From Aplectana chamaeleonis (Eukaryota; Nematoda; Chromadorea; Rhabditida; Cosmocercidae), in contig JAPDOI010000268.1 of assembly GCA_029168955.1 (NCBI GenBank), positions 620,001 to 684,000 on the forward strand: a stretch of DNA of 64,000 nt, given 5' to 3'. Every line of letters begins with the position of its first letter. Positions within the stretch are counted from its first letter, which is position 1. Made by a program: the position numbers and the translations under genes. Below, piece after piece: positions 1-64,000 of this stretch. A model generated the notes under the pieces. That model made no database searches, was not told where the DNA came from, and was given only the letters and a program-made list of their open reading frames with translations.

Positions 1-3000
1 CGGCGTCCTGCGAACTCTTAATTGGGTCCCACACACTTTCTACGGCGTGCGACGCACTGTTATTTGGGTCCCACACACTTTCTACGGCGTTCTGCGCGCA
101 CCCATTTGGGTCCCACACACTTTCTACGGCGTCCTGCGCACTGTCATTTGGGTCCCACACACTTTCTACGGCGTCCTGCGCACTCTCGTTTGGGTCCCAC
201 CCACTTTCTACGGCGTCCTGCGCACTCTTATTTGGGTCCCACACACTTTCTACGGCGTCCGGCGCACTGTTATTTGGGTTCCACACACTTTCTACGGCGT
301 CCGGCGCACTGTCGTTTGGGTCCCACACACTTTCTACGGCGTCCTGCGCACTCTTATTTGGGTTCCACACACTTTCTACGGCGTCCGACGCACTGTTATT
401 TGGGTCCCACACACTTTCTACGACGTTCTGCGCACACCCGTTTGGGTCCCGCACAATTTCTACGGCGTCCTGCGAACTCTTAATTGGGTCCCACACACTT
501 TCTACGGCGTCCGACGCACTGTTATTTGGGTCCCACACACTTTCTACGGCGTCCTGCGCACTCTCATTTGGGTCCCACACACTTTCTACGGCGTCCTGCG
601 CACTCTCATTTGGGTCCCACACAGTTTCTACAGCGTCCTGCGCACTCTCATTTGGGTCCCGCACACTTTCTACGGCGTCCGGCGCACTGTTATTTGGGTC
701 CCACACACTTTCTACGGCGTTCTGCGCACACCCATTTGGGTCCCACACACTTTCTACGGCGTCCTGCGCACTCTCATTTGGGTCCCACACACTTTCTACG
801 GCGTCCGGCGCACTCTCATTTGGGTCCAACACACTTTCTACGGCGTTCTGCGCACTCTCATTTGGGTCCCACACACTTTCTACGGCGTCCTGCGCACTCT
901 CATTTGGGTCCCACACACTTTCTACGGCATCCTGCGCACTCTTAGTTGGGTCCCACACACATTCTACGGCGTCCTGCGCACTCTCATTTGGGTCCCACAC
1001 ACTTTCTACGGCGTCCTGCGCACTCTCATTTGGGTCCCACACACTTTCTACGGCGTCCGACGCACTGTTATTTGGGTCCCACACACTTTCTACGACGTTC
1101 TGCGCACACCCGTTTGGGTCCCGCACAATTTCTACGGCGTCCTGCGAACTCTTAATTGGGTCCCACACACTTTCTACGGCGTCCGACGCACTGTTATTTA
1201 GGTCCCACACACTTTCTACGGCGTCCTGCGCACTCCCATTTGGGTCCCACACACTTTCTACGGCGTCCTGCGCACTCTCATTTGGGTCCCACACAGTTTC
1301 TACGGCGTCCGGCGCACTGTTATTTGGGTCCCACACACTTTCTACGGCGTCCTGCGCACTCTCATTTGGGTCCCACACACTTTCTACGGCGTCCTGCGCA
1401 CACTCATTTGGGTCCCACACACTTTCTACGGCGTCCTGCGCACACTCATTTGGGTCCCACACACTTTCTACGGCGTCCTGCGCACTCTTATTTGGGTCCC
1501 ACACACTTTCTACGGCGTCCTGCGCACTCTCATTTGGGTCCCACACACTTTCTACGGCGTCCGGCGCACTGTTATTTGGGTCCCACACACTTTCTACGGC
1601 GTTCTGCGCACTCTCGTTTGGGTCCCACACACTTTCTACGGCGTCCTGCACACTCTCATTTGGGTCCCACACACTTTGTACGGCGTCCTGCGCACTCTCA
1701 TTTGCGTCCCACACACTTTCTACGGCGTCCTGCACACTCTCATTTGGGTCCCACACACTTTCTACGGCGTCCTGCGCACTGTTATTTGGGTCCCACACAC
1801 TTTCTACGGCGTCCTGCGCACTCTTATTTGGGTCCCACACACTTTCTACGGCGTCCGACGCACTGTTATTTGGGTCCCACACACTTTCTACGGCGTACTG
1901 CGCACTCTCATTTGGGTCCCACACACTGTCTACGGCGTCCTGCGCACACTCACTTGGGTCCCGCACACTTTCTACGGCGTCCTGCGCACTCTCATTTGGG
2001 TCCCACACACTTTCTACGGCGTCCTGCGCACTCTTATTTGGGTCCCACACACTTTCTACGGCGTCCTGCGCACTCTCATTTGGGTCCCACACACTTTCTA
2101 CGGCGTCCGACGCACTGTTATTTGGGTCCCACACACTTTCTACGACGTTCTGCGCACACCCGTTTGGGTCCCGCACACTTTCTACGGCGTCCTGCGAACT
2201 CTTAATTGGGTCCCACACACTTTCTACGGCGTCCGACGCACTGTTATTTGGATCCCACACACTTTCTACGGCGTCCTGCGCACTCTCATTTGGGTCCCAC
2301 ACACTTTCTACGGCGTCCTGCGCACTCTCATCTGGGTCCCACACACTTTCTACGGCGTCCTGGGCACTCTCATTTAGGTCCCACAAACTTTCTACGGCGT
2401 CCGGCGCACTGTTATTCGGATCCCATACACTTTCTACGGCGTTGTGCGCACACCCATTTGGATCCCGCACACTTTCTACGGCGTCCTGCGCACTCTCATC
2501 TGGGTCCCACACACTTTCTACGGCGTCCGGCGCACTGTTATTTGGGTCCCACACACTTTCTACGGCGTCCTGCGCACTCTAATCTGGGTCCCACACACTT
2601 TCTACGGCGTCCTGCGCACTGTTATTTGGGTTCCACACATTTTCTACGGCGTCCTGCGCACTCTCATTTGGGTTCCACACATTTTCTACGGCGTCCTGCG
2701 CACTCTCATTTGGGTCCCACACACTTTTTACGGCGTCCGACGCACTCTCATTTGGGTCCCACACACTTTCTACGGCGTCTGGCGCACTGTTATTTGGGTC
2801 CCACACACTTTCTTGGCGCCCGGCGCGCTCTCATTTGGGTCCCACACATTTTCGACGGCGTCCTGCGCACTCTCATTTGGGTCCCACACACTTTCTACGG
2901 CGTCCGGCGCACTCTTATTTGGGTCCCACACACTTTCTACGGCGTCCTGCGCACTGTTATTTGGGTCCCACACACTTTCTACGGCGTCCTGCGCACTCTC

Positions 3001-6000
3001 ATTTGGGTCCCACACACTTTCTACGGCGTCCTGCGCACTGTTATTTGGGTCCCACACACTTTCTACGGCGTCCTGCGCACTCTCATTTGGGTGCTACACC
3101 CTTTCTACGGCGTCCTACGCACCCTTATTTGGGTCCCACACACTTTCTACGGCGTCCTGCGCACTCTCATTTGGGTCCCACACATTTTCTACGGCGTCCT
3201 GCGCACTCTCATTTGGGTCCCACACACTTTCTACGGCGTCCTGCGCACTCTCATTTGGGTCCCACACACTTTCTACGGCGTTCTGCGCACTCTCATTTGG
3301 GTCCCACACATTTTCTAGGGCGTCCGGCGCACTGTTATTTGGGTCCCACACACTTTCTACGGCGTTCTGCGCACTCCCATTTGGGTCCCACACACTTTCT
3401 ACGGCGTCCTGCGCACTCTCATTTGGGTCCCACACACTTTCTACGGCATCCTGCGCACTCATTTGGGTCCCGCACAATTTCTACGGCGTCCTGCGCACTC
3501 TTATTTGGGTCCCACACACTTTCTACGGCGTCCTGCGCACTCTTATTTGGGTTCCACACACTTTCTACGGCGTCCGACGCACTGTTATTTGGGTCCCACA
3601 CACTTTCTACGACGTTCTGCGCACACCCGTTTGGGTCCCGCACAATTTCTACGGCGTCCTGCGAACTCTTAATTGGGTCCCACACACTTTCTACGGCGTC
3701 CGACGCACTGTTATTTGGGTCCCACACACTTTCTACGGCGTCCTGCGCACTCTCATTTGGGTCCCACACACTTTCTACGGCGTCCTGCGCACTCTCATTT
3801 GGGTCCCACACAGTTTCTACGGCGTCCGGCGCACTGTTATTTGGGTCCCACACACTTTCTACGGCGTCCTGCGCACTCTCATTTGGGTCCCACACACTTT
3901 CTACGGCGTCCGGCGCACTGTTATTTGGGTCCCACACACTTTCTACGGCGTTCTGCGCGCACCCATTTGGGTCCCACACACTTTCTACGGCGTCCTGCGC
4001 ACTCTCATTTGGGTCCCACACACTTTCTACGGCGTCCGGCGCACTGTTATTTGGGTCCCACACACTTTCTACGGCGTCCTGCGCACTCTCATTTGGGTCC
4101 CGCACACTTTCTACGGCGTCCTGCGCACTCTCATTTGGGTCCCACACACTTTCTACGGCGTCCGACGTACTGTTATTTGGGTGCCACACACTTTCTACGG
4201 CGTCCTGCGCACTCTCATTTGGGTCCCACACACTTTCTACGGCGACCGGCGCACTCTCACTTGGGTCCCACACACTTTCTACGGCGTCCTGCGCACTCTC
4301 ATTTGGGTCCCACACACTTTCTACGGCGTCCTGCGCACTCTCATTTGGGTCCCACACACTTTCTACGGCGTCCTGCGCACTGTTATTTGGGTCCCACACT
4401 TTCTACGGCGTCCTCCGCACTCTCATTTGGGTCCCGCACACTTTCTACGGCGTCCGACGCACTGTTATTTGGGTCCCACACACTTTCTACGGCGTCCTGC
4501 GCACTCTCATTTGGGTCCCACACACTTTCTACGGCGTTCTGCGCACACTCATTTGGGTCCCACACACTTTCTACGGCGTCCTGCGCACTCTCACTTGGGT
4601 CCCACACAGTTTCTACGGCGTCCGACGCACTGTTATTTGGGTCCCACACACTTTCTACGACGTTCTGCGCACACCCGTTTGGGTCCCGCACAATTTCTAC
4701 GGCGTCCTGCGCACTGTTATTTGGGTCCCACACACTTTCTACGGCGTCCGACGCACTGTTATTTGGGTCCCACACACTTTCTACGGCGTCCTGCGCACTC
4801 TCATTTGGGTCCCGCACACTTTCTACGGCGTCCTGCGAACTCTCATTTGGGTGCCACACACTTTCTGAGGCGTCCGGCGCACTGTTATTTGGGTCCCACA
4901 CACTTTCTACGGCGTCCTGCGCACTCTCATTTGGGTCCCCCACACTTTCTACGGCGTTCTGCGCACACTCATTTAGGTCCCGCACACTTTCTACGGCGTC
5001 CTGCAAACTCTCATTTGGGTCCCACACACTTTCTACGGCGTCCGACGCACTGTTATTTGGGTCCCACACACTTTCTACGTTCTGCGCACACCCGTTTGGG
5101 TCCCACACACTTTCTACGGCCTCCGGCGCATCCCACTTGGGTCCCACACACTTTCTACGGCGTCCGACGCACTGTTATTTGGGTCCCACACACTTTCTAC
5201 GGCGTCCTGCGCACTCTCATTTGGGTCCCACACACTTTCTACGGCGTCCTGCGCACTCTTATTTGGGTCCCACACACTTTCTACGGCGTCCGACGCACTG
5301 TTATTTGGGTCCCACACACTTTCTACGACGTTCTGCGCACACCCGTTTGGGTCCCGCACAATTTCTACGGCGTCCTGCGAACTCTTAATTGGGTCCCACA
5401 CACTTTCTACGGCGTCCGACGCACTGTTATTTGGGTCCCACACACTTTCTACGGCGTCCTGCGCACTCTCATTTGGGTCCCACACACTTTCTACGGCGTC
5501 CTGCGCACTCTCATTTGGGTCCCACACAGTTTCTACGGCGTCCGGCGCACTGTTATTTGGGTCCCACACACTTTCTACGGCGTTCTGCGCACTCTCATTC
5601 GGGTCCCACACACTTTCTACGGCGTCCTGCGCACTCTCACTTGGGTCCCACACACTTTCTACGGCGTCCTGCGCACTCTCATTTGGGTCCCACACACTTT
5701 CTACGGCGTCCTGCGCACTCTCACTTGGGTCCCACACCCTTTCTACGGCGTCCTGCGCACTCATTTGGGTCCCACACTTTCTATGGCGTCCGACGCACTG
5801 TTATTTGGGTCCCACACGCTTTCTACGGCGTCCCGCGCACTCTCATTTGGGTCCCACACACTTTCTACGGCGTCCTGCGCACTCTCATTTGGGTCCCACA
5901 CACTTTCTACGGCGTCCTGCGCACACTCATTTGGCTCCCGCATACCTTCTACGGCGTCCTGCGACCTCTCATTTGGGTCCCGCACACTTTCTACGGCGTC

Positions 6001-9000
6001 CTGCGCACTCTCATTTGGGTCCCCCACACTTTCTACGGCGTCCGACGCACTGTTATTTGGGTCCCACACCCTTTCTGAGGCGTTCTGCGCACACCCGTTT
6101 GGGTCCCGCACACTTTCTACGGCGTCCTGCGCACTCTCATTTGGGTCCCCCACACTTTCTACGGCGTCCGACGCACTGTTATTTGGGTCCCACACACTTT
6201 CTGAGGCGTTCTGCGCACTCTCATTTGGGTCCCACACACTTTCTACAGCGTCCTGAGCACTCTCATTTGGGTCCCACACACTTTCTACGGCGTCCGACGC
6301 TCTGTTGTTTGGGTCCCACACACTTTCTACGGCGTCCTGCGCAGTCTCATTTGAGTCCCACACACTTTCTACGGCGTCCTGCGCACTTTCATTTGGGTCC
6401 CACACACTTTCTACGGCGTCCTGCGCACTCTTATTTGGGTCCCACACACTTTCTACGGCGTCCGACGCACTGTTATTTGGGTCCCACACACTTTCTACGG
6501 CGTCCTGCGCACTGTTATTTGGGTCCCACACACTTTCTACGGCGTTCTGCGAACACTCTCATTTGGGTCCCACACACTTTCTACAGCGTCCGACTCACTG
6601 TTCTTTGGGTCCCACACCCTTTCTGAGGCGTTCTGCGCACTCTCATTTGGGTCCCACACACTTTCTACGGCGTCCTGCGCACTCATTTATTTAGGTCCCA
6701 CACACTTTCTACGGCGTCCTGCGCACTCTCATTTGGGTCCCACACACTTTCTACGGCGTCCTGCGCACTCTCATTTGGGTCCCGCACACCTTCTACGGCG
6801 TCCGGCGCACTGTTATTTGGGTCCCATACACTTTCTACGGCGTTCTGCGCACTCTCATTTTGGTCCCGCACACTTTCTACGGCGTCCTGCGCACTGTTAT
6901 TTGGGTCCCACACACTTTCTACGGCGTCCGACGCACTGTTATTTGGGTCCCACACACTTTCTGAGGCGTTCTGCGCACACCCGTTTGGGTCCCGCACACT
7001 TTCTACGGCGTCCTGCGCACTCTCATTTGGGTCCCCCACACTTTCTACGGCGTCCGACGCACTGTTATTTGGGTCCCACACACTTTCTACGGCGTCCTGC
7101 GCACTCTCATTTGGGTCCCCCACACTTTCTACGGCGATCTGCGCACTCTCATTTGGGTCCCACACACTTTGTTCGGCGTCCTGCGCACACTCATTTGAGT
7201 CCCGCACACTTTCTACGGCGTCCTGCGCACACTCATTTGGGTCCCACACCCTTTCTACGGCGTCCGACGCACTGTTATTTGGGTCCCACACACGTTCTAC
7301 GGCGTTCTGCGCACACTCATTTGAGTCCCGCACACTTTCTACGGCGTCCTGCGCACTCTCATTTGGGTCCCACACACTTTCTACGGCGTCCTGCGCACAC
7401 CCGTTTGGGTCCCACACACTTTCTACGGCGTCCTGCGCACTCTCATTTGGGTCCCACACACTTTCTACGGCGTCCTGCGCACTCTAATTTGGGTCCCACA
7501 CACTTTCTACGGCGTCCTGCGAGCTCTCATTTGGGTCCCACACATTTTCTACGGCGTCTGGCGCACTTTTATTTGGGTCCCAAACACTTTCTGCGGCGTT
7601 CTGCGCACACCCATTTGGGTCCCACACACTTTCTACGGCGTCCTGTGCACTCTCATTTGGGTCCCACACATTTTCTACGGCGTCTGCCGCACTGTTATTT
7701 GGGTCCCGCACACTTTCTACGGCGTTCTGCGCTTTGGGTCCCGCACACTTTCTACGGCGTCCTGCGCACAACCATTTGGGTCCCGCACACTTTCTACGGC
7801 GTCCTGCGAACTCTCATTTGGGTACCACACACTTTATACGGCGTCCGGCGCACTGTTATTTGGGTCCAACACACTTTCTACGGCATCCTGCGCACTCTCA
7901 TTTGGGTCCCACACACTTTCTACGGCGTCCTGCGCACTCTCATTTGGGTCCCGCACACTTTCTACGGCGTCCGGCGCACTGTTATTTGGGTCCCACACAC
8001 TTTCTACGGCGTCCTGCGCACTCTCATTTGGGTCCCACACACTTTCTACGGCGTCCTGCGCACTCTCATTTGGGTGCCACACACTTTCTACGGCGTCCTG
8101 CGCACACTCATTTGGGTCCCACACACTTTCTACGGCGTCCTGCGCACTCTCATTTGGGTCCCACACACTTTGTACGGCGTCCTGCGCACTCTCATTTGGG
8201 TCCTGCACACTTTTTACGGCGTCCGGCGCACTGTTATTTGGGTCCCACACACTTTCTACGGCGTTCTGCGCACACCCGTTTGGGTCCCGCACAATTTCTA
8301 CGGCGTTCTGCGCACTCTCATTTGGGTCCCACACACTTTCTACGGCGTCCGGCGCACTGTTATTTGGGTCCCACACACTTTCTACGGCGTCCTGCGCACT
8401 CTCATTTGGGTCCCACACACTTTCTACGGCGTCCTGCGCGCACCCATTTGGGTCCCACACACTTTCTACGGCGTCCGGCGCACTGTTATTTGGGTCCCAC
8501 ACACTTTGTACGGCGTCCTGCGCACTCTCATTTGGGTCCCGTACACTTTCTACGGCGTCCTGCGCACCCATTTGGGTCCCACACACTTTCTACGGCGTCC
8601 GGCGCACTGTTATTTGGGTCCCACACACTTTCTACGGCGTCCTGCGCACTCTCATTTGGGTCCCACACACTTTCTACGGCGTCCTGCGCACTCATTTGGG
8701 TCCCACACACTTTCTACGGCGTCCGGCGCACTGTTATTTGGGTCCCACACACTTTCTACGGCGTCCTGCGCACTCTCATTTGGGTCCCACACACTTTCTA
8801 CGGCGTCCTGCGCACTCACATTTGGGTCCCACACACTTTCTACGGCGTCCTGCGCACTCACATTTGGGTCCCACACACTTTCTACGGCGTCCGGCGCACT
8901 GTTATTTGGGTCCCACACACTTTCTACGGCGTCCTGCGCACTCTCATTTGGGTCCCGCACACTTTCTACGGCGTCCGGCGCACTGTTATTTGGGTCCCAC

Positions 9001-12000
9001 ACACTTTCTACGGCGTTCTGCGCACTCTCATTTGGGTCCCACACACTTTCTACGGCATCCTGCGCACTTTCATTTGGGTCCCACACAGTTTCTACGGCGT
9101 CCTGCGCACTGTTATTTGGGTCCCACACACTTTCTACGGCGTCCTACGTACTCTCATTTGGGTCCCACACACTTTCTACGGCGTCCTGAGCACTCTCATT
9201 TAGATCCCACACACTTTCTACGGCGTTCTGCGCACTCTCATTTGGGTCCCACACACTTTCTACGGCATCCTGCGCACTTTCATTTGGGTCCCACACAGTT
9301 TCTACGGCGTCCTGCGCACTCTCATTTGGGTCCCGCACACTTTCTACGGCGTCCGGCGCACCGTTATTTGGGTCCCACACACTTTCTACGACGTTCTGCG
9401 CACACCCGTTTGGGTCCCGCACAATTTCTACGGCGTCCTGCGAACTCTTAATTGGGTCCCACACACTTTCTACGGCGTGCGACGCACTGTTATTTGGGTC
9501 CCACACACTTTCTACGGCGTCCTGCGCACTCTCATTTGGGTCCCACACACTTTCTACGGCGTCCTGCGCACTCTCATTTGGGTCCCACACACTTTCTACG
9601 GCGTCCTGCGCACTCTCATTTGGGTCCCACACACTTTCTACGGCGTCCGGCGCACTCTTATTTGGGTCCCACACACTTTCTACGGCGTCCTGCGCACTCT
9701 CATTTGGGTCCCGCACACTTTCTACGGCGTCATGCACACTCTCATTTGGGTCCCACACACTTTCTGAGGCGTCCGGCGCACCGTTATTTGGGTCCCACAC
9801 ACTTTCTACGGCGTCCTGCGCACACCCGTTTGGGTCCCGCACACTTTCTACGGCATCCTGCGAACTCTCATTTGGGTCCCACACACTTTCTACGGCGTCC
9901 GACGCACTGTTATTCAGGTCCCACACACTTTCTACGGCGTCCTGCGCACACCCGTTTGGGTCCCGCACAATTTCTACGGCGTCCTGCGAACTCTTAATTG
10001 GGTCCCACACACTTTCTACGGCGTCCGACGCACTGTTATTTGGGTCCCACACACTTTCTACGGCGTTCTGCGCACTCTCATTTGGGTCCCACACACTTTC
10101 TACGGCGTCCTGCGCACTCTCATTTGGGTCCCACACACTTTCTACGGCGTCCGACGCACTGTTATTTGGGTCCCACACACTTTCTACGGCGTTCTGCGCA
10201 CTCTCATTTGGGTTCCACACACTTTCTACGGCGTCCTGCGCACTCTCATTTTGGTCCCGCACACTTTCTACGGCGTCCGGCGCACTGTTATTTGGGTCCC
10301 ACACACTTTATACGGCGTCCTGCGCACTCTCATTTGGGTCCCACACACTTTCTACGGCGTCCGGCGCACTGTTATTTGGGTCCCACACACTTTCTACGGC
10401 GTTCTGCGCACTCGCATTTGTGTCCCATACACTTTCTACGGCGTCCTGCGCACTCTCATTTGAGTCCCGCACACTGTCTACGGCGTCCTGCGCACTCTCA
10501 TTTGAGTCCCGCACACTTTCTACGGCGTCCGGCGCACTGTTATTTGGGTCCCACACACTTTCTACGGCGTCCTGCGCACTCTCATTTGGGTCCCACACAC
10601 TTTCTACGGCGTCCTGCGCACTCACGTTTGGGTCCTACACACTTTGTACGGCGTCCTGCGCACTCTCGTTTGGGTCCCACACACTTTCTACGGCGTCCGG
10701 CGCACTCTTATTTGGGTCCCACACACATTCTACGGCGTCCTGCGCACTCTCATTTGGGTCCCACACACTTTCTACGGCGTCCTGCGCAGTCTCATTTGGG
10801 TCCCACACACTTTCTACGGCGTCCGACGCACTGTTGTTTGGGTCCCACACACTTTCTACGGCGTTCTGCGCAGTCTCATTTGGGTCCCACACACTTTCTA
10901 CGGCGTCCGGCGCACTGTTATTTGGGTCCCACACACTTTCTTCGGCGTCCTGCGCTGTGTCACTTGGGTCCCACACGCTTTCTACGGCGTCCTGCGCACT
11001 CTCATTTGGGTCCCACACACTTTCTACGGCGTCCTGCGCACTCTCATTTGGGTCCCACGCACTTTCTACGGCGTCCTGCGCACTCTCATTTAGGTCCCAC
11101 ACACTTTCTACGGCGTTCTGCGCACACTCATTTGGGTCCCGCACACTTTCTACGGCATTCTGCGCACTCTCATTTGGGTCCCACACACTTTCTACGGCGT
11201 CCTGCGCACTCTCACTTGGGTACCACACACTTTCTACGGCGTCCTGCGCACTCTCATTTGGGTCCCACACACTTTCTAGGCCGTCCAGCGCACTGTTATT
11301 TGGGTCCCACACACTTTCTACGGCGTCCTGCGCACTGTTATTTGGGTCCCACACACTTTCTACGGCGTTCTGCGCACACCCGTTTGGGTCCCGCACACTT
11401 TCTACGGCGTCCTGCGAACTCTCATTTGGGTCCCACACACTTTCTACGGCGTCCGACGCACTGTTATTTGGGTCCCACACACTTTCTGAGGCGTTCTGCG
11501 CACACCCGTTTGGGTCCCGCACACTTTCTACGGCGTCCTGCGCACTCTCATTTGGGTCCCCCACACTTTCTACGGCGTCCGACGCACTGTTATTTGGGTC
11601 CCACACACTTTCTGAGGCGTTCTGCGCACTCTCATTTGGGTCCCACACACTTTCTACGGCGTCCTGCGCACTCTCATTTGGGTCCCACACACTTTCTACG
11701 GCGTACTGCGCACTCTCATTCGGGTCCCACACTTTCTACGGCGTCCTGCGCACTCTCATTTGGGTCCCACACACTTTGTACGGCGTCCGGCGCACTCGCA
11801 TTTGGGTCCCACACACTGTCTACGGCGTCCTGCGCACTCTCATTTGGGTCCCACACACTTTCTACGGCGTCCTGCGCACTGTTATTTGGGTCCCACACAC
11901 TTTCTACGGCGTCCTGCGCACTCTCATTTGGGTCCCACACACTTTCTACGGCGTCCTGCGCACTCATTTGGGTCCCACACACTTTCTACGGCGTCCTGCG

Positions 12001-13078
12001 CACTGTTATTTGGGTCCCACACACTTTCTACGGCGTCCTGCGCACTCTCACTTGAGTCCCACACACTTTCTACGGCGTCCTGCGCACTCTCATTTGGGTC
12101 CCAAACACTTTCTATGGCGTTCTGCGCACTCTCATTTGGGTCCCACACTTTCTACGGCGTCCTGCGCACTCTCATTTGGGTCCCACACACTTTCTACGGC
12201 GTCCGGCGCACTGTTATTTGGGTTCCACACACTTTCTACGGCGTTCTGCGCAATCTCATTTGGGTCCCACACACTTTCTACGGCGTGCTGCGCACTCTCA
12301 TTTGCGTCCCACACACTTTCTACGGCGTCCGGCGCGATGTTATTTGGGGCGCACGCACTTTCTACGGCGTCCGGCGCACTCTCATTTGGGTCCCACACAC
12401 TTTCTACGGCGTCCTGCGCACTCTCATTTGGGTCCCACACGCTTTCTACGGCGTCCTGCGCACTCTCATTTGGGTCCCACACACTTTCTACGGCGTCCTG
12501 CGCACTGTTATTTGAGCCCCACACACTTTCTACCGCCTCCTGCGCACTCTCATTTGGGTCCCACACACTTTCTACGGCGTCCGACGCACTGTTATTTGGG
12601 TCCCACACACTTTCTACGGCGTTCTGCGCACTCTCATTTGGGTCCCACACACTTTCTACGGCGTCCTGCGCACTCTCATTTGGGTCCCACACACTTTCTA
12701 CGGCGTCCGGCGCACTGTTATTTGGGTCCCACACACTTTCTACGGCGTCCTGCGCACTCTCATTTGGGTCCCGCACACTTTCTACGGCGTCCGGCGCACT
12801 GTTATTTGGGTCCCACACACTTTCTACGGCGTTCTGCGCACTCTCATTTGGGTCCCACACACTTTCTACGGCGTCCTGCGCACTCTCATTTGGGTCCCAC
12901 ACACTTTCTACGGCGTCCTGCGCACTCTCATTTGGGTCCCACACACTTTCTACGGCGTCCTGCGCACTCTCATTTGGGTCCCACACACTTTCTACGGCGT
13001 CCTGCGCACTCTTATTTGGGTCCCACACACTTTCTACGGCGTCCGACGCACTGTTATTTGGGTCCCACACACTTTCTA

Positions 13079-13291
13079 CGACGTTCTGCGCACACCCGTT
13101 TGGGTCCCGCACAATTTCTACGGCGTCCTGCGAACTCTTAATTGGGTCCCACACACTTTCTACGGCGTCCGGCGCACTGTTATTTGGGTCCCACACACTT
13201 TCTACGACGTTCTGCGCACACCCGTTTGGGTCCCGCACAATTTCTACGGCGTCCTGCGAACTCTTAATTGGGTCCCACACACTTTCTACGG
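13079..13291 (-). repeat. Tandem pair of a 126-bp three-monomer block within A1
   Basis: A diagnostic block contains CGACGTTCTGCGCACACCCG, then CCCGCACAATTTCTACGG, then GCGAACTCTTAATTGG. Here it occurs twice, exactly 126 bp (three monomers) apart. The same pair spacing is seen at 15,340 and 15,466. Single or slightly altered copies start near 421, 1,093, 2,143, 3,610, 5,328, 9,389, 17,720, 18,934 and 21,113. The 421-to-1,093 spacing is 672 bp, or 16 monomers. The block marks segments that have been copied around the array. Confidence 0.85.
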
Positions 13292-16200
13292 CGTGCGACG
13301 CACTGTTATTTGGGTCCCACACACTTTCTACGGCGTCCTGCGCACTCTCATTTGGGTCCCACACACTTTCTACGGCGTCCTGCGCACTCTCATTTGGGTC
13401 CCGCACACTTTCTACGGCGTCCGGCGCACTGTTATTTGGGTCCCACACACTTTCTACGGCGTTCTGCGCACTCTCATTTGGGTCCCACACACTTTCTACG
13501 GCGTCCTGCGCACTCTCATTTGGGTCCCACACACTTTCTACGGCGTCCTGCGCACTCTCATTTGGGTCCCACACAGTTTCTACGGCTTCCGGCGCACTGT
13601 TATTTGGGTCCCACACACTTTCTACGGCGTTCAGCGCACACTCATTTGGGTCCCGCACACTTTCTACGGCGTCCTGCGCACTCTCATTTTGGTCCCACAC
13701 ACTTTCTACGGCGTCCGACGCACTGTTATTTGGGTCCCACACACTTTCTACGGCGTCCTGCGCACTCTCATTTTGGTCCCACACACTTTCTACGGCGTTC
13801 GGCGCACTGTAATTTGGGTCACACACACTTTCTACGGCGTCCTGCGCACTCTCATTTGGGTCCCACACACTTTCTACGGCGTCCTGCGCACACTCATTTG
13901 GGTCCCGCACACTTTCTACGGCGTCCTGCGCACACTCATTTGGGTCCCACACTTTCTACGGCGTCCGACGCACTGTTATTTGGGTCCCACACACTTTCTA
14001 CGGCGTTCTGCGCACCGTTATTTGGGTCCCACACACTTTCTACGACGTTCTGCGCACACCCGTTTGGGTCCCGCACAATTTCTACGGCGTCCTGCGCACT
14101 CTTAATTGGGTCCCACACACTTTCTACGGCGTCCGACGCACTGTTATTTGGGTCCCACACACTTTCTACGGCGTCCTGCGCACTCTTATTTGGGTCCCAC
14201 ACACTTTCTACGGCGTCCTGCGCACTCTTATTTGGGTCCCACCCACTTTCTACGGCGTCCGGCGCACTGTTATTTGGGTCCCACACACTTTCTACGGCGT
14301 TCTGCGCGCACCCATTTGGGTCCCACACACTTTCTACGGCGTCCTGCGAACTCTTAATTGGGTCCCACACACTTTCTACGGCGTACTGCGCACTGTTATT
14401 TGGGTCCCACACACTTTCTACGGCGTCCTGCGCACACTCATTTGGGTCCCACACACTTTCTACGGCGTTCTGCGCACTCTTATTCGGGTCCCACACACTT
14501 TCTGAGGCGCCCGGCGCACTGTTATTTGGGTCCCACACACTTTCTAAGGCGTCCTGCGCACCCATTTGGGTCCCACACACTTTCTGCGGCTTCTTGCGCA
14601 CTCTCATTTGGGTCCCACACACTTTCTACGGCGTCCTGCGCACTCTCATTTGGGTATCACACACTTTCTACGGCGTCTTGCGCACTCCTACTTGGGTCCC
14701 GCACTCGTTCTACGGCGTCCTGCGCACTCATTTGGGTCCCACACACTTTCTACGGCGTCCTGCGCACTCTCATTTGGGTCCCGCACACTTTCTACGGTGT
14801 CCTGCGCACTGTCAGTAGAGACCCACCCAGGTTCTACGGGGTCCGTCGCACTCTCATTTGGGACCCGCACACTTTCTACGGCGTCCGACGCACTGTTGTC
14901 TGGGTCCCACACACTTTCTACGGCGTCCTGCGCACACTCACTTGGGTCCCGCACACTTTCTACGGCGGTCTGCGCACTCTCATTCGGGTCAGACACACTT
15001 TCTACGGTGTCCTGCGCACTCTCACTTGAGTCCCACACACTTTCTACGGCGTTCTGCGCACACTCATTTGGGTCCCGCACACTTTCTACGGCGTCCGGCG
15101 CACTGTTATCTGGGTCCCACACTTTCTACGGCGTCCTGCGCACTGTTATTTGGGTCCCACACATTTTCTACGGCGTCCTGCGCACTCTCATTTGGGTCCC
15201 ACACACTTTCTACGGCGTCCTGCGCACTCTTATGTGGGTCCCCCACACTTTCTACGGCGTCCTGCGCACTCTTATTTGGGTCCCACACACTTTCTACGGC
15301 GTCCGACGCACTGTTATTTGGGTCCCACACACTTTCTACGACGTTCTGCGCACACCCGTTTGGGTCCCGCACAATTTCTACGGCGTCCTGCGAACTCTTA
15401 ATTGGGTCCCACACACTTTCTACGGCGTCCGGCGCACCGTTATTTGGGTCCCACACACTTTCTACGACGTTCTGCGCACACCCGTTTGGGTCCCGCACAA
15501 TTTCTACGGCGTCCTGCGAACTCTTAATTGGGTCCACACTTTCTACGGCGTCCTGCGCACTCTCATTTGGGTCCCACACACTTTCTACGGCGTCCTGCGC
15601 ACTCTCATTTGGGTCCCACACACTACGGCGTCCGCGCACTATTTGGGTCCCACACCTTCTGCGGCGTCCTGCGCACTCTCATTTGGGTCCCACACACTTT
15701 CTTCGGCGTCCTGCGCACTCTCATTTGGGTCCCGCACACTTTCTACGGCGTCCGACGCACTGTTATTTGGGTGCCACACACTTTCTACGGCGTTCTGCGC
15801 ACTCTCATTTGGGTCCCACACACTTTCTACGGCGTCCTGCGCACTCTCATTTGGGTCCCACACACTTTCTACGGCGTCCTGCGCACTCTCATTTGGGTCC
15901 CACACACTTTCTACGGCGTCCAGCGCACTGTTATTTGGGTCCCACACACTTTCTACGGCGTTCTGCGCACTCTCATTTGGGTCCCACACACTTTCTACGG
16001 CGTCCTGCGCACACCTGTATTTGGGTCCCACACACTTTCTACGGCGTCCGGCGCACTGTTACTTGGCTCCCACACACTTTCTTCGGCGTCCTGCGCACTC
16101 TCATTTGGGTCCCACACACTTTCTACGGCGTCCTGCGCACTCTCATTTGGGTCCCACACACTTTCTACGGCGTCCTGCGCACTCTCATTTGGGTCCCGCA

Positions 16201-19200
16201 CACTTTCTACGGCGTCCTGCGCACACTCATTTGGGTCCCACACACTTTCTACGGCGTCCTGCGCACACTCATTTGGGTCCCACACACTTTCTACGGCGTC
16301 CTGCGCACACTCATTTGGGTCCCACACACTTTCTACGGCGTCCTGCGCACTCTTATTTGGGTCCCACACACTTTCTACGGCGTCCTGCGCACTCTTATTT
16401 GGGTCCCACACACTTCCTCCGGCGTCCTGCGCCCTCTCATTTGGGTTCCGCACACTTTTTCCGGCGTCCGGCGCACTGTTATTTGGGTCCCACACACTTT
16501 CTACGGCGTCCTGCGCACTCTCATTTGGGTCCCACACACTTTCTACGGCGTCCTGCGCACTCTTATTTGGGTCCCACACACTTTATACGGCGTCCTGCGC
16601 ACTCTCATTTGGGTCCCACACACTTTCTACGGCGTCCTGCGCACTCTCATTTGGGTCCCACACACTTTCTACGGCGTCCGACGCACTGTTATTTGGGTCC
16701 CACACACTTTCTACGGCGTTCTGCGCACTCTCATTTGGGTCCCGCACACTTTCTACGGCGTCCTGCGCAGTCTCATTTGGGTCCCACACACTTTCTACGG
16801 CATCCGGCGCACTGTTATTTGGGTCCCACACACTTTCTACGGCGTCCTGAGCACTCTCATTTGGGTCCCACACACTTTCTACGGTGTCCTGCGCACTCTC
16901 ATTTGGGTCCCACACAGTTTATACGGCGTCCGGCGCACTGTTATTTGGGTCACACACACTTTCTACGGCGTCCGGCGCACTGTTATTTGGGTCCCACACA
17001 TTTTCTACCGCGTCCTGAGCACTCTCATTTGGGTCCCACACACTTTCTACGGCGTTCTGCGCACTCTCATTTGGGTCCCACACTTTCTACGGCGTCCGAC
17101 GCACTGTTATTTGAGTCCCACACACTTTCTACGGCGTTCTGCGCACTCTCATTTGGGTCCCACACACTTTCTACGGCGTCCTGCGCACTCTCATTTGGGT
17201 CCCACACACTTTCTACGGCGTCCGGCGCACTGTTATTTGAGTCCCACACACTTTCTACGGCGTCCTGCGCACTCTCATTTGGGTCCCACACACTTTCTAC
17301 GGCGTCCTGCGCACTCTCATTTGGGTCCCACACACTTTCTACGGCGTCCGGCGCACTGTTATTTGAGTCCCACACACTTTCTACGGCGTTCTGCGCACTC
17401 TCATTTGGGTCCCACACACTTTCTACGGCGTCCTGCGCACTCTCATTTGGGTCCCACACACTTTCTACGGCGTCCTGCGCTCTGTTATTTGGGTCCCACA
17501 CACTTTCTACGGCGTCCTGCGCACTCTCATTTGGGTCCCACACACTTTCTACGGCGTCCGGCGCACTGCTATCTGGGTCCCACACACTTTCTACGGCGTT
17601 CTGCGCACTCTCATTCGGGTCCCACACACTTTCTACGGCGTCCTGCGCACTCTTAATTGGGTCCCACACACTTTCTACGGCGTCCGACGCACTGTTATTT
17701 GGGTCCCACACACTTTCTACGACGTTCTGCGCACACCCGTTTGGGTCCCGCACAATTTCTACGGCGTCCTGCGAACTCTTAATTGGGTCCCACACACTTT
17801 CTACGGCGTCCGACGCACTGTTATTTGGGTCCCACACACTTTCTACGGCGTCCTGCGCACTCTTATTTGGGTCCCACACACTTTCTGCGGCGTCCTGCGC
17901 ACTCTTATTTGGGTTCTACACACTTTCTACGGCGTCCTGCGCACTGATATTTGGGTCCCACACATTTTCTCCAGCGTCCTGCGCACTCTCATTTCGGTCC
18001 CACACATTTTCTACGACGTCCTAAGCACTCTCATTTGGGTCTTACACACTTTATACGGCGTCCGGTCCGCTGTTATTTAGGTCCAACACACTTTCTACGG
18101 CGTTCTGAGCACTCTCATTTGGGTCCCACACACTTTCTACGGCGTCCTGAGCACTCTTATTTGGGTCCCACACGCTTTCTACGACGTCCTGCGCACTCTT
18201 ATTTGGGTCCCACACGCTTTCTACGACGTCCTGCGCACTCTCATTTGGGTCCCGCACACTTTCTACGGCGTCCTGCGAGCTCTCATTTGGGTCCAACACA
18301 CTTTCTACGGCGTCCGGCGCACTGTTATTTGGGTCCCACCCACTTTCTACGGCGTCCTGCGCACTCTCATTTGGGTCCCACACACTTTCTACGGCGTCCT
18401 GCGCACTCTTATTTGGGTCCCACACACTTTCTACGGCGTCCGACGGACTGTTATTTAGGTCCCACACACTTCCTACGGCGTCCTGCGCACTCCCATTTGG
18501 GTCCCACACACTTTCTACGGCGTCCTGCGCACTCTCATTTGGGTCCCACACTTTCTACGGCGTCCGGCGCACTGTTATTTGGGTCCCACACACTTTCTAC
18601 GGCGTTCTGCGCACACTCATTTGGGTCCCGCACACTTTCTACGGCGTCCGGCGCACTGTTATTTGGGTCCCACACACTTTCTACGGCGTCCGGCGCACTC
18701 TCATTTGGGTGCCACACACTTTGTACGGCGCCCTGCGCACTCTCATTTGGGTCCCGCACACTTTCTACGGCGTCCGGCGCACTGTTATTTGGGTCCCACA
18801 CACTTTCTACGGCGTTCTGCGCGCACCCATTTGGGTCCCACACACTTTCTACGGCGTCCTGCGAACTCTTAATTGGGTCCCACACACTTTCTACGGCGTC
18901 CGACGCACTGTTATTTGGGTCCCACACACTTTCTACGACGTTCTGCGCACACCCGTTTGGGTCCCGCACACTTTCTACGGCGTCCTGCGAACTCTTAATT
19001 GGGTCCCACACACTTTCTACGGCGTCCGACGCACTGTTATTTGGGTCCCACACACTTTCTACGGCGTCCTGCGCACTCTCATTTGGGTCCCGCACACTTT
19101 CTACGGCGTCCTGCGCACTCTCATTTGGGTCCCTCACACTTTCTACGGCGTCCGGCGCACTGTTATTTGGGTCCCACACACTTTCTACGGCGTCCTGCGC

Positions 19201-20392
19201 ACTCTCATTTGGGTCCCACACATTTTCTACGGCGTCCTGCGCACTCTCATTTGGGTCCCACACACTTTCTACGGCGTCCTGCGCACTGTTATTTGGGTCC
19301 CACACACTTTCTATGGCGTCCGGCGCACTGTTATTTGGGTCCCACACACTTTCTACGGCGTCCTGCGCACTCTCATTTGGGTGCCACACACTTTCTACGG
19401 CGTCCTACGCACACTCATTTGGGTCCCACACACTTTCTACGGCGTCCGGCGCACTGTTATTTGGGTCCCACACACTTTCTACGGCGTCCTGCGCACTCTC
19501 ATTTGGGTCCCACACACTTTCTACGGCGGCCAGCGCACTGTCATTTGGGTCCCACACACTTTCTGAGGCGTCCGGCGCACTGTTATTTGGGTCCCACACA
19601 CTTTCTACGGCGTCCTGCGCACTCTCATTTGGGTCCCACACACTTTCTACGGCGTCCTGCGCACTCTCATTTGGGTCCCGCACACTTTCTACGGCGTCCG
19701 ACGCACTGTTATTTGGGTCCCACACACTTTCTACGACGTTCTGCGCACACCCGTTTGGGTCCCGCACACTTTCTACGGCGTCCTGCGCACTCTCACTTGG
19801 GTCCCACACACTTTCTACGGCGTTCTGCGCACTCTCATTTGGGTCCCACACACTTTCTACGGCGTCCTGCGCACTCTCATTTGGGTCCCACACACTTTCT
19901 ACGGCGTCCAGCGCACTCTCATTTGGGTCCCGCACACTTTCTACGGCGTCCTGCGCACTCTCATTTGGGCTCCACACTCTTTCTACGGCGTCCGGCACAC
20001 CCCCATTTGGGTCCCGCACACTTTCTACGGCGTCCTGCGAACTCTCATTTGGGTCCCACACACTTTCTACGGCGTCCTGCGCACTCTCATTTGGGTCCCA
20101 CACACTTTCTACGGCGTCCGACGCACTGTAATTTGGGTCCCACACACTTTCTACGGCGTTCTGCGCACTCTCATTTGGGTCCCACACACTTTCTACGGCG
20201 TCCTGCGCACTCTCATTTGGGTCCCACACACTTTCTACGGCGTCCTGCGCACTCTCATTTGGGTCCCACACAGTTTCTACGGCGTCCGGCGCACTGTTAT
20301 TTGGGTCCCACACACTTTCTACGGCGTCCTGCGCACACTCATTTGGGTCCCGCACACTTTCTACGGCGTCCTGCGCACACTCATTTGGGTCC

Positions 20393-22720
20393 CACACTTT
20401 CTACGGCGTCCGACGCACTGTTATTTGGGTCCCACACACTTTCTACGGCGTTCTGCGCACTCTCATTTGGGTCCCACACACTTTCTACGGCGTCCTGCGC
20501 ACTCTCATTTGGGTCCCTCACACTTTCTACGGCGTCCGACGCACTGTAATTTGGGTCCCACACACTTTCTACGGCCTCCTGCGCACTCTCATTTGGGTCC
20601 CACACACTTTCTACGGCGTCCTGCGCACTGTTATTTGGGTCCCACACACTTTCTACGGCGTCCTGCGCACACTCATTTGGGTCCCGCACACTTTCTACGG
20701 CGTCCTGCGCACACTCATTTGGGTCCCACACTTTCTACGGCGTCCGACGCACTGTTATTTGGGTCCCACACACTTTCTACGGCGTTCTGCGCACCGTTAT
20801 TTGGGTCCCACACACTTTCTACGACGTTCTGCGCACACCCGTTTGGGTCCCGCACAATTTCTACGGCGTCCTGCGCACTGTAATTTGGGTCACACACATT
20901 CTACGGCGTCCTGCGCACTCTCATTTTGGTCCCGCACACTTTCTACGGCGTCCGGCGCACTGTTATTTGGGTCCCACACACTTTCTACGGCGTCCTGCGC
21001 ACTCTCATTTGGGTCCCACACACTTTCTACGGCGTCCTGCGAACTCTTAATTGGGTCCCACACACTTTCTACGGCGTCCGACGCACTGTTATTTGGGTCC
21101 CACACACTTTCTACGACGTTCTGCGCACACCCGTTTGGGTCCCGCACAATTTCTACGGCGTCCTGCGAACTCTTAATTGGGTCCCACACACTTTCTACGG
21201 CGTCCGACGCACTGTTATTTAGGTCCCACACACTTTCTACGGCGTCCTGCGCACTCTCATTTGGGTCCCACACACTTTCTACGGCGTCCTGCGCACTCTC
21301 ATTTGGGTCCCGCACACTTTCTACGGCGTCCGACGCACTGTAATTTGGGTCACACACACTTTCTACGGCGTTCTGCGCACTCTCATTTGGGTCCCACACA
21401 CTTTCTACGGCGTCCTGCGCACTCTCATTTGGGTCCCACACACTTTCTACGGCGTCCTGCGCACTCTCATTTGGGTCCCACACAGTTTCTACGGCGTCCG
21501 GCGCACTGTTATTTGGGTCCCACACACTTTCTACGGCGTTCAGCGCACACTCATTTGGGTCCCGCACACTTTCTACGGCGTCCTGCGCACACTCATTTGG
21601 GTCCCACACTTTCTACGGCGTCCGACGCACTGTTATTTGGGTCCCACACACTTTCTACGTCGTCCTGCGCACTCTCATTTTGGTCCCGCACACTTTCTAC
21701 GGCGTCCGGCGCACTGTTATTTGGGTCCCACACACTTTCTACGGCGTCCGGCGCACTGTAATTTGGGTCACACACACTTTCTACGGCGTCCTGCGCACTC
21801 TCATTTGGGTCCCACACACTTTCTACGGCGTCCTGCGCACACTCATTTGGGTCACGCACACTTTCTACGGCGTCCTGCGCACACTCATTTAGGTCCCACA
21901 CTTTCTACGGCGTCCGACGCACTGTTATTTGGGTCCCACACACTTTCTACGGCGTCCTGCGCACTCTCATTTGGGTCCCGCACACTTTCTACTTCGTCCG
22001 ACGCACTGTAATTTGGGTCACACACACTTTCTACGACGTTCTGCGCACACCCGTTTGGGTCCCGCACAATTTCTACGGCGTCCTGCGCACTGTAATTTGG
22101 GTCACACACACATTCTACGGCGTCCTGCGCACTCTCATTTTGGTCCCGCACACTTTCTACGGCGTCCGGCGCACTGTTATTTGGGTCCCACACACTTTCT
22201 ACGGCGTCCTGCGCACTCTCATTTGGGTCCCGCACACTTTCTACGGCGTCCTGCGCACTCTCATTTGGGTCACACACACTTTCTACGGCGTTCTGCGCAC
22301 TCTCATTTAGGTCCCACACACTTTCTACGGCGTTCTGCGCACTCTTATTTGGGTCCCACACACTTTCTACGGCGTCCTGCGCACTCTCATTTGGGTCCCG
22401 CACACTTTCTACGGCGTCCGACGCACTGTAATTTGGGTCACACACACTTTCTACGGCGTTCTGCGCACTCTCATTTGGGTCCCACACACTTTCTACGGCG
22501 TCCTGCGCACTCTCATTTGGGTCCCACACACTTTCTACGGCGTCCTGCGCACTCTCATTTGGGTCCCACACAGTTTCTACGGCGTCCGGCGCACTGTTAT
22601 TTGGGTCCCACACACTTTCTACGGCGTTCAGCGCACACTCATTTGGGTCCCGCACACTTTCTACGGCGTCCTGCGCACACTCATTTGGGTCCCACACTTT
22701 CTACGGCGTCCGACGCACTG
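20393..22720 (-). repeat. Long-range higher-order repeat at the right end of A1
   Basis: A 38-bp monomer (CCCACACTTTCTACGG, followed by CGTCCGACGC) recurs at about 20,393, 21,603 and 22,691. In each case it follows the same run of variants: a CACAGTTTC monomer, a GTTCAGCGCACACTC or CCTGCGCACACTC monomer, and two CGCACACTC monomers. Units reading CTGTAATTTGGGTCA are also concentrated here. The spacings of 1.1-1.2 kb suggest recent duplication of segments of about 26-29 monomers. Confidence 0.6.
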
Positions 22721-23901
22721 TTATCTGGGTCCCACACACTTTCTACGGCGTTCTGCGCACTCTCATTCGGGTCCCACACACTTTCTTCGGCGTCCTGCGC
22801 ACTCTCACTTGGGTCCCACACAGTTTCTACGGCGTCCGGCGCACTGTTATTTGGGTTCCACACACTTTCTACGGCGTTCTGCGCGCACCCGTTTGGGTCC
22901 CACACACTTTTTACGGTGTCCTGCGCACTCTCATTTGGGTCCCACACAGTTTCTACCGCGTCCGGCGCACTGTTATTTGGGTCCCACACACTTTCTACGG
23001 CGTCCTGCGCACTCTCACTTGAGTCCCACACAGTTTCTACGGCGTCCGGCGCACTCTCATTTGGGTCCCGCACACTTTCTACGGCGTCCGGCGCACTGTT
23101 ATTTGGGTCCCGCACACTTTCTACGGCGTCCTGCGCACTCTCATTTGGGTCACACACTTTCTACGGCGTCCTGCGCACTCTCATTTGGGTACTTTCTACG
23201 GCGTCCGACCAAACTTTCTACGGCGTCCTGCGCACTCTCATTTGGGTCCCACACACTTTCTGAGGCGTCCGGCGCACTGTTATTTGGGTCCCACACACTT
23301 TCTACGGCGTCCGACGCACTGTTATTTGGGTCCCGCACACTGTCTACGGCGTCCTGCGCACTCTCATTTGAGTCCCGCACACTTTCTACGGCGTCCTGCG
23401 CACTCTCATTTGGGTCCCGCACACTTTCTACGGCGTCCGGCGCACTGTTATTTGGGTCCCACACACTTTCTACGGCGTTCTGCGCACACTCATTTGGGTC
23501 CCGCACACTTTCTACGGCGTCCTGCGCACACTCATTTGGGTCCCACACACTTTCTACGGCGTCCGACGCACTGTTATTTGGGTCCCACACACTTTCTACG
23601 GCGTTCTGCGCACACTCATTTGGGTCCCACACATTTTCTACGCGTCCTGAGCACTCTCATTTGGGTCCCACACAGTTTCTACGGCGTCCGGCACACTGTT
23701 ATTTGGGTTCTACACACTTTCTACGGCGTTCTGCGCACACCCATTTGGGTCCCGCACACTTTCTACGGCGTCCGGCGCACACTAACTTGGGTCCCGCACA
23801 CTTTCTACGGCGTCCGGCGCACTGTTATTTGGGTCCCACACACTTTCTACGGCGTTCTGCGCACACTCATTTGGGTCCCTCACACTTTCTACGGCGTTCT
23901 G

Positions 23902-25236
23902 TGGCCCACTTCTGATTCATCCCGTGCGGCGTTCCAAAAAGTACTTCCGAGATCCCGCCGTATTGATTGAAGCGTTGCCCCGTTTCAGGGCGCGTTCAAT
24001 TCTGAGCAAAAGCCTATCATTAACGGTGTTTATTTCATTAGTTCTTTTTTACGGATGAGTAAACGTCGGATGGTTTATAATAACATGTTTACGTGTTTTT
24101 AACTTTCCTGACGCTCAGTTTTGAGGTTCCACAAAAATTGAGCTACCAACTTCAAATTTTGACAGGAGCTAGGTGCAATCATAACCAACTTTCTGGCCAA
24201 AAATGAGCTTTCTAGCTCAACGTTAAGTGTTCCAACAAGACCGTGTACGCCAACTAAAAAAAAGGGGATGAACCCTTTTTTTTCGACCAAAATGACGTGG
24301 TTTTGACAATTTTTCTCGAATCTCAGGTAACCATTCCGGACCAATTTTTGAATAGTTATTCAGCCTCCTAAAGTGTATTAAATGCAAAAAGAATGGTCTT
24401 CCTACGTTTACTCTGGACCCTGATACTGAGATCAGGGGGTTGCGCGATGGCGAATCAAAGCCAAATCTGGTGAGCGCTTCGCGCTCACCACAATTAACCG
24501 TTTCAGCAGCTCTATAAATAAACTTGTTCCGTGCAAGAGCGGTTAAAATCCAAGAGAACCTACGTGCAGTATAAGGGAAAGCTGGTCTATCGATATGTTT
24601 GGAAAGCTCGTCTATCGATATGTTTGAATAGAGAAACCGGCGACTTGCCGCCGATCGCTGCTGATCTGTGGAGGCTTAATCCCCTTTTAAAACTTCCATG
24701 GCAGCTCGGCCCGATTAAATGTCATCTATGGACATTGATCGGTAGCGCGCTGCTCTTTGATTCACATATAAAACAAGACGCCGCAGCGCGTCGCGATCGA
24801 ACTCTGAAAACCATCTTGAGAAGTCTGCAGAGTTCAAAACGGGGTGTTGTTCGTAGCGGCGAAGAGCAGTGGATGATAGGATATCGATTATATTCGGCGA
24901 CAGGGGCAACCAACACGACGCGAGGGATGACGGGGAGGCACCGCTCAGAGTTTTGACGCAGCGGCGGCCCTACGTGACTGTCAGCGAGGGTCAATCGACA
25001 ATGCGATAATGTTTCGAAACATTTTTGTAAGCCGCGTTAAATCGGACGCTCGGCGACCACTCGCCGGTCGCTGCATCTCTGCTGTCCCCTTTATGCCTAG
25101 TGTATTCTTGGGTGGTAGAGCTTATCGCTGCACTCAGCGACAATCCTGCTTTTCGTTGATTGGAGTTTGGACCAATCGTGGACCTGTCGCTGATGGCGAC
25201 TACAGGGCCCGTAGCAAACCCCCCTGATGTTGCGAA
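23902..25236. other. Unique-looking sequence next to A1, no gene recognised
   Basis: The satellite stops abruptly and is followed by AT-rich, then mixed sequence. An 81-codon minus frame (24,099-24,344) and a 141-codon plus frame (24,531-24,956) have no recognisable domain and no clear splice context. Near 24,581-24,627 a short direct repeat, CTATCGATATGTTTG, occurs twice. I see nothing else that can be named. Confidence 0.5.
24468..24490. repeat. Perfect short hairpin
   Basis: TGGTGAGCGC and GCGCTCACCA form a 10-bp perfect stem around a TTC loop. There is no following T-run and no neighbouring gene, so I do not call it a terminator or RNA gene. Confidence 0.6.
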
Positions 25237-25400
25237 CTCAGCGCTGCCTCCGCGCCATCAGCATGTGGCTCACGTCCAGGCAGCGAACCGTAAGCGCCTT
25301 CCTATCTTAATGCATGCGGGCAGCCATAGATAATGACAGCGAAGGCAGCCATTTGTCAGCCGTATGTGAGCCACCCATGGACGTGAGGTAGGCGCTGAGG
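25237..25400. repeat. Imperfect inverted repeat, possible MITE remnant
   Basis: The left arm carries CTCAGCGC and CTCACGTCCA. The right arm carries TGGACGTGAG and GCGCTGAGG in the inverse order and orientation. The arms differ in spacing, and no target duplication could be assigned. Confidence 0.35.
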
Positions 25401-26758
25401 TCTATGTTGGCGGCGCGATGTGCGAGAGAGTGAGCGAAATAGCACGCAAAGCCACGAGAGGAACCGGCTGCAATCTCAGTCATGGGTGGGGCATGACCGA
25501 GATAGTGGCGGCGCAGAAAAGATAATATGCCTCAGAGACAAACACTATTCAGATTTTACCACCTCTATTTAAATGTAAGGACAGATCCAATCAATGCAAT
25601 GATTGTGCAAAGCCTTCAATTGAGGGCAGCCGTTTCGGTGCTTGGCAGCTCTTTGGATAAGAAATGTGATAAACTGGAGAATATTGTGAAACTGTACCGC
25701 TAGGATTAGAGACATAGATCATGGGTTGATGTGTGATCGCTGTCTGCTACGATGGTCGAAATCAATCGCCTCATCAGCTGCTTATTTTTCCCCAAGCGTT
25801 GGTATTTTGTGTTATTTCTCTTTTTCGTCCCTATATTCCAGCTACAGGTTAGTTTTGTTCTCATAAACTATTTCATATTAGTGGGCGCCGTTGTGATTCT
25901 GGGAGTTTCATCACTTGCACGTGTTTCCATGGCTTTTTTTCTTGAATCGTTAATTAAAGAAGTGAAGAAAAATTGAAACGTCCACTTTTTCCAAGAAATT
26001 TGGTTTTTTAGTAGCGTTACGTACTGTTTTGGCGTTCCACTATGAGCGTTTCCCAGGGATTTTTTTTCGGTTGAAAACACTAGGTTGTTTTCACATCCAA
26101 CTATCTTCTCCTTTTTTTTTTCTGCATCGCTTGAATATTCTCCCGTTCGTTGCCAGAGGAGTACCATCCATAGCCCTTATTATTGGTGAGGGTCCGCGTT
26201 GGCACTTTGTCTGGTGTGCCAGTGGAGAGCCCTTATTGCTACGAGTCCTTTTTCGTTAGCAGGAAATCGCTTATCTGCGTGATAGATCTGCAGGTATATT
26301 ATTTCCCAAATTAAAGATAAGCAGTTTGAATTATTCCATATGTATCCTTGAATGAATGTGCTATTTGAGATGAAGATCTAAGTGTTCCAGTGTCGGATAT
26401 AAGCAAAAGTAGCCGAGAAAAGTGTGTACTTAACTAACTGCAGATGTTGTATACTTAAGACAAAGTATCAATACAAGCATCAGAATTGGAGCAATTCGCA
26501 CATTACAGTGTTCGATTATAAGGAAACTTCGGAAGACCTATTTTTGGTTTAAATTATACATGCTGTTCTAGATTCATAAATTTTCGGGGCTTTTTTCACG
26601 AGTATCCACATGATTGCAAGAATATTCGTCAGAGTTCCCTTGAATCCAATGGAGAACAGGTGTTCAAATTGATTTATTCGCTCAGAAGTAGTGGAGGTTT
26701 CTGCTTGTATTAATTTGTTCGTTAACAAGTCTCCGGCAGGCCCTATTGCAGTTATTCG
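25401..26758. other. No gene recognised
   Basis: The region is AT-rich with poly-T runs. Short frames at 25,752-25,976 (plus) and 26,549-26,760 (minus) look hydrophobic or non-descript and have no supporting splice structure. The minus frame ends at the foldback element at 26,759, so a disrupted gene fragment is possible but unproven. Confidence 0.4.
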
Positions 26759-26966
26759 TACAGGCCATAAAACGGCCAATGTCTCACCGTCGACTGCGTA
26801 CCACGCGCTGCGCGACCGCACGCGCGTCGGAAGCAGACGGGTTTTGGCCGCCGCGCGACGAGTTTTGGCCGCCGCGCGACGTTTCGGCCGCCTTCCGACG
26901 CACGTGCGGCCGCGCAGCGCGTGGTACGCAGTCGACGGTGAGACATTGGCCGTTTTATGGCCTGTA
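26759..26966. mobile_element. Foldback MITE with 73-bp arms and TA flanks
   Basis: The left arm starts TACAGGCCATAAAACGGCC and the right arm ends with its complement, GGCCGTTTTATGGCCTGTA. The arms stay complementary for about 73 bp, through ACCGTCGACTGCGTACCACG and on to CGTCGGAAG, with few mismatches. The centre holds two full and one partial copy of a 21-bp unit built on GTTTTGGCCGCCGCGCGACG. TA lies on both sides, as expected for the Tc1/mariner superfamily, and there is no coding capacity. The family name is unknown. Confidence 0.85.
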
Positions 26967-27405
26967 TTTATTCAAAAGCTATCATCAAAGTTTAGCTAGG
27001 CTGTATATTTCAAAAATCCATTAAAGGCTTTCGATAAATTTCTGAAAATTTGGAATTCTCTGTGGAAGAATCGAGAATTTCCGTTGCCAATAAGCTGAAT
27101 ATTATTAGATCCGGAAGTTTCTGCTCTGACAGCTTCTCGGTTTGATTGAATACGACCAAATTGTACAGAAAAAGTTGGATAGGTTACGGATGCACGCGTT
27201 CCAATCAATTTCAATAGACCATCTCTTCGCGACGATTCTTCGAATGTCGTAGCTATCAGTGGGCAATGTTTCCCTCTTGCCAACTACAGTCATGGCCCAG
27301 AGGGGGTGTGCGCCGTCGTCGCGGATACGATCCTAGTGCATCACAGCCCTGCACCAGACCTTTGCCAAGAAGTTTATGCTGGCAATAGGTCCTTCTAAGT
27401 TGATT
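26967..27405 (-). other. Unrecognised sequence with possible minus-strand gene fragment
   Basis: Two overlapping minus frames (26,996-27,283 and 27,105-27,293) look moderately protein-like but match no family I know. The adjoining foldback element separates them from another minus frame at 26,549-26,760. Joining the flanks at the TA site still leaves a stop codon, so any gene here is decayed or differently spliced. Confidence 0.25.
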
Positions 27406-27409
27406 GCCA

Positions 27410-28215
27410 TACTCTTTACATGTAATATAAATTGGCCAATGTATATTACTTGCAAATTAACTGGACCGATGTATGTTACATGTAATATATCGGTCAATCG
27501 CTCGCAGGCTAAATGTCGCAAGTAATATGTTTTCGATAGTGAAAAAATATTACTTGTAACATAAGAGACGTTTACAATATACTTGTAATACATCTCCGTC
27601 AATGTAAGTTACATGTGAATTATCTCTACTCAAGTAAATTACATGTAGTATAAGTGTAACATAATTCAAATATCTCTAGCAAGTGAGGGCCCATGCTGAA
27701 CACTTTCTGCAGACCTGCACAGCATACGGGCCGCCTCATACCTTACCGATGAGCGCAGGCCCATGGGATTGACATTCGTCAGGGTGGTCACTCGCCCTGG
27801 CCGAGTCGTTGATCTCTCATTACTCATGACTCGATTTAATCGTGAGGGAGGATGAGAGGGAGCGATAAGCCATATTTCTGAAGCTAGCTTAAGCCCACTG
27901 CTTCTTGTAAGAAGCTGTGGGACACAAGCTTGCTGCTTCAGTCATGAAGCAGCGAGCTTTAAGCACCTGGGACGTCCAAAGGAGCCAAAGCTTGCTGATT
28001 CGTACCTGAAGCAGTAGCCTGGAGCTTGCAGCTCTAATCCTTGAAGCATTGAGCGTCAACTTGCAGCTCTAATTAAGTTACATGAAATATAAGTGTATGT
28101 TACATGTAATATAAGTGTATGTTACATGTAATATAAGTGTAGGTTACATGCGATATAAAGGTAATATACTTGAATGTCTCAAGTATCTTACACTTTATAT
28201 TACATGTAACATGTT
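27410..28215. repeat. AT-rich repeats built on the palindrome TTACATGTAA
   Basis: TTACATGTAATAT and close variants recur between 27,415 and 27,660 and again between 28,075 and 28,215. The second block includes about four tandem copies of a 22-bp unit containing GTTACATGTAATATAAGTG (28,075-28,160). The intervening 27,680-28,070 is mixed sequence with repeated GCTTGCAGCTCTAAT. No gene was recognised. Confidence 0.7.
27926..27959. repeat. 15-bp stem-loop
   Basis: AAGCTTGCTGCTTCA and TGAAGCAGCGAGCTT form a 15-bp stem with one wobble pair around a GTCA loop. Function is unknown. Confidence 0.6.
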
Positions 28216-28570
28216 TTAATTTTTCTGAGTAGGTGGCACATGAGAGGCGATGTACCTGAGGTTGGTTGCCATGTTTATGCGGTGACGGCGGGGGGTTAGC
28301 TACGGGCCCAGGCTCCGCGATGCAGGTATACCATTGACCCTAAGTCGTCCACCTTCATTCCAACCCAAAAACTATCTGTTGTTTCTTCATTTGCATCGCG
28401 TTTCCCTCGCTTTTTTCGTCAGGTTACAATGCGACCACCTCCAGACCTTCGACTTATGCCATACAATAGATAGCATTTCTTAGCTTCAATGTTGCTTTCA
28501 AACTGCACTTTTGGGTCTTTCGTCTACTCCGAAAAAAGGGGGCCAACAAGGGGGCTTCAAGGGTGGTTAT
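28216..28570. other. No gene recognised
   Basis: This is a mixed-composition spacer between the AT-rich repeats and the hAT-type element. The last eight bases form the left copy of that element's target duplication. Confidence 0.5.
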
Positions 28571-30703
28571 CAGGGATGTGCGTAATTATGACTAATGAAC
28601 AACGAATTTAACGACTAATGGGCTTTTTGGGTGTTACGCCTAACGACTAACGACTAACGAAATCAAAAATATTTTCGTAAACAGTTCCAAATTTAGCTAG
28701 ACAATTAATATTCTAGTATACATATAAGATAAAACTATTAGGCATTTACATCGCGCTCCAACCCAAGGATGAAATCAGGATTGATACATACAGTTCCCTG
28801 TTGGTTGTCCGAGGCGGGTGATACAAAATAACCATAGCCTTCAGTTATTATTACCAGGAAGTTTTGTCGCTCGATAAGAGAGGACGTTGCTACTAGCCCA
28901 AGTTTTGTTTTGTTTAGCTGGTACACTCTTCATATGAACGAATGTGAAGTTTCATTTCAATCTGTCAATTCATTCCTTGTTTACAAACCATTTAGTGTCG
29001 CCGTGTCACAGCAAAGAAAAAAAATTGAGTATCATGCAGTAATAAAATTCTTATTTTTGGAAGGTTTAGCACCAAAAGAAAATCACAAATGAATCTTGAA
29101 GGTGTATAAAGATTGTTCACCTACAATCAGAACAGTAGAAGGATGGGTTGCTGAATTCAAGCGTGGTCGTACAAGCCTTGAAGACGATCCACATGAAGGA
29201 CGTCCAGAAAGCGCATCAATACCAGAAATCATAGCCAGAATACAGGATATGGTTTTGGAAGATCGTCGATTGACTGAGAGAGATCCAGTAGAGGCTCTAC
29301 ACATCTCATTAGACAGTGTGAGCCATATTTCAAGCGAAGTTTTGGGTTTTAGAAAGCTGTGTGCACAATGGGTGCCGCATTCGCTAACAATGGAACAAAA
29401 ACACATTCGAATGCGACTTTCTCAGCAACATATGGAGCGTTTTTAAAAGGATAAAGTGGATTCAGTCGATTCCTCACTATGGATGAGACTTGGGTCTATC
29501 ACCATGATCCTGAAAAAAAAATTAAGAGGCTAAAGATTGGTGTGAACCTGGTTGTTCGGCTTCGAAACGAGTTCAAGTCCGGAAATCGGCCAAGAAGGTT
29601 ATGGCATCAGTTTTTTGGGATGAGAAAAGAATTTCGTTTGCGGATTACTCGCAATCTGGTAAAATAATTAATTCTGAATATTATTGCAACCTTTCGAACC
29701 AGTTGAAGGAAAAAATTTGTGAAGAAAGACCCGGTTTGCAGAAGAAAAAAATCCTTTTCCATCAGGACAATGCACCGTGTCACAAGAACATTTTAACAAT
29801 CAAAGCTTATTGAACAACCCGATATTTCTAATGACACTGCTTCGCAGTTCTGAAACCACTACATTATGTCCACAACCGAACGTTGCGCAAGGTCAAGCGC
29901 AGCACTAATGCAACTTCGGTCGCGCGACTTTATGGTAGACTCATTGAACAGGTCCTGACATTGACCGGCTCCACTAGAGTATCTTACAGAGGGCATTTTC
30001 AGAGGTGATAATATGGAGAGCCGCCTGTAGGCCGTAACTGCGCACCGACGATGATTGGATTGTAATGGGCGCCGTACTCCAATTTTCAGTCATTAATTCG
30101 AGATATGGGATTTCTATAAGGTGGTTCTGGGATCTATCAATGGGTGAAATATTCACTTGGGTGCTAATTTCTCCCCACCTTTCCCCCATTTTGAGAACCA
30201 GCTCGAAACGACGCGCGCGCTCAACTCGCGACGCTGGGAAAGGGACAATTAGTGCAAAGTTGGTGCAGTTCTACGTGTTTTCACCATAGAGCAGATCTCA
30301 TATAGCATCTTATAGCGGAGAACGCGCTGAAAAAAAGCGAAGAGCTCAAGGTTCCCTGGGTTTCCCGTATTGCTTCTTTTCTCGTTGAAAAAAGGACAAA
30401 ATCGGCAAGGACACTCTTGAGTATTAGGCTTTCATTCGTATCTTCAATTATGTTTATGTAGGCTTGCTGTTTGAACTAGGTTCTCTAACGTTAAATGTTT
30501 TGTGTGCCTAATGGCCATGAATATTTTGGAAAACATACATCGCTTCATGCCTTCCTTATTTTTGTCTTTGTGAGGGTTTTTTTCTGCCTCAACTGTGCTT
30601 ATTTTTAAAGCCTGGATCTTGAACGACTAACGACTAACGGGGGTTTTAGCCGGTTGAACACTAGCGACTAACAATTTACAAATTTCTATTACGCACATCC
30701 CTG
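28571..30703. mobile_element. hAT-type DNA element, 2,133 bp, with 8-bp target duplication
   Basis: The ends are a perfect 16-bp inverted repeat: CAGGGATGTGCGTAAT on the left and ATTACGCACATCCCTG on the right. The flanking octamers are GTGGTTAT and TTGGTTAT, identical at seven of eight positions. CAGGG-type termini and 8-bp duplications are hallmarks of the hAT superfamily. Both subterminal regions carry repeated AACGACTAACGACTAACG, which would suit transposase binding sites. I recognise no hAT transposase inside. The interior instead contains a decayed mariner transposase (28,905-29,815) and unassigned sequence, so this copy is non-autonomous and carries a nested or captured element. Confidence 0.88.
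28905..29815 (+). pseudogene. Mariner transposase pseudogene, 3'-truncated
   Basis: Conceptual translation shows the N-terminal helix-turn-helix region of a mariner transposase (EYHAVIKFLFLEGLAPKE near 29,030), the region with TIRTVEGWVAEFKRGRTS, and the first two catalytic aspartates in MDETWVYHHDPE and FHQDNAPCHKN. The gene is broken in at least five ways. There is an in-frame TGA at 29,090 and a TAA at 29,444. One frameshift lies between about 29,460 and 29,480 and another near the A-run at 29,514-29,525. Similarity ends after 29,813, before the third catalytic aspartate. A product could not transpose. It resembles the mellifera/Hsmar2-like side of the mariners, but the subfamily is not certain. 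No mariner inverted repeats could be placed at its edges. Confidence 0.9.
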
Positions 30704-30732
30704 TTGGTTATGTTGTGATTTTGAGGCGACTA

Positions 30733-30960
30733 CTCAGGCAAACCATCGCTCCGAGCGGGACCGGCTCCTCCCAATTATGACGTCATCGCCCGGACAGCGG
30801 CCGAGGGGCCAATCGGCACCGCGGTCCCTGTCCGCTGCCAGTTCGCCCCTCGGCCGCTGTCCGGTCGCTCTTGGGGCCACAGCAGTGCGAGCAGTGTTAG
30901 CCAGACCGTCACTTTGTACACTGCAATCACGGACCCAGCATGGAGTTCCACTGCCAATTG
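30733..30960. repeat. GC-rich dispersed repeat with a 19-bp hairpin
   Basis: The left edge, CTCAGGCAAACCATCGCTCC followed by GAGCGG and ACCGG, recurs inverted at 59,022-59,053. GGCCACAGCAGT is also shared further in. Inside, CCGGACAGCGGCCGAGGGG (30,790-30,808) is perfectly complementary to CCCCTCGGCCGCTGTCCGG (30,846-30,864). No coding sequence was recognised. Confidence 0.6.
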
Positions 30961-31109
30961 CAGTACTTACGCTTTCCAAAGCCTCAGCTATCCTCCTTTC
31001 TTTTCCTCAGTGACCGAATCTCCGCGTTGCAAAATGTGGGCGGGGTTAGTGATGCGTGGAGCATTGTGGAGAGGTAGAGAGCGTTTGATGGGAAACCTGC
31101 ACGGAAAAC

Positions 31110-31645
31110 GAGTAGCCATTGATGCGGAGCGTGTGCCGCCTCATTGAAAATGGCGAACGCTTCATGAGAAGCGTGCTACACGTCATGGAAAAAAGAGTCG
31201 CGCTTTACGAGAAGCGTGCGCCGCGTCATGGGAAGTGGATCCCGCATTATTAGGAGGGTGCTCCGTATCATGGAAACTGAGTAACGCTTCACGAGAAGCG
31301 TGCCCCGCGTTACAGAAAATGAGTCGCCCTTCATGAGAAGCGTAAACCGCGTCCTGAAAACTGAGTCACGCATCATACGAAGTGTGAGCCGCACCATGGG
31401 TTATGAGTCGCGCCATGTGAGAAGCGCGCGTCGCGTGATGGAAACTATGTCACGCTCCATGAAAAGCGTGCTCCGCGTCGTAGAAAATGAATCGCGCACC
31501 ATGAGAAGTGTTCGCCGCGTCATGGAAATTGAACCACGCACCATGATGAGCGTGCGCCGTTTCATGGAAATTCAATTGCGCACCATGAGAAGCGTGCGCC
31601 GCGTCATGGAAAATGAGTAGCGCTCCATAGGCAGCGTGATGGCGG
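31110..31645 (+). repeat. 42-bp tandem array A2, about 12 monomers
   Basis: Monomers contain GCGTCATGGAAAATGAGTCG and GCGCACCATGAGAAGCGTGC. The TCATGG landmark recurs at 31,226, 31,268, 31,310, 31,352 and onward to 31,604 with exact 42-bp steps, although individual units differ at many sites. The core CGTCATGGAAAATGAG occupies the same register as CGCCGTAGAAAGTGTG of A1; ungapped identity to A1 is 21 of 42. A 106-codon plus frame with 14-residue periodicity (MRSVRRVMENE type) results from the period and is probably not a gene. Confidence 0.9.
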
Positions 31646-31920
31646 TGCGGAGCGTTCTTTGCCCATCTCGATCAATCGCCTATTTTGTAAGTTTTATTCA
31701 CGCTCACACAAGTTTGAGAAAGACACGTTTTGATAGAAGCCAGGTACGCACAGCACACCGGAACACAAGTACTGCGATTTTAGCCACTTCCTACTTGCAA
31801 TGTTAGTTCTCAACATGTTCCAATCTTGCATTGAGTAATCTTCTAATCTAGGGTCGCATGATCTCTAGTCGAATGTTTGAAGGAATCCCAGTGTGCGCTA
31901 GGCATTAGGCTAACGATTAC

Positions 31921-31997
31921 ATTGATAATATTAGGGATAGCCGCTACTGCCGCGCTCCCCCTACCGGCAGTAGCAGCTGCCACTAATATTATCAATA
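31921..31997. repeat. Long imperfect hairpin
   Basis: ATTGATAATATTAG and GCTACTGCCG on the left pair with CGGCAGTAGC and CTAATATTATCAAT on the right around a short loop. It has the shape of a very small MITE; no target duplication was assigned. Confidence 0.6.
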
Positions 31998-32146
31998 CCA
32001 TCTTTAACCCCGCGCCGTCTTCGGATCCGTTGCATGCGCCGGATTCCTGTCACGTGTTTCTGTATTTCTGTTTAAAGCTCCCTCCCACTTGTGCCAACGC
32101 CTTCTCATTTGCGAATCATATACTGTAATTAAGTGGTAATCTTCAG

Positions 32147-32360
32147 GGTGCAAAACTAGTTGGTAGGGCCACTCAAGAATCAACCATATAAATTAGAAGA
32201 TTCATCGATGAAAATGAAAACTTCTTCGATTAACAGATATGTGGTAACTTTATCACTCGTTATTTCCTAGAAATTTTTCGGATTAAGATCGATTTCTGAA
32301 AACGGTAGGATTCATTCTTGATTTGAATTCTGAGTGGCCCCCCTCGACTAATTTTGCGCC
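32147..32360. mobile_element. hAT-type MITE, copy 1 (214 bp)
   Basis: The left end is GGTGCAAAACTAGTTGG and the right end is the near-complement CGACTAATTTTGCGCC. Similarity of the arms extends through GGGCCACTCA. The element is bounded by a perfect 8-bp duplication ATCTTCAG at 32,139-32,146 and 32,361-32,368. A second copy lies at 40,797-41,004. Confidence 0.9.
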
Positions 32361-32470
32361 ATCTTCAGTACTGTGTATCTTTGAGTGCCTCTATTTATTT
32401 TGAGGTAAACCACCATACCTGCCATAGTTGACAGAATATATGAGCCACCTTAGAACTAGATAGTAGTATT
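32361..32470 (-). repeat. Dispersed repeat carrying an unoccupied mariner site
   Basis: The reverse complement matches 57,648-57,722 plus 58,608-58,640 at close to 90 percent, including CTGTCAACTATGGCAGG and CTTCAGTACTGTGTATCTT. Here the two halves are contiguous across TAAATAGAGG, whereas at 57.7 kb an 885-bp element separates them. It therefore works as an empty-site reference. Confidence 0.75.
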
Positions 32471-32489
32471 TGCGAAAACTTTCGATGAA

Positions 32490-33150
32490 GCGTAATTAAT
32501 GATTTGTAGTGGTTTTTTTTTGATTTGGCAGCTTCGGTGTTTTCTGGTTTATACGAGAAGTTTAGGCCTCGAAGCTTCAAAGTTATGTACGATGGCTATG
32601 TAAGTCCTTAATCATTGGTGTTTTCCTTCATCCGTCAAATATCGATCGTTTTTTTTTGAAAATTCGATTCTCGCCCTTTTCATCGATTTTCAAAATAACG
32701 ATCAATAATTGTCGAAAAAAATACTATCGACTAGGAACCTAGCCGTTATAACGTCGGCATGATTCCTAGCTGATACTTTACGTTCCCCATTGAAGGTGAG
32801 CACAAACTCGGTGCACCTATGTTATGGCTTATGGCACCGAGTTCGCGCCAACCTTCAATGGGAAACGGAAAGTATCACTAGGATCCATGCCGACGTTATA
32901 ACGGCGATGTTCCTAATCGATAGTATTTTTTCTTCAATTACTGATCGTTGTTTTGAAAATTTATGAAAAAGGCGAGAATCGAATTGTCAAAAAAACGATT
33001 GATAGTTGTCGAAAAATACTATTGATTAAGGACCTGGCCATAATACTTAACTTTGGAGCTTCGAGGCCTAAAGCTCTCGGGTAAGTCAGAGAAGACTGAA
33101 GATGTAGAATCACAAAATCAGCTGAAAATGATTAATTACGCTCCTCAGGA
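32490..33150. mobile_element. Long foldback repeat with arms of about 300 bp
   Basis: The left arm, including GCGTAATTAAT, TTTAGGCCTCGAAGC and TTATAACGTCGGCATG, is repeated inverted in the right arm (CATGCCGACGTTATAA, GCTTCGAGGCCTAAA, ATTAATTACGC). The axis is near 32,820, between two inverted copies of CACCGAGTT. The arms have many indels and substitutions, so it is old. No coding capacity was seen. Confidence 0.75.
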
Positions 33151-33420
33151 TGGAAATTTACGACTAAATTTTACTAGATTACGACAAAAATTTAGTAAAT
33201 TACCGGAGATTTTTACTAGATTTGGGCAAAGATTAGTCGAAAATTTCACGTAAATCTCTAAAATTTATTCGAAATCTACTAAATTTTGCTAGTATTTTAC
33301 TCGTGTTTTCACTAAATTTACCACTGTTTTCCTAGTCTTTTTTACTAAAATTTACTGGTAAATTACTCATTTTTGATAAAAATTCTTACGATTTCGAACA
33401 CTTTTTCAATACACTCATTT
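33151..33420. repeat. AT-rich degenerate TTTACTA/CCAGAG repeat, locus 1
   Basis: Variants of AAATTTAGTAAATTACCGG and TTTACTAAAATTTACTGG recur many times without a fixed period. The same motif set fills 42,690-43,140 and 57,440-57,640. Confidence 0.55.
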
Positions 33421-34503
33421 TATTACAAATAACGATACAACACTTTATATAATTATATTTCATCTCAATTTAAAAAAGAATACAACAGTCGCACTTGCAT
33501 ATTTACCAGAAACATTAATTTACGAGCTCCATCACACCAATTACCGGATTCACAGACAGAAAAAAAAACAAATTCTACCTACAGAGATGCATTGTGTTTC
33601 AAATTACTTGCGAAAACCAAAAAACACCTACTCAGACGCTCGCGGTTGTTCAAATAGAATTTCGATTGCTGAAAGTGCAGCTTTATTGACTACACAGTCA
33701 ATTTGTAGATCAGATAGGATATAATTATTAACGTTCTACACCAAATCCTAGAATCTTTCTTTCATAATAGTTTGATACTCTTCTTCTCGCAACATTTATC
33801 TGGCTAGGTTTTGCCAATAATGGCTTCTTCAGACTTTCGAATATGCAATAACTTTTGCGCTAACAATAAGTACAAAGATATTATACAATGCTAGAAAAAC
33901 TAACCAAATTCAAAAATGATTAGCAGCGAGAGGGTTGAGAGCGCTGAATATCGTAGGTGTTACAGAGTGTTATAGACAATACATACGACAATTATGGTGA
34001 TGTCGGATTTGTTCACCAGCCGCATTAAAGAATGAGAATCCCCGTGGTGATTCTCAAGTGAGGGAGGAGAGGCTCGGTATCACAGGGAGTACCAAATATT
34101 TTAGAATAATCTAATAAATCGATTGTCCGCCACAATCTCGGAATGAGTCGAGCTCTCTTTGGTATTCAGACATCACGTAAGGTGGAAAACATTCTATAAT
34201 CCATAGCAGACTGGAAATTTTCCCATTCACAGATTCAAAGTTATCTTTAGTCTGCCATCAATTAAGGAAAGGTTGAGTACTGCTTGATGTCTGAAAATCG
34301 AATACAGCGCACGTCATTCTGGCATTGAAACGAAAAAACAATAACTGGCTGAAATATTCGAAATTATTCGGTCCTCACTATGCTCGGTGTCAAGTGATCA
34401 ATCTCACCAAATCGTTTTTTTCGCTTCTTTCCAGTAGACGAATCAAGTGTCGGTGAAGGGTGAAGTACCAACACATCGGTCAAGGGTGCGCTTTCACAGC
34501 TAT

Positions 34504-34620
34504 GGCCTAGTGAATACTTCCTGCGACGGGCGACGCGACATAGTGTTGGCTGTAGAGATCGACCGAAACACGATATTGCTGATATGCAGTGTCGCTGTCG
34601 CGGGAAGTAGGCACTAGGCC
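34504..34620. mobile_element. GGCCTAGTGC MITE, copy a
   Basis: The 117-bp element starts GGCCTAGTGAATACTTCC and ends GGAAGTAGGCACTAGGCC. Subterminal GCGACGGGCGACGCGACATA and its complement continue the inverted repeat. The centre contains ATCGACCGAAA and GATATGCA. Copies at 37,556 and 56,588 share all of this. Confidence 0.88.
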
Positions 34621-34702
34621 TAAGAGTCGTTGTTCGATGTTCCGATGTAAGGATAGGAGGCAGTATTTGTAACGCCCTTCGGTGTTTATTTAGACTGTCT
34701 TA

Positions 34703-35193
34703 GGCCCCCGTCAGACCTCGTCGAAAAACCTGCTGAGTCCGAGTGAGTCCGCGGCGGAAAAACCGCCCTCGACCGTCTGCAACCGACTGAGTCTGGTTGC
34801 CCCAACCGCCACCCAGTTCCTCTGCGAAACACGCAGTCGATAGTCAGCGGCTGCAGTAGGTGGGGGCAGAGCGCAGACGACGAGAGTCGGGATACGGCGG
34901 AACTCGGCAGGTCGCAGTCGTCCGAAGAAAATGCACCCAAATCACGTGAGAAACTCCTATATCGACCGGGTGGGGTGAGGATGATTTTAGTTGGGACTCA
35001 GTGGGACTCAGTCGGTGCATTGGCTCCGCCATTGTACGCATGAGAACCATCAGTATCGACCGGGGGGATTGCGGTGGGCACCAGACGGTCGCAGTCGGAC
35101 TCAGTGAGTTGATTTTTTCGCACCCGTCTCCCACGAATTCGGTGCGTATCGACCCGGTGGGACTCAGTAGATCCACCGACTCTGACGGGGTCC
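34703..35193. mobile_element. Foldback element with GACTCAGT-rich interior
   Basis: The left end GGCCCCCGTCAGA and right end TCTGACGGGGTCC are inverted. The interior is dense in GACTCAGT, its complement, and CGACCGGG motifs in both orientations. No target duplication was assigned and no coding sequence was seen. Confidence 0.55.
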
Positions 35194-35545
35194 TTGAGCC
35201 TGTAACACCTACGACACTCAGCGCTCGCAACCCCTTGCTGGCAATCATTCTTGGATTTGATATATCTTTCCAGCAGATTGCAACGTATCTTTGTACTTAT
35301 AGTTAGCAAGTACACCATTGCATTTTTCAAGCTCTGGGGAAACCGTTATTGGCAAATGCTAGTCAGATAAAAGATGCAAGAAGAAGAGTATCAAACTTTC
35401 ATGAAAGAAAAATTCTAGGATTTGCTTGGGGAAAAGTGATGGATATATCATTTAATCCACAATGTAATTGTGTAGTGATTGGATCTCCACTTTTAGCAAT
35501 CAAAGTTCTACTTGAGAATCACAGGTGTTCGTGCTGGCGTCGAAG

Positions 35546-37555
35546 TAGAAGTTCTCACGGGTCCTACTAAAATTTCAATACACACAATCACTCCAATAGT
35601 GATGCAGTCTGATTTCAAATAAATGAAAATCCGAAGCCCTCACGGACAGCTAGCTCCAATCGCATGCTCCGATAGTAAGAGAGAATGTGTCTCCTTCTCT
35701 CGTAATCACTGCAAGGGACAAATTTTCATACAGCAATAAGGATAAAATCAAAGATAAATTCGAAACTCCATATTTCAGGCGTGCACGAATTATAATAATT
35801 TTAAACTGCGATAGCACGCCAAATTGGGGTATCTCTATTTCGCTCAGTAAAAGTTTTAACTATTCACCTCATCGACATTTCTCTTGTTGCACATACATAG
35901 TGCCCATATCACCAGGACCGGGCGTTTTTGGCAATTTTTGACGATTTACGAAATTTTGGCCCAGAATCGTAACAAATCGTAACGAATTCTGATAAATCGA
36001 TTGAGGGAACACTGATAAGGCGCGATTCAAGGAATAGATGAAATTTCACCCTTTCCAAACTGTTGCTTATTTCATCAAGATTATTTTTTGAAAGTTTGTT
36101 TTTCGGACATTTCTAAGTAAACGTAGTCAGCAGCGGAGTGGTTCAGTATGGCGAAAAGGCCGATCTGCTGCTCACATTATCGGCGTGAAAGGAATTTCCT
36201 TTGATTAGAGGAAGTCAATCGTCAAACTTGAGTGTTATAAAGTATTGACTATGCATTGGACCACACACAATCAGATTTTCCGAAAGCTCGGATTTTGGGT
36301 AGCTCAAAAAACAAAAGTCGCGGATATCTGACTCAAGAGAATAGATTCTTAAGAAGGAACTGGGCTAACAGAAGAGGGTAAAACGGGGAATCGGATCAAT
36401 ACGGGAATTTTTTTTCGGTGAAACGGATTCTGAAAAACTCGGATTTCGACGTTTTTTTGGCGACCGGTATTTAGATCACCCGGATTTTGATTTTTCTCTG
36501 TGAGTCGGATTTCGAATCGCAAAAACTCTCAATCATCCGGATGTCTATGCGAGAATGAGTGAATCGGATCCAATGTATAGTATTGACAAGACTCCATCAA
36601 TGAACACCACTGCCGTTAAACCTTGTCAGTAGCTCCAAAAAGTGAAATTTAACCATCGAAATTCTTCGACAAAAAGAAAAACACTCCAGACAGAGTATGA
36701 TAGCGCATTTGAACCCTACAAGGGCTAGACAGTAGTGGTCGCGTAATTTCTCAATGAAGCGCGATTTTTGCCTTTTCTGCAAAATTCGTTCGCTATATTT
36801 GCTACATCGAAATTTTATTTTCCATAGAAGCACATTCGGAAAAGTTTGTGATTTATGCAAATTCTTGGCGCGCTGCTTAAAATAGTAAAAGCTTTGAATG
36901 CGCTCAGCCGGCACTCCCATCAAATTTCAATTTGAAATTGAGAAGCCACCAAGTTTCGCTGATATCGCAGAGTGAATTGGATAGAGGGTCTACGCTTTCG
37001 GAAGTAATCACATTCTGCCGAAAACTAGCCTCGAAGCTCTGGACGAAGAATGCGAAAAGTCATTCGAAAAGTCAACTATTCAATTCTGTGAGTTTTCTAC
37101 GAGTACTCATCTAAAACAGTTCTTTTTTAACACTGATTATAACGCGAACAGTGGGGCGCGATCGCCATTATATGACTGCATAACGCCGCACCGTTCAGTT
37201 GCGAAAGTAAAAACGAGGCCCAAAACAGAGTTCATACTACCATAACGTCGCTCCGCGATGGGAGTATATGGCTGGGATCTTAATTCTCGCTACTAGAGCC
37301 AACGACCGCCTTCTCAGGCATATCGATTTTCGGTCGATTTTGATGATAAATATCGCGTCGTGCCGCTCGTCGTTGGAGACATAGTCCCGGTTTAAACCCG
37401 TCTTTGAAGACATCGCGCAGGAGACCACGTTCTTGAATCTTGAACTGCGCCTCTCCAGTGATCGAAAATGCCAAAAGGGCCTCTAAGGGCCCTTTCGGCA
37501 CTTTGGTCCACTAGAGAGGCCTAGTTTATCGAAAACATAGGAAAAGCCATTGTAA
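35546..37555. other. No gene recognised
   Basis: The sequence is mostly AT-rich. Near 36,390-36,560, CGGATT-containing words recur irregularly. Minus frame 36,597-36,923 (108 codons) and plus frame 35,687-35,941 have no recognisable features. Near 36,130-36,170 a stem AGCAG/CTGCT occurs but lacks tRNA landmarks. Confidence 0.4.
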
Positions 37556-37679
37556 GGCCGGGATCATACTTCCAGCGACGAGCGACGCGACGCAATGTTT
37601 ACCATCAGTATCGACCGAAAATCGTTATACCTGATATGCACTGTCGCCGTCATCGGTCGCGGGAATTATAATCCCGGCC
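37556..37679. mobile_element. GGCCTAGTGC MITE, copy b
   Basis: The 124-bp copy begins GGCCGGGATCATACTTCC and ends TTATAATCCCGGCC. It shares GCGACGCGAC, ATCGACCGAAAATCG and GATATGCACTGTCGC with copies a and c. Confidence 0.85.
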
Positions 37680-40600
37680 CAAAACAAGACCACGTTGAAC
37701 ACATGGTGAAATTGGATTTGACCTTTAGATCAAAACCGTTTTCAAGTCTTTGTTGCAAGTAAAGTTTGTGCCAAAATGGTTTTCGAAAATTGTCCGCGGT
37801 CGCATAAACATTCTATGAGAGAGTGTTAGATGACGGACACCACATCCATTTTGAGCCAGCCAGAACTTGGGGTGTTTTCGGAGCATCATAGCCGACCGCA
37901 ATTCTTCAGAAGAACAGAAGAAAGCAAGATGATTTGCAACGCGCACTCTGTCTTCTCGAAACTCAAAAAAAAAGTTGCGTAATGAAGAAATTCTATTGAT
38001 TGAAAAGATTGCAAATCTAATAATTGTGGAGCTCTCCTCTGTGAGGACTTATGTATTTCATACGAGCAACATTCTCTTTAGTGATGGGAGACAAAATGCG
38101 AACACTTGGCGATGTTTCGGGGCTGTCGTTAGCCTGCTCGCCCTAATAATGACACTCGACGCGGCTGTTCGCACAAAGCTTCAAAAGGCTTCTGTCTTGC
38201 AACTGTTTATCGCAGCTCTTCATTGTAAGTACCAGCGCTGCGCGTTATAACGTCTTCTTCTTCAGATTTTACAACAGAAAAGTAGATAAAATAACGCTCC
38301 TGACATGGGTCTGAGATAATCGCCAACAATTTTCTCTTGGAGGGGGGGGGGGGGGTCTGGGTCAATTTAGTCCTGTCCACATCTCATGCCGTACCATGTT
38401 AACGCTGTTTTCTTGGCAAAAATTAATGAATAAAGGTAGAAATATTTTTAACGCACACTCCTGGCAAGCACCACGCCATGAGTGACACGCCTAATTCAGA
38501 CATGGGTCAAATTCTCTTAGATCAAAGAGGGGTTCAGGTTCATCCCGATTTTCAGAAAATATTTAATGAGGTGGGAAACCAGTGCCAATGAGTCAATGAA
38601 AAAATAAAAATTGATGAAAAAGTCAGGAAACACATCACAGATAGACTATTTGCGGGTCAAAAAAGACCTGCACTCACCTTTCCTCAAAGCTGAGCCGCAC
38701 CTTTCGGAAACAAATGGTCCGAAGCCTTTAGAGAACGAGTGAAGTACGAGAACATCACCTGAAAGTAGACCTTCCATTATAAACTCAAAAGTACCTTTCT
38801 TTTGAGCGAATTCGGGATTGCAAGTACGAAAAATGCAAGATTATTGAGAAACAAGAATATGAGTAGAAAAATGAATATCTACATCGCATGCCGTGGTGAG
38901 TGATATTGATCCCACATGCTACGTGACTGATAATATCAATGCGGTAGATCACTTGCTCCACTACTGTACGCCGCGTTTAAGAATTTAAAAAGGAGTGTCG
39001 CGTGCTTTTCATGCTTCAACCTTACGTATAATGAATAAAATCCTTCCCTAAATAACGTTTTGCTGGCGGTAAAGCTAAAAAGTGGGGCTAAAGTCTGATA
39101 AACGGAAATGATGGCTTTTAACTGCAAAGTTGAAAAAGATTTCTAATATTCAAAATCGTTCTAGAAAAAGTTTTCTAGAATAAGGCAAATGGTTACAGCT
39201 CAAGTTTTCAAAGCTGAGAATCAAGTTTTGGCTTACACCCGAATATTCAGGAACAGCGATTCTGAAAAGATTTATTCAATATAAGTTAAAACAACATCAC
39301 ACAACGTGAAGCACGCGCGTGATTTGGTTTTTCAATGCTACACTGAATTTTTGCTATTTATTAAACAAGTGCACAGCCAAATCCATGGTCCATCATTTCA
39401 CTGAATTTTTAGAATTTCCTCCGAGTCGCATGCCAAATCATACACAAAAAGCATTTCATTTCTTTTAACAAGATTCTCACAACTTCTTCAATGCCAAATC
39501 ATAAACATTTTCTAGCGAAGCAAAACAGTTACAAATGCATATATGTAAGGAATGTTAATTACGACAGCATGCGATCAGAGGCAAAGAGAACGAAAACATA
39601 ATACTTGTTTACTTAAGAGCACCCACTACATAAAACTCTAGCAGAAAGTGTGGCCGTCTGATCCATCCATGTTGGAAATTGATGCGAAACAAGTCTAGTC
39701 CAAACAGTTCACCAGTCTTGGGTCCTGGCGGAATGTGCCGATTGCACTTCTTCGTAAATAGAGCCGGCGTCGAAATAAATAAGTTGCATAGAATGGGCCT
39801 GGTCAGTAGGTCTTTGTCCACATTCAAGAAAGCTCTCGAGGTTTACCTGTGGTGTGGAAACGATTCTTAGCTATGAGCAATTGATTTTGTGTTGTTTCAT
39901 TACTTGTTTGTTTTTTAGTTGTTTTATGGACACGGGTTCGGCTTCAGCCTCGCAGACACAGCGCGCACGGGACATGGCGTCGAATATATGACCTAGTACA
40001 CACCCACGTACGCGACACACCTAATTTTACGCACAAATCAGAATTTCCTTCTAAATCCGTGTTGATTGATGTTTTTCGGGATTTCGCGGAGTACTTACGT
40101 GTTTCGAAAGGTAAATAATCACTGAATGATCATTGTTCGCTTTGTTGACAAAATGTGTTCACTTAATCGAGTTGGCTTCATGTCATTGCTCACCTGCGTG
40201 CGTACGTTTCACGGTCCGGCAAGTGTCGCGCGCGCGGCGAACGCGGAAAAGCCGCCATCGTGTGAAAGAGTCATCTGCACCATATACGGCAAAACGGTTA
40301 TCGTTAGGGGCATAAAACGAACACAGCAATTCAAATAATGCTTCAAAACATGCTAGTTTAGTTGATTTCACTTGAATGCTGGGATATCGCTTCGCCGCTG
40401 TTCCCACCGCGCGCGACTCTCACCGACCGCAACGCAGAACGCACGGTTGAGCAATGACCGCTCCCCAATCGAGTTGAACACAATCGTACGGCGTACGAAG
40501 TACGCCAGCGACTTGGAATATCAGCCCTCATGAACTCAGGTTAAAAACATAAGCAAGCTGGCTTACTATTGCCGGGATCACCTTTTTTATGAATTGAAGG

Positions 40601-40796
40601 GGGATATGATCCGGTGTATCTGAGAACGAATTCGGCCATTCGGCCAAAAGCTCAGATAGTTCCCCTTGATACTGTGAAAACTTTCACTTATACGTTATCG
40701 CTGTGAATTAACGATTTGCGCGTAAAATTGGGTGTGTCGCGTATGTGGCTTAAGCCCAAGGGTTCGTCGTGTAATAGATTAAATTAAATTGAATTG
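37680..40796. other. Long stretch without a recognisable gene
   Basis: The only reading frames are short (70-91 codons: 37,725-37,946 minus, 37,975-38,250 plus, 39,679-39,870 plus, 40,126-40,338 plus). None has a domain or splice pattern I can defend. A G14 tract lies at 38,342-38,355. The rest is AT-rich intergenic-looking sequence. Confidence 0.45.
38342..38355 (+). repeat. Uninterrupted G14 tract
   Basis: Fourteen consecutive G residues occur here. Runs of this length can form G-quadruplexes. In C. elegans such tracts are unstable when the FANCJ-type helicase DOG-1 is missing (established knowledge). No role here can be shown. Confidence 0.95.
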
Positions 40797-41004
40797 GGTG
40801 CAAAACTAGTTGGGTGGGCTACTCAGAATTCAAGAGAGGAATGAGTGGTACCGCTTAAAAAATCGTTTAATATTATGAAATTTCTAGCAAAATACGAGTG
40901 AAAACATTATCATGCACCTAACGGAAATTTTTCTTTTTAATGGACGAATCTTTTCATTTCCATGGGTGAATCTCAAGTGTTCCCCCCCCAACTAGTTTTG
41001 CACC
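40797..41004. mobile_element. hAT-type MITE, copy 2 (208 bp)
   Basis: The ends GGTGCAAAACTAGTTGG and CCAACTAGTTTTGCACC are perfectly inverted. The flanking octamers TTGAATTG and TTGAATCG match at seven of eight positions. The left 35 bp agree closely with copy 1 at 32,147; the interiors differ. Confidence 0.9.
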
Positions 41005-41257
41005 TTGAATCGAATTGAATACACAAAACAACACACAACTGAATAAGCAAAACAACGAACTAGGCAAAGGAAGTAAATTAATTGATGACGTCAGCAAGCT
41101 GGCGGAGTTGGAGTCATCGGTCAATCAATCGATCAGGTCAAATCGAGACAAAGCTTGACGTGAATGGCGATGAGTGCGTTTGGCCTACTATGCCTTCTCT
41201 GCCCTCTATTATCGTAAACTACCTTCTTCGATTTCTCCGCATCTCTTCCGTCTCGTT

Positions 41258-41780
41258 CTCTGGGGGAAGGGGGCAAGCGCCGCAGGGGAGCAGGGGCCTC
41301 CCCTGGGGCGGCATGCATGAACGCTCCGACGAGGGTCAGGGAGTGTCGAGCCACGGGACGGCTCCGAAGGGCATGGCGTAAATTGGGGTGTCGCGTACAT
41401 AAATGCACTTTCCAACGCAAATTTTACGCGCGCAGTTTCTGTCGTCCCAATCGCGTTTGCCTCTAATTATTGAGATGCATGGGGTGTCAAAAAAGTACCA
41501 AGGAGCGACTGGCATGACGAAAAAATGCCGCGTTGCGTAGAGTTTACTGTAGAAGATGCATTCACGTCCGCGACAAATCAATTTACGCCATGCACTTGGG
41601 GCCGTCCCGTGGCTCGACGTTACGCGCATGGGACGCGGAGCGGCTCCCTGACCTTCTTCGCAGCGCTCATGCATGCCGCCCCTGAAGCCCCCCTCGGGAG
41701 AGGTCTCTGCTGTCGCTTCTTTAAGTCGAAAACGGGCTCTATTGTCCGACGCTTGCCCCCCTCCCTCGCAGAGTCTGAGA
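41258..41780. mobile_element. GC-rich foldback element
   Basis: The left arm has GGGGGCAAGCG, GGGGCGGCATGCATGA, GGGTCAGGGAG, GTCGAGCCACGGGACGG and GCATGGCGTAAATT. The right arm repeats all of these inverted in the same order. The arms are about 140-200 bp and the loop is about 150 bp. Overlapping reading frames on both strands result from the inverted repeat. Confidence 0.75.
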
Positions 41781-41919
41781 GGTACAAAAAATAATGCGCG
41801 ATAGGATAGAAGAGTAAGGAAAAGATTGTCGGCAAAAAATGCAGCAACAGCAGATCATTAGCGCTCCGAGGCTATTCAGCGGAAGCGCGCCGCTTGCATG
41901 ACGAGTGGGTGTGGCCTTG

Positions 41920-42600
41920 GAGTGTGAATGACTTGACGCCATGTCTGCGCGTGATGCGCGGGCATAGCGTCAGCTGCTCAATATGCGCGCTTCCCATAGC
42001 ACGATACACCGCCGTCGTTCTTGAGCCCGAATGTGTCGGCATACCCCATTGAAGTTGGGCGCGCGAATAATCAGAGGACGCGCGAAGATTTCTCAATGCG
42101 AGCGCACATTTGATGGCGCGATACACTGTTCTGATGTACGTGCGCACACATTGCCGCTGTCACGACTGTTGGTTTTGAGTGTAGTGGTGCCGTCACACAT
42201 CATCCAAACTGTGCGCGTGTCAATTCAGAGGGCGCGTGAAGTTGGCGCATATGCATCCCGATGGCGCGATACATTACCTTTGCTCTTAAACGTGGTTTTG
42301 CCGATATTCACCATTGAAGGCGAGCGCGCTCACGTCGATGATGCGCGCGAACTCGATGCACTATGGTCGCTTTCGCAAGCAGCGAGCGCGTAAAGCAGCA
42401 TTAATGTGTCTCAACGCGTTTTTCGAGGTTGTAGAATCGGCGTGATTTTCGTCGCAACATCTTGCTCGTGTCTCCGCATCGTCAACTATGAAATGTCGCA
42501 TCGGTTTCGCGCGCTCATTGAACGTGTGCGTGAAGTTTCAACGATGTACGCTAGCCCAGGCGCGACTGCGCGTAGCGTACACCCGCCTTTCTCTTAACCA
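41920..42600. repeat. CpG-rich region of diverged direct repeats
   Basis: Segments containing CAGAGGACGCGCGAAG / GATGGCGCGATACACT and CAGAGGGCGCGTGAAG / GATGGCGCGATACATT lie about 150 bp apart. Two further weaker copies follow. No gene was recognised despite several short plus frames. Confidence 0.45.
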
Positions 42601-42689
42601 ACTGCGTTCTCGCAACCATCCCGCCTATCAGGGAGACGTCCAGTAGGTTTTCTACGTGCCTGGGTCAATCCTTCCCTCTTTTTACGAGA

Positions 42690-43140
42690 AACTTCCGAAG
42701 TGTCACAATTTAGTAACAATCGAACAAATTTTAGTAAATTACCACTGGAGCTGATCATCTACAGTAAAATTTAGTAGTAAATCTCTAGTAATTTACTGAA
42801 TTATCACCACTTACAGAGATTAGTGGAAAATCTCTGGTAAAAAGGTAGTATTTTAGTAAAAAAAAAACACATTTACCAGAGATTAGCCGTAAATCTTTAG
42901 TAAAATTGTCCTACTTTTTAAACCTGCTCAGGTCCGGGCACTACCACAGGTTTACCAGAGGTTTACCACCAATCTCCCGGAAATCGAGTTTTTTTGCCGA
43001 ATTACCACAGTTTTACTAGAGAAATTCCACAACCTTCTGGACTGTCGAAAATTCACTAAAATTCCAGACGTTTACTACATAATTTCTCCAAAATTCTCCG
43101 TACCAGAGGTAATCTGCCAGATTTTACCGGATTTTTGGTA
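42690..43140. repeat. AT-rich degenerate TTTACTA/CCAGAG repeat, locus 2
   Basis: Dense irregular copies of TTTAGTAAATTACCA, AGAGATT and TTACCAGAG occur here, as at 33.2 kb and 57.5 kb. The block directly precedes array A3. Confidence 0.55.
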
Positions 43141-43254
43141 AATTTCATTTTTTTCAAGAATTTCGAGCGAAAAAGCAAGAAGAAGGGATCTGGCTCGGAA
43201 TAGACCGAATAAACGCCTGTAAAATGGCTTTAACGCGCTCAGTAGCTGAAAGCA

Positions 43255-44445
43255 CTTCATGGCTTGTGTGCAGTACCCGGGATCCAGTTAGGAGTACGCC
43301 AAATGCCGGGGAGTGTGTACGGGACCTAGCTGGGAGTGCGCCAAGCTCCGTGGAAAGTGTGCGGGATCCAACTTGAAGTGCGCCACGCGCCGTGGAAAGG
43401 GTGCGCGACCCGACTGGAAGTGCGCCACGCGCCATGGAAGTGTGCGCATCCAACTGGAAGTTCTCCACGCGCCGTGGGAAGTGTGCACGACCCGACTGAA
43501 AGTTCTCCACGCGCCGCGGAAAGTGTGCGCAATCCGACTGGAAGTGCGCCACGCGCCGTGGAAGTGTGCGCATCCAACTGGAAGTTCTCCACGCGCCGTG
43601 GGAAGTGTGCACGACCCGACTGAAAGTTGTCCACGCGCCGTGGAAAGTGTGCGCAACCCGACTGGAAGATCGCCACGCGCCATGGAAGTGTTCGCATCCA
43701 ACTGAAAGTTCTCCACGCGCCGTGGGAAGTGTGCGCGACCCAACTGCAAGTGCGCCACGCGCCGTGGAAAGTGCGCGTGACCCAACTGGAAGTGCGCGAC
43801 GCGAAGTGGAAAGTGAGCGTGACCCAACTGGAAGTGCGCGACGAGAAGTGGAAAGTGTGCGCGACCCGACTGAAAGTTCTCCACGCGCCGTGGAAAGTGT
43901 GCGCAACCCGACTAGAAGTGCGCCACGCGCCATGGAAGTGTGCGCATCCAACTGGAAATTCTCCACGCGCCGTGGGAAGTGTGCACGACCCGACTGAAAG
44001 TTCTCCACGCGCCGCGGAAAGTGTGCGCAACCCGACTAGAAGTGCGCCACACGCCGTGGAAGTGTGCGCATCCAACTGGAAGTTTTCCACGCGCCGTGGA
44101 AAGTGTGCACGACCCGACTGAAATTTCTCCACGCGCCGTGGAAAGTGTGCGCAACCCGACTGGAAGTGCGCCACGCTCCATGGAAGTGTGCGCATCCAAC
44201 TGAAAGTTCTCCACGCGCCGTGGGAAGTGTGCGCGACCCTTTTGCAAGTGCGTCACGCGCCGTGGAAAGTGCGCGTGACCCAACTGGAAGTGCGCGACGC
44301 GAAGTGGAAAGTGCGCGTGATCCAACTGGAAGTGTGCCACGCGCCGTGGAAAGGGTGCGCGACCCGACTGAAAGTTCTCCACGCGCCGTGGAAAGTGTGC
44401 GCAACCCGACTGGAAGTGCGCCAAGAAAATGTACGGGACCCTACT
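43255..44445 (+). repeat. 42-bp satellite array A3 in a 124-bp triplet
   Basis: About 28 monomers occur, each of the type CCACGCGCCGTGGAAAGTGT followed by GCGCAACCCGACTGGAAGTG. In much of the array three monomers of 40, 42 and 42 bp alternate. The 40-bp type (GGAAGTGTGCGCATCCAAC) starts at 43,425, 43,549, 43,673, 43,923, 44,047 and 44,171, giving steps of 124 bp (250 bp once). A 42-bp A3 monomer agrees with the A1 monomer at 30 of 42 positions without gaps, on the opposite genomic strand. The 124-bp unit shifts frame, so no frame stays open for long. The flanking monomers are degenerate. Confidence 0.93.
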
Positions 44446-45129
44446 GTGTTTGCGCTGAATGTGAGACCGGTCTGGTTTCGAGGAGCACTAATTACTAAAC
44501 TCTTATCTGGCAATGATTTGATCATTGTATGCGTCATAATACACGCCTACAAGTACGCCGCGAAGCGGCGTAGGTGTGCATCTTGTGTCAGCAAATGTGT
44601 CCAGGACGTCATTCAAAGGGTGCGCGATATCGTTCCGGCGATACGTAATCGCTACGCTTTAGAACAAATGAGTGCGAATCACAGCGTCACATGTACCGCG
44701 ACGTTGAGAGCGCGCGTAAGTAGGAGCGTTGAGTCTTTCCATTAATTGTATTTTCCTTTCTTTTATTTTCCTTTCGCATTTTTTGCATTTGCGCGCACTC
44801 TGAATCAGCACGAGCATCATGTAAATAGTGTGCGCTGGCACCCTTGTCCTAAAAAGCATTGTTGAAATCGCAGGTGTCCGCGCATTGGGTTTGTGTGCGC
44901 GCACTCCAAACTGGAACACGCACATCTGAAGTGGTGTATCCTCTGTATAGAATAAAATTTCCCATCACTGAGCGCGCGCGCTCTTGCGCGCGAAGCACAC
45001 CGAGCTCCGCAGCGGCTGCTTGTGGGCTATCTCGCGGCTTTCCGAATAACGGACAAGAAATAGTCGGGAAATAGCCAGGCAATAACAGAGATGTAGAAAA
45101 GACGTAACTTAAAGTAACCAAGACGCAGC

Positions 45130-45300
45130 CGTTGCCGGCTCTCCGAGCCTCCATCCGGCTCCGCCAGCTGTTAAGCTGGTGCTCCAGATGCTGAGCGGGG
45201 TCCAAGCACCTCAAACGTGGGTAGGTGAACCTATAGAGGTGTTGACATCCGGATCATGACTCTGAAATGCGTCGTATACTTGCCTGGACAGCATTATTTC
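45130..45300 (-). repeat. SINE-like repeat, copy 1
   Basis: Aligns gappily with 60,530-60,670: shared ATGCTG, GCGGGG, AAG, GGGTA, TGAACC, GACATC and TGCGTCGT occur in the same order. On the minus strand GGTTCACCTACCC (45,219-45,231) has the form of a Pol III B box. No tRNA could be folded. Classification as a SINE is tentative. Confidence 0.4.
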
Positions 45301-45425
45301 TAGGCTATTTTGACGCGAGCATTATTTGGCGGCTATTGCGCAACGAGCATTATTTATGGGCTATTTCGAGGCAAGCATTATTTGGCGGCTATTTCGCGGC
45401 AAGCGAGCATTTCGAGGCTATTTAC
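45291..45425 (+). repeat. 28-bp minisatellite, about 4.5 copies
   Basis: GCATTATTTGGCGGCTATTT followed by CGCGGCAA is repeated with substitutions, the last full copy carrying a 4-bp insertion. It lies between the SINE-like repeat and a MITE. Confidence 0.8.
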
Positions 45426-45655
45426 TATAGTTGTACACGAACGAAATTTTCGAAAAAATTTCGAAAGATTTTTCGAAATTTTTTCCGTTCGTTTTCGTTC
45501 GTTCGAAATTCCGTCGAACGAAATTTTTTCAAATTTCGTTCGTTCGAAATTTTTTCGAACGAAAATTTTTCGATTTTCGTTTGTTCGAGATTGTGCGAAC
45601 GAAAAAATTTCGATTTTCGTTCGTTCGACATTTTTTTTGAAGTTGTACAACTATA
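45426..45655. mobile_element. MITE rich in TTCGAACGAAA palindromes (230 bp)
   Basis: Ends TATAGTTGTACA and TTGTACAACTATA are inverted; the outer TA pairs may be the target duplication. The interior consists of AAATTTCGTTCGTTCGAAATT-type words in both orientations. The K/N/F-rich reading frames on both strands are low-complexity by-products. Confidence 0.7.
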
Positions 45656-48060
45656 CTATTTACCCATCTAAAAGTCTTAGGCGAGGGGGTGTGAGCTCCA
45701 CGGGGAGCAGTTTTCAGGAAAAAAATTAGATTATACTTTTTATCTTACTCAGGCATTCAACGGGTCCGACCCCAGCCTAATAGCAATCGGAACAGCGTTC
45801 GAACGCTCGAGGGGCGAAACGCTCGACGTCGGCGTAGGTCCCGACAACTTCCTTTCGAACTCCCAGCCGTCCGTTCGAACTCACATTCGCCCCCTGCATA
45901 CTTCACCGCGATTCACCTGTCTCTACTCGTTATTAAATACACGTCACAGTTCACCGATCCACGTCATCAGTATTATCAACGCCCTTTCTTGGATCGTATT
46001 TTTCATAATTTCCCTCATATTTTTTGCTTTATAATTGTTCTCTATTTTCTTAATTATTGTCCTCTATCCTTAGTCTCTTAAACTTGCCGTTTAGGTGTTT
46101 CGTTGTGTTGCTTGTCTTTCACACGGTTATACCGTGTAATGAATCAGATCAGATATTCTTGTTTACCCCATCTCTATTTGATCTTCAGGGGGAAGGGAAA
46201 ATCAATTCTACGAGGGAAATCTTGCGTGAACTTGAAGTTCGCAAAAGTTGGTGTTCTTTTCGGAGGAGTTTATACTTGGGAGATAGAGTTAAACTCTTTT
46301 TAATCAGCTTTACCGAGGTGAGGAAAGATATCCCTAGGTGAAACGATACTAAATGGGCGACTTGGTTTTTTTGCTTAGCAACTTTTATTTTTGTTTGAAA
46401 TTTCTGGTACTTTTTGAAAATAGGCAACCCACTAGTATATAATGAAATAGGCCACTTTTTTCGGTTCGACAGACAGCTCGCTTGGTCACATAAACTAGTC
46501 TAGTGCGTTTGGAAAAGTCTAAATCATTCCACAGCTCTAGTGTGATGTATAGTCCTTAATATACTTCTCTAGTGTTTCGTCTTGTCCAAAAGAATACAAA
46601 ATCCGAAGACGATAATCGGATTCTACGCCAAAAATAGTTCTAGAATAGTACATCCATAATAATAATTATATGCTTCATTATAGCTCTTCAGTGATACATT
46701 TCACTGTTATACAGTCAACCTATATCGAAACCAGTTATACATGTGAATAGAGCCATTCTATCCTTGAAATTTTCTCGTACCATAGAGAAATCCTGCGAAA
46801 TTGTGATATTGATACTTTCTGAAAAGACTGGAAGGCTAGCGCAAAAAAGCCTGCTCTAATGCAAAAATCTGTCCCACAACCAATGAGTCCATTGGGGGGG
46901 GTGCCTGATTCTGATGAGATTGAGATGAGATGATTCTGATGAGTGCCAAGAGAACCTTGGGTTTGGTTTGGCGGCATCCTTTCTAGGAAGGACCACATAA
47001 TTTTCCTATTCCGGTTATGAAAAAGCATTTCTCTGACAATCGCTCGCGTGTTGCCCCGGAGGGCGTGGCCAATTTCGCGTCCTTTTTCGTCGGCGCTAGA
47101 AGTTCCACATAATCGCGCCGGCGAGAGTCGAGTGCCCACAAAAAAGATTGTGGGCAATGCCCACAAAATCTTTGTGAGCATTGTGTGGATTGTCTCGCCC
47201 CAGCTAGCGCCGGCACGGAGGAGGCCTGGGCGGTGGCGTATGCGGTCGTGTCGCGTGCGCCCGCGTGTTGTCTTTCTCTCCTGATCATCACCTCAATCAT
47301 CCTCCATTTTCCACTTTCTTCTATAAGCTCATGTCTAGTGAGGCTCTTAAGGGAGCTACTTTTAGTTAGCCTAACTATTCTGGAAGAAATATAACTCTCT
47401 AGAACCGTTATTGGTGTAAAACCGATTATGGTCTTCGCATCTGCCTAAAACCACACCGAAAAGAGTTATAGACATTTTTTGTCAGATTTCTGTACCTGTT
47501 GTACCTTCCAAAACGTGCACTAGTCTTTAGAGAATTTGGAAACTGACCTCATAATTGTGTTCAACGCCCAAAACAACCACTCTGGCCCAAGTTTGGGTGA
47601 AGGCACATTACCCAAACTTTGTACAGACTGATAGCGTTATGGATTTGTACGGATTTTCGGTTGGGAGTTTATTCATATCAATTAGTGAGCCCCGAAAGCG
47701 TTTTTAAAAATGTTCCAGATTTAACTTAATACCCTCCCAGTTGTGTTATTTGGGGAGCTGATCACGAATTTGGGGGTTTATGTGTCAATTTTCTGAAATT
47801 TTCGACTTGATTCTTTCACAGCTTTTTTTAGGGAAAATTTGATGGCAAATCGCGACTTTTGACGATTTCCGAAGTGGTACGCTAGATACAAGTTTATAAT
47901 TTGCCACCGGCACAAAATTCTCACGGAAGTGTAATGGTTTTTCTTTCAAGAGTTCTCCATGTTTTCTGCCTGATACCGTGACATATTGATATTGCGCCGA
48001 TTGCCACTTTTGAGCAGAATCCGAATTTTTTTCTCAAAAACACCCTAAAATTTCATGGGG
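45656..48060. other. No confident gene
   Basis: Plus frame 46,057-46,341 (94 codons, a hydrophobic segment near its start) follows a possible acceptor, but no complete model could be built. At 47,040-47,270 GTCGGCGCTAG and GCCCACAAA...GATT words recur inverted, suggesting a weak foldback remnant. The remainder is AT-rich. Confidence 0.4.
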
Positions 48061-48329
48061 GTGGGAACTATACTTCGACCAAATCGAATGATTCGTAAAT
48101 TAAATATTCGATTAAAGAAGGCGACTTCGAATCATTCGAAAAGCCGAAAACGAAAAGGCCAAACTCGAATTATTTGGAAAATCGAATATTCGAAAAGTGA
48201 ACATTCCCGAATTATTCGCAACACCGAACATTTGAAGAAAAAAACGATTCCCGATTTCTCCTAGAGTATGTCAACGAATATTCGGAAAACGAATATTCGG
48301 TCGAATAAACGAATAATCGAATATTCGAA

Positions 48330-48530
48330 TAATTCGAGTATTCGAAAAAGTCAATTTTTCGAATAATTCGCTTATTCGAATATTCGAAAGAGTCAATTGT
48401 CCGATTTATTCGTTTATTCGGATATTCGGAAAAGTCAATTTTTTGAATAATTCGCTTATTCGAATATTCGAAAGAGTCAATTATCCGAATTATTCGTTTA
48501 TTCGAATATTCGAAAATTTTTATTCGTTTG
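48330..48530 (+). repeat. 42-bp tandem array A6, AT-rich, about 4.5 monomers
   Basis: GTCAATT starts at 48,350, 48,392, 48,434 and 48,476, exact 42-bp steps. Each unit contains ATTCGCTTATTCGAATATTC or ATTCGTTTATTCG, then GAAAGAGTCAATT. Degenerate CGAATATTCG words continue left to about 48,060. The period equals the other arrays. Sequence agreement with their core is limited to GAAAG(A/T)GT, so common origin is open. Confidence 0.85.
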
Positions 48531-48545
48531 ATATCCTCTAATTTA

Positions 48546-49009
48546 TTCGTGATTTTCTTCTGGTCTGATGAGGAGCAATTAGAAATAAATCTGGGGTGGT
48601 AGTAAATGGGTAGATAACCGCGAGTTAACTCGCGGTTAACTGCAGCTGGCCGTGAGCTGTTCAGTTGACGATTCTCAGGAGATGCGCCAGGCATTTCTTA
48701 AACTGAGCACACTCATGGCACTGTATGAGCCACTAGATACGCATTGAAAAAAAAAATTCGAAAAAAAAATGGTCCGTTCTGCCTTTTCTTTCGGAGAAAA
48801 ATTAGTGATTTAGAATTTTTTTCAAGTTTTTTTTTTGAGGTTTTTTCAGCTCGCCATAAGTCCGCGCAAAACAGCAACTTAACTTGAGCTGACAGTGAAA
48901 AATGGAAATAGTGTGTGAATGAAGAAAAAGATGGAAAGGTTGCGAAAAAGGCCTCCGTAGGGCTTTTTCGGAAGCTTTTTCGAAGCCTTTAAGTCACACT
49001 CACAAGTGG
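48546..49009. other. No gene recognised
   Basis: AT-rich spacer with poly-T runs, and the words GGCCTCCGTAGGGCTTTTTC / GGAAGCTTTTTCGAAGCC near 48,950. Nothing else is evident. Confidence 0.4.
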
Positions 49010-49076
49010 CGAGGAAAAAGAGGAAGAATAGGAAGAAGACGAGGAAAAGGAAGAAGAGGAAGAAGAGGAAGAAGAG

Positions 49077-49108
<32 letters not shown>

Positions 49109-49131
49109 AGAAGAAGAAGAAGAAGAAGAAG

Positions 49132-49160
<29 letters not shown>
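49010..49160. repeat. GAA/AAG microsatellite, left
   Basis: Pure or nearly pure AAG repeat, grading on its left side into GGAAGA and GAGGAAAA. It produces spurious poly-Lys, poly-Ser and poly-Leu frames on both strands. Confidence 0.98.
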
Positions 49161-49162
<2 letters not shown>

Positions 49163-49797
49163 GCTGCTCCTCGGATTGCCACAGGGTGTGCTAAAAAGCA
49201 CCCCAGGGGAACATCTTCATGCTGAAGCCCGAATTCTACCAGTTAAGGAGCACCGCCAACTCCAAGCGCAGCAACTGGTTATTAACATTGTCAAGCAGCC
49301 TGACCACCTATTAAGAAGGATCATGAATCCCGTGAGAGAGAGACATATTAGAAGGCATTTTGCGGATGCTCCGAGAAAGTTAATATACAAAGATGGACGG
49401 ACTCCCAACTGGATCGTCTGCGTCTTTATGCGCGGAGCACACCAAGTTCGTCAGGGATCACTTGAGTAGGATGACCGTCAATCCCATATTGGGGGTCGTA
49501 ACACCCATAGTCAGCGACACCGAGATGGAACTCGGTAGGCGGGCTAGAAGTACCCTTGCCTCGTTACGCTGCGGTCATTCCCCTAGGCTGATGTCATACT
49601 TGCATAAGATCGATCGCAGTCGCATAGATCGATCGCAGTAAGCCGGACGAGTGCCCGGACTGTGGTAGCAGTGGCCACACAACTGCACACCTAATCGAAT
49701 GCCCGAAGAGGCCTACCACTCTTACAACAATGGATTTGTGGACGAATCCGGTTTCAGTCGCCCGTTTCTTGAACCTTTGACAAAAACCTTCCTGCGG
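49161..49797 (+). pseudogene. Non-LTR retrotransposon 3' end (Jockey/CR1-like C-terminus)
   Basis: Translation gives the segment typical of the end of Jockey/CR1-group ORF2: HLHAEARILPVKEH near 49,215, then RSTLASLRCGHSPRLMSYLH near 49,550. After a frameshift comes the C-terminal zinc-knuckle motif CPDCGSSGHTTAHLIECP near 49,652. A 19-bp tandem duplication of AGATCGATCGCAG-type sequence (starts 49,607 and 49,626) helps to break the frame, and further shifts separate the parts. The reverse transcriptase domain is absent. The fragment runs straight into an AAG microsatellite, which may be its 3' tail, and starts directly after another. It is non-functional. Confidence 0.82.
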
Positions 49798-49800
49798 CTG

Positions 49801-50062
49801 CAAAGAAGAAGAAGAAGAAGAAGAAGAAGAAGAAGAAGAAGAAGAAGAAAGAAGAAGAAGAAGAAGAAGAAGAAGAAGAAGAAGAAGAAGAAGAAGAAGA
49901 AGAAGAAGAAGAAGAAGAAGAAGAAGAAGAAGAAGAAGAAGAAGAAGAAGAAGAAGAAGAAGAAGAAGAAGAGGAGGAAGAGGAAGAGGAAGAGGAAGAG
50001 GAAGAAGAGGAGGAAGAGGAAGAAGAGGAAGAAGAGGGGCAAGAGGAAGAAGAAGAAGGGTT
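49801..50062. repeat. AAG microsatellite, right
   Basis: About 260 bp of AAG repeat degenerating to GAGGAA at its right side. Adjacent to the LINE 3' end, it could be that element's tail after expansion. The long low-complexity frames here are not genes. Confidence 0.98.
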
Positions 50063-50144
50063 TGAGAAGTACAAGGTGTCTAGAGGGTAGACGGAATCCT
50101 TGAATAAACAACGCAGTGGGGTCCGAACGATCAAATGATGATTC

Positions 50145-50320
50145 CGAGCAACAAGTGGTTTTACGGGGCAACAAGTGAACCTGCGGGGCAACAAGTGATT
50201 TTGCGGGGCAACAAGTGATTTTAGGGTCAGCAGCTGCTCTTTCGGGGCAACAAGTGACTTCGCGGGGCGACTAGTGATTTAGTGGGGGTACAAGTGGTTT
50301 TGTGGGCACAAATGCTCACA
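50145..50320 (+). repeat. 20-bp minisatellite, about 8 copies
   Basis: GGGGCAACAAGTGATTTTGC recurs with drift (CAGCAGCTG, GACTAGTGA, TACAAGTGG variants). GCCCAGGTGTCACTGGGCAACAAGTGAG at 50,366-50,393 may be an outlying copy (shown here only by its position and the word GGGCAACAAGTGAG). Confidence 0.8.
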
Positions 50321-51366
50321 ATCGCCCCACACTTTCCATGTCGCGCCCCAGAAAAATGACTTGTTGCCCAGGTGTCACTGGGCAACAAGTGAGTTTGTGT
50401 AGGGCTACACGCGAGCGATTGCCAGAGTTGCCACTGGAACTCCTAACCTTAACGAATGGTATAAGGAAGGGCTGGGCATCCACGGTGGTGCTGGTGGAAA
50501 CTATTTCGGAACTCGTTTCAATAACGGCAGAATATATTTTTCCGACTTTTCTGCAGTATCATAGGTTTTCTGGGGCTCATAGGGTCCGTTAGTGGTCTTA
50601 ATGGCATCGGTATGCTTATAACATGTGATTCAAGTAGTTCTAATCCTTCAAAAGTGGACTTTTCTTCAGGAAAAGTCGTATGGACCACCCATTACAAAAT
50701 ATCTGATTCAAACGCGCTCCATTTTCGCGCCGAGGCTTTTCGGCGGCAATAAGTAATTTGAACTCGCGAGCAGCGGCGTTTCGCGCGTCAGCGGAGGGCG
50801 GCGGCGCGTGTGGCCGGCGTTCGCATCAATCGCTACGAACTTTTTTCTTCCCGTGTTGGCTCTTCGCAGTAACTTTCAAATTCTACTTTTCAACTGTTCA
50901 GGGCTATGAATGCAACATTTCAGCTTCGTTGTTGAGAGATTTCTCGGTCACTTTCTCACCTGGAAAGCACTTTTATTAAGGTTTTTTTTTCGCTTCTTAA
51001 AATCGTTGAGAAAAAGGCTTCGAACGAGATTTCTATTGATTAATGTTCAACAACAGCATTCAGTAAGGGTTTTGTCTTGATTGCAGTGAGCAAATGGAGG
51101 AATCCTAACCTGCCGTTATCAGTTGGGAGAATCACCTCCCGTAAATGCACACGAAATCGAGTTTGGTGTGTGAATTCGTTTAGATAACCTTTTAGATGAA
51201 TTTGGCCAAAGCCAAAACTGCTATTTTGTATTTGTTTATGACAGGTCATGCCTGCATAATTAAGTTATATAGAAAAGAAGTGAAAGTACTGAGTATAAAA
51301 ATACAGGAAACGAATATAATAGCAATATGAATTGAAACAGGCTCAATCATCCTCAGTCATCAAGTA
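50321..51366. other. No gene recognised
   Basis: A minus frame 51,040-51,249 (69 codons) looks somewhat protein-like and may belong with the LINE fragment that follows, but it lacks a recognisable motif. A GC-rich patch near 50,760-50,820 has no identifiable content. Confidence 0.4.
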
Positions 51367-52165
51367 CTAATCCAAGCTACGTTTGAAAGCGAAAAGAGTT
51401 GAAGGGAGGTTGCCCTTCTTCAGTAACTTTTCGAACTCACTTCCTAATCTATTAACAAAGAAATGGTGCATCAGACTCTCCCTGGCTCTGTTGCGGACGA
51501 GCTTGAAACTGCTGCCTCTTTTGGTAGATGCCCTGTGTAGGAGGAAATCGTCCATAGCCTTTACAAGCTCTGATAAACCATCAGAATATCGAACCTTTTC
51601 TTCTGGAGGTCATCGATTCGAGTTGTAGCTCCTTATTCCTGGCAATGCTGCAGGGCATTTCACTATAGCTGAGACCCATGACCCTGATCAAAGTATTCCG
51701 TGTGAAGCTGTTTTGAAGTTTTTTCAACACACCACTGGTCGAGACCTTGTCAGGGTTGGAAATTACAGTTCCATACTCAAGGTGGAGTCTTACATACGAT
51801 TTATAAGCATTTAGAAGCACCCTTTAGATACTGCTGGACAGGGCTCTGAACATGCTATACATAACTTTACTAGCTTTAGACACGGCCCTAGCACAATGAT
51901 CATCAAAAGTGAGGTCACTGCGTACCAGGAGGAAACCCAAATCCATTATCACATCGACAACCTCGAGCTGCTGGCCACCAAGGGTATAAATAGCAGCTGA
52001 ACTATTGCTTCTAATGTGCAAGACTTCAGTTTTTTCCCTTGAGAGCAACATACTCCAGTCTCCAGACCAGCTTGCAACCTTATTCAACGCCATTTGCAAG
52101 TACTCCCTCTCACGCGTCTGTATCGGAGAGAAAGTTTTGAAGTCATCAGCATTTGAATGGATTTA
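51367..52165 (-). pseudogene. CR1-like LINE fragment: end of reverse transcriptase
   Basis: On the minus strand the fragment starts at a degenerate catalytic box, NADDFKTFS (52,140-52,160), where the first residue should be aromatic. It continues with YLQMALNKVASWSGDWSMLL, EKTEVLHI and the VRLHLEYGTVISNP segment, ending with HHFFVNRLGSEFEKL-type sequence. This order is the palm/thumb and C-terminal region of CR1/L3-type nematode LINEs. Frames 52,099-51,824, 51,820-51,581 and 51,555-51,367 are separated by stops or shifts. The 5' part, with the fingers and endonuclease, is missing, as is usual for 5'-truncated insertions. It is a different lineage from the RTE-like element at 61.3 kb. Confidence 0.85.
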
Positions 52166-53038
52166 AGTGGGGCCTCATCAACCACAGCCTAGGCTGGTAA
52201 AAGTAAGCTGGGTGGGCGACCACATCGCGCGATGAAAGCAAAAAGTTTGAGTGATTTTTCAGTTTTGAAACTGGCAACGCGCACTCCCTTATTTGCCACT
52301 GGGTTTACTAGCGCTGACCTCATTGCAGTGCACAGCTCTCACGTAAAAGGCCCGGCTACAATATTGACGCATGGAAGGGTATCGATAGCTATAGGCCTCC
52401 ATTGGCGACCGTCCCATGTCTAGTTGGAGCCGTTTCTGTCATTTAATATTGCGCTCAGCAAAACGATTAAGACATCGAGATTTCGTCGACACAAGATTCG
52501 TTTGGACATTTTGACTTACTACACCATCACTGTAGGGTTTAGAGTCGTACAAAACCCCTATGCTCAGTCTCACATCAATAGTTGCTGTCAGAATAAAATT
52601 TGCCAATAATCGATAATGAAACAGCTGATATTTTTTTGTGTTTTGGTTTTTTATATGTTTCTTTCACTTTTTCGCGTTGTTCCTAATTGTATGTATATTG
52701 TTTTTCGCGCTATTCTTGTACATAAAATACGTTACATGCAATTTTGGTGTGTGTTCGAGTGAGAACTTATCGTTTCGAAGCGTTTCCGGTTCTTTTTCTC
52801 CAGAATTGAGGTAAAATTTAACTTTGTGCAATGTATTCATTTCATGTGCGCTGTATTGGTAAGAATCTGATAAAATGATCGTTTTGCTAAACGCATTCAT
52901 TATTGCTTGTTTTTATGTAACGGTGCTTCCGATAATATGTGAAAAGTTGTTCTGCGTTTATTGTGGAATTCACCATTTTTAATGGATGTTGGACTAAATG
53001 CTTTTTAATAAGTTTCGAACTAAATTCTATTTTTTCAG
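52166..53038. other. Spacer ending in a splice acceptor
   Basis: AT-rich, no domain recognised. The right edge, CTATTTTTTCAG, ends at 53,038 and is a strong nematode splice acceptor, either for an unseen upstream exon or for a trans-spliced leader. Confidence 0.45.
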
Positions 53039-53052
53039 GGATAATATCAGCC

Positions 53053-53398
53053 ATGGCCCGAGACGCAGCACATCGCGCGTCGAAAAGAGTATGTTCTCTG
53101 TGTTCTCAAGAACTTCTTATGATAGTCTACACCGATTTCACCTGTTTTGCTTTCAGACTTTGAAAAGAAGAGCTGGAAGTCAAGATTTCGCAAGAAAGCA
53201 GGAGCCTAAAAATGTAATTTGTGGACTTGAGCTGACCTCTTTGACATCATCTGAATTTCAACCCGTTTCCAGGCAGCTCGATGGGGTACCACCACCATCA
53301 AACTCAGGAGCTTGGTCAAGGATTTCATAGTAAACCAGGAAGGCGGATATTTCTCCTATAATGAGAGCAAGGTGCGAGGATTTTATAGTCACTTTTAG
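53053..53398 (+). CDS. Small three-exon gene, 72-residue basic protein, unknown
   Basis: Exons are 53,053-53,088, 53,157-53,213 and 53,273-53,398. Both introns (68 and 59 bp) start GT and end TTTCAG or TTTCCAG, and all exon lengths are multiples of three. Reading through intron 1 would meet a stop, whereas the spliced frame stays open to TAG at 53,396. An acceptor TTTTTTCAG ends 14 bases before the ATG, as expected for a trans-spliced nematode mRNA. The product begins MARDAAHRASKRTLKRRAGS, is strongly basic in its first half, and ends with a Tyr/Phe-rich stretch. No family is recognised, and there is no signal peptide or membrane segment. It ends 26 bases before the first repeat core of array A4. 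Exon 1 codes for only 12 residues, so an upstream exon is possible. Confidence 0.6.
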
Positions 53399-53411
53399 AT
53401 TTTGCGATTTT

Positions 53412-53521
53412 GAAAATTATCGACGTCATAGAAAGTGTTCAGGACCCCAGTGTGAGTGTAAAGGACGTCATAGAAAGTGTGCAGGACCCCAGTGGGAGTG
53501 TAAAGGACGTCATAGAAACCC
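53412..53521 (+). repeat. 42-bp tandem array A4, about 2.5 monomers
   Basis: CGTCATAGAAA starts at 53,424, 53,466 and 53,508 (42-bp steps). Units contain GTGTGCAGGACCCCAGTGGG. Ungapped, the monomer agrees with A1 at 32 of 42 positions, the closest match among the arrays. It abuts A5, which carries the core in the opposite orientation. Confidence 0.9.
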
Positions 53522-53529
53522 GCTGACTT

Positions 53530-54435
53530 AGACAGGTGCAGCAACCCCGGAGCTCTCTCAGAAGCACTTTTCACGACGTCCGGATGACGTCATCAGAAGC
53601 CAGAGGCACTTTTCACGACGTCCCGATGACGTCATCAGAAGCCAGGTGCACTTTTCACGACGTCCCGATGACGTCATCAGAAGCCAGGTGCACTTTTCAC
53701 GACGTCCCGATGACGTCATCAGAAGCCAGATGCACTTTTCACGACGTCCCGATGACGTCATCAGAAGCCAGATACACTTTTCACGACGTCCCGATGGCGT
53801 CATCAGAGGCCAGATGCACTGTTGATGACGTCCCGATGACGTCATCAGAATCCCGAAGCACTTTCCACGACGTCCGGATGACGTCATCAGAAGCCAGATG
53901 CACTTTTCACGACGTCCCGATGACGTCATCAGAAACCAGATACACTTTTCACGACGTCCCGATGACGTCATCAGAAGCCAGATGCACTTTTCACGACGTC
54001 CCGATGGCGTCATCAGAGGCCAGATGCACTGTTGATGACGTCCCGATGACGTCATCAGAATCCCGAAGCACTTTCCACGACGTCCGGATGACGTCATCAG
54101 AAGCCAGATGCACTTTTGAAGACGTCCCGATGACGTCATCAGAAGCCAGATGCACTTTTCACGACGTCCCGATGACGTCATCAGAAGCCAGATGCACTTT
54201 TCACGACGTCCCGATGGCGTCATCAGAGGCCAGATGCACTGTTGATGACGTCCCGATGACGTCATCAGAATCCCGAAGCACTTTCCACGACGTCCGGATG
54301 ACGTCATCAGAAGCCAGATGCACTTTTGAAGACGTCCCGATGGCGTCATCGGAGGCCAGATGCACTGTTGATGACGTCCCGATGACGTCATCAGAATCCC
54401 GAAGCACTTTTCAAGACGTCCCGATGACGTTATGA
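53530..54435 (-). repeat. 42-bp satellite array A5 with 210-bp higher-order repeat
   Basis: About 21 monomers contain CACTTTTCACGACGTCCCGA and TGACGTCATCAGAAGCC. A marker monomer with CCGATGGCGTCATCAGAGGC starts at 53,791, 54,001 and 54,211, exactly 210 bp (five monomers) apart, with a fourth, slightly different one at about 54,338. Read on the minus strand the core is GGACGTCGTGAAAAGTG, close to GGACGTCATAGAAAGTG of A4. Most monomers contain the perfect 12-bp palindrome GATGACGTCATC, which includes the CRE/ATF site TGACGTCA. The 299- and 277-codon frames on the two strands follow from the period. Confidence 0.95.
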
Positions 54436-54881
54436 GAATCCCTACTCACCTACAAATCGACTACTAACCAGCCTACGTACCCCCACCAACTTACCTGTCT
54501 GCCAAGTTGATTGCCTGCGACCATTGGCAGTGGCTATTACCAGTGAGGACTGAAAAGTGTGACGGCCTACGGCGCACACCATGAAATTTTCTTAAGCATT
54601 CGTGCTCACAACTTTGTTATTTGCGAACCGATTCGGCTAAAATTTTGGCAGCTGGTGTCTTCTGGACCCCTTCCCTTATATCCAGGAGGAAATCTTCAGA
54701 AATTTTGTTTCAAAGATTCTATAAACTATTTTATAAAATTCTAGGTTATCACATGGCCTAGGCAAAACCAAACGAGCGATATTTTCCACCCTTTTATCAT
54801 GGTTCTCCTCATAAAACCACTGATTCAACCCTCATTCTTATCATGTGAAAGCGGAATCACACCGGTTTACTTGAAATTCAG
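54436..54881. other. Spacer between A5 and the next gene
   Basis: No gene was recognised. The right edge TTGAAATTCAG is a possible acceptor 22 bases before the ATG of the following gene, consistent with trans-splicing. Confidence 0.45.
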
Positions 54882-54903
54882 AACGTGAAATAAAAAATTG
54901 AAA

Positions 54904-56362
54904 ATGCGATCGAACTATCCACAATTACAATGTAATTTCGAAAAAGAGATTCTCGAGAGGCGACGGGGCAGCTGTTCTCTTGTTGATTCTTTGTCCGAGT
55001 TATCAGAATATTTTGGTGGATCAGAGATAGAGATAGAGAGTAAAGCTATCGCAACCCCTATAACGGTTTGCTCGATTCATAACAAAAGCTTTCCATAGTT
55101 TTCCACGAGCATAGCTCACTTTGAAGGCTACACACACCTTCCAACACGCTTGAATGCTCTTTCCATGGGTCTGCGCTTCTATTCCACCGAACGTGTCACC
55201 CTCATGTTTTAACATCCTACCCACCGTCTGTCAAGAAAGGGATGGAGACTAGATAGTCAAACTATTTAACATGCAAATGCAAGCAAACACTAACGAAAGA
55301 AACGAAATACATTATAAGAATGTATAAGCTATCAATGAATTGTTGAACTTTATTAGGCTGACTTGCACCGGTTCGTTGAAGGGAAGATCATTGACGTCAA
55401 CGGGCTGTTACGTCAGGCTGGTAAGGAGCAGGAAAACAAGAAACTATATGAAACGCTGGCCGGTATTGCTATAATGGTGCGTAGCAACTGAACTGCGACC
55501 TATAATAGTAATTCGATTTCCAATACATGATTTTTACAGTTTAATGCACTCGTATCTGCAGTCGGCTATTCAAGGAACAGGAGTCCATCTAAGTCAATCG
55601 CGAATTACAAGTGTGAATACCAGGTAATAACGTCATTCAATTCACCCAGTCTGGACAAAGACTCAATATGCACAATTTCTAGGGCATAAAGCTGGACACC
55701 TTCTCTAGTCTCATCGACCGGACCCTGACGATCTACAACCCTTTCACGGAAGAAGATGTCAATCTTTTCGATAGCCTGAGGCATATTGTAGTATGCTCTT
55801 CGTCTTCCATAGAGAAGATAGTCAGGAACTTTTTAAGGAGAGCGCTGCCGAAGGTGATAGCCTTCTATCTATCACTCATTCAGGCCTATTAACAGTATTC
55901 TCTTTAGATCTTCACGAGCAGTCAGATGTGCTGCCTCACAGCTACGGGCAACAAATCTCCCATGGGGTACACACAACTTTCTTCTAAAGATATCTCAGCA
56001 TTGTCTCGTGAGTTTTCGCCTTTTATTCAAGATGGTGAATAAGGAGTCTCAAAATAAGCTTTTCAGACGCTCTCACCTCCGGGTTCGATGTGGATAAAGA
56101 AGAAAAAGCATACCTTCTGAGAGATGCGCTGGTACGGTCAATTCGACAGTCTTTAAATTGTGCTTTGTGAGTTTATCATGTATTGTATTAATGAATTGAC
56201 TCTGAGATTTTTGCGGTAGTATAAAGTATAAAATAAAATTTCAGCGACTACGAAAGACGCAAGATTGTGAAGGAAGGCTGTTATGCGGAGATGAAGGACG
56301 CCAAGGCTAGATCCGACGCCTTTTACAAAAAAGTGCAAGAAGAGCTTGAAGAGAATCTGTGA
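54904..56362 (+). CDS. Multi-exon gene of unknown function, about 284 residues
   Basis: Exons 55,357-55,476, 55,540-55,623, 55,683-55,853, 55,908-56,007, 56,067-56,166 and 56,245-56,362 join into one open frame of 230 codons ending in TGA. Each intron is 54-78 bp with GT and AG ends. Two of the junctions split codons and still keep the frame, which strongly supports the model. A plausible first exon, 54,904-55,065 (MRSNYPQLQ start, phase 0, donor GTTTGC), adds 54 residues but is less sure because its intron would be 291 bp. The protein is charged and helical. The segment with VRNFLRRALPKIFTSSQM, a Gly, and KDISALSHAL has the spacing of a BEN or DUF4806-like DNA-associated domain. This resemblance is weak and should not be used as a name. 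The C-terminus is a Lys/Glu-rich coiled-coil-like helix. Confidence 0.72.
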
Positions 56363-56587
56363 TTATGTGTTTCAATGTGTTTTTGTTTGCTAAATAAGAG
56401 CTGTTGTTAATTGAGCTATCTGTTATTGTTAGCTGTCTGTTGAGTGAGCTAATTGCTGTTGAATTTTATTTCTTAGTCTATTGCATCTTTTGATGTATTT
56501 TTTTTATTTTATCTCATTGTTGCGCAATGACGAATTCAAATACGTACCTTTCTTGGCGTGGACTCTGCCTGATAACGGTTGTCCTAA
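56363..56587. other. Downstream region of the 54.9-56.4 kb gene
   Basis: AT- and TG-rich sequence. A weak AATAAG lies about 28 bp after the stop; no canonical AATAAA was seen close by. Confidence 0.35.
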
Positions 56588-56711
56588 GGCCTAGTGCATA
56601 CTACCTGCGACGCGCGTTAGCGACAATGCATATGATCCATATGGATTTTCGGTCGATATGTATGACAGACACTATGTCGCGTCGCCCGTCGCGGGAAGTA
56701 TGCACTAGGCC
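56588..56711. mobile_element. GGCCTAGTGC MITE, copy c
   Basis: 124 bp from GGCCTAGTGCATACTACC to GGAAGTATGCACTAGGCC. It has the best-preserved arms of the three copies, with GCGACGCGCG / CGCGTCGCCCGTCGCG and the internal ATTTTCGGTCGATATG. Confidence 0.9.
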
Positions 56712-57155
56712 CAAAGCACCGGTGACGTCATTGGCCCCCTAGGTGTCGAGCATGTCCTGACGACAGGCAAAAAGTTTGTCGGTTGTTAATTCTGTTTAAT
56801 TGGTAGTGATCTCAATCATTTGACCATCTTGCAGTTATGGATTTTCTGCTAGTGTTCAGTTCTGTTGTGAATTGAATTATTCTAGGAGTTATTGTGTGAA
56901 TTGTGATGTGAATATGAGATTCTTTTTGTGAATATTATTTGAATCTATTTTGTTTGATTCCTAACCGTTGTTACGGTTCTTTTCTGGTTGGAGAAATAAT
57001 GAATCTGTAAGTAGCAATTTTTTGGCAGTGCCTTATGATGAGGGAACACGAGAAGGATGGTGAAAAAATCGTTTTAGCTCGAATAAGCTGATAAAAAACG
57101 GGAAAATTTTCAATGAAAAGGCATGAACAATGTAGCTCGAGGTGAGCTCTACTGT
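56712..57155. other. No gene recognised
   Basis: AT-rich spacer. The minus frame 56,971-57,342 arises from the palindrome that follows and is not a gene call. Confidence 0.4.
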
Positions 57156-57159
57156 TTGT

Positions 57160-57435
57160 GTCGTTTTTCTCCATTTTCACCATCTCCTCGAAATCTGATA
57201 GCATTTTGAAGCTGCGCGCCCTGTAAAACGCTAAATTTTCCAAATTTTGGCATGAACAATGAAGCTGGAGATGAGCCACATTGCAATGAAGCTCGAATTG
57301 AGCTTCATTGCAATGTAGCCCATCCCGAGTTTTATTGTTCATGCCAAAATTTGGAAAATTTAGCGTTTTACAGGGCGCGAAGCTTCAAAATGCTATCAGA
57401 TTTCGAGGGAATGGCGAAAATTGAGAAAAAACGGC
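57160..57435. repeat. Long palindrome, arms of about 130 bp
   Basis: Centred at 57,297: TTGCAATGAAGCTC and GAGCTTCATTGCAA flank GAATT. Outward, TTTTGGCATGAACAAT, TAGCGTTTTACAGGGCGCG and TGAAGC...TGCTATCAGATTTCGAG are mirrored with few differences. The same peptide, NLENLAFYRARSFKMLSDFE, is therefore readable on both strands; I take this as a product of symmetry. Confidence 0.85.
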
Positions 57436-57439
57436 ATTT

Positions 57440-57640
57440 AGTAGAATCCGAGAGAGTTCTAGTGAAACACTGGAGAATCCTAGAAAAAAAAATTGGAGAA
57501 TTTTGGCAAATTACGTTAGAATTCTAGCAGAATACCAGAGAATTTTGCCAAAATTTCTCCCTTTTTTGCCAAATTTCTCTGGTAATCTACAAAATTTTGG
57601 TGGTAATCTCCAGACCTGAGTGAGTCTGTTGAAAATTTTT
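57440..57640. repeat. AT-rich degenerate TTTACTA/CCAGAG repeat, locus 3
   Basis: ATACCAGAGAATTTTGCC, TTTCTCTGGTAATC and similar words recur irregularly, as at 33.2 and 42.9 kb. Confidence 0.5.
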
Positions 57641-57647
57641 GCAAACG

Positions 57648-57722
57648 CTATCATCTAGTTCTAAGGCGGCTCAGATATTCTGTCAACTATGGCAGGTTTG
57701 GTGGTTCACCTCAAAGTAAGTG
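57648..57722 (+). repeat. Left half of a dispersed repeat split by the mariner-type element
   Basis: Matches the reverse complement of 32,396-32,470 closely (ATTCTGTCAACTATGGCAGG, GGTGGTT, ACCTCAAA). Its right half follows at 58,608-58,640. The last two bases, TG, correspond to TA in the unoccupied copy. Confidence 0.75.
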
Positions 57723-57793
57723 TTGGGTTCGGAGATAAGTTCGTTCGGTTTTTCTTCAAATAGCTTTATTTGAATAATTTGTTTGTTATTTAG

Positions 57794-58453
57794 CGGAATG
57801 TTTGCATTCATTTTTTCTGCTCAACAAAACTGTTCTATCTGTTTTTTTTTCGTATGGTGCTATTTTTTCCATATTTCCAGGGTTGGAAGTGGAACACACA
57901 GAAAGCGAAAATCAGCAATTTCGACACCTACTTTTGTTCGCTTTTTATCGCGGTCAAAAATACCTGGGGCCACTCACTTCTTTCTTTGCTCCATAATAAC
58001 GTACAAGCACCGTTTCTCATCTGCCGTGACAATTCGGTAAAAAAAACGCCGTTTATGACCGCGTGTTACTCGATGGCGCGCGAGGTGTTCAGCAGCGATT
58101 TGAAGACGATTTTCTTTCTTGATTTCGGTAAGCTCGTGAGGCTCCCAGGCTCCGAGTTTTTCGGCAACTCCTATTCAGTGAAGATGATTGAGGATCGTCT
58201 TCAGATCGCAGCTCATTTTTTTCGGCCAACTCACGACTTGTTTGGCGGCCATCTTCCTTATAAAGCGCTCATCGAATTCTGCAAGTGGACCGCTGCGGAT
58301 CGTGTCTTCGATGTCGGAGTTGCCGTGTTTGATTTTCGCAACCAATTTTGGTTTTTTTGTGGTCACAAACTTCGCAAATCCTCAGGTCTTTTTGACCGCG
58401 ATGAAAAACGACGAAAAGTAGGTGTTGAAAATGCTGTTTTTTCCAAGCTTTGA
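57794..58453 (+). CDS. Captured 190-codon reading frame inside the mariner-type element
   Basis: An acceptor ATATTTCCAG ends at 57,880, and from 57,881 the frame is open for 190 codons to TGA at 58,451. A possible preceding exon (57,794-57,840) keeps the frame across a 40-bp intron, but it lies within the left inverted repeat, so it may be fortuitous. The protein starts GWKWNTQKAKISNFDTYFCS, is rich in Phe, and contains FFLDFGKLVRLPGSEFF and FDVGVAVFDFRNQFWFF. I recognise no family. The DFG strand-turn slightly recalls a tudor fold, too weak to call. Absence of stops in a transposon interior suggests either recent capture or selection. An AATAAA follows at 58,466. The first 152 bases of the main exon recur at 60,792-60,943 with three differences. 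Confidence 0.5.
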   Translation, partial: RNVCIHFFCSTKLFYLFFFRMVLFFPYFQGWKWNTQKAKISNFDTYFCSLFIAVKNTWGHSLLSLLHNNVQAPFLICRDNSVKKTPFMTACYSMAREVFSSDLKTIFFLDFGKLVRLPGSEFFGNSYSVKMIEDRLQIAAHFFRPTHDLFGGHLPYKALIEFCKWTAADRVFDVGVAVFDFRNQFWFFCGHKLRKSSGLFDRDEKRRKVGVENAVFSKL

Positions 58454-58465
58454 AAAAAAGGAAAA

Positions 58466-58471
58466 AATAAA
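58466..58471 (+). promoter_or_regulatory. Polyadenylation signal AATAAA
   Basis: Canonical AATAAA 13 bp after the stop codon of the captured frame. It lies in the right inverted repeat, so the element itself supplies the signal. Confidence 0.5.
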
Positions 58472-58607
58472 ATGTACAAAAACAAATATTACAGTTCTGA
58501 AGAGCAGAAAAAACGTTTTTTAATGATTAGAAACACTTTGCTAAACAACCGACAAATAATTTGAAAAGCTCTTTAAAAAAACCGAACGAACTTATTCCCC
58601 AACCCAA

Positions 58608-58640
58608 TAGAAGCACTCGAAGATACACAGTACTGAAGAT
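58608..58640 (+). repeat. Right half of the split dispersed repeat
   Basis: TAGAAGCACTCGAAGATACA and ACAGTACTGAAG match the reverse complement of 32,361-32,394, completing the repeat begun at 57,648. Confidence 0.75.
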
Positions 58641-58899
58641 TAGCACTGAATTATAGCATATATTTCGCAAACAAGCAGGCTTTTGACCAAGTGGAAGGCA
58701 GCGTTAGATAGAAAAGAATTTGTTCCTCGAGACCAAATGAACAAGAGGGGAAAATGAGGAAACAGGAGAGGAATAAAAGGAAGACTGGGAGAAGAGGAAA
58801 GAAGAAGAAAGAAGAATGAGAGTGAAATAGAGAAGCAGAAACGTGTAAATAAAAAAGGGAAGCCATCGGTGAAGCTACACTCGTTCGCCCGAAGAGCCA
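58641..58899. repeat. Purine-rich stretch
   Basis: Plus strand is A/G-rich (GGAAGACTGGGAGAAGAGG, GAAGAAGAAAGAAGAATGAG). The minus-strand Ser/Phe/Leu-rich frames are low-complexity. No gene was recognised. Confidence 0.5.
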
Positions 58900-59053
58900 C
58901 CGCAGTGCCAGTTGGGATCGCTCCGAGCGATACTGCTGTGGCCCGGAGAGCGGCTGCTGTGGCCCGAGTAGATGGCTAATTTTCGCTCGGAGCGGAGAAG
59001 CAGCGCCGCTCGAGTAGCTCTCCGGTACCGCTCGGAGCGATGGTTTGCCTGAG
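58900..59053 (-). repeat. GC-rich dispersed repeat, second copy
   Basis: On the minus strand it begins CTCAGGCAAACCATCGCTCC and continues GAGCGGTACCGG, as at 30,733. GGGCCACAGCAGT is also shared. Within it, ATCGCTCCGAGCGAT and CGCTCGGAGCG recur. Confidence 0.6.
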
Positions 59054-60529
59054 AACGTTTTTCTATGATTGGGATGGCAAAACGATTGACTCGCTTCATT
59101 TTTGCAGCACTCTTCCCAAATTTTCAGGACACTCAAAAATTGAGACAATTTTGAAGTATTTTCCATAATATCAAACTGCGCCTAAATTCCTGCGTAGACG
59201 GTTGTCAGTAAAGTTTAACCACCAATCAATGATCACAAATCGATATGAAGTGGATACCACTCGGCTCGTGCCGCCAGAAAAAATAAGGACATCATGCTAT
59301 CGTCATGGCCTTTTGACCGACGAATGTTGTTTCAATCCTCCTTTCGAAAAACTGGATAGTCTATGAGCAGCGACGCTAATAGAAGAAGATAGCGAAGAAT
59401 CTTGCACTAATTTATCGGGACTGCGTCACTAAAGTCGAAGTTGAAACGAGAGATGAGCTGGACCACGAAGCCTCTGTAGAGAACGACTGGGTTCATGCTT
59501 ATGACGAAATGAATACTCCGGGACCTTCTCAAGAAACATTGAATGGCGTAGTAATCTTCTACGGAAAACATATAAAACTAGACCTACCATCAGTGCTGAA
59601 CAAAATTTTTTTATCTTGAACTTTGTATATTGTTGCCTCATGAAGTGCTTGCTGGAGATTACCACCGCGGCTATCTCGAGCGGTTTTCTTCGAATCGGAG
59701 TGTGAATCAAGAAGAAGGATTTCTCCTCGACCAGCTTCTGAACGGGTTCGCCCCGTTTTCATTACGAAAAAAAATTCCAATTTATTTTTCATGGGTGTTC
59801 ATGCAATGTTTTATGTTCATGCAATATTCGGCGATCGGGAGCCCAAAATTTTCCGTATTTCAGGCTGAAAATGTTTTCATTGTCTTCCTGAAAGAGAAAA
59901 AATAGCCCTATGAGGCGTTCCGACTTTTTCAGAAGATTTTATGAATGTTTGAAAATGCGACATTTCGGCAAACATTGTTAACACGAGCGCCCTTCAAGCC
60001 CTGCCCATTTTTGTCACGGGGCCGCCGCGCTCGGATTCTGTAGGCAGTAATACCATTTATGTTCTAGTCACTGTTGTTCTACTGTTCAAATCACAAAGGA
60101 CCCGCTCGATACACGAGAATTACAAAACAAAACTCTGAATCACAATGTAGTGACTTTAACCAGTATTAACTTGTTAATTTGAGGTCCGTAGCAAAATCCA
60201 ATGACAGAATCGGAAAGAGCGTATTCGACTTTACCAAGAAATATTTATAGGCTCTCGAAAGCCCAAACATGGATAGCGAGGTTCCCTATTCAGAAATTTA
60301 CGAACAAGTTAACCGAGACTTTGCACGATGGCTTCGCGCAACTTACTTTAAGTTCACGAGTAACTTGAAACGATGTTACGTGTAACTTGACCAGATTTTT
60401 GATTCACGTATCATGTAAGTTGTGCTAATAATACACAACGTTGCGAGTAACTTGCACCGTCGCTGCATGTTACCTGACACCGACACGCGACGCGGCTGGC
60501 AACGACACGCGGCTTGTTTTCCGAGCATG
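59054..60529. other. No confident gene
   Basis: A plus frame 59,630-59,905 (91 codons, AGDYHRGYLERFSSNRSVNQ near its start) is somewhat protein-like but has no known domain and no clear splice sites. At 60,340-60,470, GTTACGTGTAAC-type words recur, resembling those at 27-28 kb. Nothing else was recognised. Confidence 0.4.
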
Positions 60530-60670
60530 CCGGGGCCGCCAGCGGCTAGGCGGAGCCTCCATGCTGTGTGCGGGGCTAAGTACATCAAGCTCGGGTAATT
60601 GAACCGGTGACGCTGCCGACATCTGAGTCCTCCCTAGAGAGTGCGTCGTGTACCTCCCTAGGAACCAGCC
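60530..60670 (-). repeat. SINE-like repeat, copy 2
   Basis: Minus strand carries GGTTCAATTACCC (60,593-60,605), a good B-box-like word, followed by GAGCTTGATGTACTTAGCCC. Shares an ordered set of blocks with 45,130-45,300. Classification is tentative, as no A box is certain. Confidence 0.45.
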
Positions 60671-60772
60671 CGCCCCGAGCTCAGTTACATGTGCAATGAA
60701 ATGACACATTCAAGTTACACGTCAGTGCTTTATGTCACGTGGAAGTCAACTCGCACCGCGCAACATAATGTA

Positions 60773-60943
60773 ATTTTTTCCATATTTCCAGGGTTGGAAG
60801 TGGAACACACAGAAAGCGAAAATCAGCATTTCCGACACCTACTTTTGTTCGCTTTTTATCGCTGTCAAAAATACCTGGGGCCACTCACTTCTTTCTTTGC
60901 TCCATAATAACGTACAAGCACCGTTTCTCATCTGCCGTGACAA
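60773..60943 (+). pseudogene. 171-bp duplicate of the captured exon with its splice acceptor
   Basis: 60,773-60,943 equals 57,862-58,032 except for three substitutions. It includes ATTTTTTCCATATTTCCAG and the first 152 bases of the exon. Similarity ends sharply on both sides. After the break the frame meets a stop within ten codons. It is either a second insertion of the captured fragment or a trace of the source gene. Confidence 0.85.
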
Positions 60944-61305
60944 GTCAGTTCAACCGAGACAATAAAAGTCGGATGCTGTCTGAACGCGTTTCGCTTTCCG
61001 AAAACTGCATTTCCGCACATTTCAAGCGGTTTGTATCGGGGCTGACATTTAATTTTTTAAAAAATGTAATCCCTAGAAATGTCCTTCAATGCGTAGGCTT
61101 CAAGGCGACGAACTCTGCGTGTAGGCTCTATAGTGTTTTTCCCAGTCGAAAATTTTTATTTTGTGATTGGTCGGCTATACTTTCAGCATTCGAAAAAAAT
61201 GGAACAATTTTTTTTCCAAAAAAAAGGAGGGGTTCCGAGTGGAAGGGACGTAAATTGCCCGGTTACACCTCTTCGCGCTCAAGTTTCATTGATACGGCAA
61301 CTCTC
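60944..61305. other. No gene recognised
   Basis: Mixed sequence between the exon duplicate and the RTE-like fragment. Short frames only. Confidence 0.4.
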
Positions 61306-62640
61306 CTCATCGTGGTCGATTGCTCAACGCTCTGCGAGCAGATGCAGTCCCGGAACAGTATGCTCGGTCAATCGAGGGCGTGAACAAAGGAACAACAGCA
61401 GCATTTCGTACACCTGCCGGATTTACGTCAGCCTTCGAGGTGGAAACAGGAGTAAGGCAAGGAGCTCTAGCAGCACCTCTTCTTTTCAACTTGGACGTTA
61501 ATCACATCATGCGTAGGGTTGCTGAACAGTTTCCTGCGGATGTGATACTAACACCATCAGGACGCTCCCTTGTCCACCTGGAGTACGCCGACGACATCGT
61601 GTTATTCGCTGAAAACAACACAAAACTGTGAATTGTGAACCTCGTTTCAAAGCATTCCGCAGCCTATGGACTTCGTCTTCGTCCCGACAAATGCAAGCAG
61701 ATGTGGGTCTCTCAGAGGCCTTCAACTGGAGTTTGTGTGGATGGACAACGTATCGAACTGGTGGACGATTTCTGTTATTTGGGCTGTTTGCTGAAGAACG
61801 ATGGTAGTGTTGCAGCGAATATTCAACAACGATGTGCGAAAACCACATCTGCATTCTATTCTCTAACCAAGTGTTTGTGGTCTACCACCATCGCGAAGGA
61901 AGTCAAGTTGCGCGTCTACCTATCCGCTATTCGCCCTATCATGATGTACGGATCGGAGACGTGAGCAGCACCGAAGACGCAAATGGAAAGGTTGGATTGC
62001 ACGGAGAGGAAGTTTTTCAGGCGATTGTTTGATTATTTCTGCCCGCGTGTATGCCATAACGAAGACCTTTACAAGGAAATCGATGCAGTACATCAACGCT
62101 TGACGCGAGGGAGGTGCCAGCATCTCCTAACGCCATTTCAAGCAGCAAAGGAAAGTCGACTTCGACTGCTTGGGCATATCCTAAGAAGACAGCCGGACCG
62201 TCTCGTACAACACGCTCTAAGAATTCTTCCAAATCCCGTCATGAAACCTGGAGTGAAATTCACAAAAGGCTAACCACGTTTCAACCATGTCTAGCGCAGC
62301 CATGGCTATGCTCATTGTGTGCAAATCCACCGGCCTTAAATCATGGCTAAACCGTGGTTATCGTTTCGTGAATTCCAGCCCTGGACGTAAGCGAAAGTTC
62401 TGGACGAATGTAGAATGAAGATTCGAAGTCACTCGGCATCGGAAGACACTTCAGGCGCGATTTTTTGTTTCGCAGGAATTGGCATAGTGACAGCTCGATG
62501 GAATCTGTTCAAATTTTGGCTGAAAACCGTAAAAAATGGACACGGATGACTCCTACGACGGCATATCTCAGTGATGATGCGGACAGACCGCGTCGGGAAA
62601 AGGCCAGCCGATTAAGTCAAGTAGGTCAAGCTACCCTATC
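61306..62640 (+). pseudogene. RTE-type LINE fragment with two nonsense codons and an inserted MITE
   Basis: A single frame from about 61,306 to 62,246 encodes the second half of an RTE-like reverse transcriptase. It contains EVETGVRQGALAAPLLFNLD, then the catalytic box EYADDIVLFAE, followed by AAYGLRLRPDKCKQMW, FCYLGCLLKNDGS, VKLRVYLSAIRPIMMYGSET and GHILRRQPDRLV. Only two TGA codons interrupt it, at 61,629 and 61,962 (the second where the family has Trp). A MITE at 62,253-62,379 splits the conserved KPPGRKRKFW-like segment; beyond it the C-terminal part is recognisable (NWHSDSSMESVQILAENRKK) but more decayed. The endonuclease and first RT motifs are missing. From memory, such elements are abundant in strongylid nematodes; that is the main hint about the organism. 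Confidence 0.9.
62253..62379. mobile_element. 127-bp MITE inserted in the RTE-like reading frame
   Basis: Ends GTGAAATTCAC and GTGAATTCCAGC are inverted; the arms continue through CTAACCACG / CGTGGTTA and AACCATG / CATGGCT. CCTGGA is present on both sides (62,247-62,252 and 62,380-62,385) as an exact 6-bp duplication. Removing the element and one CCTGGA restores continuity of the RTE-like frame, confirming an insertion. Superfamily unassigned. Confidence 0.85.
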
Positions 62641-63714
62641 CACTCTCAACAACTATCAGAAGAACTCGGTCGCTTCCCGGCCCCGAGGTGCACCAAACAG
62701 GATTCGGAGCCGCGCAACAGTTCGGCTCGTACGCCCAAGTTTCTGGCCACTGTTGTTGCTGCTCGTGCGAACTTGAGGAGTCCGGACAGCAACAGCAGTT
62801 TCCAAGAATGTAACAAATTGGCTATCCATACCTGAGCTTAATCGCTTTCACGCCCATTTTTGTTACTAATAGTAACAGCCTACTCACGTAAGAGCTGCAA
62901 ACCAGCCGGAGCCCATTCTGCACTTCTCCATGCCCAATTTAAAGTGGATATCCCCCAAAGATATAATCTTTATGGAATATACACTCTACTTGAATTCATC
63001 TGTTGCCACGCCCACTTTTGTGACAAAAACACCGCCATGTCAAATTTACGACAAGTGGTTAACTAATGTAAAACACCTAACGAAGCCTTGAACACAGCTT
63101 TACTCACAGGTGAGACAACGGCAGTAACAGCAATAACACTCCTAATTAAATCTCTATGCGTTGCTAGCATGTGCAAAAAAAACTGTACAACCAAACACAA
63201 AAAAATCTGCCATAAAAGCCATAATGCGTATAAAAGGCCTCTGGGGTATTTAAACATGAAAGCATCGCATAAAACGAGCATACTAAAAGCCAAACGAAAC
63301 GCTATAGGAACATCACATTTTTTCACGTCATAGGCACAAATATGGGCGGTGCTACGGAAAAAAATGGCGGAATTCCCATTTTCGTGCCTGAGTGAGGCCA
63401 AAACGACTAATCCGAACCCCTTGTATCGACTTGTTGTACAAACAGAAAGACAACGATGGTGAAAACTCATACTTAACTCATTAAAAACTACTGTTGTTGA
63501 GTGGAATTACTGAAGACCTCAATCTAAAATAAAGAGAGCAAAGTTCCCCGTTGAAATTTCAAAACGGCAATGTTATTAACGCAAAATACGTCTGTAGTTC
63601 TCGAGCAACAGAATGTATTCCGAGGACGTAAAATTTCCAACACCAACAGATGAAAGCACTAGACTCCATACGTCGACACCTAAAACACTCATACTTCATA
63701 AACACATACAGTTA
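62641..63714. other. No gene recognised
   Basis: Short frames only: a minus frame at 63,063-63,470 (135 codons) is the longest and has hydrophobic stretches, but no recognisable domain or splice support. Confidence 0.4.
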
Positions 63715-63952
63715 AACTCCGCATTGCCGTTCAGTCCGCAAAGGGCACGGTGATTGCGAAAGAGTGCTGCGGCGCGGTTGCGAGTACTCTCAGACAGGGA
63801 TATAGGATCACCCGGGCGGTTTTGCCCTTGGTTCCCGGGTGATCCCCACGCCAGGGTGATCCCACATCCCTGTCTGAGGATACTCGCAACCGCGCCGCAG
63901 CAGGCTTTCGCAAGCAGCGTGCACATTGCGGACTTAACGGCGATGCGGAGTT
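63715..63952. mobile_element. Foldback MITE of 238 bp with arms of about 100 bp
   Basis: Starts AACTCCGCATTGCCGTT and ends AACGGCGATGCGGAGTT. CTGCGGCGCGGTTGCGAGTA and TCAGACAGGGAT are mirrored in the right arm. GGATCACCCGGG and CCCGGGTGATCC form an inner palindrome, and GGGTGATCC occurs a further time. Overlapping frames on both strands come from the symmetry. Confidence 0.85.
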
Positions 63953-64000
63953 GAAGGATACAATGCCCGCGCTAAGTTTGGTAAAAACGGGGAGCATTTG

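Follow-up and report, generated by a model that had tools for sequence, protein, structure and literature searches.

The 64,000-nucleotide stretch of the Aplectana chamaeleonis assembly analyzed here (the window; contig JAPDOI010000268.1, below C1356, at C1356:620,001-684,000) carries six separate tandem arrays with a 42-bp unit, which raises the question of whether such different sequences descend from one repeat and, if so, how the length of their unit was kept. The assembly comprises 1,036,593,504 bases in 2087 contigs (~1.04 Gb). Tandem Repeats Finder (TRF) reports period 42 for all six arrays, as the original prediction had stated. The arrays, with the evidence for each, are as follows.

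A1, 1-23901, minus strand (strand of the core motif): main 42-bp satellite array, continuing left of the window (TRF, unit cutting).
A2, 31128-31628, plus strand: old, diverged 42-bp array (TRF, units, profile tests), putatively linked to the others via array L039 (26/42).
A3, 43315-44423, plus strand: 42-bp array whose higher-order unit is 124 bp (42+42+40), with a 498-bp repeat and more diverged edge units (TRF, units).
A6, 48317-48516, plus strand: AT-rich 42-bp array, not a member of the family (profile p 0.47-0.62; halves 4/21).
A4, 53422-53518, plus strand: short 42-bp array of only 2.3 copies, halves 13/21 identical (TRF, profile tests).
A5, 53559-54438, minus strand (opposite to A4): 42-bp array with a GATGACGTCATC palindrome and a 210-bp (5-unit) periodicity (TRF, profiles); putative relatives L018 (33/42) and L039 (28/42).

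Splitting the arrays into units by cyclic alignment gave 566 full units for A1 (32 with an indel; mean identity to the consensus 93.8%), 11 for A2 (1; 80.7%), 26 for A3 (7; 88.2%), 20 for A5 (0; 93.9%), four for A6 (91.1%) and two for A4. In A1, TRF reports period 42 over 1-23,190 and another row (period 21) to 23,897. The right edge of this array is abrupt, and its left start probably lies near C1356:608,194 (TRF on stretch L016), with A1 matches left of the window at C1356:608,541-613,458 and 619,951. The exact core motif, CGYCRTRGAAARTG, was counted 448 times in A1, 7 times in A3, 3 times in A5, twice each in A2 and A4, and 0 times in A6; the A5 consensus differs from it at one base.

Consensus identity to A1 is 32/42 for A4, 31-32/42 for A3, 19-20/42 for A2 and 20/42 for A5, close to the earlier hand counts of 32, 30, 21, and 20, respectively. 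We compared consensuses pairwise with 1000 dinucleotide-preserving shuffles, taking each of the 84 registers into account (42 rotations on both strands). The matches A1-A3 (31-32/42), A1-A4 (32) and A3-A4 (27) were above all 1000 shuffles, A2-A3 (25-26/42) had p<=0.001, and A2-A4, A2-A5, and A4-A5 had p 0.01-0.03, while taken alone the pairs A1-A2 (p 0.16 and 0.33), A1-A5 (p 0.10) and A3-A5 (p 0.28 and 0.31) were not significant in this test. Profile comparisons gave z 8.2 for A3-A1, 8.4 for A4-A1 and 5.7 for A4-A3. Against the joint A1+A3+A4 profile, A2 reached z 4.4, exceeded by none of 1000 shuffles, and A5 reached z 3.1 (p 0.011), rising to z 4.2 (p 0.001) against the joint A1-A4 profile. 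The likeness between arrays is above that of shuffled sequence, and the proposal of a superfamily withstood this check. In nhmmer searches, the A1 profile matched A4 (1.5e-13) and A3 (5.8e-13), the best match in the reversed window being 0.043, the A2 profile matched A3 at 7.7e-6 (best in the reversed window 3.6e-4), and the A5 profile matched no other array in the window below 0.6. Judged by their consensuses, A1, A3, and A4 clearly form a single family, with 27-32 of 42 positions identical. Beyond columns 1-14, the likeness of A2 and A5 to these three is close to what chance would give (p 0.07 and 0.20), so that the membership of A2 and A5 leans on intermediates. The profile of A6, which served as a negative control, was like that of no other array, and A6 was rejected as a member of the family.

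Such intermediates were found elsewhere in the genome. We placed 30 2-kb stretches by hand before viewing them, of which 26 existed (52 kb). Three of the 26 contain family arrays, together 4,539 bp or 8.7% of the 52 kb:

L039, 937-2000 of an arbitrary stretch: family array with a 42-bp unit.
L043, the whole of an arbitrary stretch: family array with an 84-bp unit, its halves matching A1 at 28 and 33/42.
L053, 1-1475 of an arbitrary stretch: family array with a 42-bp unit, matching A4 at 34/42.

The remaining TRF arrays of at least 100 bp in these stretches measured 118 bp (period 50), 181 bp (period 58) and 137 bp (period 44). Not one of the 16 stretches viewed first, among them L039 and L043, contains the exact 14-bp motif; since these two hold arrays, part of the family escapes any count of the exact motif. 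L039 matches A5 at 28/42 and A2 at 26/42, with none of 500 simple shuffles as good for either, and also A4 (23/42, p 0.010), A3 (22, p 0.004) and A1 (22, p 0.026). Its best match to all of A1-A5 falls at one register and strand, and we take L039 to be the missing link joining A2 and A5 to the family. L018, which lies near an A1-type array, is a relative of A5 (33/42) and in the A5 register also aligns with A4 (22, p 0.012) and A2 (21, p 0.014), its matches to A1 and A3 not being significant (p 0.48 and 0.68). When eight subfamily consensuses were compared, the register common to all ranked first of the 84 in 24 of 28 pairs, some of which are not independent because L018 and L053 had first been turned to the rotation that fitted one member best and A1-A5 had been registered by the motif. 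Through arrays elsewhere in the genome, A2 and A5 very probably belong with A1, A3, and A4, sharing their orientation and register. Of the original claim of five arrays with a common core, the part on A1, A3, and A4 is clear, and that on A2 and A5 stands by way of the joint profiles and intermediates; the sixth array, A6, is unrelated. A query with A1 over the genome returned at least 129 matches on at least 21 contigs including its own (40 of 1253 candidates scored). Tandem head-to-tail arrays of related units are present at many loci, as expected of a satellite DNA superfamily.

The spacing of the core was counted genome-wide with the pattern GAAARTG-gap-CGYCRTRGAAARTG, that is, the last seven bases of one core followed by a whole core. 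There are 289,749 core pairs at spacings of 21-51 bp (147,635 + 142,114; reversed control 0 + 1), including 26,918 (9.3%) at 21-41 bp (control 0 + 1) and 11,202 at 43-51 bp (control 0), which by subtraction leaves 251,629 (86.8%) at exactly 42 bp if each site was counted once. Among 100 listed matches with spacings of 21-41 bp, 78 were at 40-41, 15 at exactly 21 and 7 elsewhere. Pairs of the A5-type palindrome (GATGACGTCATC at spacing 30-60) occur at 222,398 sites (control 0), and among the matches listed, all on contig C1, all but two were at 42 and those two at 41. The genome-wide excess at 42 bp, whose absence would have counted against the original prediction, is seen in the core-pair counts. 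The idea that unit length was kept while the sequence changed stands to the extent that spacing is mostly 42 bp, but not for the fixed 40-bp units of A3 or for the 9.3% of pairs at 21-41 bp. At ~42 bp per pair, the exact matches alone account for ~21 Mb, or ~2% of the assembly, and the small arbitrary sample, with its wide error, suggests that the share of the family is higher; we estimate 2-9% of the 1-Gb genome. This satellite superfamily of the nematode genome is real and very abundant, with units mostly of 42 bp built on 21 bp. Viral contigs scanned with the A1/A3-type pattern gave no match.

The original prediction missed that 42 is 2 x 21. Within the 42-bp consensus, one half matches the other at 12/21 positions in A1 and A2 and 13/21 in A4 (p 0.0002-0.003), and at 10/21 in A3 (p 0.046), while A5 has no significant 21-bp symmetry (7/21, p 0.24), the halves of A6 agree at only 4/21 (p 0.88) and those of L039 do not look symmetric (6/21). 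In 15 of the 28 subfamily pairs, the two best of 84 registers were 0 and 21, the second of which has a chance of 1 in 83. The joint 21-mer of the halves is CGCCATGGAAAGTGTGCGGGA. Consistent with a 21-bp ancestor, array L032 (base 145-2265; C1:2,917,145-2,919,265) can be cut into 100 21-mers whose order is mixed (identity 0.67 at lag 21 and 0.75 at lag 42), L030 has a unit of 105 bp (5x21), and core spacing in the genome has a minor peak at 21. We therefore read the 42-bp unit as a dimer of a 21-bp protomonomer whose halves still match in A1-A4, though not in A5. Half a is identical at 18/21 between A1 and A3 and at 17/21 between A1 and A4; this half-by-half agreement suggests that the dimer is older than their split. 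A2 fits A3 slightly better when shifted by 21 (24-25 vs. 23), and it is possible that A2 dimerised separately. Five other arrays in the window with units of 20-22 bp had no kinship to the 21-mer (p 0.16-0.62), and the best solo 21-mer outside the window arrays (at 50,323, score 17.2) equaled the best of 40 simulated and was not significant.

Higher-order structure occurs in several arrays. In A3 both the 124-bp unit (42+42+40) and the 498-bp repeat are also reported by TRF, A1 has a faint 3-unit periodicity (0.914 vs. ~0.90) and L024 has a 126-bp unit. The outer units of A3 are more diverged, matching at 26 and 24/42 just beyond the TRF limits (background 95th percentile 19). Diverged edges and higher-order units of this kind are the usual picture of local homogenisation.

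The best explanation, in which we place high confidence, is that a repeat of 21 bp formed dimers and spread, each array then being homogenised on its own. A tandem repeat of about CGCCATGGAAAGTGTGCGGGA would have given rise to a 42-bp dimer whose halves then diverged, and short pieces of it would have spread to many genomic sites, probably without a selected function. Each array would then have been amplified and homogenised locally, by unequal exchange, slippage or rolling-circle copies, which would yield array-specific consensuses in one register and secondary units of 84, 105, 124, 126, and 210 bp. Variation within A1 is lower in half a (p 0.007), an effect that A2 and A5 do not have; constraint could be another cause of it.

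The alternative that survives best, although we consider it unlikely, is that unit length is selected at 2 x 21 bp while the sequence itself drifts freely. DNA has ~10.5 bp per helical turn, so that 21 bp make two turns, and a bound protein or the chromatin fibre would recognize the repeats from one side of the helix; jointly with selection on length, this too is unlikely. The genome-wide fidelity at 42 bp (251,629 of 289,749 core pairs, by subtraction) is high, as expected under such selection. The ratio of indels to substitutions is 0.034 in A1, 0.011 in A2, 0 in A5 and 0.098 in A3, where the deletions go back to a few copied events. At the A1 ratio, the expected number of length changes is ~0.4 for A1 vs. 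A3, which leaves a chance of 0.66 that none occurred, and 1.3 for A1 vs. A2 or A5, where that chance is ~0.28; with the A3 ratio, the expected numbers are nearly three times as high. Single array pairs need no length constraint, but with a chance of ~0.28 per distant pair, many unchanged distant pairs are unlikely without some brake, and a genome full of such pairs might require one. Deletion alleles in A1 are single in 16/22 cases, compared with 25/110 for substitution alleles, so deletions spread less, which would be expected from selection or from register alike. In-register homogenisation would also purge odd lengths, however, and the fixed 40-bp units of A3 indicate that unit length can change. 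In addition, our comparisons are ungapped and between units of the same length, so that length changes are hidden in them.

Conservation of the core bears on the same alternative. In the five arrays A1-A5, the first 14 columns are conserved at 0.81, compared with 0.45 (p 0.001), and none of 2000 trials with A2 and A5 shuffled and realigned did as well, in favor of a bound protein. With eight subfamilies, however, the values are 0.70 and 0.51 (p 0.11, not significant), and for A1, A3, and A4 alone p is 0.25. In A5, L018, and L039 it is the other half that is more conserved, and the motif owes its prominence mainly to its presence in arrays like A1-A4. Special conservation of the 14-bp core, which seemed real with five arrays, was no longer significant with eight subfamilies. 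The CENP-B box is a 17-bp element with 9 essential bases. The arrays have 5-7 of these 9, no better than shuffles (p 0.14-0.999), which also counts against a bound protein, and we rejected their designation as CENP-B-box-bearing satellites. The suggestion that protein binding or wrapping keeps the length gains no firm support from these results: shared descent is enough for single pairs, A3 has fixed 40-bp units, 9.3% of pairs have spacings of 21-41 bp, and across the eight subfamilies the excess conservation of the core over the rest is not significant.

Spread by transposition, with the arrays forming part of transposable elements (Helitrons or others with internal tandem repeats), is less probable still. 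In C. elegans, Helitrons are associated with many short satellites, which make up a large group, according to the available text of PMC4595182. The window itself contains transposon fragments: Pfam, run on the six reading frames of 24-64 kb, matched a transposase piece and, below the cut-off of the model, a mariner-like HTH at 29.0-29.7 kb, as well as a reverse transcriptase piece from a non-LTR retrotransposon at 61.4-61.7 kb. However, no Pfam transposon domain was found adjoining an array, the nine 1-kb flanks of the window arrays have no common sequence (blastn E<0.01), and A1 is tens of kb long.

That A2 and A5 are unrelated arrays, with a common period and short motif by chance, is very improbable. 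The single tests with A1 (p 0.10-0.33), and that of A5 with A3, are what would be expected by chance, but the joint profile tests (p<=0.001) are not, the intermediates L039, L053, and L018 largely refute this reading, and an A5-type unit at C2:2,504,335 bears the exact core. A repetitive protein of 14 residues per 42 bp is highly improbable as the product of the arrays: the unit length is divisible by 3, A1 is open over long plus-strand frames, A5 has open frames of 295 and 302 codons, and the nonsynonymous/synonymous-like ratio is low in one of six open A3 frames (0.56; range 0.56-1.42) and one of three A5 frames (0.48; range 0.48-2.19), each from few variants, but A1, the largest sample, has no synonymous excess in its four open frames (0.89-1.13) and 23-33 stops per plus-strand frame, and protein searches with one A1 and one A5 frame gave no match at E<=0.001. 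With no convincing coding sign in stops, variant types or protein relatives, a protein-coding role was set aside as highly improbable.

Alpha satellite has a ~171-bp unit and belongs to monocentric centromeres. The superfamily resembles it in its dimers of diverged monomers, higher-order units and local homogenisation (described in part in the available text of PMC3694981). The same text describes a satellite library in Meloidogyne chitwoodi and M. fallax, nematode satDNAs of 32-64% identity with monomers of ~169-170 bp that likewise have short conserved boxes and dimeric and higher-order arrays; here, in contrast to that library as described there, the unit is 42 bp with a 21-bp protomonomer, no likeness to the CENP-B box was found, and units could be counted over the whole genome. 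Many dispersed short-unit arrays in sequence families are also known from Caenorhabditis, where the largest family has 213 member satellites (PMC4595182, available text). According to that text, some related short satellites of C. elegans seem to differ in unit length, and the Caenorhabditis families that differ are 17_20, 3_34, and 20_37, and 1_35 and 9_43, if the last number is read as unit length. Against this background, as far as that source describes it, length fidelity here is notable: divergent subfamilies keep 42 bp over hundreds of thousands of units. A short motif recurring in nematode repeats is also a feature of the C. elegans meiotic pairing-centre repeats bound by HIM-8 and ZIM proteins, whose 12-base motifs are enriched at one end of each chromosome (PMC9071541, available text), whereas the arrays here are on at least 21 contigs, unplaced on chromosomes. 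A description of a 42-bp/21-bp superfamily was not found in searches of the open-licence literature on nematode, hookworm or holocentric satellites and tandem repeats.

The near-fixed unit length, together with the survival of stages of 21 bp, 42 bp, and higher order side by side in a single genome, allows the birth and splitting of satellites to be read directly. The question of a selected satellite length also becomes testable, since the rates of indels and of substitutions can be compared over hundreds of arrays. The superfamily probably adds noticeably to this 1-Gb genome, which is large beside those of hookworms (~244-319 Mb, with Necator americanus at ~244 Mb, in the available text of PMC12193031).

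Some minor observations concern the rest of the window and genome. Scans of the window with Rfam (gathering threshold) and ARAGORN returned nothing, and a sub-cut-off Pfam match to BUD22 lies over an AAG-repeat region. All 90 protein matches listed for the retrotransposon fragment of the window are from Necator americanus, the best being 78% identical. The Rfam SL1 model had at least 3 matches in the genome, all below its cut-off (50 of 256,011 candidates scored), and the 22-mer of the nematode spliced leader SL1 occurs 1024 times (control 0), as expected of a nematode genome.

The 42-bp satellite arrays A4 and A5 (window positions 53422-54438) are separated by a gap of 40 bp, lie in opposite orientations and belong to two different subfamilies. 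Other repeats and transposable-element fragments in the window are as follows:

26759-26966, 57164-57430 and 63712-63955: three inverted repeats
29021-29744: broken pieces of a mariner/Mos1-like transposase, HTH_48 (below cut-off) and Transposase_1
50148-50306: 20-bp tandem array, unit GCAACAAGTGATTTTGCGGG
57862-58038 and 60773-60949: dispersed 177-bp repeat, two copies with 97% identity
61425-61715: part of the reverse transcriptase from a non-LTR retrotransposon

When the 20-bp array was tested against the 21-mer, the inferred ancestor of the 42-bp satellite superfamily unit, kinship was not found (p 0.31). A site resembling the 21-mer adjoins this array at 50323.

The inverted repeats, which have arms of 75-131 bp with 87-97% complementarity, resemble MITE or foldback elements. 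The two transposase pieces are in different frames, and the nearest relatives of an ORF at 61632, adjoining the reverse transcriptase fragment, are copies in Necator americanus, among the 90 protein matches listed.

Across the genome there are 1024 exact matches to the SL1 spliced-leader 22-mer. Among the 100 matches listed, the sites are on contigs C1-C22 and are mostly wide apart, unlike one single 5S/SL cluster; these copies may mark retrocopies from trans-spliced mRNAs.

Satellite-rich contigs may be over-represented in the range of about C100-C1250 of the assembly. The contigs sampled there are in most cases short (about 100-240 kb), with exceptions, and the 2-kb sample from one of them, C400 (L043), is satellite from end to end.
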